Assembly (NCBI GenBank): GCA_011390645.1
Contig: JAABRY010000012.1
Coordinates: forward strand, 1-48,002
DNA: 48,002 bases
DNA from: Gemmatimonadota bacterium
GTDB taxonomy: Bacteria; Gemmatimonadota; Gemmatimonadetes; Gemmatimonadales; GWC2-71-9
Direction: 5' to 3'
Shown here one piece after another: positions 1-48,002 of this stretch. Made by a program: the position numbers and the translations under genes. The notes beneath the pieces are model-generated. The model did not search any database. It was not told the origin of the DNA and saw nothing but the letters and a program-made list of their open reading frames with translations. The first letter of the stretch is position 1. Each line of letters opens with the position of its first letter.

Positions 1-1
1 C

Positions 2-2266
2 AATCCCGCCCAGCGCGAAGCGGCCCATCACGTGCGCGGGCCGATCCTCGTGCTCGCAGGCGCGGGCTCCGGCAAGACGCGCGTCCTCACCACCCGCATC
101 GCCCACCTCATCGAGGCACACGGCGTTCCACCGGAGCGCATCTTCGCGGTGACCTTCACGAACAAGGCCGCGGGTGAGATGAAGGAACGGATCGGGCACC
201 TGCTCGATCGCAGCCCCGCGGGCCTGTGGATCGGCACTTTCCACTCGCTCTCCGCGCGATTGCTGCGGCGGGAGGCCGAGCGACTGGGCTTCGGGCGCGA
301 GTTCACGATCTACGATCAGGATGACTCGGTCGGGCTGATTCGCCGGCTCCTCGATGAGCGCAACCACCCGGTGAAGCTCTATCCCCCGAAGGTGATCCAG
401 AACATCATCTCGGGCGCCAAGAATCGATTGCAGACCGCCCAAGATCTCGAGCGGTCCGCGCCCCATGACCCGGTCGTCCGCGTGGCTGCCGACGTGTACG
501 TCGCGTTGCAGCGCGCGCTGAAGACCGCGAACGCGATGGACTTCGACGACCTGATGCTCCACCCGCTCACGCTCTTCCGCGAGCACCCGGACGTCCTGGC
601 GCGTTGGCAGCGTCGCTTCGACTTCGTGCTGGTGGACGAGTTCCAGGACACCAACCGCGCCCAGTATGAATTGATCAAGCTTCTCGGGGGGGGGCACGGC
701 AACGTCTTCGCCGTCGGGGACGATGATCAGGCGATCTACGGCTGGCGCGGTGCCGACGTCGGCAACATGCGCTCGCTCCAGACCGACTTCGGGGATGCCC
801 AGCTCGTGAAGCTCGAGGACAATTACCGCTCCACGCGACCCATTCTCGATGCCGCCAACGCCGTCATCACCCGCAACCGTGACCGCCTCGGCAAGACACT
901 GCGCACGTCACGGCCCGGGGGAGACTCGCTGGTGGTGCTGGCCGCGGCAGACGAGCGCGATGAGGCGGAGTGGATCGCGCGTGAGTTGCAGCGCCGGGAA
1001 CGCGGTGGCATTGCGTATGCCGGGATGGCGATCCTCTATCGCACCAATGCGCAATCGCGTGCACTGGAAGAGGCGCTCCGCCGGGCCGGCGTGCCGTACC
1101 GGATCATCGGGGCGATCTCCTTCTACGATCGGCGTGAAGTGAAGGATCTCCTCGCCTACCTCCGCCTGATCGCGAACCCGGCCGATGACCAGGCCTTCCT
1201 GCGCGCCGTCGCCGTGCCGCGCCGCGGCATCGGCGATGCCGCGCTCGCGCAGCTCGGTGCGCAAGCTGCCCAGTGGAACCTGCCGTTGCTGGCCACCGCA
1301 GAACGCGCGGAGATGGCGATGGAGCTGCGCCCGAACGTGCGGGCCGCGCTCGCGAAGTTCGCCGGACTGGTGCAGGCCGTGCGGCAGCGCGTGGGCGAAT
1401 CCGCCCCGGTCGTGGTGATGGAGGAACTCGTCCGTGTCCTCGACTATGAGTCGGTCCTGCTGGCGGAAGGACCGGAGGGCGCCGAGCGGTGGGAGAACGT
1501 GCGCGAACTGGTGGCCGGCGCCGCGGAATGGTCCGAGGTGGTCAGCGAGGAGGAGGAGCCGGGCACACCATTGCAGCGCTTCCTCGCGGAAGCCGCACTC
1601 CTTTCCGCCGTGGATACCAGCGCAGGGCGTGAAGACGGCGTGACGCTGATGACGCTGCACACGGCCAAGGGGTTGGAGTGGCCGCTCGTGGTGCTGAGCG
1701 GCATGGAAGACGGTCTCTTCCCGCTCGGGCGCGCGCTGGAGAGTCCTGAAGGCCTGGACGAGGAACGACGCCTTTGCTATGTCGGCATCACGCGGGCGCG
1801 CGACGTCCTGTTGCTCACCTGGACCCGGGCACGACGCCGGGGGGGGGAACTCCGGCCGGCCGCACCATCACGCTTCCTGCGCGAATTGCCGCCGGAACTC
1901 GTGGATGAACAGCGGACGTCGTTCGGCGCCGGCGCGCCGGGACTGAGTGGCGCAGGTGGCAATTGGGGCAGTTGGCGACAGGATCGGGCCCGACGCACAC
2001 CGGCGACCACCGGCGGACGACAGCCGGTCACCGTGCCGCGTGAAGTGGAGCAGGCCTTCGTCGCGCAGGAGGACAACCAGGACGCTCCGCGCTATGTGAA
2101 GGGGGAGCGCGTGCGGCACCGCCGATTCGGCGCGGGCGCCATCCTCGGCCTCAGCGGCACCGGGAAGGACCTCAAGGTGTCCGTGGGCTTCGACGACCCG
2201 GAGATCGGAACCAAGCAACTGCTGGTGGCCTTCGCAGGCCTCGAAAGGGATTGGGAGAGCGCATGA
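2..2266 (+). CDS. pcrA: UvrD/PcrA-type superfamily 1 DNA helicase, 5' end outside window
   Basis: ATP-dependent 3'-5' DNA helicase of the UvrD/PcrA/Rep family, acting in nucleotide excision repair, mismatch repair and recombination control. The frame is open from base 2 and reads into the usual N-terminal NPAQREA region, so only about the first dozen residues are missing; the GTG at 32 is internal. Visible motifs in order: Walker A GAGSGKT, TFTNKAAGEMKER (Ia), VDEFQDTNRAQYEL (II), GDDDQAIYGWRGAD (III), LEDNYRS (IV), TLHTAKGLEWPLV (V) and CYVGITRARDVLLLT (VI). The C-terminus (about 690-740) has the small Tudor-like fold typical of PcrA (VRHRRFGAG). Its stop overlaps the gatC start. G9 runs sit at 686-694 and 1839-1847 with the frame intact. 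UvrD versus PcrA naming is a convention here. Confidence 0.95.
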   Translation, partial: NPAQREAAHHVRGPILVLAGAGSGKTRVLTTRIAHLIEAHGVPPERIFAVTFTNKAAGEMKERIGHLLDRSPAGLWIGTFHSLSARLLRREAERLGFGREFTIYDQDDSVGLIRRLLDERNHPVKLYPPKVIQNIISGAKNRLQTAQDLERSAPHDPVVRVAADVYVALQRALKTANAMDFDDLMLHPLTLFREHPDVLARWQRRFDFVLVDEFQDTNRAQYELIKLLGGGHGNVFAVGDDDQAIYGWRGADVGNMRSLQTDFGDAQLVKLEDNYRSTRPILDAANAVITRNRDRLGKTLRTSRPGGDSLVVLAAADERDEAEWIARELQRRERGGIAYAGMAILYRTNAQSRALEEALRRAGVPYRIIGAISFYDRREVKDLLAYLRLIANPADDQAFLRAVAVPRRGIGDAALAQLGAQAAQWNLPLLATAERAEMAMELRPNVRAALAKFAGLVQAVRQRVGESAPVVVMEELVRVLDYESVLLAEGPEGAERWENVRELVAGAAEWSEVVSEEEEPGTPLQRFLAEAALLSAVDTSAGREDGVTLMTLHTAKGLEWPLVVLSGMEDGLFPLGRALESPEGLDEERRLCYVGITRARDVLLLTWTRARRRGGELRPAAPSRFLRELPPELVDEQRTSFGAGAPGLSGAGGNWGSWRQDRARRTPATTGGRQPVTVPREVEQAFVAQEDNQDAPRYVKGERVRHRRFGAGAILGLSGTGKDLKVSVGFDDPEIGTKQLLVAFAGLERDWESA

Positions 2267-2565
2267 CCATTGATCGAGGCACCGTGCAGCACATCGCGCG
2301 ACTGGCAGAACTCGCCGTAACCGACGAGGAGGCGCACGCCCTGGCCGGTCAGCTGGAGCGGATCGTGACCTTCGTCGAACAGCTCGGCGAACTCGAGACC
2401 GCCGACGACCGCGGCGAGGCGGTGGTGGTCGGCCCCGCTCGGACGCCACTCCGCGACGATGTGGTCGCGCCGATTCCGATGGCTCGCGGTCCGGAAGCGA
2501 TCGCGCCCGTCATGCAGGATGGGCTCTTCCTCGTCCCGCGTCTTGGCGGGATGGCTGCCGAATGA
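2263..2565 (+). CDS. gatC: Asp-tRNA(Asn)/Glu-tRNA(Gln) amidotransferase subunit C
   Basis: Small subunit of the GatCAB amidotransferase, which converts Glu-tRNA(Gln) or Asp-tRNA(Asn) to the amidated form; GatC stabilises GatA and bridges it to GatB. At 100 residues it has the usual family length. The N-terminal signature (VQHIARLAELAVTDEEA) and the C-terminal region (PLRDDVV...RGPEAIAPVMQDGLFLVPR) match GatC. The ATG at 2263 overlaps the helicase TGA (ATGA), and an in-frame TTG four codons upstream is less likely. The stop overlaps the gatA start in the same way, so gatC and gatA are probably translationally coupled. Confidence 0.95.
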   Translation: MTIDRGTVQHIARLAELAVTDEEAHALAGQLERIVTFVEQLGELETADDRGEAVVVGPARTPLRDDVVAPIPMARGPEAIAPVMQDGLFLVPRLGGMAAE

Positions 2566-3947
2566 CGCCGTCCGAACTTGCCGCAGAAACGGGACGACGC
2601 TTCGTCGCGGCGGAGGCTGCAGGATTGAACGCGGTGCTGCACTGGTCACAGGAATTGCTGGATCGTGACGCGGCCACGTTGAGCGGGGCTGCACCCGGCC
2701 CGTTGTCGGGGACGGCGGTCGCCATCAAGGACAACATCGTCACCACCGATCAGCCGACGACCTGCGCCTCGCGTATCCTCGAGGGGTATGTGTCGCCCTT
2801 CGAGGCGACTGCGGTCACGCGCATTCGTGCCGCGGGTGGCCTCATTGCCGGCAAGACCAACCTCGATGAATTCGCGATGGGCTCGTCCACCGAGCACTCG
2901 GCCTTCGGCCGCGTCAAGCATCCGCTGCGACCCGAGCTCGTGCCCGGGGGCTCGAGTGGTGGATCGGCGGCCATCGTCGCCACCGGTGCCGTACGCGCCG
3001 CGCTCGGCAGCGAAACGGGGGGGTCGGTGCGCCAGCCGGCGGCCTTCTGCGGCATCGTCGGCATCAAGCCGAGCTATGGGCGGGTCTCGCGGTTTGGTCT
3101 GGTGGCCTTCGGTTCCTCGCTCGATTGCATCTCGACGTTCGGGACCACGGTCGCCGATGCGTCGGCACTGCTCGCCGCCATTTCGGGCCACGACCCGCGA
3201 GATGCCACGACGGTGGCGGCGCCGCCAATGGACGTCCCCCCCCCACGCACCGATCTGCGCGGGCTGGTGATCGGACTCCCCGTCGAGTACTTCCCGGACG
3301 ATCTCCACCCGGGGATCCGTGCAGCCTGCGATCGCGCGATCGCCCACCTCCGGGCACTCGGCGCCGAGGTGCGCGAGGTGTCGCTCCCGCACACGCGGTA
3401 CGCCGTGCCTGCCTATTACGTCGTGAATCCGGCGGAAGCCGCCGCCAACCTCGCCAGGTACGATGGGGTGCGGTACGGCCAGCGGCGCGTGGGCCCAGAA
3501 GGGGATGTGCGCGCGCTGTACCGTGCGACCCGCGGGCAGGGTTTCGGCCGTGAGGTACAACGCCGGATTCTGGTGGGCACGTTCGTCTTGAGCGCCGGCT
3601 ACGCCGATCAATACTACCGGCGCGCGCAGGACGTCCGTCGTCGGATTGCCGCGGATTTCAGTGCGGTGTTCGCCTCTGGCGTCGACCTGCTCTTCACGCC
3701 CACCACGCCGACCCCAGCGTTCCGCGCGGGCGAGAAGGTCGAGGATCCCGTCACCATGTACCTCGCCGACGTCTTCGTCTGCCCGGCCTCGTTGGCTGGG
3801 ATCCCGGCGATGTCGGTGCCGATCGGCCGTGATGAGGGCCTGCCACTCGGCGGTCAATTGATGGCGCCGCATCTGGATGAGGCCACGATGATCGCTGTCG
3901 CCGCCGCGCTCGAAGGCGTCGTGGACGCCACCGCGGAGGTGCGCTGA
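2562..3947 (+). CDS. gatA: Asp-tRNA(Asn)/Glu-tRNA(Gln) amidotransferase subunit A
   Basis: Amidase-signature subunit of GatCAB; it hydrolyses glutamine and releases ammonia that is channelled to GatB. The Ser-cisSer-Lys triad can be placed: Lys in AVAIKDNIV, the cis-Ser in the glycine/serine-rich GGSSGGSAA, and the nucleophile in GSETGGSVRQPAAFCG. At 461 residues it is slightly shorter than the common 480-490 but spans the whole fold. ATG overlaps the gatC stop and the TGA overlaps the gatB ATG (TGATG). A C9 run at 3236-3244 (Pro-Pro) is in frame. Confidence 0.97.
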   Translation: MTPSELAAETGRRFVAAEAAGLNAVLHWSQELLDRDAATLSGAAPGPLSGTAVAIKDNIVTTDQPTTCASRILEGYVSPFEATAVTRIRAAGGLIAGKTNLDEFAMGSSTEHSAFGRVKHPLRPELVPGGSSGGSAAIVATGAVRAALGSETGGSVRQPAAFCGIVGIKPSYGRVSRFGLVAFGSSLDCISTFGTTVADASALLAAISGHDPRDATTVAAPPMDVPPPRTDLRGLVIGLPVEYFPDDLHPGIRAACDRAIAHLRALGAEVREVSLPHTRYAVPAYYVVNPAEAAANLARYDGVRYGQRRVGPEGDVRALYRATRGQGFGREVQRRILVGTFVLSAGYADQYYRRAQDVRRRIAADFSAVFASGVDLLFTPTTPTPAFRAGEKVEDPVTMYLADVFVCPASLAGIPAMSVPIGRDEGLPLGGQLMAPHLDEATMIAVAAALEGVVDATAEVR

Positions 3948-5365
3948 TGACTTGGGAAACCGTCATCGGGCTCGAGGTGCACGTGCAGCTCGCGACTCGC
4001 AGCAAGATGTTCTGCGGCTGCCCTACCTCCTATGGTGAGGCACCGAATACCAATGTCTGTCCGGTCTGCCTCGGGCTGCCGGGCGCCTTGCCGGTGCCCA
4101 ACGCCGAGGCGATTCGGCTCGGGACGCTGGGCGCGCTGGCGTTCGGGTGCAGCATTCATCCGGTCAGCGTCTTCGCGCGCAAGAACTACTTCTACCCCGA
4201 CCTGCCGAAGGGGTACCAGATCTCGCAGTTCGACAAGCCGCTGGCGACCGGTGGCACGCTCACGTTCGAGTCACCGGAGCGCGGCATGCTCACGGTCGGA
4301 ATCACCCGGTTGCACCTCGAGGAAGACGCGGGCAAGTCGCTCCACGATCGCGTGCCGGGGCAGACGGCCGTGGATCTCAATCGTGCGGGCACTCCCCTGG
4401 CGGAGATTGTCGGTGACCCGGATCTCCGTTCGCCGGGGGAGGCGCGCGCCTATCTCGTCGCCCTGCGCCAGTTGCTGGTGTATGCCGGGGTGAGCGAATG
4501 CTCGATGGAAGAGGGGTCGCTGCGGGTCGACGCCAACCTCTCGATCCGTCGACCCGGCGACCCGCTTGGCACCAAGACGGAGGTGAAGAACATGAACTCC
4601 TTCGCCAATGTCGAGCGCGCGCTGGAGTCCGAGCGGGCCCGGCAGGTCGCGCTGGTTGAAGGCGGGGGGAGCGTCACTCAGGTGACGCTCACCTTCAACG
4701 CTGCCACCGGCGAGGTCAAGCCGTTGCGCAGCAAGGAAGACGCACACGACTACCGGTACTTTCCCGACCCTGACCTCCCACCGTTGGTGCTCGACGCGAC
4801 CTGGCTCGCCGAACGATCCGCGGAGTTGCCGGAGCTCCCTGCCGCACGCCGCGCACGATTCGAATCGGCGCTCGGCCTGCCAGCCTATGACGTCGGGGTC
4901 CTTACGGCCGAGCCGGCGATCGCCGATTACTTCGAGGCGATCGTCGCAGCCGGCACTGACCCGAAGACCGCGGCCAACTGGGTGATGGGGGAGGGTCTCG
5001 GGTCATTCAGCATCACCGGATCGTTCGCGGTGATGCCCGCCCGCGTCGCCGCGCTCGCTGCGATGGTCGCCGACGGGGCCGTCTCGTTGCAGGCGGCCAA
5101 GCGGGTGCATGCTGAGCTGGCAGCGGCCGATGACAACCCGCGCGCCATCGCCGAGCGTCTGGGGGTCATCCAGGTGCGCGACGAGGGTGCCCTGGAGGGG
5201 TGGGTGGCAGAGGTGCTGGCCGCCCACCCGGATGAGGTCGCCCGATTCAGGGGGGGGGAAGCCAAGTTGATCGGCTTCTTCGTGGGACAAGTGATGAAGC
5301 GCTCGGGCGGCAAGGCCGACCCGAAAGGCATCCAGCCGATCCTTCGCACGCAGCTCGGCGGATGA
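3947..5365 (+). CDS. gatB: Asp-tRNA(Asn)/Glu-tRNA(Gln) amidotransferase subunit B
   Basis: tRNA-binding and kinase/transamidase subunit of GatCAB. It opens with the family hallmark WETVIGLEVHVQL, followed by a four-cysteine zinc site (CGCPTSYGEAPNTNVCPVC) and the kinase-like core (HLEEDAGKSLHD, VDLNRAGTPLAEIV, EVKNMNSFANVERALE, DYRYFPDPDLPP). The C-terminal helical GatB/YqeY tail is present, with the usual GxxxGQVMKxSGGKADP end. Length is 472 residues. The gene begins within the gatA stop and ends overlapping the next start by four bases. A full gatCAB set usually means the organism makes Gln-tRNA and/or Asn-tRNA indirectly. Confidence 0.97.
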   Translation: MTWETVIGLEVHVQLATRSKMFCGCPTSYGEAPNTNVCPVCLGLPGALPVPNAEAIRLGTLGALAFGCSIHPVSVFARKNYFYPDLPKGYQISQFDKPLATGGTLTFESPERGMLTVGITRLHLEEDAGKSLHDRVPGQTAVDLNRAGTPLAEIVGDPDLRSPGEARAYLVALRQLLVYAGVSECSMEEGSLRVDANLSIRRPGDPLGTKTEVKNMNSFANVERALESERARQVALVEGGGSVTQVTLTFNAATGEVKPLRSKEDAHDYRYFPDPDLPPLVLDATWLAERSAELPELPAARRARFESALGLPAYDVGVLTAEPAIADYFEAIVAAGTDPKTAANWVMGEGLGSFSITGSFAVMPARVAALAAMVADGAVSLQAAKRVHAELAAADDNPRAIAERLGVIQVRDEGALEGWVAEVLAAHPDEVARFRGGEAKLIGFFVGQVMKRSGGKADPKGIQPILRTQLGG

Positions 5366-6591
5366 GCCACCCCCGCCCGATCGAGACGATCCGCGCCGAT
5401 TTCCCGGCGCTCACCCGCCAGCACGCGGGTCGCCCGGTCGCCTACTTCGACGGCCCCGGCGGGACACAGGTCCCCGACGTGGTGGCCCGTCGCGTGGCCG
5501 ACGTCATGCTTCACCACAACGCCAACGCGCACTGGAACTACCCGACCTCGCGCGAGACCGATGCGATCCTGGATCATGCTCGGGCAACATTCGCGAGCTT
5601 CTTCAACGGTGACCCGAGCGAGATCGCCTTTGGTGCCAACTTCACGTCGCTTGCCTTCCACCTCGCCCGCGGGCTGGGGCGCGCATGGCAGGCGGGTGAT
5701 GAGGTCATCGTCACCGAGCTGGACCATCATGGCAATGTGGCGCCCTGGCAGGCGCTGGCCGATGAGCGGGGCATCGTGTTGCGGTGGTGGCCGATGGATG
5801 TCGCCACCGGCACGCTGGCACTCGACCGCCTGCCCGATCTCCTCACCCCACGGACGCGGCTCCTCGCCGTGGGGGGGGCATCCAATGCCCTCGGCACGAT
5901 CACCGACATCACCGCGGCCTGCGCCACGGCGCGTGCCCATGGCGTCCTCACCTTCGTGGATGCGGTGCACCTTGCGCCACATCAATTGATGGATGCCGCC
6001 GCGATCGGGGCGGATGTCATCGGATGCTCGCCGTACAAGTTCTACGGACCGCATCTCGGAGTCCTCTGGGGACGTCGGGACCTGCTCGCGTCGGTGGATG
6101 TGCCGCGGCTCCAGCCGGCGACCAACGAGCCCCCGGAACGGATCCATGTCGGGACGCCGTCGTTCGAGGCGATTGCCGGTGCCGCCACGGCCGTGGAATG
6201 GCTGGCGACGGTGGGGGGGGGAGGTGGCACGCTGCGTGAACGACTCGCCGGGAGCTATGACGTCCTGGCCCAGCGCGAAGCCGTGCTCTTCGCCAGACTC
6301 TGGGATGGGCTCGGAGGCATTCCGGGTGTCACGCGCCATGGGCCGCCGCCAGGGACGCCGCGCACGGCGACGGTATCGGTGACGGTCGGGGACCGTCCGG
6401 CCGCGGCTGTCGCAGGCGCGCTGGCCGACCGGGCGGCCTGCTTTGCGTCGCACGGGGACTTCTACGCCATGACCACCGCCGAGCGGCTTGGCGTCCGGGC
6501 GCAGGGGCTCCTCCGGATCGGTCTCGCGGTGTACTCGACGGCCGAAGAGGTGGATCGCGTGCTTGAGGCGCTGGCGGCCGAGGTCGCCTAG
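5362..6591 (+). CDS. Class V aminotransferase, cysteine desulfurase-like family
   Basis: Fold-type I PLP enzyme of 409 residues related to SufS/CsdA. Visible sites: FDGPGGTQVP and NANAHWNYPTSRETD near the N-terminus, the PLP-stacking His in ELDHHGNVAPW (about 122), Asp200 and His203 in FVDAVHLAPHQ, and the Schiff-base Lys226 in CSPYKFYGPHLG. The region where SufS carries its persulfide Cys reads differently here (AACFASHGDFYAM), so desulfurase activity is not assured. It most resembles the uncharacterised VC1184-type subfamily. It starts with an ATGA overlap on gatB and ends in a 4-base convergent overlap with the next minus-strand gene. Confidence 0.85.
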   Translation: MSHPRPIETIRADFPALTRQHAGRPVAYFDGPGGTQVPDVVARRVADVMLHHNANAHWNYPTSRETDAILDHARATFASFFNGDPSEIAFGANFTSLAFHLARGLGRAWQAGDEVIVTELDHHGNVAPWQALADERGIVLRWWPMDVATGTLALDRLPDLLTPRTRLLAVGGASNALGTITDITAACATARAHGVLTFVDAVHLAPHQLMDAAAIGADVIGCSPYKFYGPHLGVLWGRRDLLASVDVPRLQPATNEPPERIHVGTPSFEAIAGAATAVEWLATVGGGGGTLRERLAGSYDVLAQREAVLFARLWDGLGGIPGVTRHGPPPGTPRTATVSVTVGDRPAAAVAGALADRAACFASHGDFYAMTTAERLGVRAQGLLRIGLAVYSTAEEVDRVLEALAAEVA

Positions 6592-7529
6592 GCGTCTGGC
6601 TCGAGGCCGACGATGGCCTCGGGAGAGACAACCGTGATGTCGCGCACCGGGGGGGGGAGCATCTCCGCGCCCGCCTGATCCAGACCAAAGTGCGCGTCCG
6701 CGATGGCGGTGATCCAGTCGCGGTCCCCACGCGCCCGGCTCCGGAGCGCCTCCCGGCGCACGGCCTTGCTGCGCAGGATCGCGGCCTCACCATTCGGATC
6801 GGCCAGGAGCACCTGTGAGGTGTCGTCATTGAGCACGTCGCGGATGTGATCGGTCGCGCGCGCGAGATGCCCCTCGATCATCTCCTCGGTGAGATCCCAG
6901 CGACTCTGCTCTGCCGCGACCTGGAGGCCAACCTGCCACGGCCGTGAGTCAGTCAGCCGCACCATGCCGCGAAAGAACCGGCGGTTCGTGCGGACCGAGA
7001 AGATCGTCGGCGAAAGGATGCGCTCCAGATGCGCATCCGCGGGACGGTGGTCGAGGCGGATCAGCTCCCGCGCTGCGCGCGGGACCGCGTCGCCGAGCAC
7101 ATGCTCGACCCGCGACTCCCAGTAGGTGTGGCCCATCGTCCGGGTGCTGCTGGTGACCACCAGTTGGCGAGGCACGAAGTGGTTGTGCGCGACCACGTCG
7201 GCGGCGAGGTGGGCCATGTAGCCGAGACCGAACGCACGCAGCGCGTCGGTGGGCGCAAGCTCGTGCACCTCGCGTCCGACATGCCAGGCATGGCAATGAC
7301 GGTCGGCCGGCGCGTACTTCTTGGCCATCGTGGTGTCGGCTGCAATCGAGCCATACAGAAAATCATACGGGAAGGCGCGGAGCAGGTCCGCGACGGCAGG
7401 CGTGAGCAGCTGCAAGGATCCCAGGACGCGCTCGCCGAGCACGACGTGCGTGCCTGGGGTCCACGCATACAACCCCTCGGGCCATGCCAGTCCCACCAAG
7501 GCGACCAGCACGAGCGCCGCGAGAATCAT
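6588..7529 (-). CDS. Zinc-dependent phospholipase C-like exported protein
   Basis: Protein of 313 residues with an N-terminal hydrophobic segment (MILAALVLVALVGLAWPEG), probably a signal or anchor. It is followed by a His/Asp-rich helical domain like that of zinc phospholipase C/S1-P1 nuclease relatives: WTPGTHVVLGERVL, DFLYGSIAADTTMAKKY, HCHAWHVGREV, GYMAHLAADVVAHNHFVPR. These residues are arranged as a trinuclear zinc site would be. The C-terminal half is charged and helical with no recognised domain. Its ATG overlaps the stop of the upstream minus-strand gene, so the two form an operon. Substrate is unknown. Confidence 0.7.
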   Translation of the reverse strand: MILAALVLVALVGLAWPEGLYAWTPGTHVVLGERVLGSLQLLTPAVADLLRAFPYDFLYGSIAADTTMAKKYAPADRHCHAWHVGREVHELAPTDALRAFGLGYMAHLAADVVAHNHFVPRQLVVTSSTRTMGHTYWESRVEHVLGDAVPRAARELIRLDHRPADAHLERILSPTIFSVRTNRRFFRGMVRLTDSRPWQVGLQVAAEQSRWDLTEEMIEGHLARATDHIRDVLNDDTSQVLLADPNGEAAILRSKAVRREALRSRARGDRDWITAIADAHFGLDQAGAEMLPPPVRDITVVSPEAIVGLEPDA

Positions 7530-7984
7530 CCGCGACCTCGACGTTGCGGCTTGATCAATCGTCGCAGCTGTCCGATCATCCCGCTGCCGGTCCGCGCGGT
7601 GCGCAGGGCCGCAGTGACGTCGAGCGCCGTCTCCTCGACCTCCTCCTGCACCACCTCGAGGAGGGCATCGAAGTCATTCACGCGATGGCGGAGTCGCTTG
7701 GACGTCTTCTCGAAGTCCTTGCGGACGCGCCGGGTGGTGTAGACGATCTCGCGCATCTCCTCCTTCGCGAGCATCGCGACCTCGGCGCCGCCTTCTCCCA
7801 TGCGGTTGAGCGCCCGGAGCGCTGGCCCAAGCTCATCGCGCAAACCGGACAGCTCGGTGGCGAGGTGTTCGCTCTTGGAGGCCAGCTGGCGTCCGGCGAT
7901 GAGTACGCCGATCACGACGCCCAGCACGCACAAGGCGATGATCAGCAACGAGATCGCAACGGTGGGTCCAACCCAGGCAGACAT
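7526..7984 (-). CDS. DUF948-like single-pass membrane protein
   Basis: Small protein of 152 residues: one N-terminal transmembrane helix (about residues 6-30, VAISLLIIALCVLGVVIGVL) followed by a heptad-like helical region (residues 33-120) that probably forms a coiled coil, and a basic tail. This matches the layout of DUF948/YtxG-like envelope proteins; no catalytic motif is seen. The start at 7984 is chosen because GGAGGT lies about eight bases upstream on the minus strand; the open frame continues to 8497 but that part is antisense to murA. The next gene starts within its stop codon. Function unknown. Confidence 0.75.
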   Translation of the reverse strand: MSAWVGPTVAISLLIIALCVLGVVIGVLIAGRQLASKSEHLATELSGLRDELGPALRALNRMGEGGAEVAMLAKEEMREIVYTTRRVRKDFEKTSKRLRHRVNDFDALLEVVQEEVEETALDVTAALRTARTGSGMIGQLRRLIKPQRRGRG

Positions 7985-8078
7985 GATATGACCTCCGGAC
8001 AGCGGGTACCCTTCAATAGTAACCCTCGCCCCCTCGAGTGCCGCTTGCGGTGGTGGCGATCCGCGGAGACTTTCCTGT

Positions 8079-9362
8079 ATGCCTCCTCGTTTCGTGGTCA
8101 CCGGCGGAAGCCGGCTCTCCGGTCGGATTCGTCCCGCTGGCAACAAGAACGCCGCGCTCCCGGTCATCGCCGCGACGCTGCTCGCGGATGGTCCGGTCCA
8201 GCTCCGGAACATCCCGCGGATCCGTGATGTCGAGACGCTGCTCGAGATCCTCATGGATCTGGGCGCCAGTGTCACCTGGGGCGAGGGTGGCGATCTCGCG
8301 ATCGACACGCGCTCCGTGCGGCCGAAGCCACTCGATCCGGTGCTCTGTGCCCGCATTCGCGCCTCGATCCTGCTGGCGGGTCCCCTCCTCGCGCGGTTCG
8401 GGTCGGTGACCTTGCCCCCCCCAGGTGGCGATGTGATCGGCCGCCGCCGCATCGACACGCACTTTCTCGCCCTGGAGCGGCTCGGTGCGCGGGTCACCGT
8501 GGGGGATCGCTACGAGATCGAAGCCAAGCACCTGACCGGTGCCGACATCTTCCTCGATGAACCCAGCGTGACAGGGACCGAGAACGCCCTCATGGCCGCG
8601 GTGATGGCCAAGGGCCGCACGGTCCTGCGCAATGCGGCCGCGGAGCCCCACGTCCAGGACACCGCGCGCGTCCTCGTGGCGATGGGCGCCCATATCGAGG
8701 GCATTGGTTCCAACACCTACACGATCGAGGGCGGTCTCCCCCTCGGCGGGGCAGAATACGAGATCGGCCCCGATCACATCGAAATCGGGTCGTTCATCGG
8801 CCTCGCGGCGGTGACCGATGGGGACGTGACGATCGAGGGTGTCCGCGGGGACGACCTTCGCTCCACACTCCTCGGCTTCGAACGCCTGGGCGTCACCCCG
8901 CGACTCGACGGCACGGACCTGATCATCAGTCACGGTCAGGAACGCCGTGTGCGCCCCGATCTCGGTGGCCATGTCCCCAAGCTCGAAGACGGGCCGTGGC
9001 CGGCCTTCCCGGCGGACGTGATGTCCATCGCCATCGTCACGGCTACCCAGTGCGAGGGAATGGTCCTCATCCACGAAAAGATGTTCGAGTCGCGGCTCTT
9101 CTTCGTGGACAAGCTGATCGGGATGGGCGCCCGAATCGTGCTCTGCGATCCGCATCGCGCCGTTATCAGCGGGCCGGCCCGTCTGCGCGGCGGCAAGGTG
9201 GAGTCGCCGGACATTCGGGCGGGGATGGCGATGCTGCTCGCCGCACTTGCCGCCGAGGGTACCAGTACGATCCACAACATCGGACAGATCGAACGCGGCT
9301 ACCAGAATATCGACCAGCGACTCCGCGCCCTCGGGGCGCAGATCGAGCGCATTGACGACTGA
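8079..9362 (+). CDS. murA: UDP-N-acetylglucosamine 1-carboxyvinyltransferase, Asp-type active site
   Basis: First committed step of peptidoglycan synthesis: transfers enolpyruvate from PEP to UDP-GlcNAc in the cytoplasm. The 427 residues span the complete EPSP-synthase-like double fold. Landmarks: GGSRLSGRIRPAGNKNAALP with the catalytic Lys, RASILLAGPLLARFG, the mobile loop, VTGTENALMAAVMAKG, and FPADVMS. The loop residue that is Cys115 in E. coli (GGCTIG) is Asp118 here (GGDVIG; GAT at 8430-8432). This Cys-to-Asp change is known from fosfomycin-insensitive MurA enzymes such as the mycobacterial one. GGAG lies 10 bases before the ATG. It is divergent from the DUF948-like gene. Confidence 0.97.
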   Translation: MPPRFVVTGGSRLSGRIRPAGNKNAALPVIAATLLADGPVQLRNIPRIRDVETLLEILMDLGASVTWGEGGDLAIDTRSVRPKPLDPVLCARIRASILLAGPLLARFGSVTLPPPGGDVIGRRRIDTHFLALERLGARVTVGDRYEIEAKHLTGADIFLDEPSVTGTENALMAAVMAKGRTVLRNAAAEPHVQDTARVLVAMGAHIEGIGSNTYTIEGGLPLGGAEYEIGPDHIEIGSFIGLAAVTDGDVTIEGVRGDDLRSTLLGFERLGVTPRLDGTDLIISHGQERRVRPDLGGHVPKLEDGPWPAFPADVMSIAIVTATQCEGMVLIHEKMFESRLFFVDKLIGMGARIVLCDPHRAVISGPARLRGGKVESPDIRAGMAMLLAALAAEGTSTIHNIGQIERGYQNIDQRLRALGAQIERIDD

Positions 9363-10113
9363 CGAACGGCGGCTCCCTGGCGACGTGCCCCGCTGGGAAA
9401 TTCCCGAGTGGCGGGAACGGTACGGGGTGGTGGCCGGCATCACGGGGCGGGGCAGTGGACCGGAGCCGTTCGACCTTGGGCTCTGGACCACCGCGCCGGT
9501 GGGTGAGGTCATGGCCCGATGGCGCGCCCTTCGCGCCAGCATGCCCGAGTGCCCGGCCCAGGTCCTCGCACATCAGGTCCACGGCGATCGTGTCCTCTGG
9601 CACACCGGCCCCACCGCTGGTTGGTCGATCCACGACGACGCGGATGGCCATGCCACCGCTGCACGGGGGCTCCTCCTGCTGGTGACGGTGGCCGACTGCG
9701 TACCCGTCTATCTCCTGGCCCCACGAAGCCGGACGATCGCCCTGCTGCATGCTGGGTGGCGAGGGACCGCGGCGGGGATCCTCGCCCGGGGAGTCGCCCT
9801 CCTCCAGGCGCAGAGCGGTGAGGGGCCGGACCAGCTCGTGCTGCACCTCGGGGTGAGTATCTCAGGGCCGTGCTACGAGGTCGGCGCCGAGGTGATGGCG
9901 GGGGTCGGGGAAGCCCATCCGGGCACCGGGCCGTGGCACCTCGATATCCGGGAGGTCCTCGCCCGCCAAGCGGCCGAGCTTGGCGTCAAGGAGGTCACCC
10001 GGTCGGGGCGGTGCGCTGCACGCGAGGCCGGCGATTTCTTCTCCCATCGCAGGAGTGGGGGGCGAGACGGCCGAATGGTGGCCTATCTGGGGCTTCCCGA
10101 GGTGGCTGGGTAG
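9352..10113 (+). CDS. pgeF: PgeF/YfiH (DUF152) family protein, peptidoglycan editing factor
   Basis: Member of the YfiH/laccase-domain family. E. coli PgeF removes wrongly incorporated L-Ser from UDP-MurNAc; relatives have purine nucleoside phosphorylase-like activity. Metal-site motifs are present: HQVHGDRVLW, VADCVPVYLL, LHAGWRGTAAGI and GVSISGPCYEVG. The start is uncertain: a TTG at 9352 inside the end of murA gives 253 residues, and a GTG at 9385 gives 242. Neither has a strong ribosome binding site. It directly follows murA, whose product pathway PgeF would proofread. Sequence beyond the murA overlap is clearly coding. Confidence 0.85.
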   Translation: MTTDERRLPGDVPRWEIPEWRERYGVVAGITGRGSGPEPFDLGLWTTAPVGEVMARWRALRASMPECPAQVLAHQVHGDRVLWHTGPTAGWSIHDDADGHATAARGLLLLVTVADCVPVYLLAPRSRTIALLHAGWRGTAAGILARGVALLQAQSGEGPDQLVLHLGVSISGPCYEVGAEVMAGVGEAHPGTGPWHLDIREVLARQAAELGVKEVTRSGRCAAREAGDFFSHRRSGGRDGRMVAYLGLPEVAG

Positions 10114-10135
10114 CGGTTCGGCGGCCCTGTACCCC

Positions 10136-10165
10136 TTGCCGTCCCTTGCCTGATGGAGATATCTT
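10136..10165 (+). promoter_or_regulatory. Candidate promoter of the rimP-nusA-infB operon
   Basis: TTGCCG at 10136-10141 and TATCTT at 10160-10165 are separated by 18 bases in the only sizeable gap before rimP. They lie upstream of the leader hairpin. Assignment is by eye from the sigma-70-type consensus. Confidence 0.35.
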
Positions 10166-10198
10166 CAGGTGCTGGGGCAACTTGCGTGTAGTTGGCGA

Positions 10199-10230
10199 GG
10201 TGTCGGGTTTCCCCGGCACCTTTGTTTTAT
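10199..10230 (+). terminator. Terminator-like hairpin (possible attenuator) in the rimP leader
   Basis: Nine-pair stem GGTGTCGGG / CCCGGCACC (one G-U pair) around a 4-base TTTC loop, followed directly by TTTGTTTTAT. This is the layout of an intrinsic terminator, ending about 16 bases before the rimP ATG. It could terminate pgeF transcripts. Because it lies between the candidate promoter and rimP, it could also attenuate the operon that encodes the termination factor NusA. Which role applies cannot be told from sequence alone. Confidence 0.65.
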
Positions 10231-10245
10231 CTGGAGTCACTGGTC

Positions 10246-10743
10246 ATGTCCCATCCGCTCCTGGAGCCGTCCGCGCTGGCGCCGATCATCGAGTCCCTCG
10301 GCTATGAGCTGGTGGACGTGCGAGTGACTGGGACACCAAAGCGGCATGCGGTGCGGATTCGGATGGACGTGCCGGGCGGTGGACGCCCAGGGCACGGGGT
10401 CAGTGCCGACGACTGCCGGCGTGTGTCACGTGAGCTGGAAGCGCAGCTCGAGGCTGCCGGTGCGGTCGCGGCGGAGTGGGAACTCGAAGTTTCGTCCCCC
10501 GGCATCGAGCGTCCGGTCCGCTTCGTCAGTCACTGGCGGCGCTATGTCGGACACGACGTTCGCCTGAAGGCGGCCGGCGTGAAGGGAAAGCCGAAGGCAA
10601 CCATCGTCGCCGTGCCGGACGACTTGCACGTTGCCTTGAATATTGACGGCTCGGTGGAGACCCTCCCCTTGGAGGCGATCCGAGAAGCCACACTGATCGT
10701 GGATTGGTCCACGTACGGGAAACGGGAAGCCGGAGAAGCCTGA
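10246..10743 (+). CDS. rimP: Ribosome maturation factor RimP
   Basis: Assists 30S subunit assembly in the cytoplasm. The 165 residues show the family pattern: PIIESLGYELVDVRV at the N-terminus, the RIRMD strand, SADDCRRVSRELEAQLE, and the conserved WELEVSSPGIERPVR before a C-terminal SH3-like domain. The ATG at 10246 is preferred because GGAG lies about 10 bases upstream; an in-frame ATG at 10192 lies before the leader hairpin and is unlikely. It is the first gene of the rimP-nusA-infB operon, and its TGA overlaps the nusA ATG (TGATG). Confidence 0.95.
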   Translation: MSHPLLEPSALAPIIESLGYELVDVRVTGTPKRHAVRIRMDVPGGGRPGHGVSADDCRRVSRELEAQLEAAGAVAAEWELEVSSPGIERPVRFVSHWRRYVGHDVRLKAAGVKGKPKATIVAVPDDLHVALNIDGSVETLPLEAIREATLIVDWSTYGKREAGEA

Positions 10744-12098
10744 TGGCGACATCACCCGACATGCTCGAAGCATTCCGCGAGCTTTCGAACGCGAAGCAGC
10801 TTGATCGTGCCGAGCTGCTCGACCTGTTGCGGGACGGCATCCACGCCGCCCTGATGCGCAAGTACGGCCCGAATGTCCGGTTCGAGCTCTCGGTCGACGA
10901 GACCACCGGCACGCTCTCCGTCATGCGCCTGCGCCAGGTGGTCGAGCAGGTCGAAGACGAGAGCGCCGAGGTGGCGCTGGAAGAGGCGCGTTTCGAGGAC
11001 CCCGACTTTCAGCCGGGGGACATGCTCGAAGAGGAGATCCCCTTCGAGGCCTTCGGGCGACTCGCGGTGCAGGCGGCCAAGCAACGCATCATCCAGCGGG
11101 TGCGTGAAGGGGAGCGCAATCGGATTCGCGAGGAATTCTCGCACAAGGTTGGCGAACTGCTCTCGGGCGAAATCCAGCAGGTCGAGCGCGGCAAGTTCGT
11201 GCTGATGCTGAATCGCTTCCGCGAGGCCGAGGCGATCATTCCGTATCGGGACCAGAACCATCGTGAGCATTTTCATCAGGGTGACACCATCCGCGCGGTG
11301 CTGAAGCGGATCGAGGAGACGCCGAAGGGCCCGCGTCTGATTCTGTCGCGTGCCGATCCGTTGTTCGTGAAGGCGCTGTTCAAGCTCGAGGTGCCCGAGA
11401 TCCAGCAGGGCATCGTCGAGATCCGTGGCATCGCGCGCGAGGCCGGCAGCCGCACCAAGGTGGCGGTGATCTCCCGTGATGATGCGATCGATCCGGTGGG
11501 TGCGTGCGTCGGCCTCAAGGGATCTCGCGTGCAGGCCATCGTCAATGAGCTCGGTGGCGAGCGCATCGACATCGTGCCATGGTCACCCGATCCGGAGCGC
11601 TTTGCCAAGCTGGCGCTCGCGCCGGCACGCGTTGCCAAGGTGTTCAGCGATGTGGCCACGCGCACCATCAACGCCGTCGTCGATGAGGACCAGCTCTCGC
11701 TGGCGATCGGTCGCAACGGGCAGAACGTGCGCCTGGCGTCGGAACTCACCGGCTGGAAGCTCGATCTCTACTCCAGTCGTGAGTGGTTGGAGCGTGGTGG
11801 AGAGGGGCCGCTGTTCTCCTCGCTGTCAGGGGAGGAGGACGACGACACGCCTCGCGTGCCGCTCGCCCAGCTTGAGGGTGTCTCGCCCGAGCTCGTGGCC
11901 CTCCTCGATGCGGCCGGCTACACCGCGCTGAACGATGTCCTCGACCTCGAGCCGGAAGAGATCGCCAAGATCCCTGGCATGACGTCCGGGACCGCCGAAG
12001 AGTTGGTGCGCTTCCTCGCCGAGTTGACCGAGGAAGAGGATGAGGCCGAGGAGGCCCCGACGCCGGAGCCGGTTGCCGACGAGCCGCCGGCGGTCTGA
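10743..12098 (+). CDS. nusA: Transcription termination/antitermination factor NusA
   Basis: RNA polymerase-binding factor controlling pausing, termination and antitermination. The 451-residue protein has the NusA N-terminal domain (about 1-125), an S1 domain (about 130-205, GEIQQVERGKFVLML), then KH1/KH2 (REAGSRTKVAV, DPVGACVGLKGSRVQAIVNELGGERIDIV, IGRNGQNVRLASELTGW). An acidic C-terminal helix-hairpin-helix segment follows (LLDAAGYTALNDVLDLEP...IPGMTSGTAEELV), with one such repeat only. The ATG sits in the rimP stop. The usual ylxR neighbour is absent after it; the L7Ae-like gene follows two bases later. Confidence 0.97.
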   Translation: MATSPDMLEAFRELSNAKQLDRAELLDLLRDGIHAALMRKYGPNVRFELSVDETTGTLSVMRLRQVVEQVEDESAEVALEEARFEDPDFQPGDMLEEEIPFEAFGRLAVQAAKQRIIQRVREGERNRIREEFSHKVGELLSGEIQQVERGKFVLMLNRFREAEAIIPYRDQNHREHFHQGDTIRAVLKRIEETPKGPRLILSRADPLFVKALFKLEVPEIQQGIVEIRGIAREAGSRTKVAVISRDDAIDPVGACVGLKGSRVQAIVNELGGERIDIVPWSPDPERFAKLALAPARVAKVFSDVATRTINAVVDEDQLSLAIGRNGQNVRLASELTGWKLDLYSSREWLERGGEGPLFSSLSGEEDDDTPRVPLAQLEGVSPELVALLDAAGYTALNDVLDLEPEEIAKIPGMTSGTAEELVRFLAELTEEEDEAEEAPTPEPVADEPPAV

Positions 12099-12099
12099 G

Positions 12100-12417
12100 G
12101 TGTCCTTCGAGCGCCTGCTGGCCCTCCTGGGGCTGGGTGAGCGCGGAGGACGCGTGGTGATCGGGGTGGACGGCACCCGAGCGGTGCTGCAGCGGGGAGA
12201 TTGCGCGGTGGTGGTGTTGGCGAGTGATGCGTCACCCCGCGCGAAGGACAAAGTGGTGGCGCTGGCGGCAGGGAAGGGGGTCGTGGTGATCCCCGGGCCG
12301 ACGGCGGATGAACTGGGGGCTCGCCTTGGGCGGCCGCCAGTGCACGTGGTGGCGGTACGGGATCGGGCGCTGGCGGCAGGATTGCTGGCGGCGCACACGG
12401 CCCGCGACGGGACCTGA
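12100..12417 (+). CDS. L7Ae/L30e-like RNA-binding protein (YlxQ type)
   Basis: Small protein of 105 residues at the ylxQ position between nusA and infB. The pattern is that of the L7Ae/L30e/Gadd45 fold: a first helix ERLLALLGLGERGG, the strand VVIGVDGTRAVLQRGD, the strand AVVVLASDASPRAKDKVVALA, then VVVIPGPTADELGARLG. YlxQ homologues bind kink-turn RNA; this is known for the family and not shown here. The GTG at 12100, one base after the nusA stop, is the only good start at the domain boundary. The ribosome binding site is weak. Confidence 0.8.
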   Translation: MSFERLLALLGLGERGGRVVIGVDGTRAVLQRGDCAVVVLASDASPRAKDKVVALAAGKGVVVIPGPTADELGARLGRPPVHVVAVRDRALAAGLLAAHTARDGT

Positions 12418-12429
12418 CGGAGGAGTTGA

Positions 12430-15249
<2,820 letters not shown>

Positions 15250-15252
15250 GGG

Positions 15253-15627
15253 ATGGCCGGCAAGGGTCCGTCCCGCCGGCCGGAACAGGTGGCCGAGCAG
15301 ATCCGCGCGCTGGTCGCGGAAGCCCTGCTCCGCGGCGAAGTGCGCGACCCACGGGTCAGCATGGTCACCGTGAGTGGCGTCGAGGTGACGCGGGATCTTT
15401 CGGTCGCCACGATCCGTGTCGTCCCTGCGGGCGAGGACGAGGACGAGCGGGCCGCGGCCATCGAGGGCTTGCAGAGCGCAGCCGGGTACCTGCGGCGGAT
15501 CGTCGCCAAGGAGATCACGACGCGCGGTGTGCCGGAGTTGCGGTTCGTGCGGGACGTGGGGCATGACCACGCGCTGCAGATCGATCGGCTGTTTGCCGAC
15601 CTGAAGCGCGAGGAGGAGGCCTCCTGA
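15253..15627 (+). CDS. rbfA: 30S ribosome-binding factor RbfA
   Basis: Late 30S assembly factor with a KH-like fold, 124 residues. Family features: RPEQVAEQIRALVAEALLRGEVRDPR, VTVSGVEVTRDLSVATIRVVP, and the C-terminal PELRFVRDVGHDHALQIDRLF. It starts three bases after infB. Its 3' end (GAGGAGGAGG) doubles as a strong ribosome binding site for truB, whose start overlaps this stop. Confidence 0.96.
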   Translation: MAGKGPSRRPEQVAEQIRALVAEALLRGEVRDPRVSMVTVSGVEVTRDLSVATIRVVPAGEDEDERAAAIEGLQSAAGYLRRIVAKEITTRGVPELRFVRDVGHDHALQIDRLFADLKREEEAS

Positions 15628-16481
15628 TCGGAGGACTGCTCATTGACAAGCCGGTGGGGTGGACGTCGCACGATGTGGTCGCGGTGGTCCGTCGCCAGCT
15701 CGGCACGCGCGCCGTGGGGCACGCGGGAACGCTCGATCCGTTCGCGACCGGTTTGCTGGTCGTGCTTGTGGGGCGCGCCACGCGGCTGGCCCGGTTCGTC
15801 GAGTCGGAGGCGAAGGACTATGAGGCGGTGATCCGCTTCGGGACCGCGACCGACACCGAGGATGGCACGGGCGCGGTGATAGCCACCGCGGAGCCCGCGA
15901 AGTGGCCGAGCCACGACGAAGTGGTGACGGCGCTCGATGCGATGGTGGGCACCCGGGACCAACGCCCGCCCGCGTACTCGGCGAAACATGTGGGGGGGGC
16001 ACGCAGTTACGCCTTGGCCCGCGCCGGCCGAGCAGTGGAGTTGGCACCGGTCCCCGTGACGATTCATGCGGCACACGTGCGCGACTGGACGCCACCGGAT
16101 TGCACGGTGACGGCACGCGTGGGGAAGGGGACGTACCTGCGGGCGATGGCGCGCGACCTCGGCGAGGCGCTGGGCATCCCGGCGCACTGCGCGGAGCTCC
16201 GGCGCACCGCGATCGGACCGTTCCGTGTGGAGGACGCGATCGCGCCCTCAGAGGCGAGTGCCGCCGCGCTGCGGCCAGCCGCTGCCATGGTGCGGCACCT
16301 CCAGCAGGTCGTGCTCGATGTGGCAGGGTGCAGGGAGGTGGGCTTCGGACGCGCGGTGTCGCGAGACACCGACATGCAGGGACCGGCAGCGTTGCTCGGT
16401 GATGATGGCCGCCTGGTGGCGATCGCCGAGGCGGCCGAGACCGGATGGCAGCCGGTGGTGGTGCTGGAGCCGGCCGCGTGA
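15624..16481 (+). CDS. truB: tRNA pseudouridine(55) synthase TruB, probable CTG start
   Basis: Makes pseudouridine 55 in the tRNA T loop. The core is clear: GGLLIDKPVGWTSHDVV, then GHAGTLDPFATGLL with the catalytic Asp (residue 38 from the proposed start), DTEDGTG, RPPAYSAKHVGG and GTYLRAMARDLGEALG. The conserved GGLLIDKP lies upstream of the first GTG (15654). Between the in-frame TGA at 15564 and that motif there is no ATG, GTG or TTG. CTG at 15624 overlaps the rbfA TGA, lies about five bases after GGAGG, and gives 285 residues; ATT at 15642, with its own GGAGG, would lose the motif. Start assignment is inference; gene identity is firm. Confidence 0.93.
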   Translation: MIGGLLIDKPVGWTSHDVVAVVRRQLGTRAVGHAGTLDPFATGLLVVLVGRATRLARFVESEAKDYEAVIRFGTATDTEDGTGAVIATAEPAKWPSHDEVVTALDAMVGTRDQRPPAYSAKHVGGARSYALARAGRAVELAPVPVTIHAAHVRDWTPPDCTVTARVGKGTYLRAMARDLGEALGIPAHCAELRRTAIGPFRVEDAIAPSEASAAALRPAAAMVRHLQQVVLDVAGCREVGFGRAVSRDTDMQGPAALLGDDGRLVAIAEAAETGWQPVVVLEPAA

Positions 16482-17428
16482 TTGCGCCGCTCGGCATCGG
16501 GTCGGGCAGCGTCGTGACGGTGGGCACCTTCGACGGCGTGCATCTCGGGCATCGTGCGGTGCTCGAGGAGATTGCCCGCCGCGCGCGCATCGCTGGCAGG
16601 ATGAGCGTCCTGGTGACGTTCGAGCCGCACCCGTTGGCCGTGGTCAATCCGGCCGCGGCGCCGCCCCGACTGACCACGGCGGCAGAGCGGTTGGAACTGC
16701 TGGCGATGAGCGCAGTGGACCGCGTGTTGGTGCTGGAGTTCAATCGTGCGATGGCGGCGTTGACACCCGCGGAGTTCGTCGATCAGGTGTTGATCGCCCA
16801 TTGCGGGATGCAGGAGTTGGTGATCGGGCATGACCACGGCTTCGGTCGCGGGCGCAGCGGGGATGTCGACACGCTACGCGCCCTTGGCACCGAACGCGGC
16901 TTCCCGGTGGATGTCGTCCCGGCGGTGACGCCGGACGGCGGAGGGGCGATCAGCAGCACGAGGATCCGGCGTGCCATTGCCGGGGGGGATCTCGAGTCTG
17001 CCGCGCAGTGGTTGGGCCGTCGGTATGGCGTGATGGCACCGGTGGAACGCGGGGAGGCACGGGGACGAACGATTGGCGTCCCCACCCTCAATCTCGCCAT
17101 CCCGGCCGGCAAGCTCTTGCCACCGGACGGTGTGTGGGCAGTGACAGTGGAGACCCCTGCCGGTCGGTTCGGCGGGATGATGAATCAGGGGCATCGACCG
17201 ACGTTTGATGACGGCCGGCGCCTGCTGGAAGTCCACCTCTTCGGCTTCGAGGGGGACCTGTACGACCGGTGGGTGCGCGTCGACTGGATTGCGCCCCTCC
17301 GTCCGATCCACCGCTTCGATGGGGTGGATGCCCTCCGGCGGCAGCTGGAGGTGGATCGTAGAAGTGCACGGGCCGCTGTGGCTCTCGTGCACCCGGACCT
17401 TGACGCGCCACGCACGGCGCCCGAGTGA
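16478..17428 (+). CDS. ribF: Bifunctional riboflavin kinase/FAD synthetase
   Basis: Converts riboflavin to FMN and FAD. The 316 residues carry an N-terminal nucleotidyltransferase domain (VGTFDGVHLGHRAVL with the HxGH motif, TFEPHP, IGHDHGFGRGRSG, ISSTRIRRAIAGGD) and a C-terminal flavokinase domain (GRTIGVPTLNLA, PDGVWAV, GGMMNQGHRPTF, LEVHLFGFEGDLYD). The GTG at 16478 overlaps the truB TGA (GTGA). It ends just before secD, ending the translation-related run. Confidence 0.96.
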   Translation: MIAPLGIGSGSVVTVGTFDGVHLGHRAVLEEIARRARIAGRMSVLVTFEPHPLAVVNPAAAPPRLTTAAERLELLAMSAVDRVLVLEFNRAMAALTPAEFVDQVLIAHCGMQELVIGHDHGFGRGRSGDVDTLRALGTERGFPVDVVPAVTPDGGGAISSTRIRRAIAGGDLESAAQWLGRRYGVMAPVERGEARGRTIGVPTLNLAIPAGKLLPPDGVWAVTVETPAGRFGGMMNQGHRPTFDDGRRLLEVHLFGFEGDLYDRWVRVDWIAPLRPIHRFDGVDALRRQLEVDRRSARAAVALVHPDLDAPRTAPE

Positions 17429-17430
17429 CG

Positions 17431-19104
17431 ATGTTCGCTTCGCTTCGCAACCGCGCTCTCGTGATCGTAGCCCTCATGGCGCTGTCGATCTTCTCTCTCT
17501 TCCCCCGTCAGGTCACGGAGCGCCAACGCGCGCCCGATGGCACGATGCAGGACGTCCAAGTGACACGGGTGCCGCTCAAGCGCGGCCTCGACCTGCAGGG
17601 AGGAATGCACCTCGGCCTCGAGCTGGACCAGAGCGACAAGGTCTCGGCCGATCCCGCTCGGGATCTCGAGCTCGCACTGACCGTCCTGCGCAAGCGCATC
17701 GACGAATTCGGCGTGACCGAGCCTGTGATCCAGAAGGTCGGTGACGATCGGATCGTCGTCGAGCTGGCAGGGATCTCTGATCCCGTCCGCGCGAAGGCGA
17801 TCGTCGAGCAGGCTGCCTTCCTCGAGTTCCGGATCACGGACCGGTCGGGGGCGTTCGACAACGCCCTCGCCGCGATGGATCGCCAACTTGCGCAGATGGG
17901 GATTCGGGCTGCCGATGTCGGTGCCCCGACCCCGCAGACAGATCAGGTGACTGCGCTGCTCGGTGGGGGCGCTGACAGCGCCACCGACTCGACCGCGCAG
18001 GCAACCCCGGATGCGGCGCAGGCCCCGGCCGGTCCGGTCCTCCAGTCGTTGATCGTCCCAGCCGGTGCGGCCGGTTTCGAGCCGATGCCTGGCGAGTATG
18101 TCGTCGCAGAAAGCGCCTATCCGCGCGTGGACTCGCTCCTGCGTCTCCCCGAGATCCGTCGGCTGTGGCCGCGTGGTGTCGACTTGAAGTGGGCCCGCGC
18201 TGTCACGTCAGGGGGCACGGAATCCGTTCGCCTCCTGTATGCACTGGAAGAGACGCCGATCATCACCGGGGAACGCCTGGTGAGCGCGTCGGCGCAGCTC
18301 GATCCCCTCAGCAACCGGCCGCTGGTGGTCTTCAATCTCGATCGGGCGGGTGCGCGACGCTTCGGGGCCGAGACGGGCAACCATGTCGGTGACTACATGG
18401 CGATCGTGCTTGACGGCTATGTACAGGGACGTCCGCCGATCATCCAATCGCGGATCGATCGCACCGGGCAGATCGAGCTCAGTGGTCGCTCGATTCAGGA
18501 AGCCCAGGACCTCGCGCTGACGCTGAGTGCCGGCGCGCTGCCGATTCCGCTCAAGATCGTTGAAGATCGTCAGGTGCTTGCCTCGCTCGGCGAGGACTCG
18601 ATCCGTGGCGCCACGATTGCTGGCCTCGTCGGCACCGTACTGGTGGTGCTGATCATGATCGTGTACTACCGCATGGCAGGTGTGCTCGCGGTGGTTGCCC
18701 TCTCGCTCTACCTGCTCTTCACGCTGGGCGGTCTGGCTGCGATTGATGCCACGCTGACGTTGCCCGGACTCGCCGGTCTCGTGCTCTCGATCGGCATGGC
18801 GGTCGACGCGAACGTGCTGATCTTCGAACGCATCCGGGAGGAACTCCTTGCCGGACGCACGGTGCGTGTCGCGGTGACCGAGGGCTTCCAGCACGCGATG
18901 AGTGCGATCGTGGACTCCAACGTCTCGACCGTGCTGACCGCGCTCTTCCTCTTCCAGTTCGGTACCGGACCGGTCCGCGGCTTCGCGGTCACGCTGATCA
19001 TGGGCATCATCGCCTCGATGTTCACCGCGATCTTCGTGACCCGCACGTTCTTCATGTACTGGCTTGAGCGGAAGCACGCCGCGGCCACCACCCTGAGCAT
19101 CTGA
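17431..19104 (+). CDS. secD: Protein translocase subunit SecD
   Basis: RND-type subunit that helps SecYEG complete protein export using proton motive force. The 557 residues have an N-terminal membrane helix (LVIVALMALSIFSLFP), a large periplasmic domain containing GLDLQGGMHLGLEL and an Ala/Pro/Thr-rich insert about residues 170-205, then five C-terminal helices with the conserved ATIAGLVGTVLVVLIMIVYY, GMAVDANVLIFERIREEL and TLIMGIIASMFTAIFVTR. The ATG at 17431 is preferred over an in-frame GTG at 17425 that overlaps the ribF stop. It forms a pair with secF. Confidence 0.96.
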   Translation: MFASLRNRALVIVALMALSIFSLFPRQVTERQRAPDGTMQDVQVTRVPLKRGLDLQGGMHLGLELDQSDKVSADPARDLELALTVLRKRIDEFGVTEPVIQKVGDDRIVVELAGISDPVRAKAIVEQAAFLEFRITDRSGAFDNALAAMDRQLAQMGIRAADVGAPTPQTDQVTALLGGGADSATDSTAQATPDAAQAPAGPVLQSLIVPAGAAGFEPMPGEYVVAESAYPRVDSLLRLPEIRRLWPRGVDLKWARAVTSGGTESVRLLYALEETPIITGERLVSASAQLDPLSNRPLVVFNLDRAGARRFGAETGNHVGDYMAIVLDGYVQGRPPIIQSRIDRTGQIELSGRSIQEAQDLALTLSAGALPIPLKIVEDRQVLASLGEDSIRGATIAGLVGTVLVVLIMIVYYRMAGVLAVVALSLYLLFTLGGLAAIDATLTLPGLAGLVLSIGMAVDANVLIFERIREELLAGRTVRVAVTEGFQHAMSAIVDSNVSTVLTALFLFQFGTGPVRGFAVTLIMGIIASMFTAIFVTRTFFMYWLERKHAAATTLSI

Positions 19105-19111
19105 CGGGCAT

Positions 19112-20083
19112 ATGATCCGCATCTTCGCAAACGCCAACTATGACTTCCTCGCCTGGCGCAAGCAGGCCATCATTGCCGCGGCGGCGTTCTTCGCCCTCGG
19201 CATCGTGGCCCTGCTCGCACGCGGCATCAACTACTCGATCGAGTTCACGGGTGGCACGATGATTCGCGTCGAGTCGGAGCAGCCCGGCGCGAGCGGGCAG
19301 ATCCGCTCCGCGCTCGAGGCAGCGGGCATCTCCGGCGCCGAAATCACCCCGCTCGGCAACGCCGGGGAGTATATCATCCGCGCCCGCACCACCGTCGCGG
19401 GCGCAGACGCCGACAACACCTCCGAGACCACCAACGTGGTGTCGGGCGCGCTTGATCAGGTCTTCGGGGAGGGGCAGTGGGTGCGCCAGTATTCCGAGGC
19501 CGTCGGCCCGAAGGTCGGTGGTGAACTCCGCACGCAGGCCTTCTTCGCGATCTTCCTCTCGTTCTTCGCCGTGCTGGCCTATCTCGCCTATCGGTTCGAG
19601 TGGCGCTTCGGCGTCGCGGCGGTCATCGCCACGATTCACGACATCGTGCTCAGCATCTGCTTCCTGGCGGTGATGAACCTCGAGATCGGCCTCGTCGTGG
19701 TGGCGGCGCTGCTCTCGATGGTCGGGTACTCGTTGAACGACACGATCGTCATCTTCGACCGGATTCGCGAGAACCTGCAGTCGTCCAAGCGCGAGCCGCT
19801 CGCGACGGTGATCAACCGCTCGATCAACGAGACCCTGCCGCGGACGATCTTCACCTCGACGACGTCGATGGCGGTGCTCTTGTCGCTGCTCATCTTCGCG
19901 GGACCGATCATCCGTCCGTTCGCCTGGGTGATGGTCTTCGGCATGATCGTCGGTACCTTCTCGACGCTGTATATCGCCACGCCAGCGCTGCTCCTGATCG
20001 ATGAGAAGTGGCCTGGCTTGGGTGGCCGGGGCGTGACGGTGGGCGGCAAGCTGGTGCCGAAGGCGCGGCCTGAGACCGTCTGA
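19112..20083 (+). CDS. secF: Protein translocase subunit SecF
   Basis: Partner of SecD. The 323-residue protein has a first helix after FANANYDFLAWRKQ, the hallmark INYSIEFTGGTMIRVE at the start of the periplasmic loop, and five C-terminal helices including VATIHD/LSICFLAV, SMVGYSLNDTIVIFDRIRENL and the ETLPRTIFTSTTSM segment. It begins seven bases after secD. The stop is two bases before tatD. Confidence 0.97.
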   Translation: MIRIFANANYDFLAWRKQAIIAAAAFFALGIVALLARGINYSIEFTGGTMIRVESEQPGASGQIRSALEAAGISGAEITPLGNAGEYIIRARTTVAGADADNTSETTNVVSGALDQVFGEGQWVRQYSEAVGPKVGGELRTQAFFAIFLSFFAVLAYLAYRFEWRFGVAAVIATIHDIVLSICFLAVMNLEIGLVVVAALLSMVGYSLNDTIVIFDRIRENLQSSKREPLATVINRSINETLPRTIFTSTTSMAVLLSLLIFAGPIIRPFAWVMVFGMIVGTFSTLYIATPALLLIDEKWPGLGGRGVTVGGKLVPKARPETV

Positions 20084-20085
20084 CC

Positions 20086-20850
20086 ATGCTGATCGACACG
20101 CACTGCCATCTCGCGGACGAGGCCTTCGCGGCCGACCGCGAGGTGGTGGTTGCGCGGATGCGGGAGGCGGGCGTGACCCGCGCGCTCGTCATCGAATCAA
20201 CCATCGCCCAGCTCGAGCAGACGCTCGACTGGGCGATGGACCTTTCCGGCATCGCGATCGCCACCGGGTGTCATCCGCATGACGCGTCGCGATGGAACCC
20301 GGAACTGGCGGCCACGCTGGCCACGGTCTGGGGGCATGCGCTGGTCCGGGCCGCGGGGGAGATGGGGCTCGACTATCACTATGACTTTTCACCGCGCGAT
20401 CGTCAGCGCGAGGTCTTCGCCGAACAATTGCACCTCGCGGTGCACGCGGGGCTGCCCGTCGTCATTCATGCACGAGAGGCCGACGCCGACATCGCGGCGA
20501 TCCTGAAGGCACAACCCGACGCAACGGTGATCCTGCATTCGTTTTCCAGCAGCTCGGTCCTCGCACGCGCTGGTCTCGACGCGGGGTGGTACTTTTCGTA
20601 TAGCGGGATGGTGACTTTCAAGTCGTGGGCAGATGCGGAGACGCTCCGAGCGGTCCCGGACAACCGTCTCTTGCTCGAAACCGACGCGCCGTATCTCGCG
20701 CCGGTGCCGTACCGCGGCAAGCGGAATGAGCCCGCACACCTCGCCACCATCGCAGCTAAGGTCGCGGAGTGGCGCGGGACGACGACCGACCATATTGCCA
20801 CCATCACGACGGCCAATGCCATGCGTTTGTTCTGGCCCGACGAGACCTGA
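20086..20850 (+). CDS. tatD: TatD family metal-dependent hydrolase
   Basis: TIM-barrel metallohydrolase of the TatD DNase family, 254 residues. Metal-ligand motifs: DTHCHLAD at the N-terminus, ATGCHPHDA, GEMGLDYHYDFSPRDRQREVF, PVVIHAREAD, and the distal LLETDAPYLAPVPYRGKRNEP. Family members act as 3'-5' exonucleases or in D-Tyr-tRNA/DNA quality control; the exact substrate cannot be read from sequence. It is closely spaced with secF, so probably cotranscribed. Confidence 0.93.
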   Translation: MLIDTHCHLADEAFAADREVVVARMREAGVTRALVIESTIAQLEQTLDWAMDLSGIAIATGCHPHDASRWNPELAATLATVWGHALVRAAGEMGLDYHYDFSPRDRQREVFAEQLHLAVHAGLPVVIHAREADADIAAILKAQPDATVILHSFSSSSVLARAGLDAGWYFSYSGMVTFKSWADAETLRAVPDNRLLLETDAPYLAPVPYRGKRNEPAHLATIAAKVAEWRGTTTDHIATITTANAMRLFWPDET

Positions 20851-20909
20851 CGCCGAAGCATCGCAGACGCCGTTCGCTGCTCGCCACCATCCGTTCCCAG
20901 GAAGCTCAC

Positions 20910-21299
20910 ATGCAGACCATCGCCACACCGCACGCTCCCGCTGCCATCGGCCCGTATGCCCAAGGCGTCGTCGCCAACGGGATGCTCTTCAGCGCCGGAC
21001 AGATCGCGCTCGATCCTGCGACCATGGAGGTCGTCTCCGGGGGCATCACCGAACAGACAGAACGAGTCTTCCGGAATCTCGAGGCCGTTCTCGCCGCAGC
21101 TGGCTGCACCTTCCACGACGTCGTGAAGACCACCGTCTTCCTGCAGACGATGGACGAGTTCGCGGCGATGAACAGCGTGTACGCTGCGTGGATGGGCGAT
21201 CACCGTCCCGCGCGCTCCACGGTGGCCGTCGCCGGCCTGCCGAAGGGTGTGCGTGTCGAGATCGAGGTGATCGCTCTGGTGGGTCAGCTGCCCGCGTGA
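20910..21299 (+). CDS. ridA: RidA family reactive enamine/imine deaminase
   Basis: Hydrolyses 2-aminoacrylate and related enamines released by PLP enzymes. The 129 residues match the YjgF/RidA fold: HAPAAIGPYAQGVVANGMLFSAGQIALDP, TEQTERVFRNLEAVLAAAG, VVKTTVFLQTMDEFAAMN and the terminal RSTVAVAGLPKGVRVEIEVIAL with the signature Arg. The ATG at 20910 follows AGGAAG. The open frame extends upstream to 20769, but that part is antisense-like overlap with tatD and lacks homology. Confidence 0.95.
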   Translation: MQTIATPHAPAAIGPYAQGVVANGMLFSAGQIALDPATMEVVSGGITEQTERVFRNLEAVLAAAGCTFHDVVKTTVFLQTMDEFAAMNSVYAAWMGDHRPARSTVAVAGLPKGVRVEIEVIALVGQLPA

Positions 21300-21321
21300 G
21301 GCGACCCGAGGGGCGCCGCGC

Positions 21322-23154
21322 ATGAACGACTACCCCGCGGTTGTGCGAGGCGCGCTCCGGCTCGCCGCGCGCCTTCCGCGGCAGGCGCGGCGGCTCATCT
21401 ATGCGCCGGGCCGAATGGCTGGTGGGGCCTGGGACGATTTCGTCACCTGGTTCAACGGCCTCGACCTCTCCGAGAACGCCGTGCTCCTCGGCTTCGCCGT
21501 GGTGGTCGGCGCCGCGGGTGCCATCGGTGTCATCGGCTTCTACAAGCTGATCGATCTCGCCTACCTCGTGTTCTTCCAGTGGCCCTCGTCGTGGCTCCCG
21601 CCCCTTGGCCCCTACATCACGCGACCACTCATCACGGGCCTGGCTGTCTTTGCGGCGTGGTGGGTGATGCGACGCTTCGCTCCAGGCGAGGACGGCATGA
21701 CCGTCCCCGATGTCCAGCGGCGTGTGGTGCGGACGGGCGGACGGATTCCCACCCGACCGGCCGTCGTGCGCACCACCGCGGCCGCAGTGACGTTGGGGGG
21801 GGGAGCGTCGGTCGGCTCGGAAGGACCGGTCGCCGTCCTCGGCGCGGCGGCGGGATCTGCCGTCGCTCGCGTCTTTCGTTTCGGCCCCGAGCGCATGACC
21901 CTGCTGGTGGCCGCCGGGACCGCTGCCGCGATCTCGGCAGCCTTCAATGCCCCGCTGGCCGGCGCCTTCTTCGCCCTGGAAGAAATCCTCGGGGGCCTCA
22001 GCGTGGCCGCGTTCCCCGTGGTCGTCGTCGCCAGCGTGGTGGCGGCCGTGATCTCGCGGTCGGTCTTCGGCAATCACCCCGCGTTCCCGATCCCCGAGGA
22101 GTACTCGTATCGGCATCTCGCCGAGGTCGCGATCGCGTATCCGCTCCTCGGTGTCGCGCTCGGCATCGTCGCCGGCTACTTCATCCGGATCTACTTTCGC
22201 GTTGGTCGACGCGAGGTCACCGGCCGTCGGGCCCTGATGGGCGGTGCCTTCGTCGGACTGCTGGTCGCGGCGTCCGGTGGGTTGCTCGTCGGCACCGGAC
22301 ACTTGGCCATCCCGCTCGACCAATTCGCGACGATGGCCTGGTGGGCGCTCGGCCTGCTGGCCCTTGGCAAGATCCTCGCAACCGCGATCTCGCTGGGGTG
22401 GGGTGGCTCGGGCGGCGTCTTCACGCCGGCGCTCTATGTCGGGGCCGCGACGGGGGGGGCGTTTGGCGCGGGTCTCGCCGCGCTCTTTCCTGATGCCGGA
22501 TTGCAACCGGCGGCATATGCCCTCGTCGGCATGGGGGCCATGGTCGCGGCCGCCACGGGCGCCCCGATCACCGGGATCCTGATGATCTTCGAGATGACCG
22601 ATGACTACGCGATCATGCTGCCGCTCATGATGACCGTGGCAGTGGCAGTCGTCGTGGCACGCCGCGTGGAGCGTGACGATCTGTACTCCGGCTGGCTGCG
22701 GCGACGCGGCATCAACCTCGACCACGGGGTCGATCGCGACGCATTGGCCGGGCTGACCGTCGGTGATGCGATCGACCGCGCCGCCATCGTGGTGCAGGAT
22801 GACGAGCCTGTGGAACAACTGCTCCGCCGCTTCGCGTTCTCCGATCAGACCGTCTATCCGGTGGTCGATCCTGCGCGCCGTCTCCTGGGCATCATAACCC
22901 TCCGGGACCTCGGTGAAGTGGCCCGTGCCGAGGACGTACCGCTCGCCGGGATCGTGGCACGGGACGTGGCGCATGCCACCGAGGCCGTGACGTTGGAGAT
23001 CTCGCTCAGCGATGTCGTCCGCCGGTTGGGGGCGCTGGGGGTGGCCGCGCTGCCCGTGGTCGACGCCCCCAGCGGTCGCGTGTTGGGCACCATCGGACGC
23101 GCCGGCATCCTCAACCGCTATGGACGGGGTGCGGCACCGGGCGGTTCCTCATGA
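21322..23154 (+). CDS. ClC family chloride/proton transporter with two CBS domains
   Basis: Integral membrane anion transporter of 610 residues: a ClC core (about 50-460) and a cytoplasmic tandem CBS pair (about 475-600). The gating glutamate is in GASVGSEGPV (Glu167), and the internal proton glutamate has a match at Glu221 in AGAFFALEEIL, which suggests a 2:1 anion/proton exchanger. The GxFxP segment is GWGGSGGVFTPAL. The usual GSGIP anion-filter motif is replaced by EDGMTVPDV, so anion selectivity is uncertain. CBS landmarks are YPVVDPARRLLGIITLRDL and ALPVVDAPSGRVLGTIGRAGIL. Its TGA overlaps the next start. Confidence 0.93.
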   Translation: MNDYPAVVRGALRLAARLPRQARRLIYAPGRMAGGAWDDFVTWFNGLDLSENAVLLGFAVVVGAAGAIGVIGFYKLIDLAYLVFFQWPSSWLPPLGPYITRPLITGLAVFAAWWVMRRFAPGEDGMTVPDVQRRVVRTGGRIPTRPAVVRTTAAAVTLGGGASVGSEGPVAVLGAAAGSAVARVFRFGPERMTLLVAAGTAAAISAAFNAPLAGAFFALEEILGGLSVAAFPVVVVASVVAAVISRSVFGNHPAFPIPEEYSYRHLAEVAIAYPLLGVALGIVAGYFIRIYFRVGRREVTGRRALMGGAFVGLLVAASGGLLVGTGHLAIPLDQFATMAWWALGLLALGKILATAISLGWGGSGGVFTPALYVGAATGGAFGAGLAALFPDAGLQPAAYALVGMGAMVAAATGAPITGILMIFEMTDDYAIMLPLMMTVAVAVVVARRVERDDLYSGWLRRRGINLDHGVDRDALAGLTVGDAIDRAAIVVQDDEPVEQLLRRFAFSDQTVYPVVDPARRLLGIITLRDLGEVARAEDVPLAGIVARDVAHATEAVTLEISLSDVVRRLGALGVAALPVVDAPSGRVLGTIGRAGILNRYGRGAAPGGSS

Positions 23155-23654
23155 CGCTTGGGAATCGGGAGGGCACCGCGCACCTTTCCCGGATGCGTGC
23201 CCTCGTGTCGGTCCTCGCCGTCTGTTGCCTCGCCATGCCATTGCGCGCGCAGGCAGTGCCCAGAAATTCTCCGGCAGCGGTCGTCGGCTCACCGTCGCGA
23301 CCGTCTCCACTCAACTATTTTGCGCGCTCGTTGCTGCTCCCTGGCTGGGGTCAGGCCTCCCTCGACCGCAAGCTCACTGGCGGCATCTTCATCGCCTTTG
23401 AGGGAATTGCGCTGGCGATGGCGCTCAAGGCACATCACGAACTGAGGTATCTGGAGCGCACCGGCTCGGGACGCATCGAGGACAAGCGTGCCGAACGGCA
23501 GGACTGGTTCTTTCTCGTCGCCTTCAATCATCTGTTCAGCGGGCTCGAGGCATTCGTGTCGGCGAGTCTCTTCGACTTCCCCGGTGACTTGCGAATGCGG
23601 CCCCTTGGTGACGGACGCACCGGAGTCGGGATGACGCTGCCGTGGCCACGATGA
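23151..23654 (+). CDS. Small exported/membrane protein with a PGWGQ motif, function unknown
   Basis: A 167-residue protein. The ATG overlaps the ClC stop, but a second in-frame ATG at 23193 (MRALVSVLAVCCLAMPLRAQA) begins a typical signal peptide and may be the true start. The mature part has LLLPGWGQASLDRKLTGGIFIAFEGIALAMAL, a turn-plus-helix motif shared by a group of short membrane proteins (DUF5683-like), a charged middle, and a second hydrophobic stretch near the C-terminus. It overlaps murI by four bases. I do not recognise a function. Confidence 0.65.
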   Translation: MTLGNREGTAHLSRMRALVSVLAVCCLAMPLRAQAVPRNSPAAVVGSPSRPSPLNYFARSLLLPGWGQASLDRKLTGGIFIAFEGIALAMALKAHHELRYLERTGSGRIEDKRAERQDWFFLVAFNHLFSGLEAFVSASLFDFPGDLRMRPLGDGRTGVGMTLPWPR

Positions 23655-24463
23655 ACCACGACGGCCCGATCGGCATCTTCGACTCCGGTATCGGCGGGCT
23701 CACCGTCGTGCGCGCGATTCACACCGCGCTGCCCGATGAGGCCACGATCTATCTCGGCGACACCGCACGCGTCCCCTACGGCCCCAAGTCCCCGGCCACG
23801 GTACAGCGCTACGCCACCGAGATTCTCGCCTGGCTGCTCGCACAGCGCGTCAAGGCCGTCGTGGTGGCGTGCAACACCGCCACGGCGCATGCCCTCGACC
23901 TGCTGCGCGAGCAGGCGCCGGTGCCGGTGATCGGAGTGATTGATCCGGGAGCCCGGGCGGCGGCGGCCGCCACACGCAATGGCGGCATCGGTGTGATCGG
24001 GACCGCAGGGACCGTGGCGTCAGGTGCATATCGGCGCGCGTTGCTCGCCCTGCGTCCGGAATTGCGGGTCATCGAGCAGGCATGTCCGCTCTTCGTGCCC
24101 CTCGTCGAAGAGGGCTGGTTTGGTCACCCCGCCACGCGGCTTGCCGCGGAGGAATATCTGGCCGCCGTCCGGTTGGGTGACGTGGACACCCTCGTGCTGG
24201 GCTGCACGCACTACCCATTGCTTGCCCCACTCCTCGCGGAGGTGATGGGACCTGACGTGACGCTGATTGACAGCGCGCGCGAGACCGCGCTCGAGTTGAC
24301 TGCCGTGTTGGATCGGGCCGGGCTCCGTGCCCCTGCTGGGGGGGGGACGCCCCGGCACCGCTGGGCCGCGACCGATGACGTCGAGCGATTCGCGATGGTG
24401 GGTTCAGTCTTCACTGGTGAGGCGTTGGCGTCGGTCGAGCTGGTCGATCTGACCCACGAGTGA
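23651..24463 (+). CDS. murI: Glutamate racemase
   Basis: Makes D-glutamate for peptidoglycan. At 270 residues it shows both catalytic cysteines: Cys74 in VVACNTATAHAL and Cys185 in LVLGCTHYPLL. Other motifs are IFDSGIGGLTVVRAI at the N-terminus and YLGDTARVPYGPKS. The ATG at 23651 overlaps the previous TGA; the in-frame GTG at 23642 is less likely. The 3' end faces the minus-strand hydrolase with only four bases between stops. A G9 run at 24338-24346 is in frame. Confidence 0.97.
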   Translation: MNHDGPIGIFDSGIGGLTVVRAIHTALPDEATIYLGDTARVPYGPKSPATVQRYATEILAWLLAQRVKAVVVACNTATAHALDLLREQAPVPVIGVIDPGARAAAAATRNGGIGVIGTAGTVASGAYRRALLALRPELRVIEQACPLFVPLVEEGWFGHPATRLAAEEYLAAVRLGDVDTLVLGCTHYPLLAPLLAEVMGPDVTLIDSARETALELTAVLDRAGLRAPAGGGTPRHRWAATDDVERFAMVGSVFTGEALASVELVDLTHE

Positions 24464-24467
24464 GCGC

Positions 24468-25196
24468 TCAACTGTATTGATGCAGGCTCGCGCCCTCGGC
24501 GGTCAGCAGGGCATAGCGACGCCCGTCCAGCCAGGCACCCGGATTGACATACCACTGTCCGGGCCGGACTTCCGCGGCGACCGGATGGTGCGTGTGCCCC
24601 ATCACGACCGCGCCGAGGGCGGGTTCCTTCGCCAGGGTGGCGGTGGCCCACGCCTGTTGGCGGGCCGCAGCGGCGCGCACCACGTCCGGGTGGGCGACGC
24701 CGAAATCGAGGTTGTGCCCCATCTTGTCGGCCAACCAGAAGCCGAGGTCGGGGTGCAGGAAGCGGTAGAGTGCGATCACCGTCGGCGAACTGGTGAGTCG
24801 ATGCATCCACGAGGCGCCTGGCCGCTCCTCATGGAGCCCGTCGCCATGGATCGCCAGAAGTTCCCGACCGCCGAGCGTGCCGCGGAGCTGGTGGGGGTCG
24901 AAGCGGATGCCGACATCGGCATCCCAGAACGAGTCGCCCCAGCGATCGTGATTGCCACCGATCATCCAGATCGGCATGCGTCGGGCGAGATGTGCGATCG
25001 CGGCGGCCGTGCGGAAATTGCGCCGCGGAATCAGGCGCTTGTAGCTGAACCAGTAGTCGAAGACGTCGCCGGCCAGCAGCAGGGCATCGCCTCGCGCAGG
25101 GAGTTCGTCCAGGAACGCGAGGAGGGCATCCTCGTCGCTGGTCGGCGCCGCGCCGAGGTGGGCATCCGCGACAATCACCAATTGGTTTGGAATCAC
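24468..25196 (-). CDS. lpxH: Metallophosphoesterase, LpxH-like UDP-2,3-diacylglucosamine hydrolase
   Basis: Calcineurin-like phosphoesterase of 242 residues with the complete metal set: VADAHLGA, LAGDVFDYWFSYK, GGNHDRWGD, IHGDGLHEERPG and MGHTHHP. The order and spacing resemble LpxH, which cleaves UDP-2,3-diacyl-GlcN to lipid X in lipid A synthesis. This fits the LPS genes found downstream, although the motifs differ in detail from E. coli LpxH, and the paralogous LpxH2/YbbF-type group is possible. It is divergent from the thioesterase gene with only 17 bases between starts. Confidence 0.7.
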   Translation of the reverse strand: MIPNQLVIVADAHLGAAPTSDEDALLAFLDELPARGDALLLAGDVFDYWFSYKRLIPRRNFRTAAAIAHLARRMPIWMIGGNHDRWGDSFWDADVGIRFDPHQLRGTLGGRELLAIHGDGLHEERPGASWMHRLTSSPTVIALYRFLHPDLGFWLADKMGHNLDFGVAHPDVVRAAAARQQAWATATLAKEPALGAVVMGHTHHPVAAEVRPGQWYVNPGAWLDGRRYALLTAEGASLHQYS

Positions 25197-25213
25197 GGGG
25201 CGAAAGGTGGGTC

Positions 25214-25651
25214 ATGATGCAGGATGGGGCAACTCCGATCACCACCATCCGCCGACGCGTGGACTACTCCGAGATCGACCAGCAAGGCGTGGTGTACCAT
25301 GCCCGCTATCTGGTCTGGCTCGACGTCGCACGCACGGAGCACCTCCGGACGACGGGCACCAGCTACCGTGAGCTCGAAGCGTTGGGGCTGCGCCTGATGG
25401 TGACCGACGCGTCCCTCCGTTATCGGGCCCCCGCGCGCTATGATGATCCGGTTCGCGTGCGGACCTGGGTGCAGGAGGTGGCCTCCCGGCGCGTCTCCTT
25501 CGGGTATGCCGTGGAACATGATGTCTCCGGACAGTTGCTTGTGACGGCCCATACCGCGTTGGTCGTCCTCGACACCACCGGTGCGTTCGCTCGCCTCCCC
25601 GCCGACGTGCGGGAGCGCCTCTTTCCCATTGACGATCCGGTGCGCCTCTGA
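25214..25651 (+). CDS. Acyl-CoA thioesterase, 4HBT/YbgC family
   Basis: Hotdog-fold thioesterase of 145 residues. The signature RVDYSEIDQQGVVYHARYLVWLDVARTEHLR matches the 4-hydroxybenzoyl-CoA thioesterase/YbgC active-site region; the usual catalytic Asp position reads as DQQG. Further conserved parts: LRLMVTDASLRYRAPARYDDPVRVRTWV. Two ATGs (25214, 25217) follow AAAGGTGG; an in-frame ATG at 25187 would overlap the divergent gene and is unlikely. Its TGA overlaps the next ATG. YbgC enzymes act on short acyl-CoAs or acyl-ACP; the substrate here is unknown. Confidence 0.87.
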   Translation: MMQDGATPITTIRRRVDYSEIDQQGVVYHARYLVWLDVARTEHLRTTGTSYRELEALGLRLMVTDASLRYRAPARYDDPVRVRTWVQEVASRRVSFGYAVEHDVSGQLLVTAHTALVVLDTTGAFARLPADVRERLFPIDDPVRL

Positions 25652-27681
25652 TGCGATATCCGATGCTGCTTTCCCTCGGTGCCCTCCTCGCCATGAGTGT
25701 CGGGGCGATCACCCCGGTCACCGCACAGGACCCGGCGTTGATCGAGGCCTTGGCGCCGATCATGATGCTCGAGGACCGGCGCGAACTGAATCCAGCCGTG
25801 TTCGGGCAGTCACTCGAGCACCCAGAGGCGCAGGTGCGCCGCGCCGCCACGGTGGCGATTGGCCGGATCGGGCAACGTGATGGTGTCGCCCTGCTGATCC
25901 AGCGGCTGCAGGATCGTGATCCTGGTGTCGTCACGGACGCGTTCTTCGCCATGGGATTGCTCAAGGATCCCCGGGCTGTGGCACCGATGCTGGCACGCCT
26001 TCGCTCGGGGGACAGCCTTGAGGTCGCAGCGCTCGGAGAGGCCGCGATCGCGTTCGCGCGGATTGGCGGTCCCGAAGCGATCGCCACACTCACCAGCATC
26101 ATCGGGGGAGGCGGGGGCGATATTTCCCGGGAGCGCCGCGAACAGATGCTGCTGCCGGCGCTGCTCGAGAGTTGGCGTCTCGGGAAGGATGCCCCGGTGA
26201 ACGCCATGCTCCCGTATGCGCGAGAGGACGACACCGACCGCCGCTGGCGCGCGCTCTACGTCCTCGGCCGCATCCGTGCGCCCGCAGCAGGCGAGGTGAT
26301 GCTCGATGGCCTGCGCGATCGGGTACCGCTGATCCGGGAGACGGCCGCCCGCAGCCTCACGAAGGCATTCACGGACACCGCTGGACTGAGTGCCTCGACG
26401 GTGCTCGGCGAACTCGGCCGCGCCGCCGACGATCAAGACCCCGGCGTCCGCATCAACGCCCTCGGTGCGATCGGGACGTTCCGCGACTCTGCCCAGGCTG
26501 GGCGAGTCGCCCCCCTCCTCAACGACCCCGACCGCAACGTTCGTGTGGCAGCGGCAAACGCCCTCGGCATGCTGCGGGGGGGGGAGGCGGTCGCCGCCCT
26601 CGAAGCGGTCTTCACCATGCGCGATCCGGGATGGGCCCTCGAGCGTGCCGCGCTCGGTGCCCTCGCGCAGGCCGATACGGCAGCGTTTCACCGACAGGTG
26701 GGTTCCTGGCTGCAGTCATCCGACCCGCTCTCCCGTGCCAACGCATTGCAGTTGCTGTCGGGGACGCGTCCAGGGGACGCCGCGGTCTTCGCCGCAGCGA
26801 TGAATGACCGTGATCCGCGGGTCCGGTACGCCGCACTCGCCGGCTGGGCAGGCGCCGGACCGACGCATCGCGAAGGGGCCGCCGCCGCCGCACGGCAAGC
26901 GCTGCGAGATCCCGACCCGTTGGTCCGGCGTGCGGCCATCGGTGCGCTCGATCCCGCCACGACGCCCTCGGACATCGACCTGATGGTCGATCGGTGGCGA
27001 GGGGGCGACACCGACCTTCGCGAGGCCATCCTCGCAAAGCTCGGCGCGCTCGCCCGCGCCCAGCCGGACCTGCTGGCCGCACTCGGCACCCCGGAGCGTC
27101 GCGTGCTGATGGAGCGACCCAGCGACCCGACGCTCCGCGCAGCCGCGCGCCGCAGCTTCCCAGCCCTCGCCACGCGCTGGGGAGCGGGCACAACGGTCGA
27201 GACCGGTCGGACCTTGGAGGACTACCGCGGCATCGTCCGGGGGCTTGTGCTGGCCCCCCAGAGCCCGCGGGTCACCATTGTGGTCGAGGGACGCGGGGAC
27301 ATTGAGGTCGAACTGCTCGCGCGCGAAGCACCACTCACGGTGGCGAACTTCCTTCAGCTCGTCGATCGTCGGTACTTCGATGGCAATCGCTGGCATCGCG
27401 TCGTTCCCAACTTCGTCATCCAGGACGGCGACCGCACCGGGCTGGGTAGCGGCGGGCCGGGGTGGACGATCCGTGACGAGATCAATCGCCGTCAGTACGA
27501 CATCCCCATGCTCGGGATGGCGCTCTCCGGCCCGGACACCGGCGGGAGTCAGTGGTTCATCAATCTCTCGCCCCAGCCCCACCTGAACGGTCAGTACACG
27601 ATCTTCGGTCGCGTCATGGGGAGCTACAATCCGCTCAAGCGGGTGACCCAGGGCGACGTGATCCGGACGATTCGTCGGTGA
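25651..27681 (+). CDS. Exported HEAT-repeat protein fused to a cyclophilin-type peptidyl-prolyl isomerase
   Basis: A 676-residue protein with a signal peptide (MLLSLGALLAMSVGAITPVTAQ), about 480 residues of HEAT-like repeats (recurring RRAATVAIGRIGQ, DPGVVTDAFFAMGLL, DPDRNVRVAAANALGML, DPRVRYAALAGWAG) and a C-terminal cyclophilin domain from about residue 541. The isomerase core is recognisable: FDGNRWHRVVPNFVIQDGDR carries the Arg-x4-Phe-x2-Gln signature, then GPDTGGSQWFINL and LNGQYTIFGRVMGS. It is likely a periplasmic folding factor using the repeat array as a client-binding scaffold; that role is inferred. It starts in the thioesterase stop codon. Confidence 0.9.
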   Translation: MRYPMLLSLGALLAMSVGAITPVTAQDPALIEALAPIMMLEDRRELNPAVFGQSLEHPEAQVRRAATVAIGRIGQRDGVALLIQRLQDRDPGVVTDAFFAMGLLKDPRAVAPMLARLRSGDSLEVAALGEAAIAFARIGGPEAIATLTSIIGGGGGDISRERREQMLLPALLESWRLGKDAPVNAMLPYAREDDTDRRWRALYVLGRIRAPAAGEVMLDGLRDRVPLIRETAARSLTKAFTDTAGLSASTVLGELGRAADDQDPGVRINALGAIGTFRDSAQAGRVAPLLNDPDRNVRVAAANALGMLRGGEAVAALEAVFTMRDPGWALERAALGALAQADTAAFHRQVGSWLQSSDPLSRANALQLLSGTRPGDAAVFAAAMNDRDPRVRYAALAGWAGAGPTHREGAAAAARQALRDPDPLVRRAAIGALDPATTPSDIDLMVDRWRGGDTDLREAILAKLGALARAQPDLLAALGTPERRVLMERPSDPTLRAAARRSFPALATRWGAGTTVETGRTLEDYRGIVRGLVLAPQSPRVTIVVEGRGDIEVELLAREAPLTVANFLQLVDRRYFDGNRWHRVVPNFVIQDGDRTGLGSGGPGWTIRDEINRRQYDIPMLGMALSGPDTGGSQWFINLSPQPHLNGQYTIFGRVMGSYNPLKRVTQGDVIRTIRR

Positions 27682-27725
27682 GTGCGGGGTTGAGGTCCTC
27701 CCGCCGGGGGGCGACCTTTCCCACC

Positions 27726-28418
27726 ATGCGACTCCCCCTCTTGCTCGTGACCCTCGCCCTCGCTGGCTGTGCCGGCCGATGGCCCGGCCCGGAGATTCCT
27801 GCCGGGCACGCTCCAATGACGGCGGCTGGGGTCGACGAGTGGGTCGCGTCGACCTCGACGCCCGCGACGGTGCGGCTACGGTTCTCGTGGCAGTTCCTCA
27901 AGGAGGCTGGCAATGCGAGCGGACGGGGCGCGGCCCAGATCGCCGTGCCGGACTCGCTGCGCTTTGATTTTCGCGGCCCCCTCGGTTCCGGTCGAAGCGC
28001 CGCTGCCGTTGTCGGAGATTCCGCGTTGTGGGCCGAGCCGGAGGATCGCGTGCGCGAGTTGGTGCCGAGCTACCCGATTCTCTGGGCACTCCTGGGGCAG
28101 GCGCGCCTCCCCGCGCCGGGTGATCAGATCAGTGGCCTCGAGAACGAGCGCGTGCGGGCCTGGCGCTACGTCAATGGTGCCGACACGGTGGATTATGTCC
28201 TCACCCGGACCGGGCAGCGCCAACTGGTCACCGACGTTCGGGTGGGCGGGCAGCGGCTCGGACGCGTCTTCACCACGTTCGATGCCGAGGGGTGGCCACG
28301 CACCTCCCGCCTCGATGTGCCCAGCGGCCCGGCACGCCTGAACCTGACGTTCACCGAGCGCGATCGACTCGACTCGATCCCGCGCGACCAGTGGGTGAAG
28401 CCTGCCGATGAGCTCTAG
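27726..28418 (+). CDS. Putative lipoprotein, LolB/DUF4292-like
   Basis: A 230-residue protein starting MRLPLLLVTLALAGCAG, a lipobox signal, so probably a membrane-anchored periplasmic lipoprotein. The mature part is beta-rich with alternating short strands (ATVRLRFSWQFLKE, SLRFDFRGPLGSGRSAAAVVGDSALWAEPED, RVRAWRYVNGADTVDYVLTRT, ARLNLTFTERDRL), a pattern that recalls LolA/LolB half-barrels, but I cannot confirm membership. The ATG at 27726 begins the signal peptide. It overlaps lptE by 11 bases and sits in a group of outer-membrane genes, which supports an envelope role. Confidence 0.65.
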   Translation: MRLPLLLVTLALAGCAGRWPGPEIPAGHAPMTAAGVDEWVASTSTPATVRLRFSWQFLKEAGNASGRGAAQIAVPDSLRFDFRGPLGSGRSAAAVVGDSALWAEPEDRVRELVPSYPILWALLGQARLPAPGDQISGLENERVRAWRYVNGADTVDYVLTRTGQRQLVTDVRVGGQRLGRVFTTFDAEGWPRTSRLDVPSGPARLNLTFTERDRLDSIPRDQWVKPADEL

Positions 28419-28929
28419 GCGCGTCCTCATCGGTGCGTTGCTTGGACTGGTGCTTGCCGGAAACGGCTGCGCCTACGGGTTCGCGGGGGGGGGATTCCCC
28501 CCCGAGATCCGCACGGCCGCGGTGCTTCCGTTCGAGAACGACACCGCCGATCCGACACTGGTGCAGCAGGTGGTGCAGTCTGTCCGCGAGGCCGTTGAGC
28601 GTCGGCTCGGACTCCGCTCGGCCAGTGAGGCGCGCGCCGATGCGGTCGTGCGTGGGCGCATCACCCGGTACGAACCGGACGTGCCGGTGGCGTTCACCGG
28701 AACGGGGCAGGGTGCAGGCCGACCCAACCAGGTCGCGGTGAGCCGTCGCCTCGTGCAAATCACGTTGCAGCTCGAGATCATCGAGCAGGCGACGGGCAAG
28801 GTGCTTTACCAGAACCGCGCCCTCAATGTGGAGGGCCAGTACGATCCGGGGCGCGAGGCGGAAGGTCGGCGCATTGCACTCGAAAACATCATCAACGAAA
28901 TCGTCAAGGGAGCGCAGAGCCAGTGGTGA
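28408..28929 (+). CDS. lptE: LPS-assembly lipoprotein LptE family
   Basis: A 173-residue lipoprotein (GALLGLVLAGNGC lipobox) followed at once by YGFAGGGFPPEIRTAAVLPFENDTADP, the typical LptE/DUF4136-like opening, then a helix (LVQQVVQSVREAVERRLGL), the strand VVRGRITRYEP, and a final helix (RRIALENIINEIVKGAQ). LptE plugs the LptD barrel that inserts LPS in the outer membrane. A G9 run and a C7 run flank the FPP codons at 28485-28503. It overlaps the genes on both sides. Confidence 0.82.
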   Translation: MSSRRVLIGALLGLVLAGNGCAYGFAGGGFPPEIRTAAVLPFENDTADPTLVQQVVQSVREAVERRLGLRSASEARADAVVRGRITRYEPDVPVAFTGTGQGAGRPNQVAVSRRLVQITLQLEIIEQATGKVLYQNRALNVEGQYDPGREAEGRRIALENIINEIVKGAQSQW

Positions 28930-29294
28930 ACATCCGAACCCGACGCGGCGGTAGTACGCTGGGCTGTCTCTTCACGCTGGTGCTCCTTGGCACGGCGGCG
29001 TACATCGCGCTGCTCTTCGCTCGCCCCTGGTTTGCCAACCAGCAATTCCAGGACGACTTCCAGGTGGCCGCCCGCTTCGCCAGCACGACCACCGACTCGG
29101 CGATCCGTGTCCGGTTGGTCGCCCGCGCGGACTCACTCGGGCTCCCGAAAGAGGCGAAGCGCATCTCGATCCGGCGATTCGCGAGCGAGGGCGTCGTGCG
29201 CATCGCCACGCGCTATGACGTCACGGTCCAGGTGCCGATCGTGGGGGAGCGCGTGATGCACTTCGACTTGTCGGTCGAAGAACCGCTGCAGTGA
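28923..29294 (+). CDS. Small single-pass membrane protein, function unknown
   Basis: A 123-residue protein with one transmembrane helix near the N-terminus (STLGCLFTLVLLGTAAYIALLF) and a soluble domain outside the membrane (residues 40-123, with alternating strands such as RISIRRFASEGVVRIATRYDVTVQVPIV). Two consecutive GTG codons (28923, 28926) can start it; the second forms a GTGA overlap with lptE. It overlaps rfaE2 by four bases. It resembles DUF4845-type proteins only loosely. A role in envelope assembly is suggested by its neighbours only. Confidence 0.65.
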   Translation: MVNIRTRRGGSTLGCLFTLVLLGTAAYIALLFARPWFANQQFQDDFQVAARFASTTTDSAIRVRLVARADSLGLPKEAKRISIRRFASEGVVRIATRYDVTVQVPIVGERVMHFDLSVEEPLQ

Positions 29295-29770
29295 GCTCCA
29301 CGGTCGCCAAGGTCCGCGACCTCGAGGCTGCTCTGGTCTGGCGTGCGGAGGCGACTGCCCCCGTCGTCTTCACCAACGGCGTGTTCGATCTCCTGCACCC
29401 GGGTCACGTGACGATCCTCGAAGCGGCCCGCGCTCTGGGGGGCTCCCTCGTGGTCGGCGTCAACAGTGATGCCTCCGCACGAGGCCTGGGGAAGGGACCC
29501 GAACGCCCGGTGGCCGATGCCGCCTCGCGCGCGCGGGTGCTCGCTGCGTTCGCCTGCGTGGACTGCGTCGTACTGTTCGACGATCCGACGCCCCTCGCCC
29601 TGATTGCGGCGCTGCAACCCGATATTCTCGTCAAGGGGGGGGACTACCGCCCCGAGACGGTCGTGGGAGCGGAGATCGTGCGCTCCCGCGGCGGACGCGT
29701 GGAAATCATTCCGCTCGTTCCCGATCAATCCACCACCCGACTTGTGGAGCGTCTTCGTGTCTCGTCCTGA
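29291..29770 (+). CDS. rfaE2: D-glycero-beta-D-manno-heptose 1-phosphate adenylyltransferase (HldE C-domain type)
   Basis: Nucleotidyltransferase of 159 residues that makes ADP-heptose for the LPS core. It matches the second domain of E. coli Hld[21 protein letters not shown] (HxGH at 36-39), [40 protein letters not shown] and [15 protein letters not shown]. The kinase half is not in this window, so the organism has split genes. The GTG overlaps the previous TGA (GTGA), and the 3' end overlaps the rph start by 14 bases. Confidence 0.92.
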
Positions 29771-30467
29771 TGGCCGTGCTGTGCACCAACTCCGTCCGAC
29801 CGTGCTCGAACGGAAAGCCAATCCCTTTGCGGAAGGCTCGTGCCTGGTCCGGATGGGCGCCACGCTGGTGCACTGCACGGCAAGTGTCGAAGAGGGCGTA
29901 CCACGATTCAAGAAGGGCAGCGGCGAGGGCTGGGTTACCGCCGAATATGCGATGCTGCCGCGTGCGACGAGTGAGCGCACGTCGCGCGAGCGCAACGGCC
30001 CGGGGGGCCGCACCTATGAAATCCAACGGCTCATCGGTCGGTCGCTCCGGGCCTCGATGCGCACCTTCGCGTTCGGCGAGTACACCATCCGCGTGGACTG
30101 CGACGTCCTCACGGCGGACGGCGGGACGCGGTGCGCCAGCATCACGGGTGCCGCCGTTGCGCTGCACGACGCCTGTGCGTGGCTGGCGGAGAAGACCGGC
30201 CAGCCGACGGCCTTCGGGCAGTTCGTGGCCGCAGTCAGTGTCGGCAAGGTGGCGGGCGAGCATCGACTCGACCTGGCATACCTCGAGGATCGTGACGCGG
30301 AGGTGGACGCCAACATCGTGATGCTCGACAACGGCGAGTTCGTGGAGGTGCAGGGCACGGGGGAGGCGGGCACGTTCGCTCGCGCGGAGCTTGATGCGCT
30401 GCTCGACCTCGCCCAGGGTGGACTGCATGAGCTCTTCGCACTGCAGCGGACCGCTATCGCATCGTGA
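29757..30467 (+). CDS. rph: Ribonuclease PH
   Basis: Phosphate-dependent 3'-5' exoribonuclease that trims tRNA 3' ends. The 236 residues match the family from [19 protein letters not shown] onward: [79 protein letters not shown] and [20 protein letters not shown]. The GTG at 29757 is chosen because GGAG lies seven bases upstream and the length then matches the usual 238; the frame is open further upstream, inside rfaE2. No CCA is encoded in either tRNA gene here, consistent with dependence on 3' processing. Confidence 0.96.
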
Positions 30468-31078
30468 CGCGTCTGCTCGTCGCCACCCGCAGCGTGGGGA
30501 AGCTGGCTGAGTTCCGGGCGTTGCTCGCGGCGCCTGGCCTGGAGGTGCTGGGCCCGGAGGAGTTCGGGCTCGTGTACGAGCCCGCCGAGGATGCCTTGGA
30601 GGCGTTCGACACCTTCGAGGCCAACGCCAGGGCCAAGGCGGCGTGGTTCGCCGTACAGAGCGGGATCCCGGCCATCGCTGACGACAGCGGGTTGGAGGTC
30701 GACGCGCTGGGGGGGGCACCAGGTGTCTGGAGCAAGCGCTTCGCCGGTGTGGACGGACCTGATCACGAGGTCACGGCAGCCAACAATGCGGAGTTGCTCC
30801 GTCGGCTCGACGGCGTTCCGGAAGCATCGCGTGGGGCAGGGTATCGATGCGTCCTGGTGTTGCGTTGGCCGGGCGGCCGCGAGCAGGCCGCGCATGGGAC
30901 CACACGGGGGCGCATCCTCGATGCGGCGCGAGGGACCGGAGGCTTCGGGTACGACCCACTCTTCTGGAGCGAGGAGCTGGGGATGACCTTCGCCGAGGCG
31001 CCCGCGAGCGAGAAGCACCGGGTGTCACATCGTGGGCGGGCCGTGGCAACCCTGCGGGAGGTGTGGCCGTGGGGGTGA
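30464..31078 (+). CDS. rdgB: XTP/dITP diphosphatase (non-canonical purine NTP pyrophosphatase)
   Basis: House-cleaning enzyme of the Ham1/RdgB family, which hydrolyses dITP and XTP. At 204 residues it carries [17 protein letters not shown] at the N-terminus, [39 protein letters not shown], and the C-terminal [12 protein letters not shown]...[19 protein letters not shown]. The GTG start overlaps the rph TGA (GTGA), giving the common rph-rdgB pairing. tRNA-Pro follows. Confidence 0.96.
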
Positions 31079-31080
31079 CC

Positions 31081-31089
31081 TGCTAGATT
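31081..31089 (+). promoter_or_regulatory. Candidate extended -10 element of tRNA-Pro
   Basis: TGCTAGATT: a TGn extension plus the hexamer TAGATT at 31084-31089, ending 10 bases before the mature tRNA 5' end. No clear -35 is seen. The same hexamer occurs before phenylalanine hydroxylase. Confidence 0.4.
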
Positions 31090-31099
31090 GTGGCACCGA

Positions 31100-31173
31100 C
31101 GGGGCGTAGCGCAGTCCGGTAGCGCGTCCGCTTTGGGAGCGGAAGGTCCCGGGTTCGAATCCCGGCGCCCCGA
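31100..31173 (+). tRNA. tRNA-Pro (anticodon TGG)
   Basis: Complete cloverleaf. The acceptor arm is CGGGGCG paired with CGCCCCG (31100-31106 with 31166-31172), with discriminator A at 31173. The anticodon stem TCCGC/GCGGA encloses loop TTTGGGA, with anticodon TGG at 31134-31136. The T arm is CCGGG/CCCGG with loop TTCGAAT. The initial C1 is typical of bacterial tRNA-Pro. CCA is not encoded. A heptad-repeat region begins two bases after the 3' end. Confidence 0.97.
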
Positions 31174-31174
31174 T

Positions 31175-31263
31175 GACAGAGAACGGCGAACAGCGAACGG
31201 AGAGCGGAGGTGTCCACTCTCCGTTTGTCGTGTGGGCTGTGCTCAGTTCGCGGTTCGCTGTTA
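31175..31263. repeat. Inverted heptad-repeat region after tRNA-Pro (locus A)
   Basis: About five 7-base units run from 31175 (GACAGAG, AACGGCG, AACAGCG, AACGGAG, AGCGGAG). Opposite-sense units GTTCGCG and GTTCGCT lie at 31246-31259. Two hairpins are possible and share bases: AACGGAGAG/CTCTCCGTT (31196-31204 with 31217-31225) and AACAGCGAAC/GTTCGCTGTT (31189-31198 with 31253-31262). The left arm is nearly identical to the start of the repeat after hmgA. Confidence 0.7.
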
Positions 31264-31523
31264 CACCCCAACCCCATTCCGGGTCGGCATCTCGAAGATA
31301 TCGAATGCATTGTGTCGCTTGCATGCAACAGCGAGTGTTGCCACGCTACAGCATCGCACGGCGTGATGGTATGCATGAATCTCGAATATTCTGCCATAGG
31401 TTGGTCCACACGCGGATGCAGAGACGATTCGCGGCGTTCTGCGCCACGCTCGTCCATGGTGCGCATCTTGCACCCCCAGCATTGCACACACTCCCTCAAT
31501 CCGCCCCGCCAAAGGACTCCCGC
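31264..31523. other. Non-coding spacer upstream of the PEP-CTERM gene
   Basis: With the repeat region this makes a 350-base gene-free stretch. It is more AT-rich than its surroundings, contains a perfect 10-base palindrome TTGCATGCAA (31319-31328), and has several GCATGC/ATGCAT-like words. An open frame crosses it into the PEP-CTERM gene but shows no protein-like character. I see no RNA gene or clear promoter; regulatory sites for the exported protein are plausible only. Confidence 0.5.
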
Positions 31524-32087
31524 ATGCGCCGACTCGCAGCCCGCATCGCCACCACAGCTCTTGCTGTCACCCTGTTCACCCAGGTTGCAAGCGCCCAGAT
31601 GTTCTCCGGTACCACGGCGGGTGGCGCCACATGGAACCGGCCGGTGGGTGGTAATCCACCGATCGCCCCCTTGTCAGGCGTTGGGACCAATGTCGCGTAT
31701 GATCTGTTTTCCTTTCAGGTCACGCAGTCGGGCACTTACGACTTCCTGAGTACGGCAACAGCTCCGACCAACTGGGACAACTATCTCTTTCTGTATCAAA
31801 GTTCGTTCAATCCGAGCAGTCAATTCACCAACATCATCATCGGCAACGACGACTTTCTCTCCATTGGCTTGGCCGGGTTCAACGGTGTGGCGCTCAACGC
31901 CGGCACCGACTACTTCATCGTCACGTCGGGTTTCGGCAATGATGACGCCGGCACATACGAGCTTCGCATCACGGGCGACGGCACGGCATTCGAGACGCAG
32001 GATGTGGTGCCGGAGCCTGCCACGCTGACTCTGCTGGCGTCGGGTCTGGTGGGCCTCGCCGCCGCGCGCCGCCGCCGCGAGAGCTGA
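31524..32087 (+). CDS. Exported protein with PEP-CTERM sorting signal
   Basis: A 187-residue secreted protein: signal peptide (RRLAARIATTALAVTLFTQVASA), a beta-rich, Asn/Gly/Ser-rich domain with the look of a pre-peptidase C-terminal domain (YDLFSFQVTQSGTYDFLSTAT, NWDNYLFLYQSSFNP, IIIGNDDFL, YFIVTSGFGNDDAGTYELRITG), and a C-terminal VPEPATLTLLASGLVGLAAARRRR. That tail is the PEP motif, hydrophobic segment and Arg cluster recognised by exosortase in family members. The ATG at 31524 follows AAAGGA. No exosortase lies in this window. Base composition is less GC-rich than its neighbours. Confidence 0.9.
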   Translation: MRRLAARIATTALAVTLFTQVASAQMFSGTTAGGATWNRPVGGNPPIAPLSGVGTNVAYDLFSFQVTQSGTYDFLSTATAPTNWDNYLFLYQSSFNPSSQFTNIIIGNDDFLSIGLAGFNGVALNAGTDYFIVTSGFGNDDAGTYELRITGDGTAFETQDVVPEPATLTLLASGLVGLAAARRRRES

Positions 32088-32147
32088 ATCTGGCCGTGTA
32101 TCTGGCGACAAATGGACGCGATGAACTGCTAGCGTGAATGCACCCAA

Positions 32148-32187
32148 GACCACGGGAGACACCGCAGTTATGGTGTCTCCCGTGGTC
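32148..32187. terminator. Strong 16-bp hairpin after the PEP-CTERM gene
   Basis: Perfect inverted repeat GACCACGGGAGACACC / GGTGTCTCCCGTGGTC around an 8-base loop, 60 bases after the stop codon. No T-run follows on the plus strand (GTTCCTCG). It lies between convergent genes and could act for either strand or protect the 3' end. Confidence 0.65.
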
Positions 32188-32219
32188 GTTCCTCGCCTTG
32201 ACATGGCCTCGCGCCAACC

Positions 32220-32244
32220 GTCGCGCTTCCCAGTGAAGCGCGAC
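32220..32244. terminator. Second hairpin between convergent genes
   Basis: Perfect 9-bp stem GTCGCGCTT / AAGCGCGAC around loop CCCAGTG, 50 bases before the stop of the convergent minus-strand gene. No clear T-run; the terminator role is inferred from position. Confidence 0.4.
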
Positions 32245-32293
32245 GCGTCTGGTCCGCTGGTGTTGAAGCACCCCGATAAGTCGTATACCCGGC

Positions 32294-33052
32294 TCAGTTC
32301 CCCGCCCGCTGCCCGCGGTTCGCCGCCTGGTACGCCGCGATCCACGCCGGCAGCCCCTGATGATGCGGATCGAACACCTCGGCGGGAATTTCATCGTCGA
32401 CTCGCACCCACGTGTACTCCTCCACCATGCGCGGGGCCCCGTTCGTCACAAAGGTGATCTCGCGCTCCAGCAGCGCGGGTCCATGCTGCGAGAATTTGCC
32501 GATGCGGGTGTCGTTGTGTGCCCCCCCCGGACCGGATTGCATCACGCGCACCACCACCAGGCGCGCAGGGTCCACCCAGAACTGCGCCGAGGCGGTGTCG
32601 CCGGCCAAGGCGCCAACCACGACAACCGGGCGTCCCTCCCACGTTGCGGCATGTGTGCGCGAAAGGTCGAACCCCTGCGCCCGGAGCTTGGCAATCACCG
32701 CGTCGCTGTCACCGACATGGATGTCGTGCAACAGCAGCAGGAGCGAGTGCACGAGGGGTTGCGAGCCGCGTAGCGTGCCGTTCGCCACTTGGTGCAGCGT
32801 GTCGTCCCGGAAGATCATGGTGGAGACCATCGCCCCGTCGCGTTCGATGTCGATCCGCAGGCGCCCCGGTCGCACCATCGTCTCGTACCAGGTCTCGGGT
32901 GCCCGGGCAGTGCCGGGATAGGTCGTATGCTGGACGAAGACCAGCGACGTGAACCAACTGCCCCGATGTTCGGTGTTCATGCGGCGAAGGAGGGCCTCGC
33001 CGCTGTCCGGCGCGGCGGTGAGGATGGCGAGGGCAGCAAGCGCGAGCACCAT
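32294..33052 (-). CDS. LolA-like outer membrane lipoprotein-sorting family protein
   Basis: Exported protein of 252 residues with a short signal (MVLALAALAILTAAPDSGEALLRRM). The body has the repeated amphipathic strands of the LolA/LolB-type half barrel: WFTSLVFVQHTTYPG, ETWYETMVRPGRLRIDIERDG, STMIFRDDTLHQVANG, RPVVVVGALAGDTASAQFWVDPARLVVVRV, and ITFVTNGAPRMVEEYTWVRVDDEIPAEVFDP. This suggests binding of a lipid or acyl chain in the periplasm, but it need not be the housekeeping LolA. The minus-strand sequence before the ATG has CAGGAG. It is divergent from mscL across 169 bases in which I see no sure promoter. Confidence 0.7.
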   Translation of the reverse strand: MVLALAALAILTAAPDSGEALLRRMNTEHRGSWFTSLVFVQHTTYPGTARAPETWYETMVRPGRLRIDIERDGAMVSTMIFRDDTLHQVANGTLRGSQPLVHSLLLLLHDIHVGDSDAVIAKLRAQGFDLSRTHAATWEGRPVVVVGALAGDTASAQFWVDPARLVVVRVMQSGPGGAHNDTRIGKFSQHGPALLEREITFVTNGAPRMVEEYTWVRVDDEIPAEVFDPHHQGLPAWIAAYQAANRGQRAGN

Positions 33053-33221
33053 GCGGTCTCCTGAAGGTTGGTTGTGCGCTCCTACCTACGCTGCCTGGGC
33101 GCTCTGGGTTTCCTCTGGCAGAATGGGGGCCGCGTGACCACTTTTCTCCCTCACCTGTTTGCCAGTCCCTGGTCACACCGAGCGCACCGCATTGCAGCGA
33201 TGCGTCACTGGAGGCTCCTGC

Positions 33222-33653
33222 ATGAGCATGATGTCCGAGTTCAAGGAATTCGCCCTCAAGGGCAACGTGATGGATCTCGCCGTTGGCGTGATCATCGGGG
33301 CCGCCTTCGGCAAGATCGTCACGTCCATGGTGGACGACCTGATCATGCCCGTCGTGGGGTATGTGTTTGGAGGACTCGACTTTGCTGATTACTTCTGGCC
33401 GCTCGGAGACGTGCCACCAGAAACGGAGCCGACCTTGGCAGCGGTCCGCGAGGCCGGCGTCCCGGTCATTGCCTACGGCAACTTCCTCAGCGTCGCACTG
33501 AACTTTGCGATTCTGGCGTTCATCATCTTCCAGATGGTCAAGGTGATGAACCGCCTCAAGCGCAAGGAAGAGGTCGCACCGACGGTGCCGGCGGCACCGC
33601 CCGAGGATGTATTGCTCCTTCGCGAGATCCGCGATGCGGTCCGGAGAGCCTGA
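33222..33653 (+). CDS. mscL: Large-conductance mechanosensitive channel MscL
   Basis: Emergency osmotic release valve of the inner membrane. The 143-residue protein has the canonical [43 protein letters not shown] first half (pore helix TM1), a periplasmic loop (residues 60-90), TM2 ([22 protein letters not shown]) and a cytoplasmic helix after RLKRKEE. The ATG at 33222 follows GGAGG by seven bases. Confidence 0.96.
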
Positions 33654-33673
33654 GCGGGCATGACGTCGGAGCT

Positions 33674-33703
33674 CGGGGCGGATGCCGTGGTGGCATCCCC
33701 CCG
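33674..33703. terminator. Bidirectional terminator-like hairpin between mscL and the permease gene
   Basis: Stem CGGGG-GGATGCC / GGCATCC-CCCCG with a single C-C mismatch and loop GTGGT, in the 52-base gap between two convergent stop codons. There is no long T-run on either strand. Confidence 0.55.
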
Positions 33704-33705
33704 TG

Positions 33706-34785
33706 CTACGCCGCCACGTCCTCCCCGGTGTGGTCGCTCATCAGATGTCCGATCCAGCGCGATTCCTCATGACTGTCAAAGAGAAGCCGCGCGGCGATCG
33801 AGAACGGCACGGCCAGCAGCGCCCCGATCGGTCCGAGCAGCCAACCCCAGAATACCAGCGAGATCACCACAACGGCCGGCGACAGGTCGAGAGACTCGCC
33901 GACGTACCGCGGCTTGATCACATTGTCGACGATGAGGTTGATCACCGAGAATCCCGCCACCACCAGGAGCGCACGCCCGACACCGAACTGGAGCAGCGCA
34001 AGAAGCGCTGGCGGCGCCAACGCGATGACGAAGCCGATGTTGGGGAGGAAGCTGAGGAGGAACGACAGGACGCCCCAGAGAATCGCGAGGTCCACGCCGA
34101 GCGCGAACAGCAGGATGGTGTTGGCCACCGCCGCAATCAGACCGAAGATCGTGTTGATCACCACATAGCTCCGCATGCTGGTCACGAAGCCATCGAGGCC
34201 GCTGGTCGAAGTCTCCGAACTGCGGAACGCCGCGCGCAACTTCTGCGGATACCGCACCGCCTCGATCATCATGAACACCATGATCAGGAGCAGGATCGCC
34301 ATGTTGCCTGCCGTGCTGGTCAGGCCCCCGATGAAGCCGACGATGTACCCGACGATGGCCTCGGGCTGCAACGCCTCAGCCGATGACAGCTGCGAGGTGT
34401 CCACGTTGAACGGCAGACGCGCCAGCAGGTCGGTCACCGAGTCGCGCAGCGTGCCGATGCGTTCCTGATAGGCCGGCAACTCGGACTCGAGTTGCAGCAA
34501 CGATGAATAGATCAGCACCACGAGCAACGCCACCACGGTGACTCCGACCACGATCCCCATCAGGGATGCGACGATCGGGTGCCAGCCACGTTGCTGGAGC
34601 CAGCGTGAGGCTGGACTCCACGCGATCGTGATCAGCAGGGCGATGGCAATCGGCCCGATGACCGAACTGGCGGCGCGCAGGCCGGCGAGCACCAGCACGG
34701 CGGCGGCCATCGTCACCAGCAGGCGCGTCAGGGAACCTCGGGTCGTGTCGGTGATGGGGGCCGTCCTCGCTGAGGTGACCTGCAT
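33706..34785 (-). CDS. AI-2E family transporter (PerM/YdiK/TqsA-like permease)
   Basis: Inner membrane protein of 359 residues with about eight helices. Family landmarks: the N-terminal pair RLLVTMAAAVLVLAGLRAASSVIGPIAIALLITIAWSP, a periplasmic helical segment, and the conserved C-terminal half (WGVLSFLLSFLPNIGFVIALAPPALLALL, VINLIVDNVIKPRYVGESLDLSPAVVVISLVFWGWLLGPIGALLAVP). The start at 34785 follows GAGGTGG on the minus strand; 34827 is an alternative upstream ATG. Members export small molecules, and some are Na+/H+ antiporters; the substrate is unknown. Confidence 0.9.
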   Translation of the reverse strand: MQVTSARTAPITDTTRGSLTRLLVTMAAAVLVLAGLRAASSVIGPIAIALLITIAWSPASRWLQQRGWHPIVASLMGIVVGVTVVALLVVLIYSSLLQLESELPAYQERIGTLRDSVTDLLARLPFNVDTSQLSSAEALQPEAIVGYIVGFIGGLTSTAGNMAILLLIMVFMMIEAVRYPQKLRAAFRSSETSTSGLDGFVTSMRSYVVINTIFGLIAAVANTILLFALGVDLAILWGVLSFLLSFLPNIGFVIALAPPALLALLQFGVGRALLVVAGFSVINLIVDNVIKPRYVGESLDLSPAVVVISLVFWGWLLGPIGALLAVPFSIAARLLFDSHEESRWIGHLMSDHTGEDVAA

Positions 34786-34876
34786 GGGCACCACCTCGAT
34801 CTTCACCCTGCTCCCCAGCCCCCGCAAGGGGCGACCGCCAAACCCGCATGCCTCGCGTTCCGGCGGGCGACTGAGG

Positions 34877-34882
34877 TAGTTT
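34877..34882 (+). promoter_or_regulatory. Candidate -10 element of tRNA-Arg
   Basis: TAGTTT ends nine bases before the mature tRNA 5' end, nearly the same distance as TAGATT before tRNA-Pro. No clear -35 is seen. Confidence 0.35.
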
Positions 34883-34891
34883 CTGCGCTGC

Positions 34892-34965
34892 GCCCTCGTA
34901 GCTCAGCTGGATAGAGCAGTCGCCTTCTAAGCGACAGGTCGGAGGTTCGAGTCCTCCCGGGGGCA
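34892..34965 (+). tRNA. tRNA-Arg (anticodon TCT)
   Basis: Complete cloverleaf. Acceptor GCCCTCG pairs with CGGGGGC (34892-34898 with 34958-34964, one T-G pair), discriminator A at 34965. D arm contains AGCTCAGCTGGATAGAGC. Anticodon stem GTCGC/GCGAC encloses loop CTTCTAA with anticodon TCT at 34926-34928. T arm GGAGG/CCTCC with loop TTCGAGT. CCA is not encoded. Confidence 0.97.
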
Positions 34966-34985
34966 CTTCCTCAACTCCGAGTACC

Positions 34986-35369
34986 ATGACCGACGAACTG
35001 TTTGCCTCGCCCAAGTCCCGCACCACGGTGCTCCTGCTCGCCATCTTTCTGGGCGTCTTCGGAGCACACCGCTTCCACGTGGGCCGTATTCGGAGCGGCA
35101 TCCTGATGCCCCTCACCCTCGGCGGCATGGGGCTCTGGTACCTCTACGATATCATCACGATCTCTGCAGGCTCCTTCCGCGACGCTGACGGTGCGCTGGT
35201 CGCCGACTGGGAAGCGGAGACCGAACGGCTTGCCCCACCGGGCACTGCCGGTGCCATCCTCGATGAGCTCGACCAGTTGCGTGCCGAGGTGACCGACCTG
35301 CACGAGCGCCTGGAGTTCACCGAGCGCCTGCTCGCCGATCCCGACCGTCGTGGCGGCCCGGGCGCATGA
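34986..35369 (+). CDS. TM2 domain-containing membrane protein
   Basis: Small protein of 127 residues. The first 65 residues form a TM2 domain: KSRTTVLLLAIFLGVFGAHRFHVGR, then a short turn, then LMPLTLGGMGLWYLYDIITI. The rest is a soluble coiled-coil-like tail (AILDELDQLRAEVTDLHERLEFTERLL). Biochemical function of bacterial TM2 proteins is not known. It starts 20 bases after tRNA-Arg and overlaps the MATE gene by four bases. Confidence 0.88.
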   Translation: MTDELFASPKSRTTVLLLAIFLGVFGAHRFHVGRIRSGILMPLTLGGMGLWYLYDIITISAGSFRDADGALVADWEAETERLAPPGTAGAILDELDQLRAEVTDLHERLEFTERLLADPDRRGGPGA

Positions 35370-36727
35370 GCCCACCGCTGGTCGAATTGCGGGAGCATCC
35401 CCTCCGGGAGCTCCTGCGTCTGGCGATCCCTATCATCGGGGTCAACGTCGGCATGATGCTCATGGGGGCCGTCGACACCATCATGGTCGGTCGCGTCTCC
35501 CCGGAGGCGCTAGCTGCAGTGGCCCTGGGCAACGTCTACTTTTTCGCGCTCTCGATTTTCGGCGTCGGGATCCTGCTGGGTCTTGATCCGATCCTGGCAC
35601 AGGCGCTGGGTGCGCGTGACCACGAGGGGTTTGCGCTCGGGGTGCAGCGCGGCCTCGTCCTCGCCGCCGTCCTCTCCGTGCCGATCTCGGCCGCGTTCTT
35701 CGTCGCAGAGCCACTGCTCGCCCTCGCGCGGCAACCCGCGGAGGTGCTGCCCCTGGTCGGGACCTACTGCACGATTCTTGTACCGGGGATCCTGCCGTTC
35801 TTCGCGTTCAACGTCGGACGCCAGAGCCTGCAGGCGATGCAACGGGTGGCACCGGTGGTCTGGACGATCGTCATCGCGAACCTTGCCAACATCGCGCTGA
35901 ATTACGTGCTCATCTTTGGTGGGCTTGGGATCCCTGCGATGGGCGTCGCGGGCTCGGCGTGGGCCACCACGCTCTCCCGGTGGGTGATGGCGCTCGTCCT
36001 GCTCTGGCTCGGGCGCGGGGTGTTGCGGGACGCGCTCGTGCCATGGCGCCCGGCCACCCTGCGCCTCGCCCCCATTCTGGCTGTCTTCCGCCTCGGCTTG
36101 CCAGTTGGGGTGCAGCTCGAGCTGGAGATGGCCGCCTTCTCCACGGTCGCCCTGCTGATGGGCACCTTCGGTACGATGCACGTGGCCGGGCATCAGGTGG
36201 CCCTCAACCTCGCCTCGTTGACCTTCATGGTGCCGATGGGGGTCGGAATGGGCGCTGCGGTCCTGGTGGGGCGTGCGCTCGGGCGTGGGGATCGGGTCGC
36301 CCTCATCGCCTCTGCACGTGCGGCGGTGGCCGCTGGTGTCGGTTTCATGGCGTGTACTGCGCTGCTCTTTCTCACGCTCCCCACCTTCTTCGCGCGGCTC
36401 TACACCTCGGCGCCCGATGTGGTCGCGTTTGCCGCGACGCTGCTGCCAATCGCCGGCGTCTTCCAGGTGTTCGATGGCATTCAGGTGGTGTGCGCGGGGA
36501 TCTTGCGTGGACTCGGCGATACGCGGGCCCCCATGCTCATCAACCTGGTGGGCTTTGGCGGCATCGGTGTCACCACCAGCATCGTACTCGCCTTCAGGAC
36601 GCCGCTGGGACCACTCGGGCTGTGGTGGGGACTGGTGATCGGACTCGCGGCGGTTGCGATGATCCTGCTGTGGCGCGTTCGGAGCAGGGTGCAACGGCCG
36701 CTGACGCGCGTGCTGACCGACGACTGA
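35366..36727 (+). CDS. MATE family multidrug/Na+ or H+ exporter
   Basis: Twelve-helix inner membrane exporter of 453 residues in two homologous halves. Characteristic parts: LRLAIPIIGVNVGMMLMGAVDTIMVGRVSPEALAAVALGN, the GLDPILAQALGARD loop, PFFAFNVGRQSLQAMQR, then in the second half FRLGLPVGVQLELEMAAFSTVALLMG, GMGAAVLVGRALGRGD and GILRGLGDTRAPMLINLVGF. It matches the NorM/DinF superfamily; the substrate is unknown. Its ATG overlaps the TM2 gene stop. It is convergent with ypdA, with four bases between stops. Confidence 0.93.
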   Translation: MSPPLVELREHPLRELLRLAIPIIGVNVGMMLMGAVDTIMVGRVSPEALAAVALGNVYFFALSIFGVGILLGLDPILAQALGARDHEGFALGVQRGLVLAAVLSVPISAAFFVAEPLLALARQPAEVLPLVGTYCTILVPGILPFFAFNVGRQSLQAMQRVAPVVWTIVIANLANIALNYVLIFGGLGIPAMGVAGSAWATTLSRWVMALVLLWLGRGVLRDALVPWRPATLRLAPILAVFRLGLPVGVQLELEMAAFSTVALLMGTFGTMHVAGHQVALNLASLTFMVPMGVGMGAAVLVGRALGRGDRVALIASARAAVAAGVGFMACTALLFLTLPTFFARLYTSAPDVVAFAATLLPIAGVFQVFDGIQVVCAGILRGLGDTRAPMLINLVGFGGIGVTTSIVLAFRTPLGPLGLWWGLVIGLAAVAMILLWRVRSRVQRPLTRVLTDD

Positions 36728-36731
36728 CCGG

Positions 36732-37766
36732 CTATTCACCCACCGGGCGGGGTGAGGCCGCGTAGCGCTCCGCCGCCGCCTCCCGGGATGCGGCATCACC
36801 GAAGATCTTCTCGCCGTCGAAGCGTCCGTTCTCGATGAAGACCTCACCGGTGTGGCGACCCGCGGCGGCGCTCCCGGCAAGGAAGACACCCGGCACATTC
36901 GTCTCCATCGTGGCGGGATCGAGTGCCGGTCGACCGCTCTCCGCATCGAGCGTGATACCGATCTGTTCCATCAGCGCGAAGTCCGGGTGGTACCCCGTCA
37001 GGGCGAAGACCCGATCCGCCACGATGTCTGCCACGTGCCCATTCGCGTGCCGCACCGTCACCGCGTGTACGGTGATTGCCGTCACGGTCGTTCCGAAATG
37101 GGCGGTGATCTCTCCTGCGGCCACGCGATTCTCGAAGTCCGGTCGCAGCCAGTACTTCACGCTTGGCTTGAGCGCATCGCCACGGTGAATCAGCGTGACG
37201 CGAGCGCCCGCACGCCAGCACTGTAGTGCGGTCTCGATCGCAGAATTCTTTCCGCCGATGACGACGACGTCCAATCCGGCGTTGCGATGCGGTTCGTCAA
37301 ACCAGTGCGACACGTGCGGGAGGTCTTCACCGGGCACCTCGAGAGCATTCGGATGTTCGAAGTACCCCGTGGCGATGACAAGGCGGTCGGTGTGATGTAC
37401 GTGCTCGCCGCGTTGCGTGCGAAGCGTGCACGCGAGCGTTCCGTTCGCGGTCCGGTGTGCAGCAAGGAGCCGGACCCCTGGATGCACTGCCAGTTGTTCG
37501 GCCAGTGCCACGCGCCGGTAGTACGCCAGTGCCTCTTCTCGGGTCGGCTTCGGTTCGACGCACGCGAAGGGGTGCCCGCCAATCTCCAGGCGCTCCGCCG
37601 TGGTGAAGAAGCGCATGCCAATCGGATAGCGCACGATCGACTGTGCGATTGCGCCGGTGTCGATCACCAGCGCGTCGATGCCGCGTCGGCGAGCCGAGAT
37701 GGCGCAGGCGAGCCCAATGGGGCCGGCGCCAACGATGAGGGCGGGTGACTTGGGGGCGAAGGCCAT
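36732..37766 (-). CDS. ypdA: YpdA-type bacillithiol disulfide reductase
   Basis: FAD/NAD(P)H-dependent oxidoreductase of 344 residues. The FAD motif is ALIVGAGPIGLACAISARRRGIDALVID, followed by a segment close to YpdA of Firmicutes (SIVRYPIGMRFFTTAERLEIGGHPF, KPTREEALAYYRRV), the ATGYFEHPNALEVPGEDLPHVSHWFDE stretch, the second nucleotide motif VVVIGGKNSAIETALQCWRAG, and FALTGYHPDF. Family members reduce bacillithiol disulfide, which implies this organism uses bacillithiol; that is an inference from the family. It follows merC at 36 bases and is probably cotranscribed. Confidence 0.87.
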   Translation of the reverse strand: MAFAPKSPALIVGAGPIGLACAISARRRGIDALVIDTGAIAQSIVRYPIGMRFFTTAERLEIGGHPFACVEPKPTREEALAYYRRVALAEQLAVHPGVRLLAAHRTANGTLACTLRTQRGEHVHHTDRLVIATGYFEHPNALEVPGEDLPHVSHWFDEPHRNAGLDVVVIGGKNSAIETALQCWRAGARVTLIHRGDALKPSVKYWLRPDFENRVAAGEITAHFGTTVTAITVHAVTVRHANGHVADIVADRVFALTGYHPDFALMEQIGITLDAESGRPALDPATMETNVPGVFLAGSAAAGRHTGEVFIENGRFDGEKIFGDAASREAAAERYAASPRPVGE

Positions 37767-37802
37767 GCGGGAATATCACACGGCCAGGGGCGACGTGGCA
37801 GG

Positions 37803-38207
37803 TTACTCGGGAGTCGGGTGGCCGCACGACGTGCAGGAGCAGCCAATCTCCGCGGCCGAGTGCCGCAGCCGCGCGTTCCACATCAGCCCAGCAGCAGTCA
37901 GGAGTGCCGCCAGCGCGATCCCGAGCTCACCACCAACCGCCGGGAGCGCGCCGAAGAGCTGCCCACCCCAGAGGCTCAGGCCGAGTCCCGCCACGAGGGC
38001 AGGGCCCGCGTGGCGATGGACAAGCGTCCCCGACCACGTCGCCCAACCCACCAGCACCACACTCGCTGCGAGCATCACCACCTCGGCGGTGTGTCCCATG
38101 GCGAACGCGGGCATCACGGCAACCAGCAGCGGGGTTGCCACGCAATGGATGGCGCACAACAAGGGCGCGGCGGCGGCGAGTGAGTGTCGAATCGCTCGTG
38201 CGGGCAT
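37803..38207 (-). CDS. MerC domain membrane protein
   Basis: Small membrane protein of 134 residues with about four helices and the MerC opening LLCAIHCVATPLLVAVMP, whose paired Cys could bind metal. A second Cys cluster sits at the C-terminus (IGCSCTSCGHPTPE). MerC proteins import Hg(II) in mer operons, but there is no merA or merR here; many chromosomal MerC-domain proteins have unknown roles. It lies between the PhoD-like gene (six bases upstream) and ypdA, a thiol-redox gene. Confidence 0.82.
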   Translation of the reverse strand: MPARAIRHSLAAAAPLLCAIHCVATPLLVAVMPAFAMGHTAEVVMLAASVVLVGWATWSGTLVHRHAGPALVAGLGLSLWGGQLFGALPAVGGELGIALAALLTAAGLMWNARLRHSAAEIGCSCTSCGHPTPE

Positions 38208-38213
38208 TCGGGG

Positions 38214-39566
38214 TCAGCGCAATTCCGACGCGGGGATCGCCCGCGTCCACTTGAGGTTGCCGCCCGCATCGCGAATCGAGATCGAAAGAACGCGATTCTC
38301 GCGTGGGCCGGTGATGTCGAGCATGCCGAAATTTCGCTCGGGGACGAGCGTGCCATCAACGCGATACGCGTTCTGTTCCTGCTTCCACCGATCAGATGGC
38401 CCCGCGGTCAACGGTGACACGGTGAGATCGTACAGCGGATAGGTGCCCTCGCGCTCCATCCGCGACAGCTCGGTCCAGTGCTTGTCACCACTGAGGAAGA
38501 GCACGCCGGGGATCTGCTCCTTGCGCAGTGCCTCCAGCAGGCGCGCACGCTCTTCGGGCACCTTCGCGTAGTTCTCGAACATGCCCGCGTTGTTGATCGT
38601 CTGGCTGCCGATCGCCACGATCTTGAATGTGGCCGTGCTCGCCTTGAGTGCACTGATGAGCCAATCGAGTTGGCGATCGCCGAGGTAGGCGGCGGTCCCG
38701 GTCACGCGATGGTTGGCGGTCTTGTAGCTGCGATCGTCCATCATGAAGAACTGGACGTCGGACCATTCGAAGGTCGTCGTGATACCATGGCCACCATCCA
38801 CGCCCATTGCGGGATTGCCCCAGAATGATTCGAAGGCATCACGAGCGATGTGGCCATCACGGAACGAGGCATCGCTGTCGTTGGGGCCGTAGTCGTGGTC
38901 GTCCCAGATCGCATAATGGCTCATCGCCGCCAGGAGCGGTTGAAGCCCGGCGAACGCACGGGTGTGGGAGTAGCGGCGGAAGATCCCGGTGCGCGAATAC
39001 CAGTCCACTTCGCGCAGGTAGGTGTTGTCCCCCAGCCAGACCATCAGGTCGGGGCGCTGCGCGGTGATCGCATCGAGGATCTCGAAGCCGCCGCCATACG
39101 GCGTCCCGGGTCGATCGTACACCGGCTCATTGACATAGAAGCAGCTGCCCAACGCGATGCGCACCGGCGGTGGGTCGGTGCGCCATTGCCACAGGGCGGG
39201 GGTGCTGAAGCGGGTCGGGTAGGGGCGTGTCACGGCAACGCCATCGATGTGGAGCTCGTATCCGTATGTCCGACCGGGTTCGACGCTGTCTGCGATGGCT
39301 TTCGCCGTGTGGGCTCGCGTCGGGTCGGTCGTCACGATGGCTGTGGTATAGCGCCGTGAGGGTGCGACCGAGTCCCAATAGACAAACCGGATCTCGGCGG
39401 GACCGGTCGTTTGCGCCCACAGGAGCGCTTCACGCATCTCTGCGTAACCGACCATCGGGCCGGCGGCGAGGCGTGCGGGACCTTGAGCCGCGCTGGGGGT
39501 AAATCCGCCAGAGCAGGTCAACAGAATCGCGACAACGATGCGAAAGCGCAGGGACGTCATGGTCAT
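38214..39566 (-). CDS. PhoD-like phosphatase, exported
   Basis: Alkaline phosphatase D family protein of 450 residues. A Sec-type signal (RFRIVVAILLTCSGGFTPSAAQG) leads into an N-terminal fibronectin-like domain (about 35-125), then the metallophosphatase domain: IALGSCFYVN, PDLMVWLGDNTYLREVDW, YAIWDDHDYGPNDSD, FFMMDDRSYK, VAIGSQTINN and FLSGDKHWTEL. PhoD enzymes hydrolyse phosphodiesters using Ca and Fe; the substrate here is unknown. ATGs at 39566 and 39560 are both possible starts. It is first in a minus-strand group with merC and ypdA. Confidence 0.88.
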   Translation of the reverse strand: MTMTSLRFRIVVAILLTCSGGFTPSAAQGPARLAAGPMVGYAEMREALLWAQTTGPAEIRFVYWDSVAPSRRYTTAIVTTDPTRAHTAKAIADSVEPGRTYGYELHIDGVAVTRPYPTRFSTPALWQWRTDPPPVRIALGSCFYVNEPVYDRPGTPYGGGFEILDAITAQRPDLMVWLGDNTYLREVDWYSRTGIFRRYSHTRAFAGLQPLLAAMSHYAIWDDHDYGPNDSDASFRDGHIARDAFESFWGNPAMGVDGGHGITTTFEWSDVQFFMMDDRSYKTANHRVTGTAAYLGDRQLDWLISALKASTATFKIVAIGSQTINNAGMFENYAKVPEERARLLEALRKEQIPGVLFLSGDKHWTELSRMEREGTYPLYDLTVSPLTAGPSDRWKQEQNAYRVDGTLVPERNFGMLDITGPRENRVLSISIRDAGGNLKWTRAIPASELR

Positions 39567-39652
39567 AATGGTAATCGCATGTCAATTGTGACGGCAGGGG
39601 AGCCCCGAAGCCTGGAAATCTGCTACCCGGTCCATTCCGGCCCGGTAGGGAC

Positions 39653-39667
39653 TAAACTGTAGCCGTG
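39653..39667 (+). promoter_or_regulatory. Candidate -10 element directly before a GTG start
   Basis: TAAACT at 39653-39658 lies six bases before the GTG at 39665, the spacing expected if transcription starts at the start codon. No ribosome binding site is visible. No good -35. Confidence 0.35.
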
Positions 39668-40615
39668 CTGCATGTCACGCCATTCGCCGAAGACGCCCCC
39701 GAGGAGTCGATTTCGAGGTGGCCCGCGCTCCTGACCAGCGCCGGGATCCACCTTGCAGTGGTCCTGTTCGTTCTCCTGCGGACGACCGAGCCTGTGCCGA
39801 ATCCCGCTGCTCCAGTGGAGTTTCCGGAGGACCAGCAGCAAATCGCGCTCGAGCCCATGCCGCAATTCGATCCAGAGCAGCAGGCCCCAGCCCCTCAGCC
39901 AACACCCGCCGCCCCCGAGGAGCCTGTCGCGCTTGGTCCGGATTCCGACCGCCCCGACGAGCGCATCCCACGCGAGCAGGGGCAGGAGGAGCCACCGCCG
40001 CCCGACGCGCCCATCGCGACGACCCCTCCTCGGACCACCGAGGAGCAGCCGGCAGAGGAACCGGCTCCGGGGCAGGGCACTGGGCAGACCGCAGAGCGGA
40101 TCCCCCGTGCGGAGGAAACTGGGCAGACTGGGCGCCTGCAGACACCTACCTCGCCGTGGGGACCGTCGCGGACGGTGCTGAACCCGGGTTCGGCCGGCGG
40201 TGCAGCATCGGCACCTGCCACTGCCAGCGCAGGTGCCATGGGGCGAGCCGGCGTCAGCAAGGTGGATGGCCGCGCCTGGCAACAGTCGTTCCCGGAGGCC
40301 GCAGGTCGCTGTGTCGAAATGCCGGATTTTGGTACCAACCCTGATGGCTCTCCGGTGCTCGCGTCCGTCCTGGGCATCGTGAAGGACGACAAGGGTTTTC
40401 CGCTGCCGAACGCCCACCTGCAGTTGGTCGGGCACACCTACTCGACCTTTACCGATCGGCAGGGGCGCTATCGCCTGGAGTTCAATCCGAAGTTGCTCGA
40501 GCGCTGCCGGGTGCAGTACATCCGCGTCTCCGCGGATGGTTACTCTGGAGCGAACCTCGTGTTGGCGATTGGACGACAAGTGCTGAGCGACGACGTGATC
40601 CTCCGGCGCCGATGA
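39665..40615 (+). CDS. Membrane-anchored Pro/Glu-rich periplasmic protein with a carboxypeptidase-regulatory-like domain
   Basis: A 316-residue protein with one N-terminal helix (WPALLTSAGIHLAVVLFVLLRT), laid out as in TonB. A Pro/Glu/Gln-rich extended stretch (45-150) follows, then a Gly/Ala/Ser linker, then a C-terminal domain that reads as a carboxypeptidase regulatory-like beta sandwich (LGIVKDDKGFPLPNAHLQLVGHTYSTFTDRQGRYRLEF...RCRVQYIRVSADGYSG). No TonB C-terminal box is seen, so energy transduction is not supported. GTG is the only start that keeps the helix near the N-terminus. It is followed 12 bases later by the acetoacetyl-CoA synthetase gene. Confidence 0.75.
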   Translation: MLHVTPFAEDAPEESISRWPALLTSAGIHLAVVLFVLLRTTEPVPNPAAPVEFPEDQQQIALEPMPQFDPEQQAPAPQPTPAAPEEPVALGPDSDRPDERIPREQGQEEPPPPDAPIATTPPRTTEEQPAEEPAPGQGTGQTAERIPRAEETGQTGRLQTPTSPWGPSRTVLNPGSAGGAASAPATASAGAMGRAGVSKVDGRAWQQSFPEAAGRCVEMPDFGTNPDGSPVLASVLGIVKDDKGFPLPNAHLQLVGHTYSTFTDRQGRYRLEFNPKLLERCRVQYIRVSADGYSGANLVLAIGRQVLSDDVILRRR

Positions 40616-40627
40616 GGGCCACGGGCG

Positions 40628-42634
40628 ATGCGTGATGCGCCAGTGTGGGCTCCCTCCACCGCTCGCCGGGAGGCTTCGCTCATGGGGCGGTTCCTCGAGG
40701 CACGTCGAGGAACCGGTGCGCCGCTCCCCCCCCCAGATGATCCGGCGGCGTTCGCTGCACTCCACGCGTGGTCACTCGCGGAGCCGGCGGACTTCTGGGG
40801 TGCGGTCTGGCGCGATGGCGGCGTCCTCGGGGATCTGGCGGCCGGCGACCCGATATGGACCGGTTCATCCACCATTGCTCCACCGCAGAGCGAGGCGGCA
40901 GGACGGTGGTTTCCCACCGCCCGATTGAACTTCGCCGAGAACCTGCTGCGGCATCGGGGGGATGAGCTCGCCGTCATTGCGTGGGACGAGCGAGGCCCCC
41001 TCTCCTCACTCTCACGCGATGCCCTGCACGACGAGGTTGCCCGCGTTGCTGCTGGCCTCGTGCGGTGCGGCGTGGGTCCCGGCGATCGCGTCGCCGGATG
41101 GATGCCGAATATCCCGGAAACCCTTGTGGCGATGCTGGCCACGGCAGCCCTCGGTGCGGTCTGGACGTCCTGCTCGCCGGACTTCGGCGTGGATGGCATC
41201 GTCGATCGCTTTGGCCAGACCGAGCCGGTGGTGCTTTTCTTCTGCGATGCCTACGGCTACGGCGGCAAGGTCCATGACTGCACCGCTCGCGCAGCCGAGT
41301 TGTTGCCACGGCTGCCGTCGGTTCGTGAGGCGATCATCGTCCCGTTTCGTGGGGGGGGGGAGGTCGAGGCGCCCACGGGCGTGACACGATGGGATGACTT
41401 CCGACGCGCCGGAGCGGACCCGCCGCCACTCGCGTTCCACCGGGTGCCGTTTGATCACCCGCTCTATGTGCTCTACTCCTCGGGCACCACCGGGCTGCCG
41501 AAGGGGTTGGTGCATGGCGTGGGTGGGACGCTGCTCCAGCACCTGAAGGAGCACCGGCTGCATGTGGACCTCCGTCCGCACGAGCGTCTCTTCTACTTCA
41601 CGACCTGCGGGTGGATGATGTGGAATTGGCTCGTGAGTGGATTGGCGGCCGGAGCCACGCTGGTGCTCTACGATGGCGCACCGATGCCTGCGCACGAACC
41701 GGACATCCTCTGGCGAATGGCGAGTGGTGAGCGCGTCAACGTCTTCGGCACCTCCGCCAAGTACCTGGCCCTCGCGGAGAAGGAGGGCATGCAGCCGGCG
41801 CGACAGCACGACCTTGGCGCCGTGCGGGCCGTGCTCTCCACCGGGTCGCCCTTGGCGGCGGCCTCGTTTGACTGGGTCGCCAAAGCGGTCGGACCGCAGG
41901 TCCAGACCGCCAGCATCTCGGGTGGGACGGACATCGTCTCCTGTTTCGTCCTCGGCAATCCGCTCTCCCCGGTCTTCCGAGGGGAGATTCAAGGTCCCGG
42001 ACTCGGTATGGCGGTGCAAATCTTCGACGATGATGGGGCCCGGGTTGCTGATGGCGAAGCGGGTGAACTCGTCTGTACGCAGCCGTTTCCCGCCATGCCC
42101 GTCGCGTTCTGGAACGATTCCGATGGTGAGCGCTATCGTGCTGCGTACTTCGAGCCGTGGCCTTCGGTCTGGCGCCACGGTGATTGGGCCTACCGTACCT
42201 CTCACGGCGGCTTCGTGATCGAGGGCCGCAGCGACGCCACGCTCAACCCAGGTGGGGTCCGCATTGGCACGGCCGAGATCTACCGGCAGGTCGAGGCATT
42301 CGACGAGGTCCTCGAGAGTCTGGTCATCGGGCAACGCATTCCCGGAGCCGCAGACCGGGACGTGCGCGTCGTGCTTTTCCTGCGGCTCCGGGAGGAGGTC
42401 GCACTGACTGAGGAATTGCAGGGGCGGATCCGGGCGAAGATCCGCAGCGGGGCATCACCGCACCACATCCCGCGCATCATCCTCGCAGTGCCGGACATCC
42501 CGCGCACCCGAAGTGGGAAGCTGAGCGAGATCGCCGTCCGGGACGCCGTCGAGGGGCGCCGCGCGCGCAATGTCGGCGCCTTGGCCAACCCCGAGGCGCT
42601 CGCCTGGTTCACGGGGCGTCCCGAATTGTCTTGA
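40628..42634 (+). CDS. Acetoacetyl-CoA synthetase (acetoacetate-CoA ligase)
   Basis: Acyl-adenylate-forming enzyme of 668 residues that activates acetoacetate with ATP and CoA. Motifs: WFPTARLNFAENLL, typical of this subfamily; the P-loop YSSGTTGLPKGLVHG; FYFTTCGWMMWNW; SISGGTDIVSCF; HGDWAYRT; and the C-terminal catalytic Lys in RTRSGKLSEIAVRDAV. It immediately precedes genes for tyrosine breakdown, whose end product is acetoacetate, so a salvage role fits. A G10 run at 41351-41360 and a C9 run at 40726-40734 are in frame. Confidence 0.93.
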   Translation: MRDAPVWAPSTARREASLMGRFLEARRGTGAPLPPPDDPAAFAALHAWSLAEPADFWGAVWRDGGVLGDLAAGDPIWTGSSTIAPPQSEAAGRWFPTARLNFAENLLRHRGDELAVIAWDERGPLSSLSRDALHDEVARVAAGLVRCGVGPGDRVAGWMPNIPETLVAMLATAALGAVWTSCSPDFGVDGIVDRFGQTEPVVLFFCDAYGYGGKVHDCTARAAELLPRLPSVREAIIVPFRGGGEVEAPTGVTRWDDFRRAGADPPPLAFHRVPFDHPLYVLYSSGTTGLPKGLVHGVGGTLLQHLKEHRLHVDLRPHERLFYFTTCGWMMWNWLVSGLAAGATLVLYDGAPMPAHEPDILWRMASGERVNVFGTSAKYLALAEKEGMQPARQHDLGAVRAVLSTGSPLAAASFDWVAKAVGPQVQTASISGGTDIVSCFVLGNPLSPVFRGEIQGPGLGMAVQIFDDDGARVADGEAGELVCTQPFPAMPVAFWNDSDGERYRAAYFEPWPSVWRHGDWAYRTSHGGFVIEGRSDATLNPGGVRIGTAEIYRQVEAFDEVLESLVIGQRIPGAADRDVRVVLFLRLREEVALTEELQGRIRAKIRSGASPHHIPRIILAVPDIPRTRSGKLSEIAVRDAVEGRRARNVGALANPEALAWFTGRPELS

Positions 42635-42657
42635 CCGGCCGACCGCCGCCCCGCGAT

Positions 42658-42663
42658 TAGATT
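42658..42663 (+). promoter_or_regulatory. Candidate -10 element for phenylalanine hydroxylase
   Basis: TAGATT, identical to the hexamer before tRNA-Pro. TTGACC at 42631-42636 overlaps the previous stop codon, but the 21-base spacing is long for a -35. This suggests the aromatic-degradation genes can be transcribed apart from the synthetase gene. Confidence 0.3.
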
Positions 42664-42694
42664 CAAGGGTTCGACCCCTTCTCGAGAGGTCTGC

Positions 42695-43621
42695 ATGACG
42701 ACGGCTGCCGATACCCCCGGACTCACCACGACCCGCGCTCCGTTCATCGAGGCAGCGCAGGCCGCCGGACGGCTCTACATCGACCAACCCTACGAGCTCT
42801 ATTCGGACGCAAACCATGACGTCTGGCACCGACTGTACGGTCGGATGGGCGAACGGTGGGCGCGCTACGCCAATGAGAAGTTTCTCGAGGGAATCCGGAC
42901 GCTCCAGCTCGATCCAACGAAGGTGCCGCGGCTGGAGGACGTCAACCGGTTCATGGCACCACTGACGGGGTTTCGGGCGAAGGCGGTCAGCGGGTACGTG
43001 CCAGCCTACCGCTTCTTCGATTGCCTGCGGCAACGAGAGTTCCCGACGACCATCACCATCCGTGATGGGGAAGTCCTCGATTACCTCCCCGAACCCGACA
43101 TCTTCCACGACATCGCCGGCCACGTCCCCATGCACACGGACAAGGCCTTCGCCGATACGCTCGTGGCATTCGGCGAGTGCGCCCGCGCCGCCGCGGAGCG
43201 CGTGAGCGGCATCGCCGATGAGCACGAGCGCCTCCGCGTGCTCACCAGCGTGGTGAAGGCGATGGCGCGCTTCTTCTGGTTCACCGTCGAGTTCGGCCTG
43301 ATGAAGGGCGCAACGCCCGGTGAGCTGAAGGTCTACGGCTCCGGCCTCCTCTCGTCCTATGGCGAGATCCAGCATGCCATCGAGTCGCCGGAGGTACAGC
43401 GCTGGCCCTTCCAGCTTGAATGGGTCGTGAATCAGGGCTTCGAGATCGACCACTATCAACCGCTGCTCTTCGTCGTTGACTCGTTCGATCACCTCTTCGC
43501 CGAGGTCATTCGCCTCGTGGAATGGGTGCGCGAGGGACGACTGGACCATGTGGCGCCTGGCGAGCCCGGGATCAGCGAGGCGGATCTCGTCTCGTTCCTC
43601 GAGGCCGCCGGTCACGCCTGA
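42695..43621 (+). CDS. phhA: Phenylalanine 4-monooxygenase (aromatic amino acid hydroxylase)
   Basis: Pterin- and iron-dependent hydroxylase that converts phenylalanine to tyrosine. The 308 residues contain the iron site: His138 and His143 in PDIFHDIAGHVPMHTD, and the Glu in FWFTVEFGL (199). The segment GSGLLSSYGEIQHA matches the family. From the second His to the Glu is 56 residues, against 40 in human PAH (290 to 330), so a surface insertion of about 16 residues (around SGIADEHERLRVLTS) is present. AGAGG precedes the ATG. hppD follows 13 bases later. Confidence 0.93.
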   Translation: MTTAADTPGLTTTRAPFIEAAQAAGRLYIDQPYELYSDANHDVWHRLYGRMGERWARYANEKFLEGIRTLQLDPTKVPRLEDVNRFMAPLTGFRAKAVSGYVPAYRFFDCLRQREFPTTITIRDGEVLDYLPEPDIFHDIAGHVPMHTDKAFADTLVAFGECARAAAERVSGIADEHERLRVLTSVVKAMARFFWFTVEFGLMKGATPGELKVYGSGLLSSYGEIQHAIESPEVQRWPFQLEWVVNQGFEIDHYQPLLFVVDSFDHLFAEVIRLVEWVREGRLDHVAPGEPGISEADLVSFLEAAGHA

Positions 43622-43634
43622 CAGGAGTGTTGCC

Positions 43635-44762
43635 ATGACGACCACACTGCCCGCGCCGACGTCGGCCCCCCCCCACGACGCCTTCCCCATCAACGGGACC
43701 GACTACGTCGAGTTCTGGGTCGGCAACGCCAAGCAAGCCGCCGTGTTCTATCGTGCCGCCTTCGGCTTCCGGCTGGTGGGCTACCGCGGTCCCGAGACCG
43801 GCGTGCGCGACCGCGTCTCCTACCTCCTCGAGCAGGACAAGCTGCGGTTCGTCCTGACCTCGGCGCTGGGTCCGGAGGGGGCGATCGCCGACCATGTCCG
43901 CTTGCACGGTGATGGGGTGAAGGACATGGCCTTCTGGGTGGACGACGCCAGAGCGGCCTGGGAAGTCGCGGTGGCGCGCGGCGCGACCAGTGCGCGAGAC
44001 CCGGAGGTGCTGCACGACGACCACGGCGAGATCGTGATCGCCGGGATCTGCACCTACGGCGACACCATCCACTCGATCGTCGAGCGGCGCAACTATCGCG
44101 GACTCTTCCTGCCGGGCTTCGAAGCGGTGGACTCGCCGTTCGCCCCCGCACCCATCGGCCTGAAGTACGTCGATCACTGCGTCGGCAATGTCGAACTCGG
44201 CAAGATGAACACCTGGGTCAAGTTCTACGAGGACGTCCTCGGCTTCACGAACATCCTGACCTTTGACGACAAGACCATCAGCACCGAGTACTCCGCGCTG
44301 ATGTCCAAGGTGATGAGCAACGGGAACGGCCGCATCAAGTTCCCGATCAACGAACCCGCCGAGGGACGCAAGAAGTCGCAGATCGACGAGTATCTGGATT
44401 TCTACCGCGGCCCGGGGGTGCAACACGTCGCGATCGCGACTGACGACATCATCGCGACGGTACGCGAGATGCAGGCGCGGGGCGTCGAGTTCCTGACCGT
44501 GCCACGCACCTATTACGAAACGGTGCTCGACCGCGTCGGCACGATTGATGAGGAGCTCAACGCGCTCGCGGAGCTCGGCATTCTCGTCGACCGCGATGAC
44601 GAGGGGTACCTGCTGCAGATCTTCACCAAGCCGGTGCAGGATCGTCCCACGCTCTTCTACGAGATCATCCAGCGCAAGGGCGCGAAGAGCTTCGGGGCAG
44701 GGAACTTCAAGGCGCTCTTCGAAGCGATCGAGCGCGAGCAGGCTCGGCGGGGGAATCTGTAG
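43635..44762 (+). CDS. hppD: 4-hydroxyphenylpyruvate dioxygenase
   Basis: Fe(II) dioxygenase turning 4-hydroxyphenylpyruvate into homogentisate. The 375 residues form two VOC domains. The iron ligands can be placed at His181 (LKYVDHCVGN), His264 (VQHVAIATDDI) and Glu343 (FYEIIQR), with the C-terminal RKGAKSFGAGNFKALFEAIE that closes the site. The ATG at 43635 follows AGGAG; an open frame further upstream overlaps phhA and lacks homology. A C9 run at 43666-43674 lies just inside the gene. The heptad-repeat spacer begins two bases after its stop. Confidence 0.97.
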   Translation: MTTTLPAPTSAPPHDAFPINGTDYVEFWVGNAKQAAVFYRAAFGFRLVGYRGPETGVRDRVSYLLEQDKLRFVLTSALGPEGAIADHVRLHGDGVKDMAFWVDDARAAWEVAVARGATSARDPEVLHDDHGEIVIAGICTYGDTIHSIVERRNYRGLFLPGFEAVDSPFAPAPIGLKYVDHCVGNVELGKMNTWVKFYEDVLGFTNILTFDDKTISTEYSALMSKVMSNGNGRIKFPINEPAEGRKKSQIDEYLDFYRGPGVQHVAIATDDIIATVREMQARGVEFLTVPRTYYETVLDRVGTIDEELNALAELGILVDRDDEGYLLQIFTKPVQDRPTLFYEIIQRKGAKSFGAGNFKALFEAIEREQARRGNL

Positions 44763-44763
44763 G

Positions 44764-44918
44764 AGGTCATAGGTCGTAAGTCGTAGGTCGTACGCTGGTG
44801 GCAACAACGCGTGTCATGATCCTGCAGCCTTCGCCGGCGACCTACGACTTACGACCTACGACTTACGACCTGCAACCTACGACCTACGACCTACGACCTA
44901 CGACTTACGACCTACGAC
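44764..44918. repeat. Heptad-repeat inverted array between hppD and hmgA (locus B)
   Basis: Left arm (44764-44794): four units AGGTCAT, AGGTCGT, AAGTCGT, AGGTCGT. After a 42-base spacer, the right arm (44837-44918) has about 12 units in the opposite sense, mainly ACGACCT with interspersed ACGACTT and one GCAACCT. The last three left-arm units (44771-44791) are perfectly complementary over 21 bases to 44851-44871 and also to 44893-44913, so two alternative long hairpins can form. The array ends about 10 bases before the hmgA start, next to its AGGG ribosome binding site. Confidence 0.95.
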
Positions 44919-44928
44919 AGGGCACCAC

Positions 44929-46122
44929 ATGCCAATCTACCATCTCATGGGCGACGTCCCGCGCAAGCGACACATCGTCTTTCGACGCCCCGACGGGGGG
45001 CTGTACGCCGAAGAGCTGATGGGCCATGAGGGCTTCACCGGCACGGCGTCACTCCTCTACCACATTCATCCACCGACCACGGTCAAGGCCGCGCGCCGCG
45101 TGCGCACGATCACGTGGGAGGCCGATGATGACACCTCGCTGCGGCATCGCCACTTCCGCACGGCACGCGCGGCCACGGGCGGCTCCGCGATCCTCGACCG
45201 GATCCCGCTCCTCTTCAATGCGGACATCGGGATGCTCTACGTCGAGCCGGATGCGGCAGAAGAGCCCCTCTACCGCAACTCGCAGGCGGATGAGGTGGTC
45301 TACGTGGCGGAGGGGGGGGGAGAGCTGCACTCGGTCTTCGGGGTGCTGCCGGTCAAGCCCGGCGACTACGTCGTCATTCATCGCAACATTACCCACCAGT
45401 GGCGTTTCGATCGCGCGCAGGGGACCCCGAAGCTGCTGGTCATGGAGAGCCGCGGCCACATCCGCTTCCCGCGCCGCTACCTGAACGACATGGGGCAGTT
45501 GCTCGAGGGCGCGCCATACTCGGAGCGGGACATCCGGCGACCCACCGCGCTTGAACCGCACGACGAGCGCGGCGAGTTCCCGATTCTCGTCAAGCAGTAT
45601 GACGCGCTCAACGAGCTCGTGCTTGATCACCACCCGTTCGATGTCGTCGGGTGGGACGGCTACTTCTATCCGTGGGCGTTCAACATCCACGACTTCGAGC
45701 CGATCGTCGGTCGGATTCATCAGCCGCCGCCGGTGCACCAGACCTTCCAGGGCGATGGCTTCGTCATCTGCTCGTTCTGCCCGCGGCCGTACGACTTCGA
45801 TCCCCAGGCGATCCCGGCACCGTACAACCACAGCAACGTGGATTCCGACGAGGTGCTCTTCTATGCCTCAAGCGAGTTCATGTCGCGCAAGGGGATCGAG
45901 TACGGGAGCATCACGCACCATCCTGACGGGCTCCCTCATGGCCCGCATCCCGGTCGCGCCGAGGCGAGCATCGGGGCGACGCACACCGACGAACTCGCGG
46001 TGATGATGGACTCGTTCCGACCGCTGCGCGTGGCGAAGGCTGCGGAGGCATTCGAGGATCTCGAGTATCACCGTTCGTGGGTGGACCAACAGCACGAGCA
46101 ATTCAACCCACCCACGTCCTGA
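44929..46122 (+). CDS. hmgA: Homogentisate 1,2-dioxygenase
   Basis: Opens the aromatic ring of homogentisate to give maleylacetoacetate. The 397 residues are of the short bacterial type. Substrate and iron region: NADIGMLYVEP, SQADEVVYVAEGGGELHSVFG, KPGDYVVIHRNITHQW, VVGWDGYFYPWAFNIHDFEP, and the ligands in PYNHSNVDSDEVLFYAS and THHPDGLPHGPHPG. The ATG follows AGGG. A second heptad-repeat spacer starts at its stop codon. The next pathway enzymes (maleylacetoacetate isomerase, fumarylacetoacetase) are not in this window. Confidence 0.95.
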   Translation: MPIYHLMGDVPRKRHIVFRRPDGGLYAEELMGHEGFTGTASLLYHIHPPTTVKAARRVRTITWEADDDTSLRHRHFRTARAATGGSAILDRIPLLFNADIGMLYVEPDAAEEPLYRNSQADEVVYVAEGGGELHSVFGVLPVKPGDYVVIHRNITHQWRFDRAQGTPKLLVMESRGHIRFPRRYLNDMGQLLEGAPYSERDIRRPTALEPHDERGEFPILVKQYDALNELVLDHHPFDVVGWDGYFYPWAFNIHDFEPIVGRIHQPPPVHQTFQGDGFVICSFCPRPYDFDPQAIPAPYNHSNVDSDEVLFYASSEFMSRKGIEYGSITHHPDGLPHGPHPGRAEASIGATHTDELAVMMDSFRPLRVAKAAEAFEDLEYHRSWVDQQHEQFNPPTS

Positions 46123-46210
46123 CAGCGAACGGCGAGCGGGGATGTGAGGTGAAACGTCAAAGGTGAAACGGCAGGTCAGTGCAGCCCCTTTCACCTTTCA
46201 CCTTTCACCG
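46121..46210. repeat. Inverted heptad-repeat region after hmgA (locus C)
   Basis: Units starting at the stop codon: GACAGCG, AACGGCG, AGCGGGG (46121-46141), close to the first units after tRNA-Pro. A second set AGGTGAA, ACGTCAA, AGGTGAA (46147-46167) follows. The right arm is three perfect tandem CTTTCAC units (46188-46208). The second set and the right arm pair at about 21 of 24 positions across a 20-base spacer, giving a hairpin. Confidence 0.85.
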
Positions 46211-46268
46211 GATGATGCGCCCACGGTACGTGACTGCCTGTTTGTCGTTCTCTCCCCTAGGAGCCCCA

Positions 46269-48002
46269 ATGGTTGCCCTCGCTCTCCTCGCCCTCCTCCA
46301 GCAGCCGGCCGCCGCCCAGGACGCCGGCCTCCCACCATCGCCGATTGCTCGCATCGAAGTGCAGCCCGGGAGCGGCGCGGAGGTGGTCGTCACCGCACAG
46401 GACACCGTGCGCCTCACCGCGCGCGCGTTCGGACGCGGCGGGGAGGTGCTGCCGGACGTCGGCTTCACCTTCTTTCAGGGGAGCAGCGGACGCTTCGAGG
46501 GTGTGGTGACGCAGGATGGCCTGGTGCGTTCCGGCGCCACTGGCACCATCGCGGTGAATGTCATCGGGCGACTGCCCGGCACGCGTCCGTTCGTGCAGTC
46601 CGTCACCGTCAAGATGGTGCCGGGTCCGGCCGCGCGCATTGCGATCTCGCCGGCCACGGATCGTCTGGTTGTCGGGCAGCGGCTCCACCTCAACGCTGCG
46701 GTGCATTCGGCGACCGGTGATCTACGACCAGCGGACGAAGTCGTCTGGTTGGTGGCCTCCCACAGTGCCGTGTCGTACATGGGCGATGGACTCATCACGG
46801 CGACCGCTCCCGGCACGGCGACGATCGCGGCGGTGGCAGGTGACGCGCGAGCTGAGCGCACGATCACGGTCGTCCCCAACACCATCGAATCCGTCGAGGT
46901 GACGTCCTCGATGCGCAACGCCAAGCAGGGCGACGTGGTGCGCTTCCGCGCCATCGCCCGTGATGCTGCAGGACGTGAAATCGAAGGGCTCACACCGACG
47001 TGGTCCTTCTCACCCGGTGAGGGCCGCATCGATTCCGATGGCGCCTTTGTGGGCTACGCGGCGCAGGCCTATACCATCAGCGCGTCGTTCGGTACGCGGT
47101 CAGGCGATGCGGTGATCACCCTAACCCCGCGGGATGTGCGACGCCCTGCGACGGTGGTCGGCCGCCTGCCGCGCACCCTCTTCACCACGGAAGAAGTCTG
47201 GATCCATCCGAACGGTAAGGTGGCCTACCTCGGGACGGGTTCTGGTGGCGATCGGATGTACACCGTGGACATCAGCGACCCCGCGGCGCCGTTCGTGACC
47301 GATTCGATCGTCGTCAATACGCGACGGGTCAACGACCTGATGACCACGCCGGATGGACGCACGCTCGTCTTCACGCGCGAGGGCGCGTCGGACCGCAAGA
47401 ACGGGATCGTCATCGCGTCCCTCGATGACCCACGCCATCCGAAGCCGATCGCCGAATTCACCGACGGCGTGGAGGGCGGCGTCCACTCGGCCTTCGTGTA
47501 CCAGCAGGCGGGGCAGGGAACGCATGTGTTCGCCACGCACAACGCGACCGGCGCGTTGCACGTGATCAACATCGACGATCCGTCCGCACCGCGGGAAGTG
47601 GCGCGGTGGCGCACCGATCGCCCCGATGCCGGACGCTCGCTGCACGACGTCGATGTGCAAGACGGGATGGCGTACCTCAGCTATTGGAATGATGGTCTCG
47701 TCATCCTCGACGTGGGCAATGGGGTGAAGGGTGGTACCCCGTCGAATCCGCAGCTGGTCGCGCAGGTGAAGTACGATCTCAATGCGCTGTATCGCGATGT
47801 CGAGGCCACGGGTGGTCCGGGCTTCATCCGCGGGACGCACACGGCATGGCGACACAAGGACTACGTCTTCATCGCCGACGAGGTCTTCCCCGCGTCGCCC
47901 GTGGAGGGCGCCAAGGATGCCGCAGCGGGACGCGCGTATGGTCGCTTGCAGGTCGTGGACGTGCGTGACCTGGCCGCGCCGCAGATCGTTGCCCACTACG
48001 AG
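46269..48002 (+). CDS. Large exported Ig-like/LVIVD-repeat protein, 3' end outside window
   Basis: The open frame runs off the window end; 578 residues are visible. A hydrophobic start (MVALALLALLQQPAAAQD) is a probable signal. Next come about three bacterial Ig-like units (residues 25-285, e.g. ISPATDRLVVGQRLHLNAAV and VPNTIESVEVTSSMRNAKQGDVVRFRAIARDAAGRE). From about 295 a beta-propeller of LVIVD-type repeats begins (MYTVDISDPAAPFV, LHVINIDDPSAPREVARW, YWNDGLVILDVGNG, LQVVDVRDLAAPQIV). The ATG at 46269 follows TAGGAG. ATGs at 46212 and 46215, which add basic residues, are alternatives but lack a ribosome binding site. A surface or periplasmic role is likely; function unknown. Confidence 0.85.
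   Translation, partial: MVALALLALLQQPAAAQDAGLPPSPIARIEVQPGSGAEVVVTAQDTVRLTARAFGRGGEVLPDVGFTFFQGSSGRFEGVVTQDGLVRSGATGTIAVNVIGRLPGTRPFVQSVTVKMVPGPAARIAISPATDRLVVGQRLHLNAAVHSATGDLRPADEVVWLVASHSAVSYMGDGLITATAPGTATIAAVAGDARAERTITVVPNTIESVEVTSSMRNAKQGDVVRFRAIARDAAGREIEGLTPTWSFSPGEGRIDSDGAFVGYAAQAYTISASFGTRSGDAVITLTPRDVRRPATVVGRLPRTLFTTEEVWIHPNGKVAYLGTGSGGDRMYTVDISDPAAPFVTDSIVVNTRRVNDLMTTPDGRTLVFTREGASDRKNGIVIASLDDPRHPKPIAEFTDGVEGGVHSAFVYQQAGQGTHVFATHNATGALHVINIDDPSAPREVARWRTDRPDAGRSLHDVDVQDGMAYLSYWNDGLVILDVGNGVKGGTPSNPQLVAQVKYDLNALYRDVEATGGPGFIRGTHTAWRHKDYVFIADEVFPASPVEGAKDAAAGRAYGRLQVVDVRDLAAPQIVAHYE

Follow-up and report, generated by a model that had tools for sequence, protein, structure and literature searches.

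Several tandem units of 7 nt are found side by side within one genome in the cyanobacterial STRR heptanucleotide repeats, as is the case in the Gemmatimonadota genome analysed here. Three tandem heptanucleotides are mentioned for Calothrix by Rehm et al. (2015, PMC4692102), whose GGGAATC and GGGGA(C/T)T heptamer repeats of Xanthomonas and Nostoc are the closest published case. Those repeats and the ones described below are 7-nt tandem units that are mostly intergenic, vary between related species, lie close behind the upstream ORF (at a mean of 28 nt in Xanthomonas and Nostoc) and are few between divergent ORFs. The Xanthomonas and Nostoc repeats are also paired, with 70–75 inverted pairs per genome, one repeat per strand. 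However, they consist of one G-run unit per organism, whereas the source genome carries many unit types, with GGG in the G strand of only 20 of 138 arrays, too few for a quadruplex-type G-run family, and arrays here are usually inverted. The available part of that report describes neither orthologous junctions that lack an array nor a core family dispersed over several loci, both of which are seen in the present data.

The TAACTGA direct repeats of Beggiatoaceae, Cyanobacteria and Bacteroidetes (MacGregor 2015, PMC4679880) are likewise abundant intergenic 7-nt tandems in one genome, some of which overlap stop codons. As described in the available part of that paper, they have one fixed unit, are direct (one inverted among 170 sets) and lie mostly just before starts, whereas the heptads reported here are inverted, follow stop codons and comprise many units. 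BrickBuilt, a miniature inverted-repeat transposable element (MITE) of Porphyromonas gingivalis with an internal minisatellite (Klein et al. 2015, PMC4596501), shares with them a tandem repeat, inverted ends and an intergenic position (always so for BrickBuilt, in about 19 copies); from what that report gives, its 23-nt unit sits mid-element between short inverted ends, whereas here the 7-nt units are themselves the arms. A term search of the available part of a DNA-structure survey (PMC4060949) returned no mention of heptamers. A bacterial preference for 7 nt is noted and left open in the available parts of PMC4679880 and PMC4692102, which relay a proposal of polymerase contact plus slippage and found no function. 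Our literature search, which most subscription journals lay outside, turned up nothing on Gemmatimonadota heptads and nothing on the turnover of units between orthologous junctions. The inverted heptads described here extend the known kind of heptamer repeat.

Inverted heptad loci in the window

The window, that is, the whole stretch of 48,002 nucleotides that was analysed, contains three spacers in which a preliminary description had noticed inverted 7-base arrays. All three were recovered, the phenomenon being more widespread than first noted, and their coordinates are given on the plus strand. In locus A, a G-rich left arm (31176–31209) with units of about ACAGCGA/ACGGCGA/ACGGAGA starts 2 nt past a tRNA-Pro gene (31100–31173) and is followed by its inverted copy, a C-rich right arm (31239–31262). 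The left arm of locus B (44760–44792), built of GGTCGTA-type units, starts in the TAG stop codon of a 4-hydroxyphenylpyruvate-dioxygenase-like (HPPD-like) gene (43635–44762), and its right arm (44838–44918) holds 11.6 units of CGACCTA. A homogentisate-1,2-dioxygenase-like (HGD-like) gene (44929–46122) separates loci B and C. The left side of locus C (46120–46171) consists of a run of GACAGCGAACGGCGA from the TGA stop followed by an arm of GGTGAAACGTCAAAGGTGAAACGG, and the right arm (46187–46209) of 3.3 units of CCTTTCA. The earlier claims that each locus starts at or near the end of the upstream gene and that loci A and C have a near-identical run of units hold, with GACAG[A/C]GAACGGCGA common to both.

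A period of 7 was reported by TRF at 31176–31198, 44773–44792, 44838–44918 and 46187–46209. Inverted arms pair 31182–31202 with 31242–31262 in locus A (86% complementary), 44766–44792 with 44892–44918 in locus B (96%) and 46148–46171 with 46186–46209 in locus C (88%). Loci A–C were the only places in the window with a detector score of at least 9, in four arrays (31181, 44764, 44838 and 46187); a score-7 array at 31246 is the right arm of locus A, and three arrays of score 7–8 lie outside the three loci (10715, 30111 and 41711).

Abundance and placement in the source genome

Abundance was examined in 392,473 bases (13% of the genome), comprising the window and 19 further stretches (L031–L049, with the 265-base L050 left out), with gene calls from a codon-score script written for the analysis. 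In this sample, in which 17 of the 19 stretches (17 of 20 pieces) are contigs chosen for carrying a GGTGAAA 15-mer, 138 period-7 arrays were found, 121 of them mostly intergenic, compared with 7 in a shuffled copy. Exact period-7 runs of at least 10 numbered 99 versus 1 in one dinucleotide shuffle, while the same count gave 1 and 3 for period 5 and none in either for period 8. The family proposed in the preliminary description, which would have fallen had such arrays been no commoner than in shuffled spacers, thus stands as a set of inverted heptad arrays, dispersed and placed where genes end. Pattern counts over the whole genome also back it, with 87 occurrences of YTTTCACCTTTCACC and none of the reversed control. 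The period-7 excess over shuffles rules out chance or codon drift as the origin, and a single repeat unit is ruled out by the 27 unit classes of the strict table, a few of which are coding noise. By extrapolation there would be about 270–440 array-bearing spacers per genome, a range derived from 7 array spacers in the 76.7 kb of the window, L048 and L049 versus 59 in 392 kb overall.

Arrays are placed unevenly with respect to genes. They were found in 12 of 19 convergent, 42 of 119 tandem and 5 of 36 divergent spacers (Fisher p = 0.0004 for convergent versus divergent and 0.014 for tandem versus divergent), and in tandem spacers they lie at a median of 8.5 nt past the stop. Of 72 nearby 3' ends, 23 had their stop codon overlapped by an array, compared with 1 start codon among 44 nearby 5' ends. 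A stop codon is present on the G strand of 99 of 138 arrays, compared with 66 expected from letter shuffles, a comparison in which the arrays are not independent.

Turnover among relatives and RNA-level evidence

The HPPD|HGD junction is compact in seven of nine species, with a hairpin in the source genome and, built from another unit, in one relative. Of two further orthologous junctions, one is filled in 5 of 10 cases and the other in 4 of 8, and two anchor proteins had no clear ortholog and gave no junction for comparison. Differences of about 160–230 bp, insertion-like in appearance, are seen at junctions that are compact in relatives. The status runs both ways, some junctions filled here being compact in relatives and the reverse, and some otherwise compact junctions have an array in a single species. 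Unlinked loci of one species often carry the same units, and these are different in other species. At junction D, where a repeat has written even the C-terminal tail of an enzyme as well as spacer, the units of the source genome, G063 and G065 are similar, so that shared ancestry with drift, instead of independent gain, is possible judging from the units. Since relatives carry similar hairpins, often with other units, at some junctions and none at others, heptad hairpins have the look of a poorly studied kind of DNA that changes fast and in part copies itself.

Across the ten genus members, array density goes from zero up to about 35 per 100 kb. Arrays found versus those in one shuffled copy were 138 and 7 in the source genome (G000), 20 and 2 in G063, 13 and 3 in G067, 26 and 8 in G035, 5 and 2 in G061, 4 and 2 in G064, 3 and 0 in G062, 1 and 0 in G065, 6 and 7 in G055 and 0 and 1 in G066; noise differs by genome, and G061, G064 and G065 are therefore weak cases on density alone. 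Contigs of more than 1 Mb carry heptad elements in G035 and G067. Inverted heptads with other units also occur in other genera of the family, in a set of 40 stretches of which 17 are under 10 kb and 5 were chosen for holding a match (L092 and L093 appear masked, with a G+C of 0.00). Of the five other-genus stretches inspected, four have the G-rich arm ahead of the C-rich one (L088, L105, L123 and L124) and L108 does not. With varying density, equal junctions empty or differently filled, fixed polarity and a dispersed core, the genus amounts to a natural experiment in which the origin, rate and cost of heptad repeats become directly testable.

An RNA-level role, in which 3' hairpins promote transcript stability, processing or termination or shield adjacent genes from one another (through stops in all frames, for instance), would suit the placement after gene ends and in convergent spacers and the excess of G-strand stops. 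The folding potential noted earlier for all three loci was found at locus A (z = −5.0) and locus B (z = −5.6 for 44760–44902), but not at locus C, which folds no better than shuffled sequence (z = −0.5, with an equal or better fold in 56 of 200 shuffles). The suggestion of a terminator fared poorly: no terminator-like site was found at the three loci versus 0.7 and 0.3 expected by chance, which is weak evidence as the scan covered 44600–46400 and 31000–31520 with loops of 3–8 nt only, and no T-run follows the right arms of loci A–C. Rfam 15 placed only two tRNAs above the gathering score in 30000–48002. Conserved RNA structure in the 13-copy core described below was also rejected, as no pair changed on both sides among the 13 sequences, although 2 of 11 pairs did so, in another structure, among the first 4. 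Most species have no hairpin at the orthologous junctions, and such poor conservation between related species argues against an indispensable function. An RNA-level role is accordingly judged quite unlikely.

Element architecture and possible modes of spread

A full element consists of a G-rich arm, a loop and an inverted C-rich arm. Among the ten sampled genus members, 61 pairs are G-first and 2 are C-first. Polarity imposed by the genes, with purine-rich stop codons making the arm after the stop G-rich, is not the whole cause, since the four both-arm elements in divergent spacers are also all G-first. Opposite-sense arms, as first described, are present at loci A–C and in many other elements, but the arms are often imperfect and 26 of 73 sampled elements have one arm type only (14 R and 12 L, with two elements unclassified). 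An exact 7-mer is common to an arm and the reverse complement of its partner in 27 of 42 pairs, compared with 11.5 ± 2.3 when partners are shuffled (maximum of 19 in 500 shuffles), and the other 15 pairs have none. Identity is seen in 46 of 102 pairs of adjacent units and in 40 of 167 pairs lying further than two units apart; neighbours are thus more alike than distant units, as slippage predicts. For loops of at least 18 nt, 25 of 35 have no relative in the sample, and an identical 22-nt loop occurs in two elements 1.1 kb apart.

A dispersed core bounded by inverted repeats, as in MITEs, was found for one subfamily only. At least 13 copies, 7 in tandem and 6 in convergent spacers, have a core of about 55 nt between arms of the GGTGAAA/CGTGAAA type; this is a lower bound from the best 150 candidates scored per genome, and it leaves out two weak matches without heptad arms, in G067 and G063. 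Thirteen copies with a common core suggest that some elements have been copied to new places.

The reading preferred here, with a probability of about 0.5, is that the heptads are largely selfish or neutral hairpins. Strand slippage in fold-back DNA would lengthen and shorten the arrays 7 nt at a time, the complementarity of the arms would be kept by a nascent strand switching template between them, and whole arm–core–arm units may occasionally be copied elsewhere, in a MITE-like manner, by some further agent. Copies would be cleared by purifying selection, those just downstream of genes being the main exception (some arrays there may even provide the gene's stop codon), and the outcome would be a largely selfish or neutral repeat, its unit set differing between species. 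Among the roles offered in the preliminary description, a short repeat-generating mobile element fits best, given the junctions that are filled or compact and the 13-copy core. The unlike arms and single-arm elements count against the preferred reading, as do the similar units at junction D and the fact that neither a target-site duplication nor a mobilising enzyme came to light. The mostly unrelated loops also count against it, since simple copy-paste of whole elements predicts otherwise, and slippage leaves the step of 7 and the G-rich-first order unexplained.

Purely local slippage, in which each array expanded where a seed happened to lie, without copying between loci, would account for the mostly unrelated loops and the likeness of neighbouring units and is in line with the published proposal of slippage-prone heptads relayed in the available parts of PMC4679880 and PMC4692102. 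It is nevertheless very unlikely in view of the same units at unlinked loci that differ between species, the 13-copy core family and the insertion-like differences at junctions that relatives have in compact form. MITEs proper, with the heptad arms as terminal inverted repeats moved by a transposase encoded elsewhere in the genome, would explain the core family bounded by such arms, the shared 22-nt loop and the compact junctions filled in one species. We regard them as an unlikely explanation, though one to be taken seriously: arm length and unit vary, unlike usual terminal repeats, and no target-site duplication was seen by eye at junctions B, D and E (relatives at 76–87% protein identity). 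The Y1 transposase domain PF01797 was matched in 17 of 24 genomes, including once in the source genome, and also in genomes whose sampled stretch showed no array, but had no match in the heptad-bearing G035 and G002, so that a Y1/RAYT transposase is not supported as a necessary agent. Nor is loss of SbcD supported as a permissive cause, as all 10 genus members have a match at E ≤ 0.001; one of the 10 has a match reaching the model's cut-off.

The strict 7-nt register, whatever the sequence, might instead reflect protein-binding arrays, for example for a cold-shock/OB-fold protein, mentioned in the available part of MacGregor (2015, PMC4679880) as able to bind heptamer repeats. Units are very diverse, both in a single species and across species, a variety that a sequence-specific binder could hardly accommodate, and such arrays are highly improbable. 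Scarcely more credible is a widespread 7-nt-step process, perhaps a dedicated polymerase or reverse transcriptase, that would write G-first hairpins behind genes in many phyla, each species with its own "dialect". The GGTGAAA architecture was seen at 11 loci in gammaproteobacteria, Bacteroidetes, a Litorilinea and another Gemmatimonadetes, the search pattern itself having imposed the polarity.

Period-7 arrays and their position relative to genes

Inverted arms of 7-nt tandem arrays, earlier described for three spacers of the window, are present in all three. Locus A (31175-31263) lies 3' of tRNA-Pro; locus B (44764-44918), between HPPD-like and homogentisate-dioxygenase-like genes, begins within a stop codon and has a right arm of 11.6 units; locus C (46121-46210) lies 3' of the homogentisate-dioxygenase-like gene. 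The accompanying claim that each spacer can fold held for A and B, the RNA of which folds better than shuffles, but not for C, which folds no better. A scan for hairpins with loops of 3-8 nt found no intrinsic-terminator-like sites at the three loci. By eye, a separate hairpin with TTTT was noted in another heptad spacer (L040 4308-4536).

To compare period 7 with chance, a 392,473-base sample of the window's genome was scanned, comprising the window and 19 further stretches, 17 of which came from contigs picked for a GGTGAAA 15-mer. As expected from the preliminary description, period 7 stood far above shuffled sequence, with 99 exact-match runs of at least 10 against 1 in one dinucleotide shuffle. 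Counted in the same way (real/shuffle), the period-7 multiples 14 and 21 gave 21/0 and 10/2, and periods 5 and 8 gave 1/3 and 0/0. Periods 3, 6, 12, 15 and 24, all divisible by three as expected of coding sequence, gave 7 to 12 runs each. A mismatch-tolerant detector returned 138 period-7 arrays (7 in a Markov-shuffled copy of the sample), of which 121 were mostly intergenic despite 92% of the sample being called coding; at periods 6, 9 and 12 it returned 22, 18 and 28 arrays, of which 0, 1 and 0 were intergenic. Genome-wide, YTTTCACCTTTCACC had 87 matches and GGTCGTAGGTCGTA had 212, with no match in this genome for either reversed control.

Among spacers of at least 30 nt, 12 of the 19 convergent ones contained arrays, as did 42 of the 119 tandem and 5 of the 36 divergent ones. 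The first array in the 42 tandem spacers begins a median of 8.5 nt past the stop codon; in 24 of these spacers it overlaps the stop or begins no more than 10 nt beyond it, and in 6 the last array reaches to within 10 nt of the following start. Of 72 nearby gene 3' ends, 23 have their stop codon covered by an array; of 44 nearby 5' ends, 1 has its start codon covered. Among the 17 mostly genic arrays, 8 reach or overlap the 3' end of the gene. At junction D, an array (L039 12897-12931) extends into the preceding arginine-pathway carbamoyltransferase-like gene and codes for its C-terminal residues; the relatives' ends differ.

Arms, loops and dispersed copies

This genome has many unit types, led by AAAGGTG (31 arrays), AGGTCGT (18), AGGGGTG (16), AAACGTG (14), ATGTTGG (11) and AACGGTG (11), with others less frequent. 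Within arrays, neighbouring units resemble each other more than units further apart do (identical in 46 of 102 pairs against 40 of 167). An exact 7-mer is common to an arm and the reverse complement of its partner in 27 of 42 pairs with the G-rich arm first (expected 11.5 +/- 2.3) and in 4 of 6 pairs in a relative, G035 (expected 1.1). Neighbouring arrays of the same sense, 12 G-rich pairs and 18 C-rich pairs, form composite arms. The G-rich arm precedes the C-rich arm in 43 pairs of this genome, against 2 in the opposite order. Under a slightly different rule the ten genomes of the genus gave 61 against 2, the former in this genome (42), G063 (7), G035 (6), G067 (4), G061 (1) and G064 (1) and the latter in this genome and G055 (1 each), with three genomes lacking any such pair. 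Because the elements are related, the binomial p of 4e-16 only describes this skew. G-first order was also found in all 4 divergent spacers that have both arms, and so seems to be a property of the element itself.

Of 35 loops of at least 18 nt, BLASTN found relatives in the sample for 10 and none for 25. A GTCATCCCGAGCG-type palindrome occurs in 8 of these 10; the dispersed GTCATCCCGAGCG...CGCTCGGGATGAC palindrome thus found between heptad arms in 8 of 35 loops (including L033 18493-18617, L044 9753-9903 and L047 12107-12266) is a second repeat family nested inside heptad elements. The other two are identical 22-nt loops 1.1 kb apart (L044 11829-11850 and 12937-12958) whose outer arrays differ, and are likely a recent copy. 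Four of the 25 loops without a BLASTN relative align with one another. A covariance model built from these four, with the best 150 candidates scored per genome, identified at least 13 copies in this genome, the source loops included, and two weak matches in the nine relatives, both armless. All 13 core copies have GGTGAAA/CGTGAAA-type arms, and their flanking gene calls are tandem in 7 and convergent in 6. In L216, a single arm shifts from GGTGAAC to GGTGAAA units.

Orthologous junctions across the genus

Across the ten searchable genomes of the genus, period-7 arrays per 100 kb sampled numbered 35 in this genome, 23 in G063, 13 in G067, 10 in G035, 9 in G061, 7 in G064 and 1.3 in G055; G066 had 0 in 30 kb sampled, and less than 10 kb each was sampled from G062 and G065. 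Real arrays against those in one shuffled copy numbered 138/7 in this genome, 20/2 in G063, 13/3 in G067, 26/8 in G035, 5/2 in G061, 4/2 in G064, 3/0 in G062, 1/0 in G065, 6/7 in G055 and 0/1 in G066, so that G061, G064 and G065 are weak cases when judged by density. One strong array (L150, contig C4, 3517-3570; CGACCAA units, score 38) was seen in the otherwise heptad-free G055, perhaps a founder or relic.

Spacers were compared for 46 orthologous gene pairs with two relatives. In the 5 comparisons with heptads here, own and relative lengths were 166/2 and 166/-1 (both junction B), 229/-1 (junction E), 126/110 (junction D) and 229/59 bp; in the 41 without, medians were similar (-4/-4 and 3.5/7). 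The reverse case was also found, a junction of 0 bp here having 115 bp with heptads in G035. Junction B, read in nine genomes (no match in G065), has hairpins here (GGTCGTA) and in G061 (GATGGAT); in the other seven the spacer is 0-2 nt or the stop and start codons overlap. At junction D, arrays were found in five of ten genomes: here, G063 (AGTCGCG), G065 (ACTCACG/ACCAACG, right arm), G035 (AGCCATG) and G067 (ATGACAG), and none was detected in G055, G061, G062, G064 or G066. To judge from their sequences, the units here and in G063 and G065 are similar enough for a possible shared origin with drift; the G035 and G067 units lack that degree of similarity. Junction E, read in eight genomes (no match in G065 or G066), has arrays here (GGTGAAC) and in G063 (GGATGAT), G067 (ATGACAG/ATGACTG) and G062 (GGAGACC), none in G055, G061 or G064, and in G035 a different, longer-period tandem repeat (CGCTCAGGGTGACAAGGG..., L181) about 250 nt 5' of a UbiX-like gene. 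At locus C, arrays were found only here among eight genomes read, and the downstream gene is often not the same. One unit is common to junctions D and E in G067, and one to junctions B and D in this genome.

Proposed origin and occurrence beyond the genus

We favour a mechanism in which heptad hairpins would grow and be copied at the DNA level, with selection acting against harmful copies. A 7-nt step has been proposed to match the DNA segment contacted by a polymerase, as relayed in the available portions of MacGregor 2015 (PMC4679880) and Rehm 2015 (PMC4692102). The heptamers in those portions of Rehm 2015 are, as here, intergenic, near ORF 3' ends and in inverted pairs, with few divergent cases. 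The same portions do not describe genomes with many unit types, inverted pairing as the norm, orthologous junctions that are empty in some species and carry other units in others, or a dispersed core family, all of which were found here. Given this overlap and these additional features, the heptad hairpins appear to be a variant of an already described kind of repeat.

Within the family, YTTTCACCTTTCACC was found in 5 of 61 genomes. The GGTGAAA-hairpin pattern matched 11 loci in named genomes, namely 2 gammaproteobacterial, 7 Bacteroidetes-type, 1 Litorilinea and 1 Gemmatimonadetes (palsa_1233); other heptads also occur at some of these loci (e.g. GGGGACT-type in L059). Inverted heptads with other units were seen in L088, L105, L108, L123 and L124 among 40 stretches from 38 family genomes, the first arm in L108 not being G-rich. 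A single 20-kb stretch, L091 (G006:C24 30001-50000), contained seven period-8 arrays against 2 at period 7, possibly an octamer counterpart.
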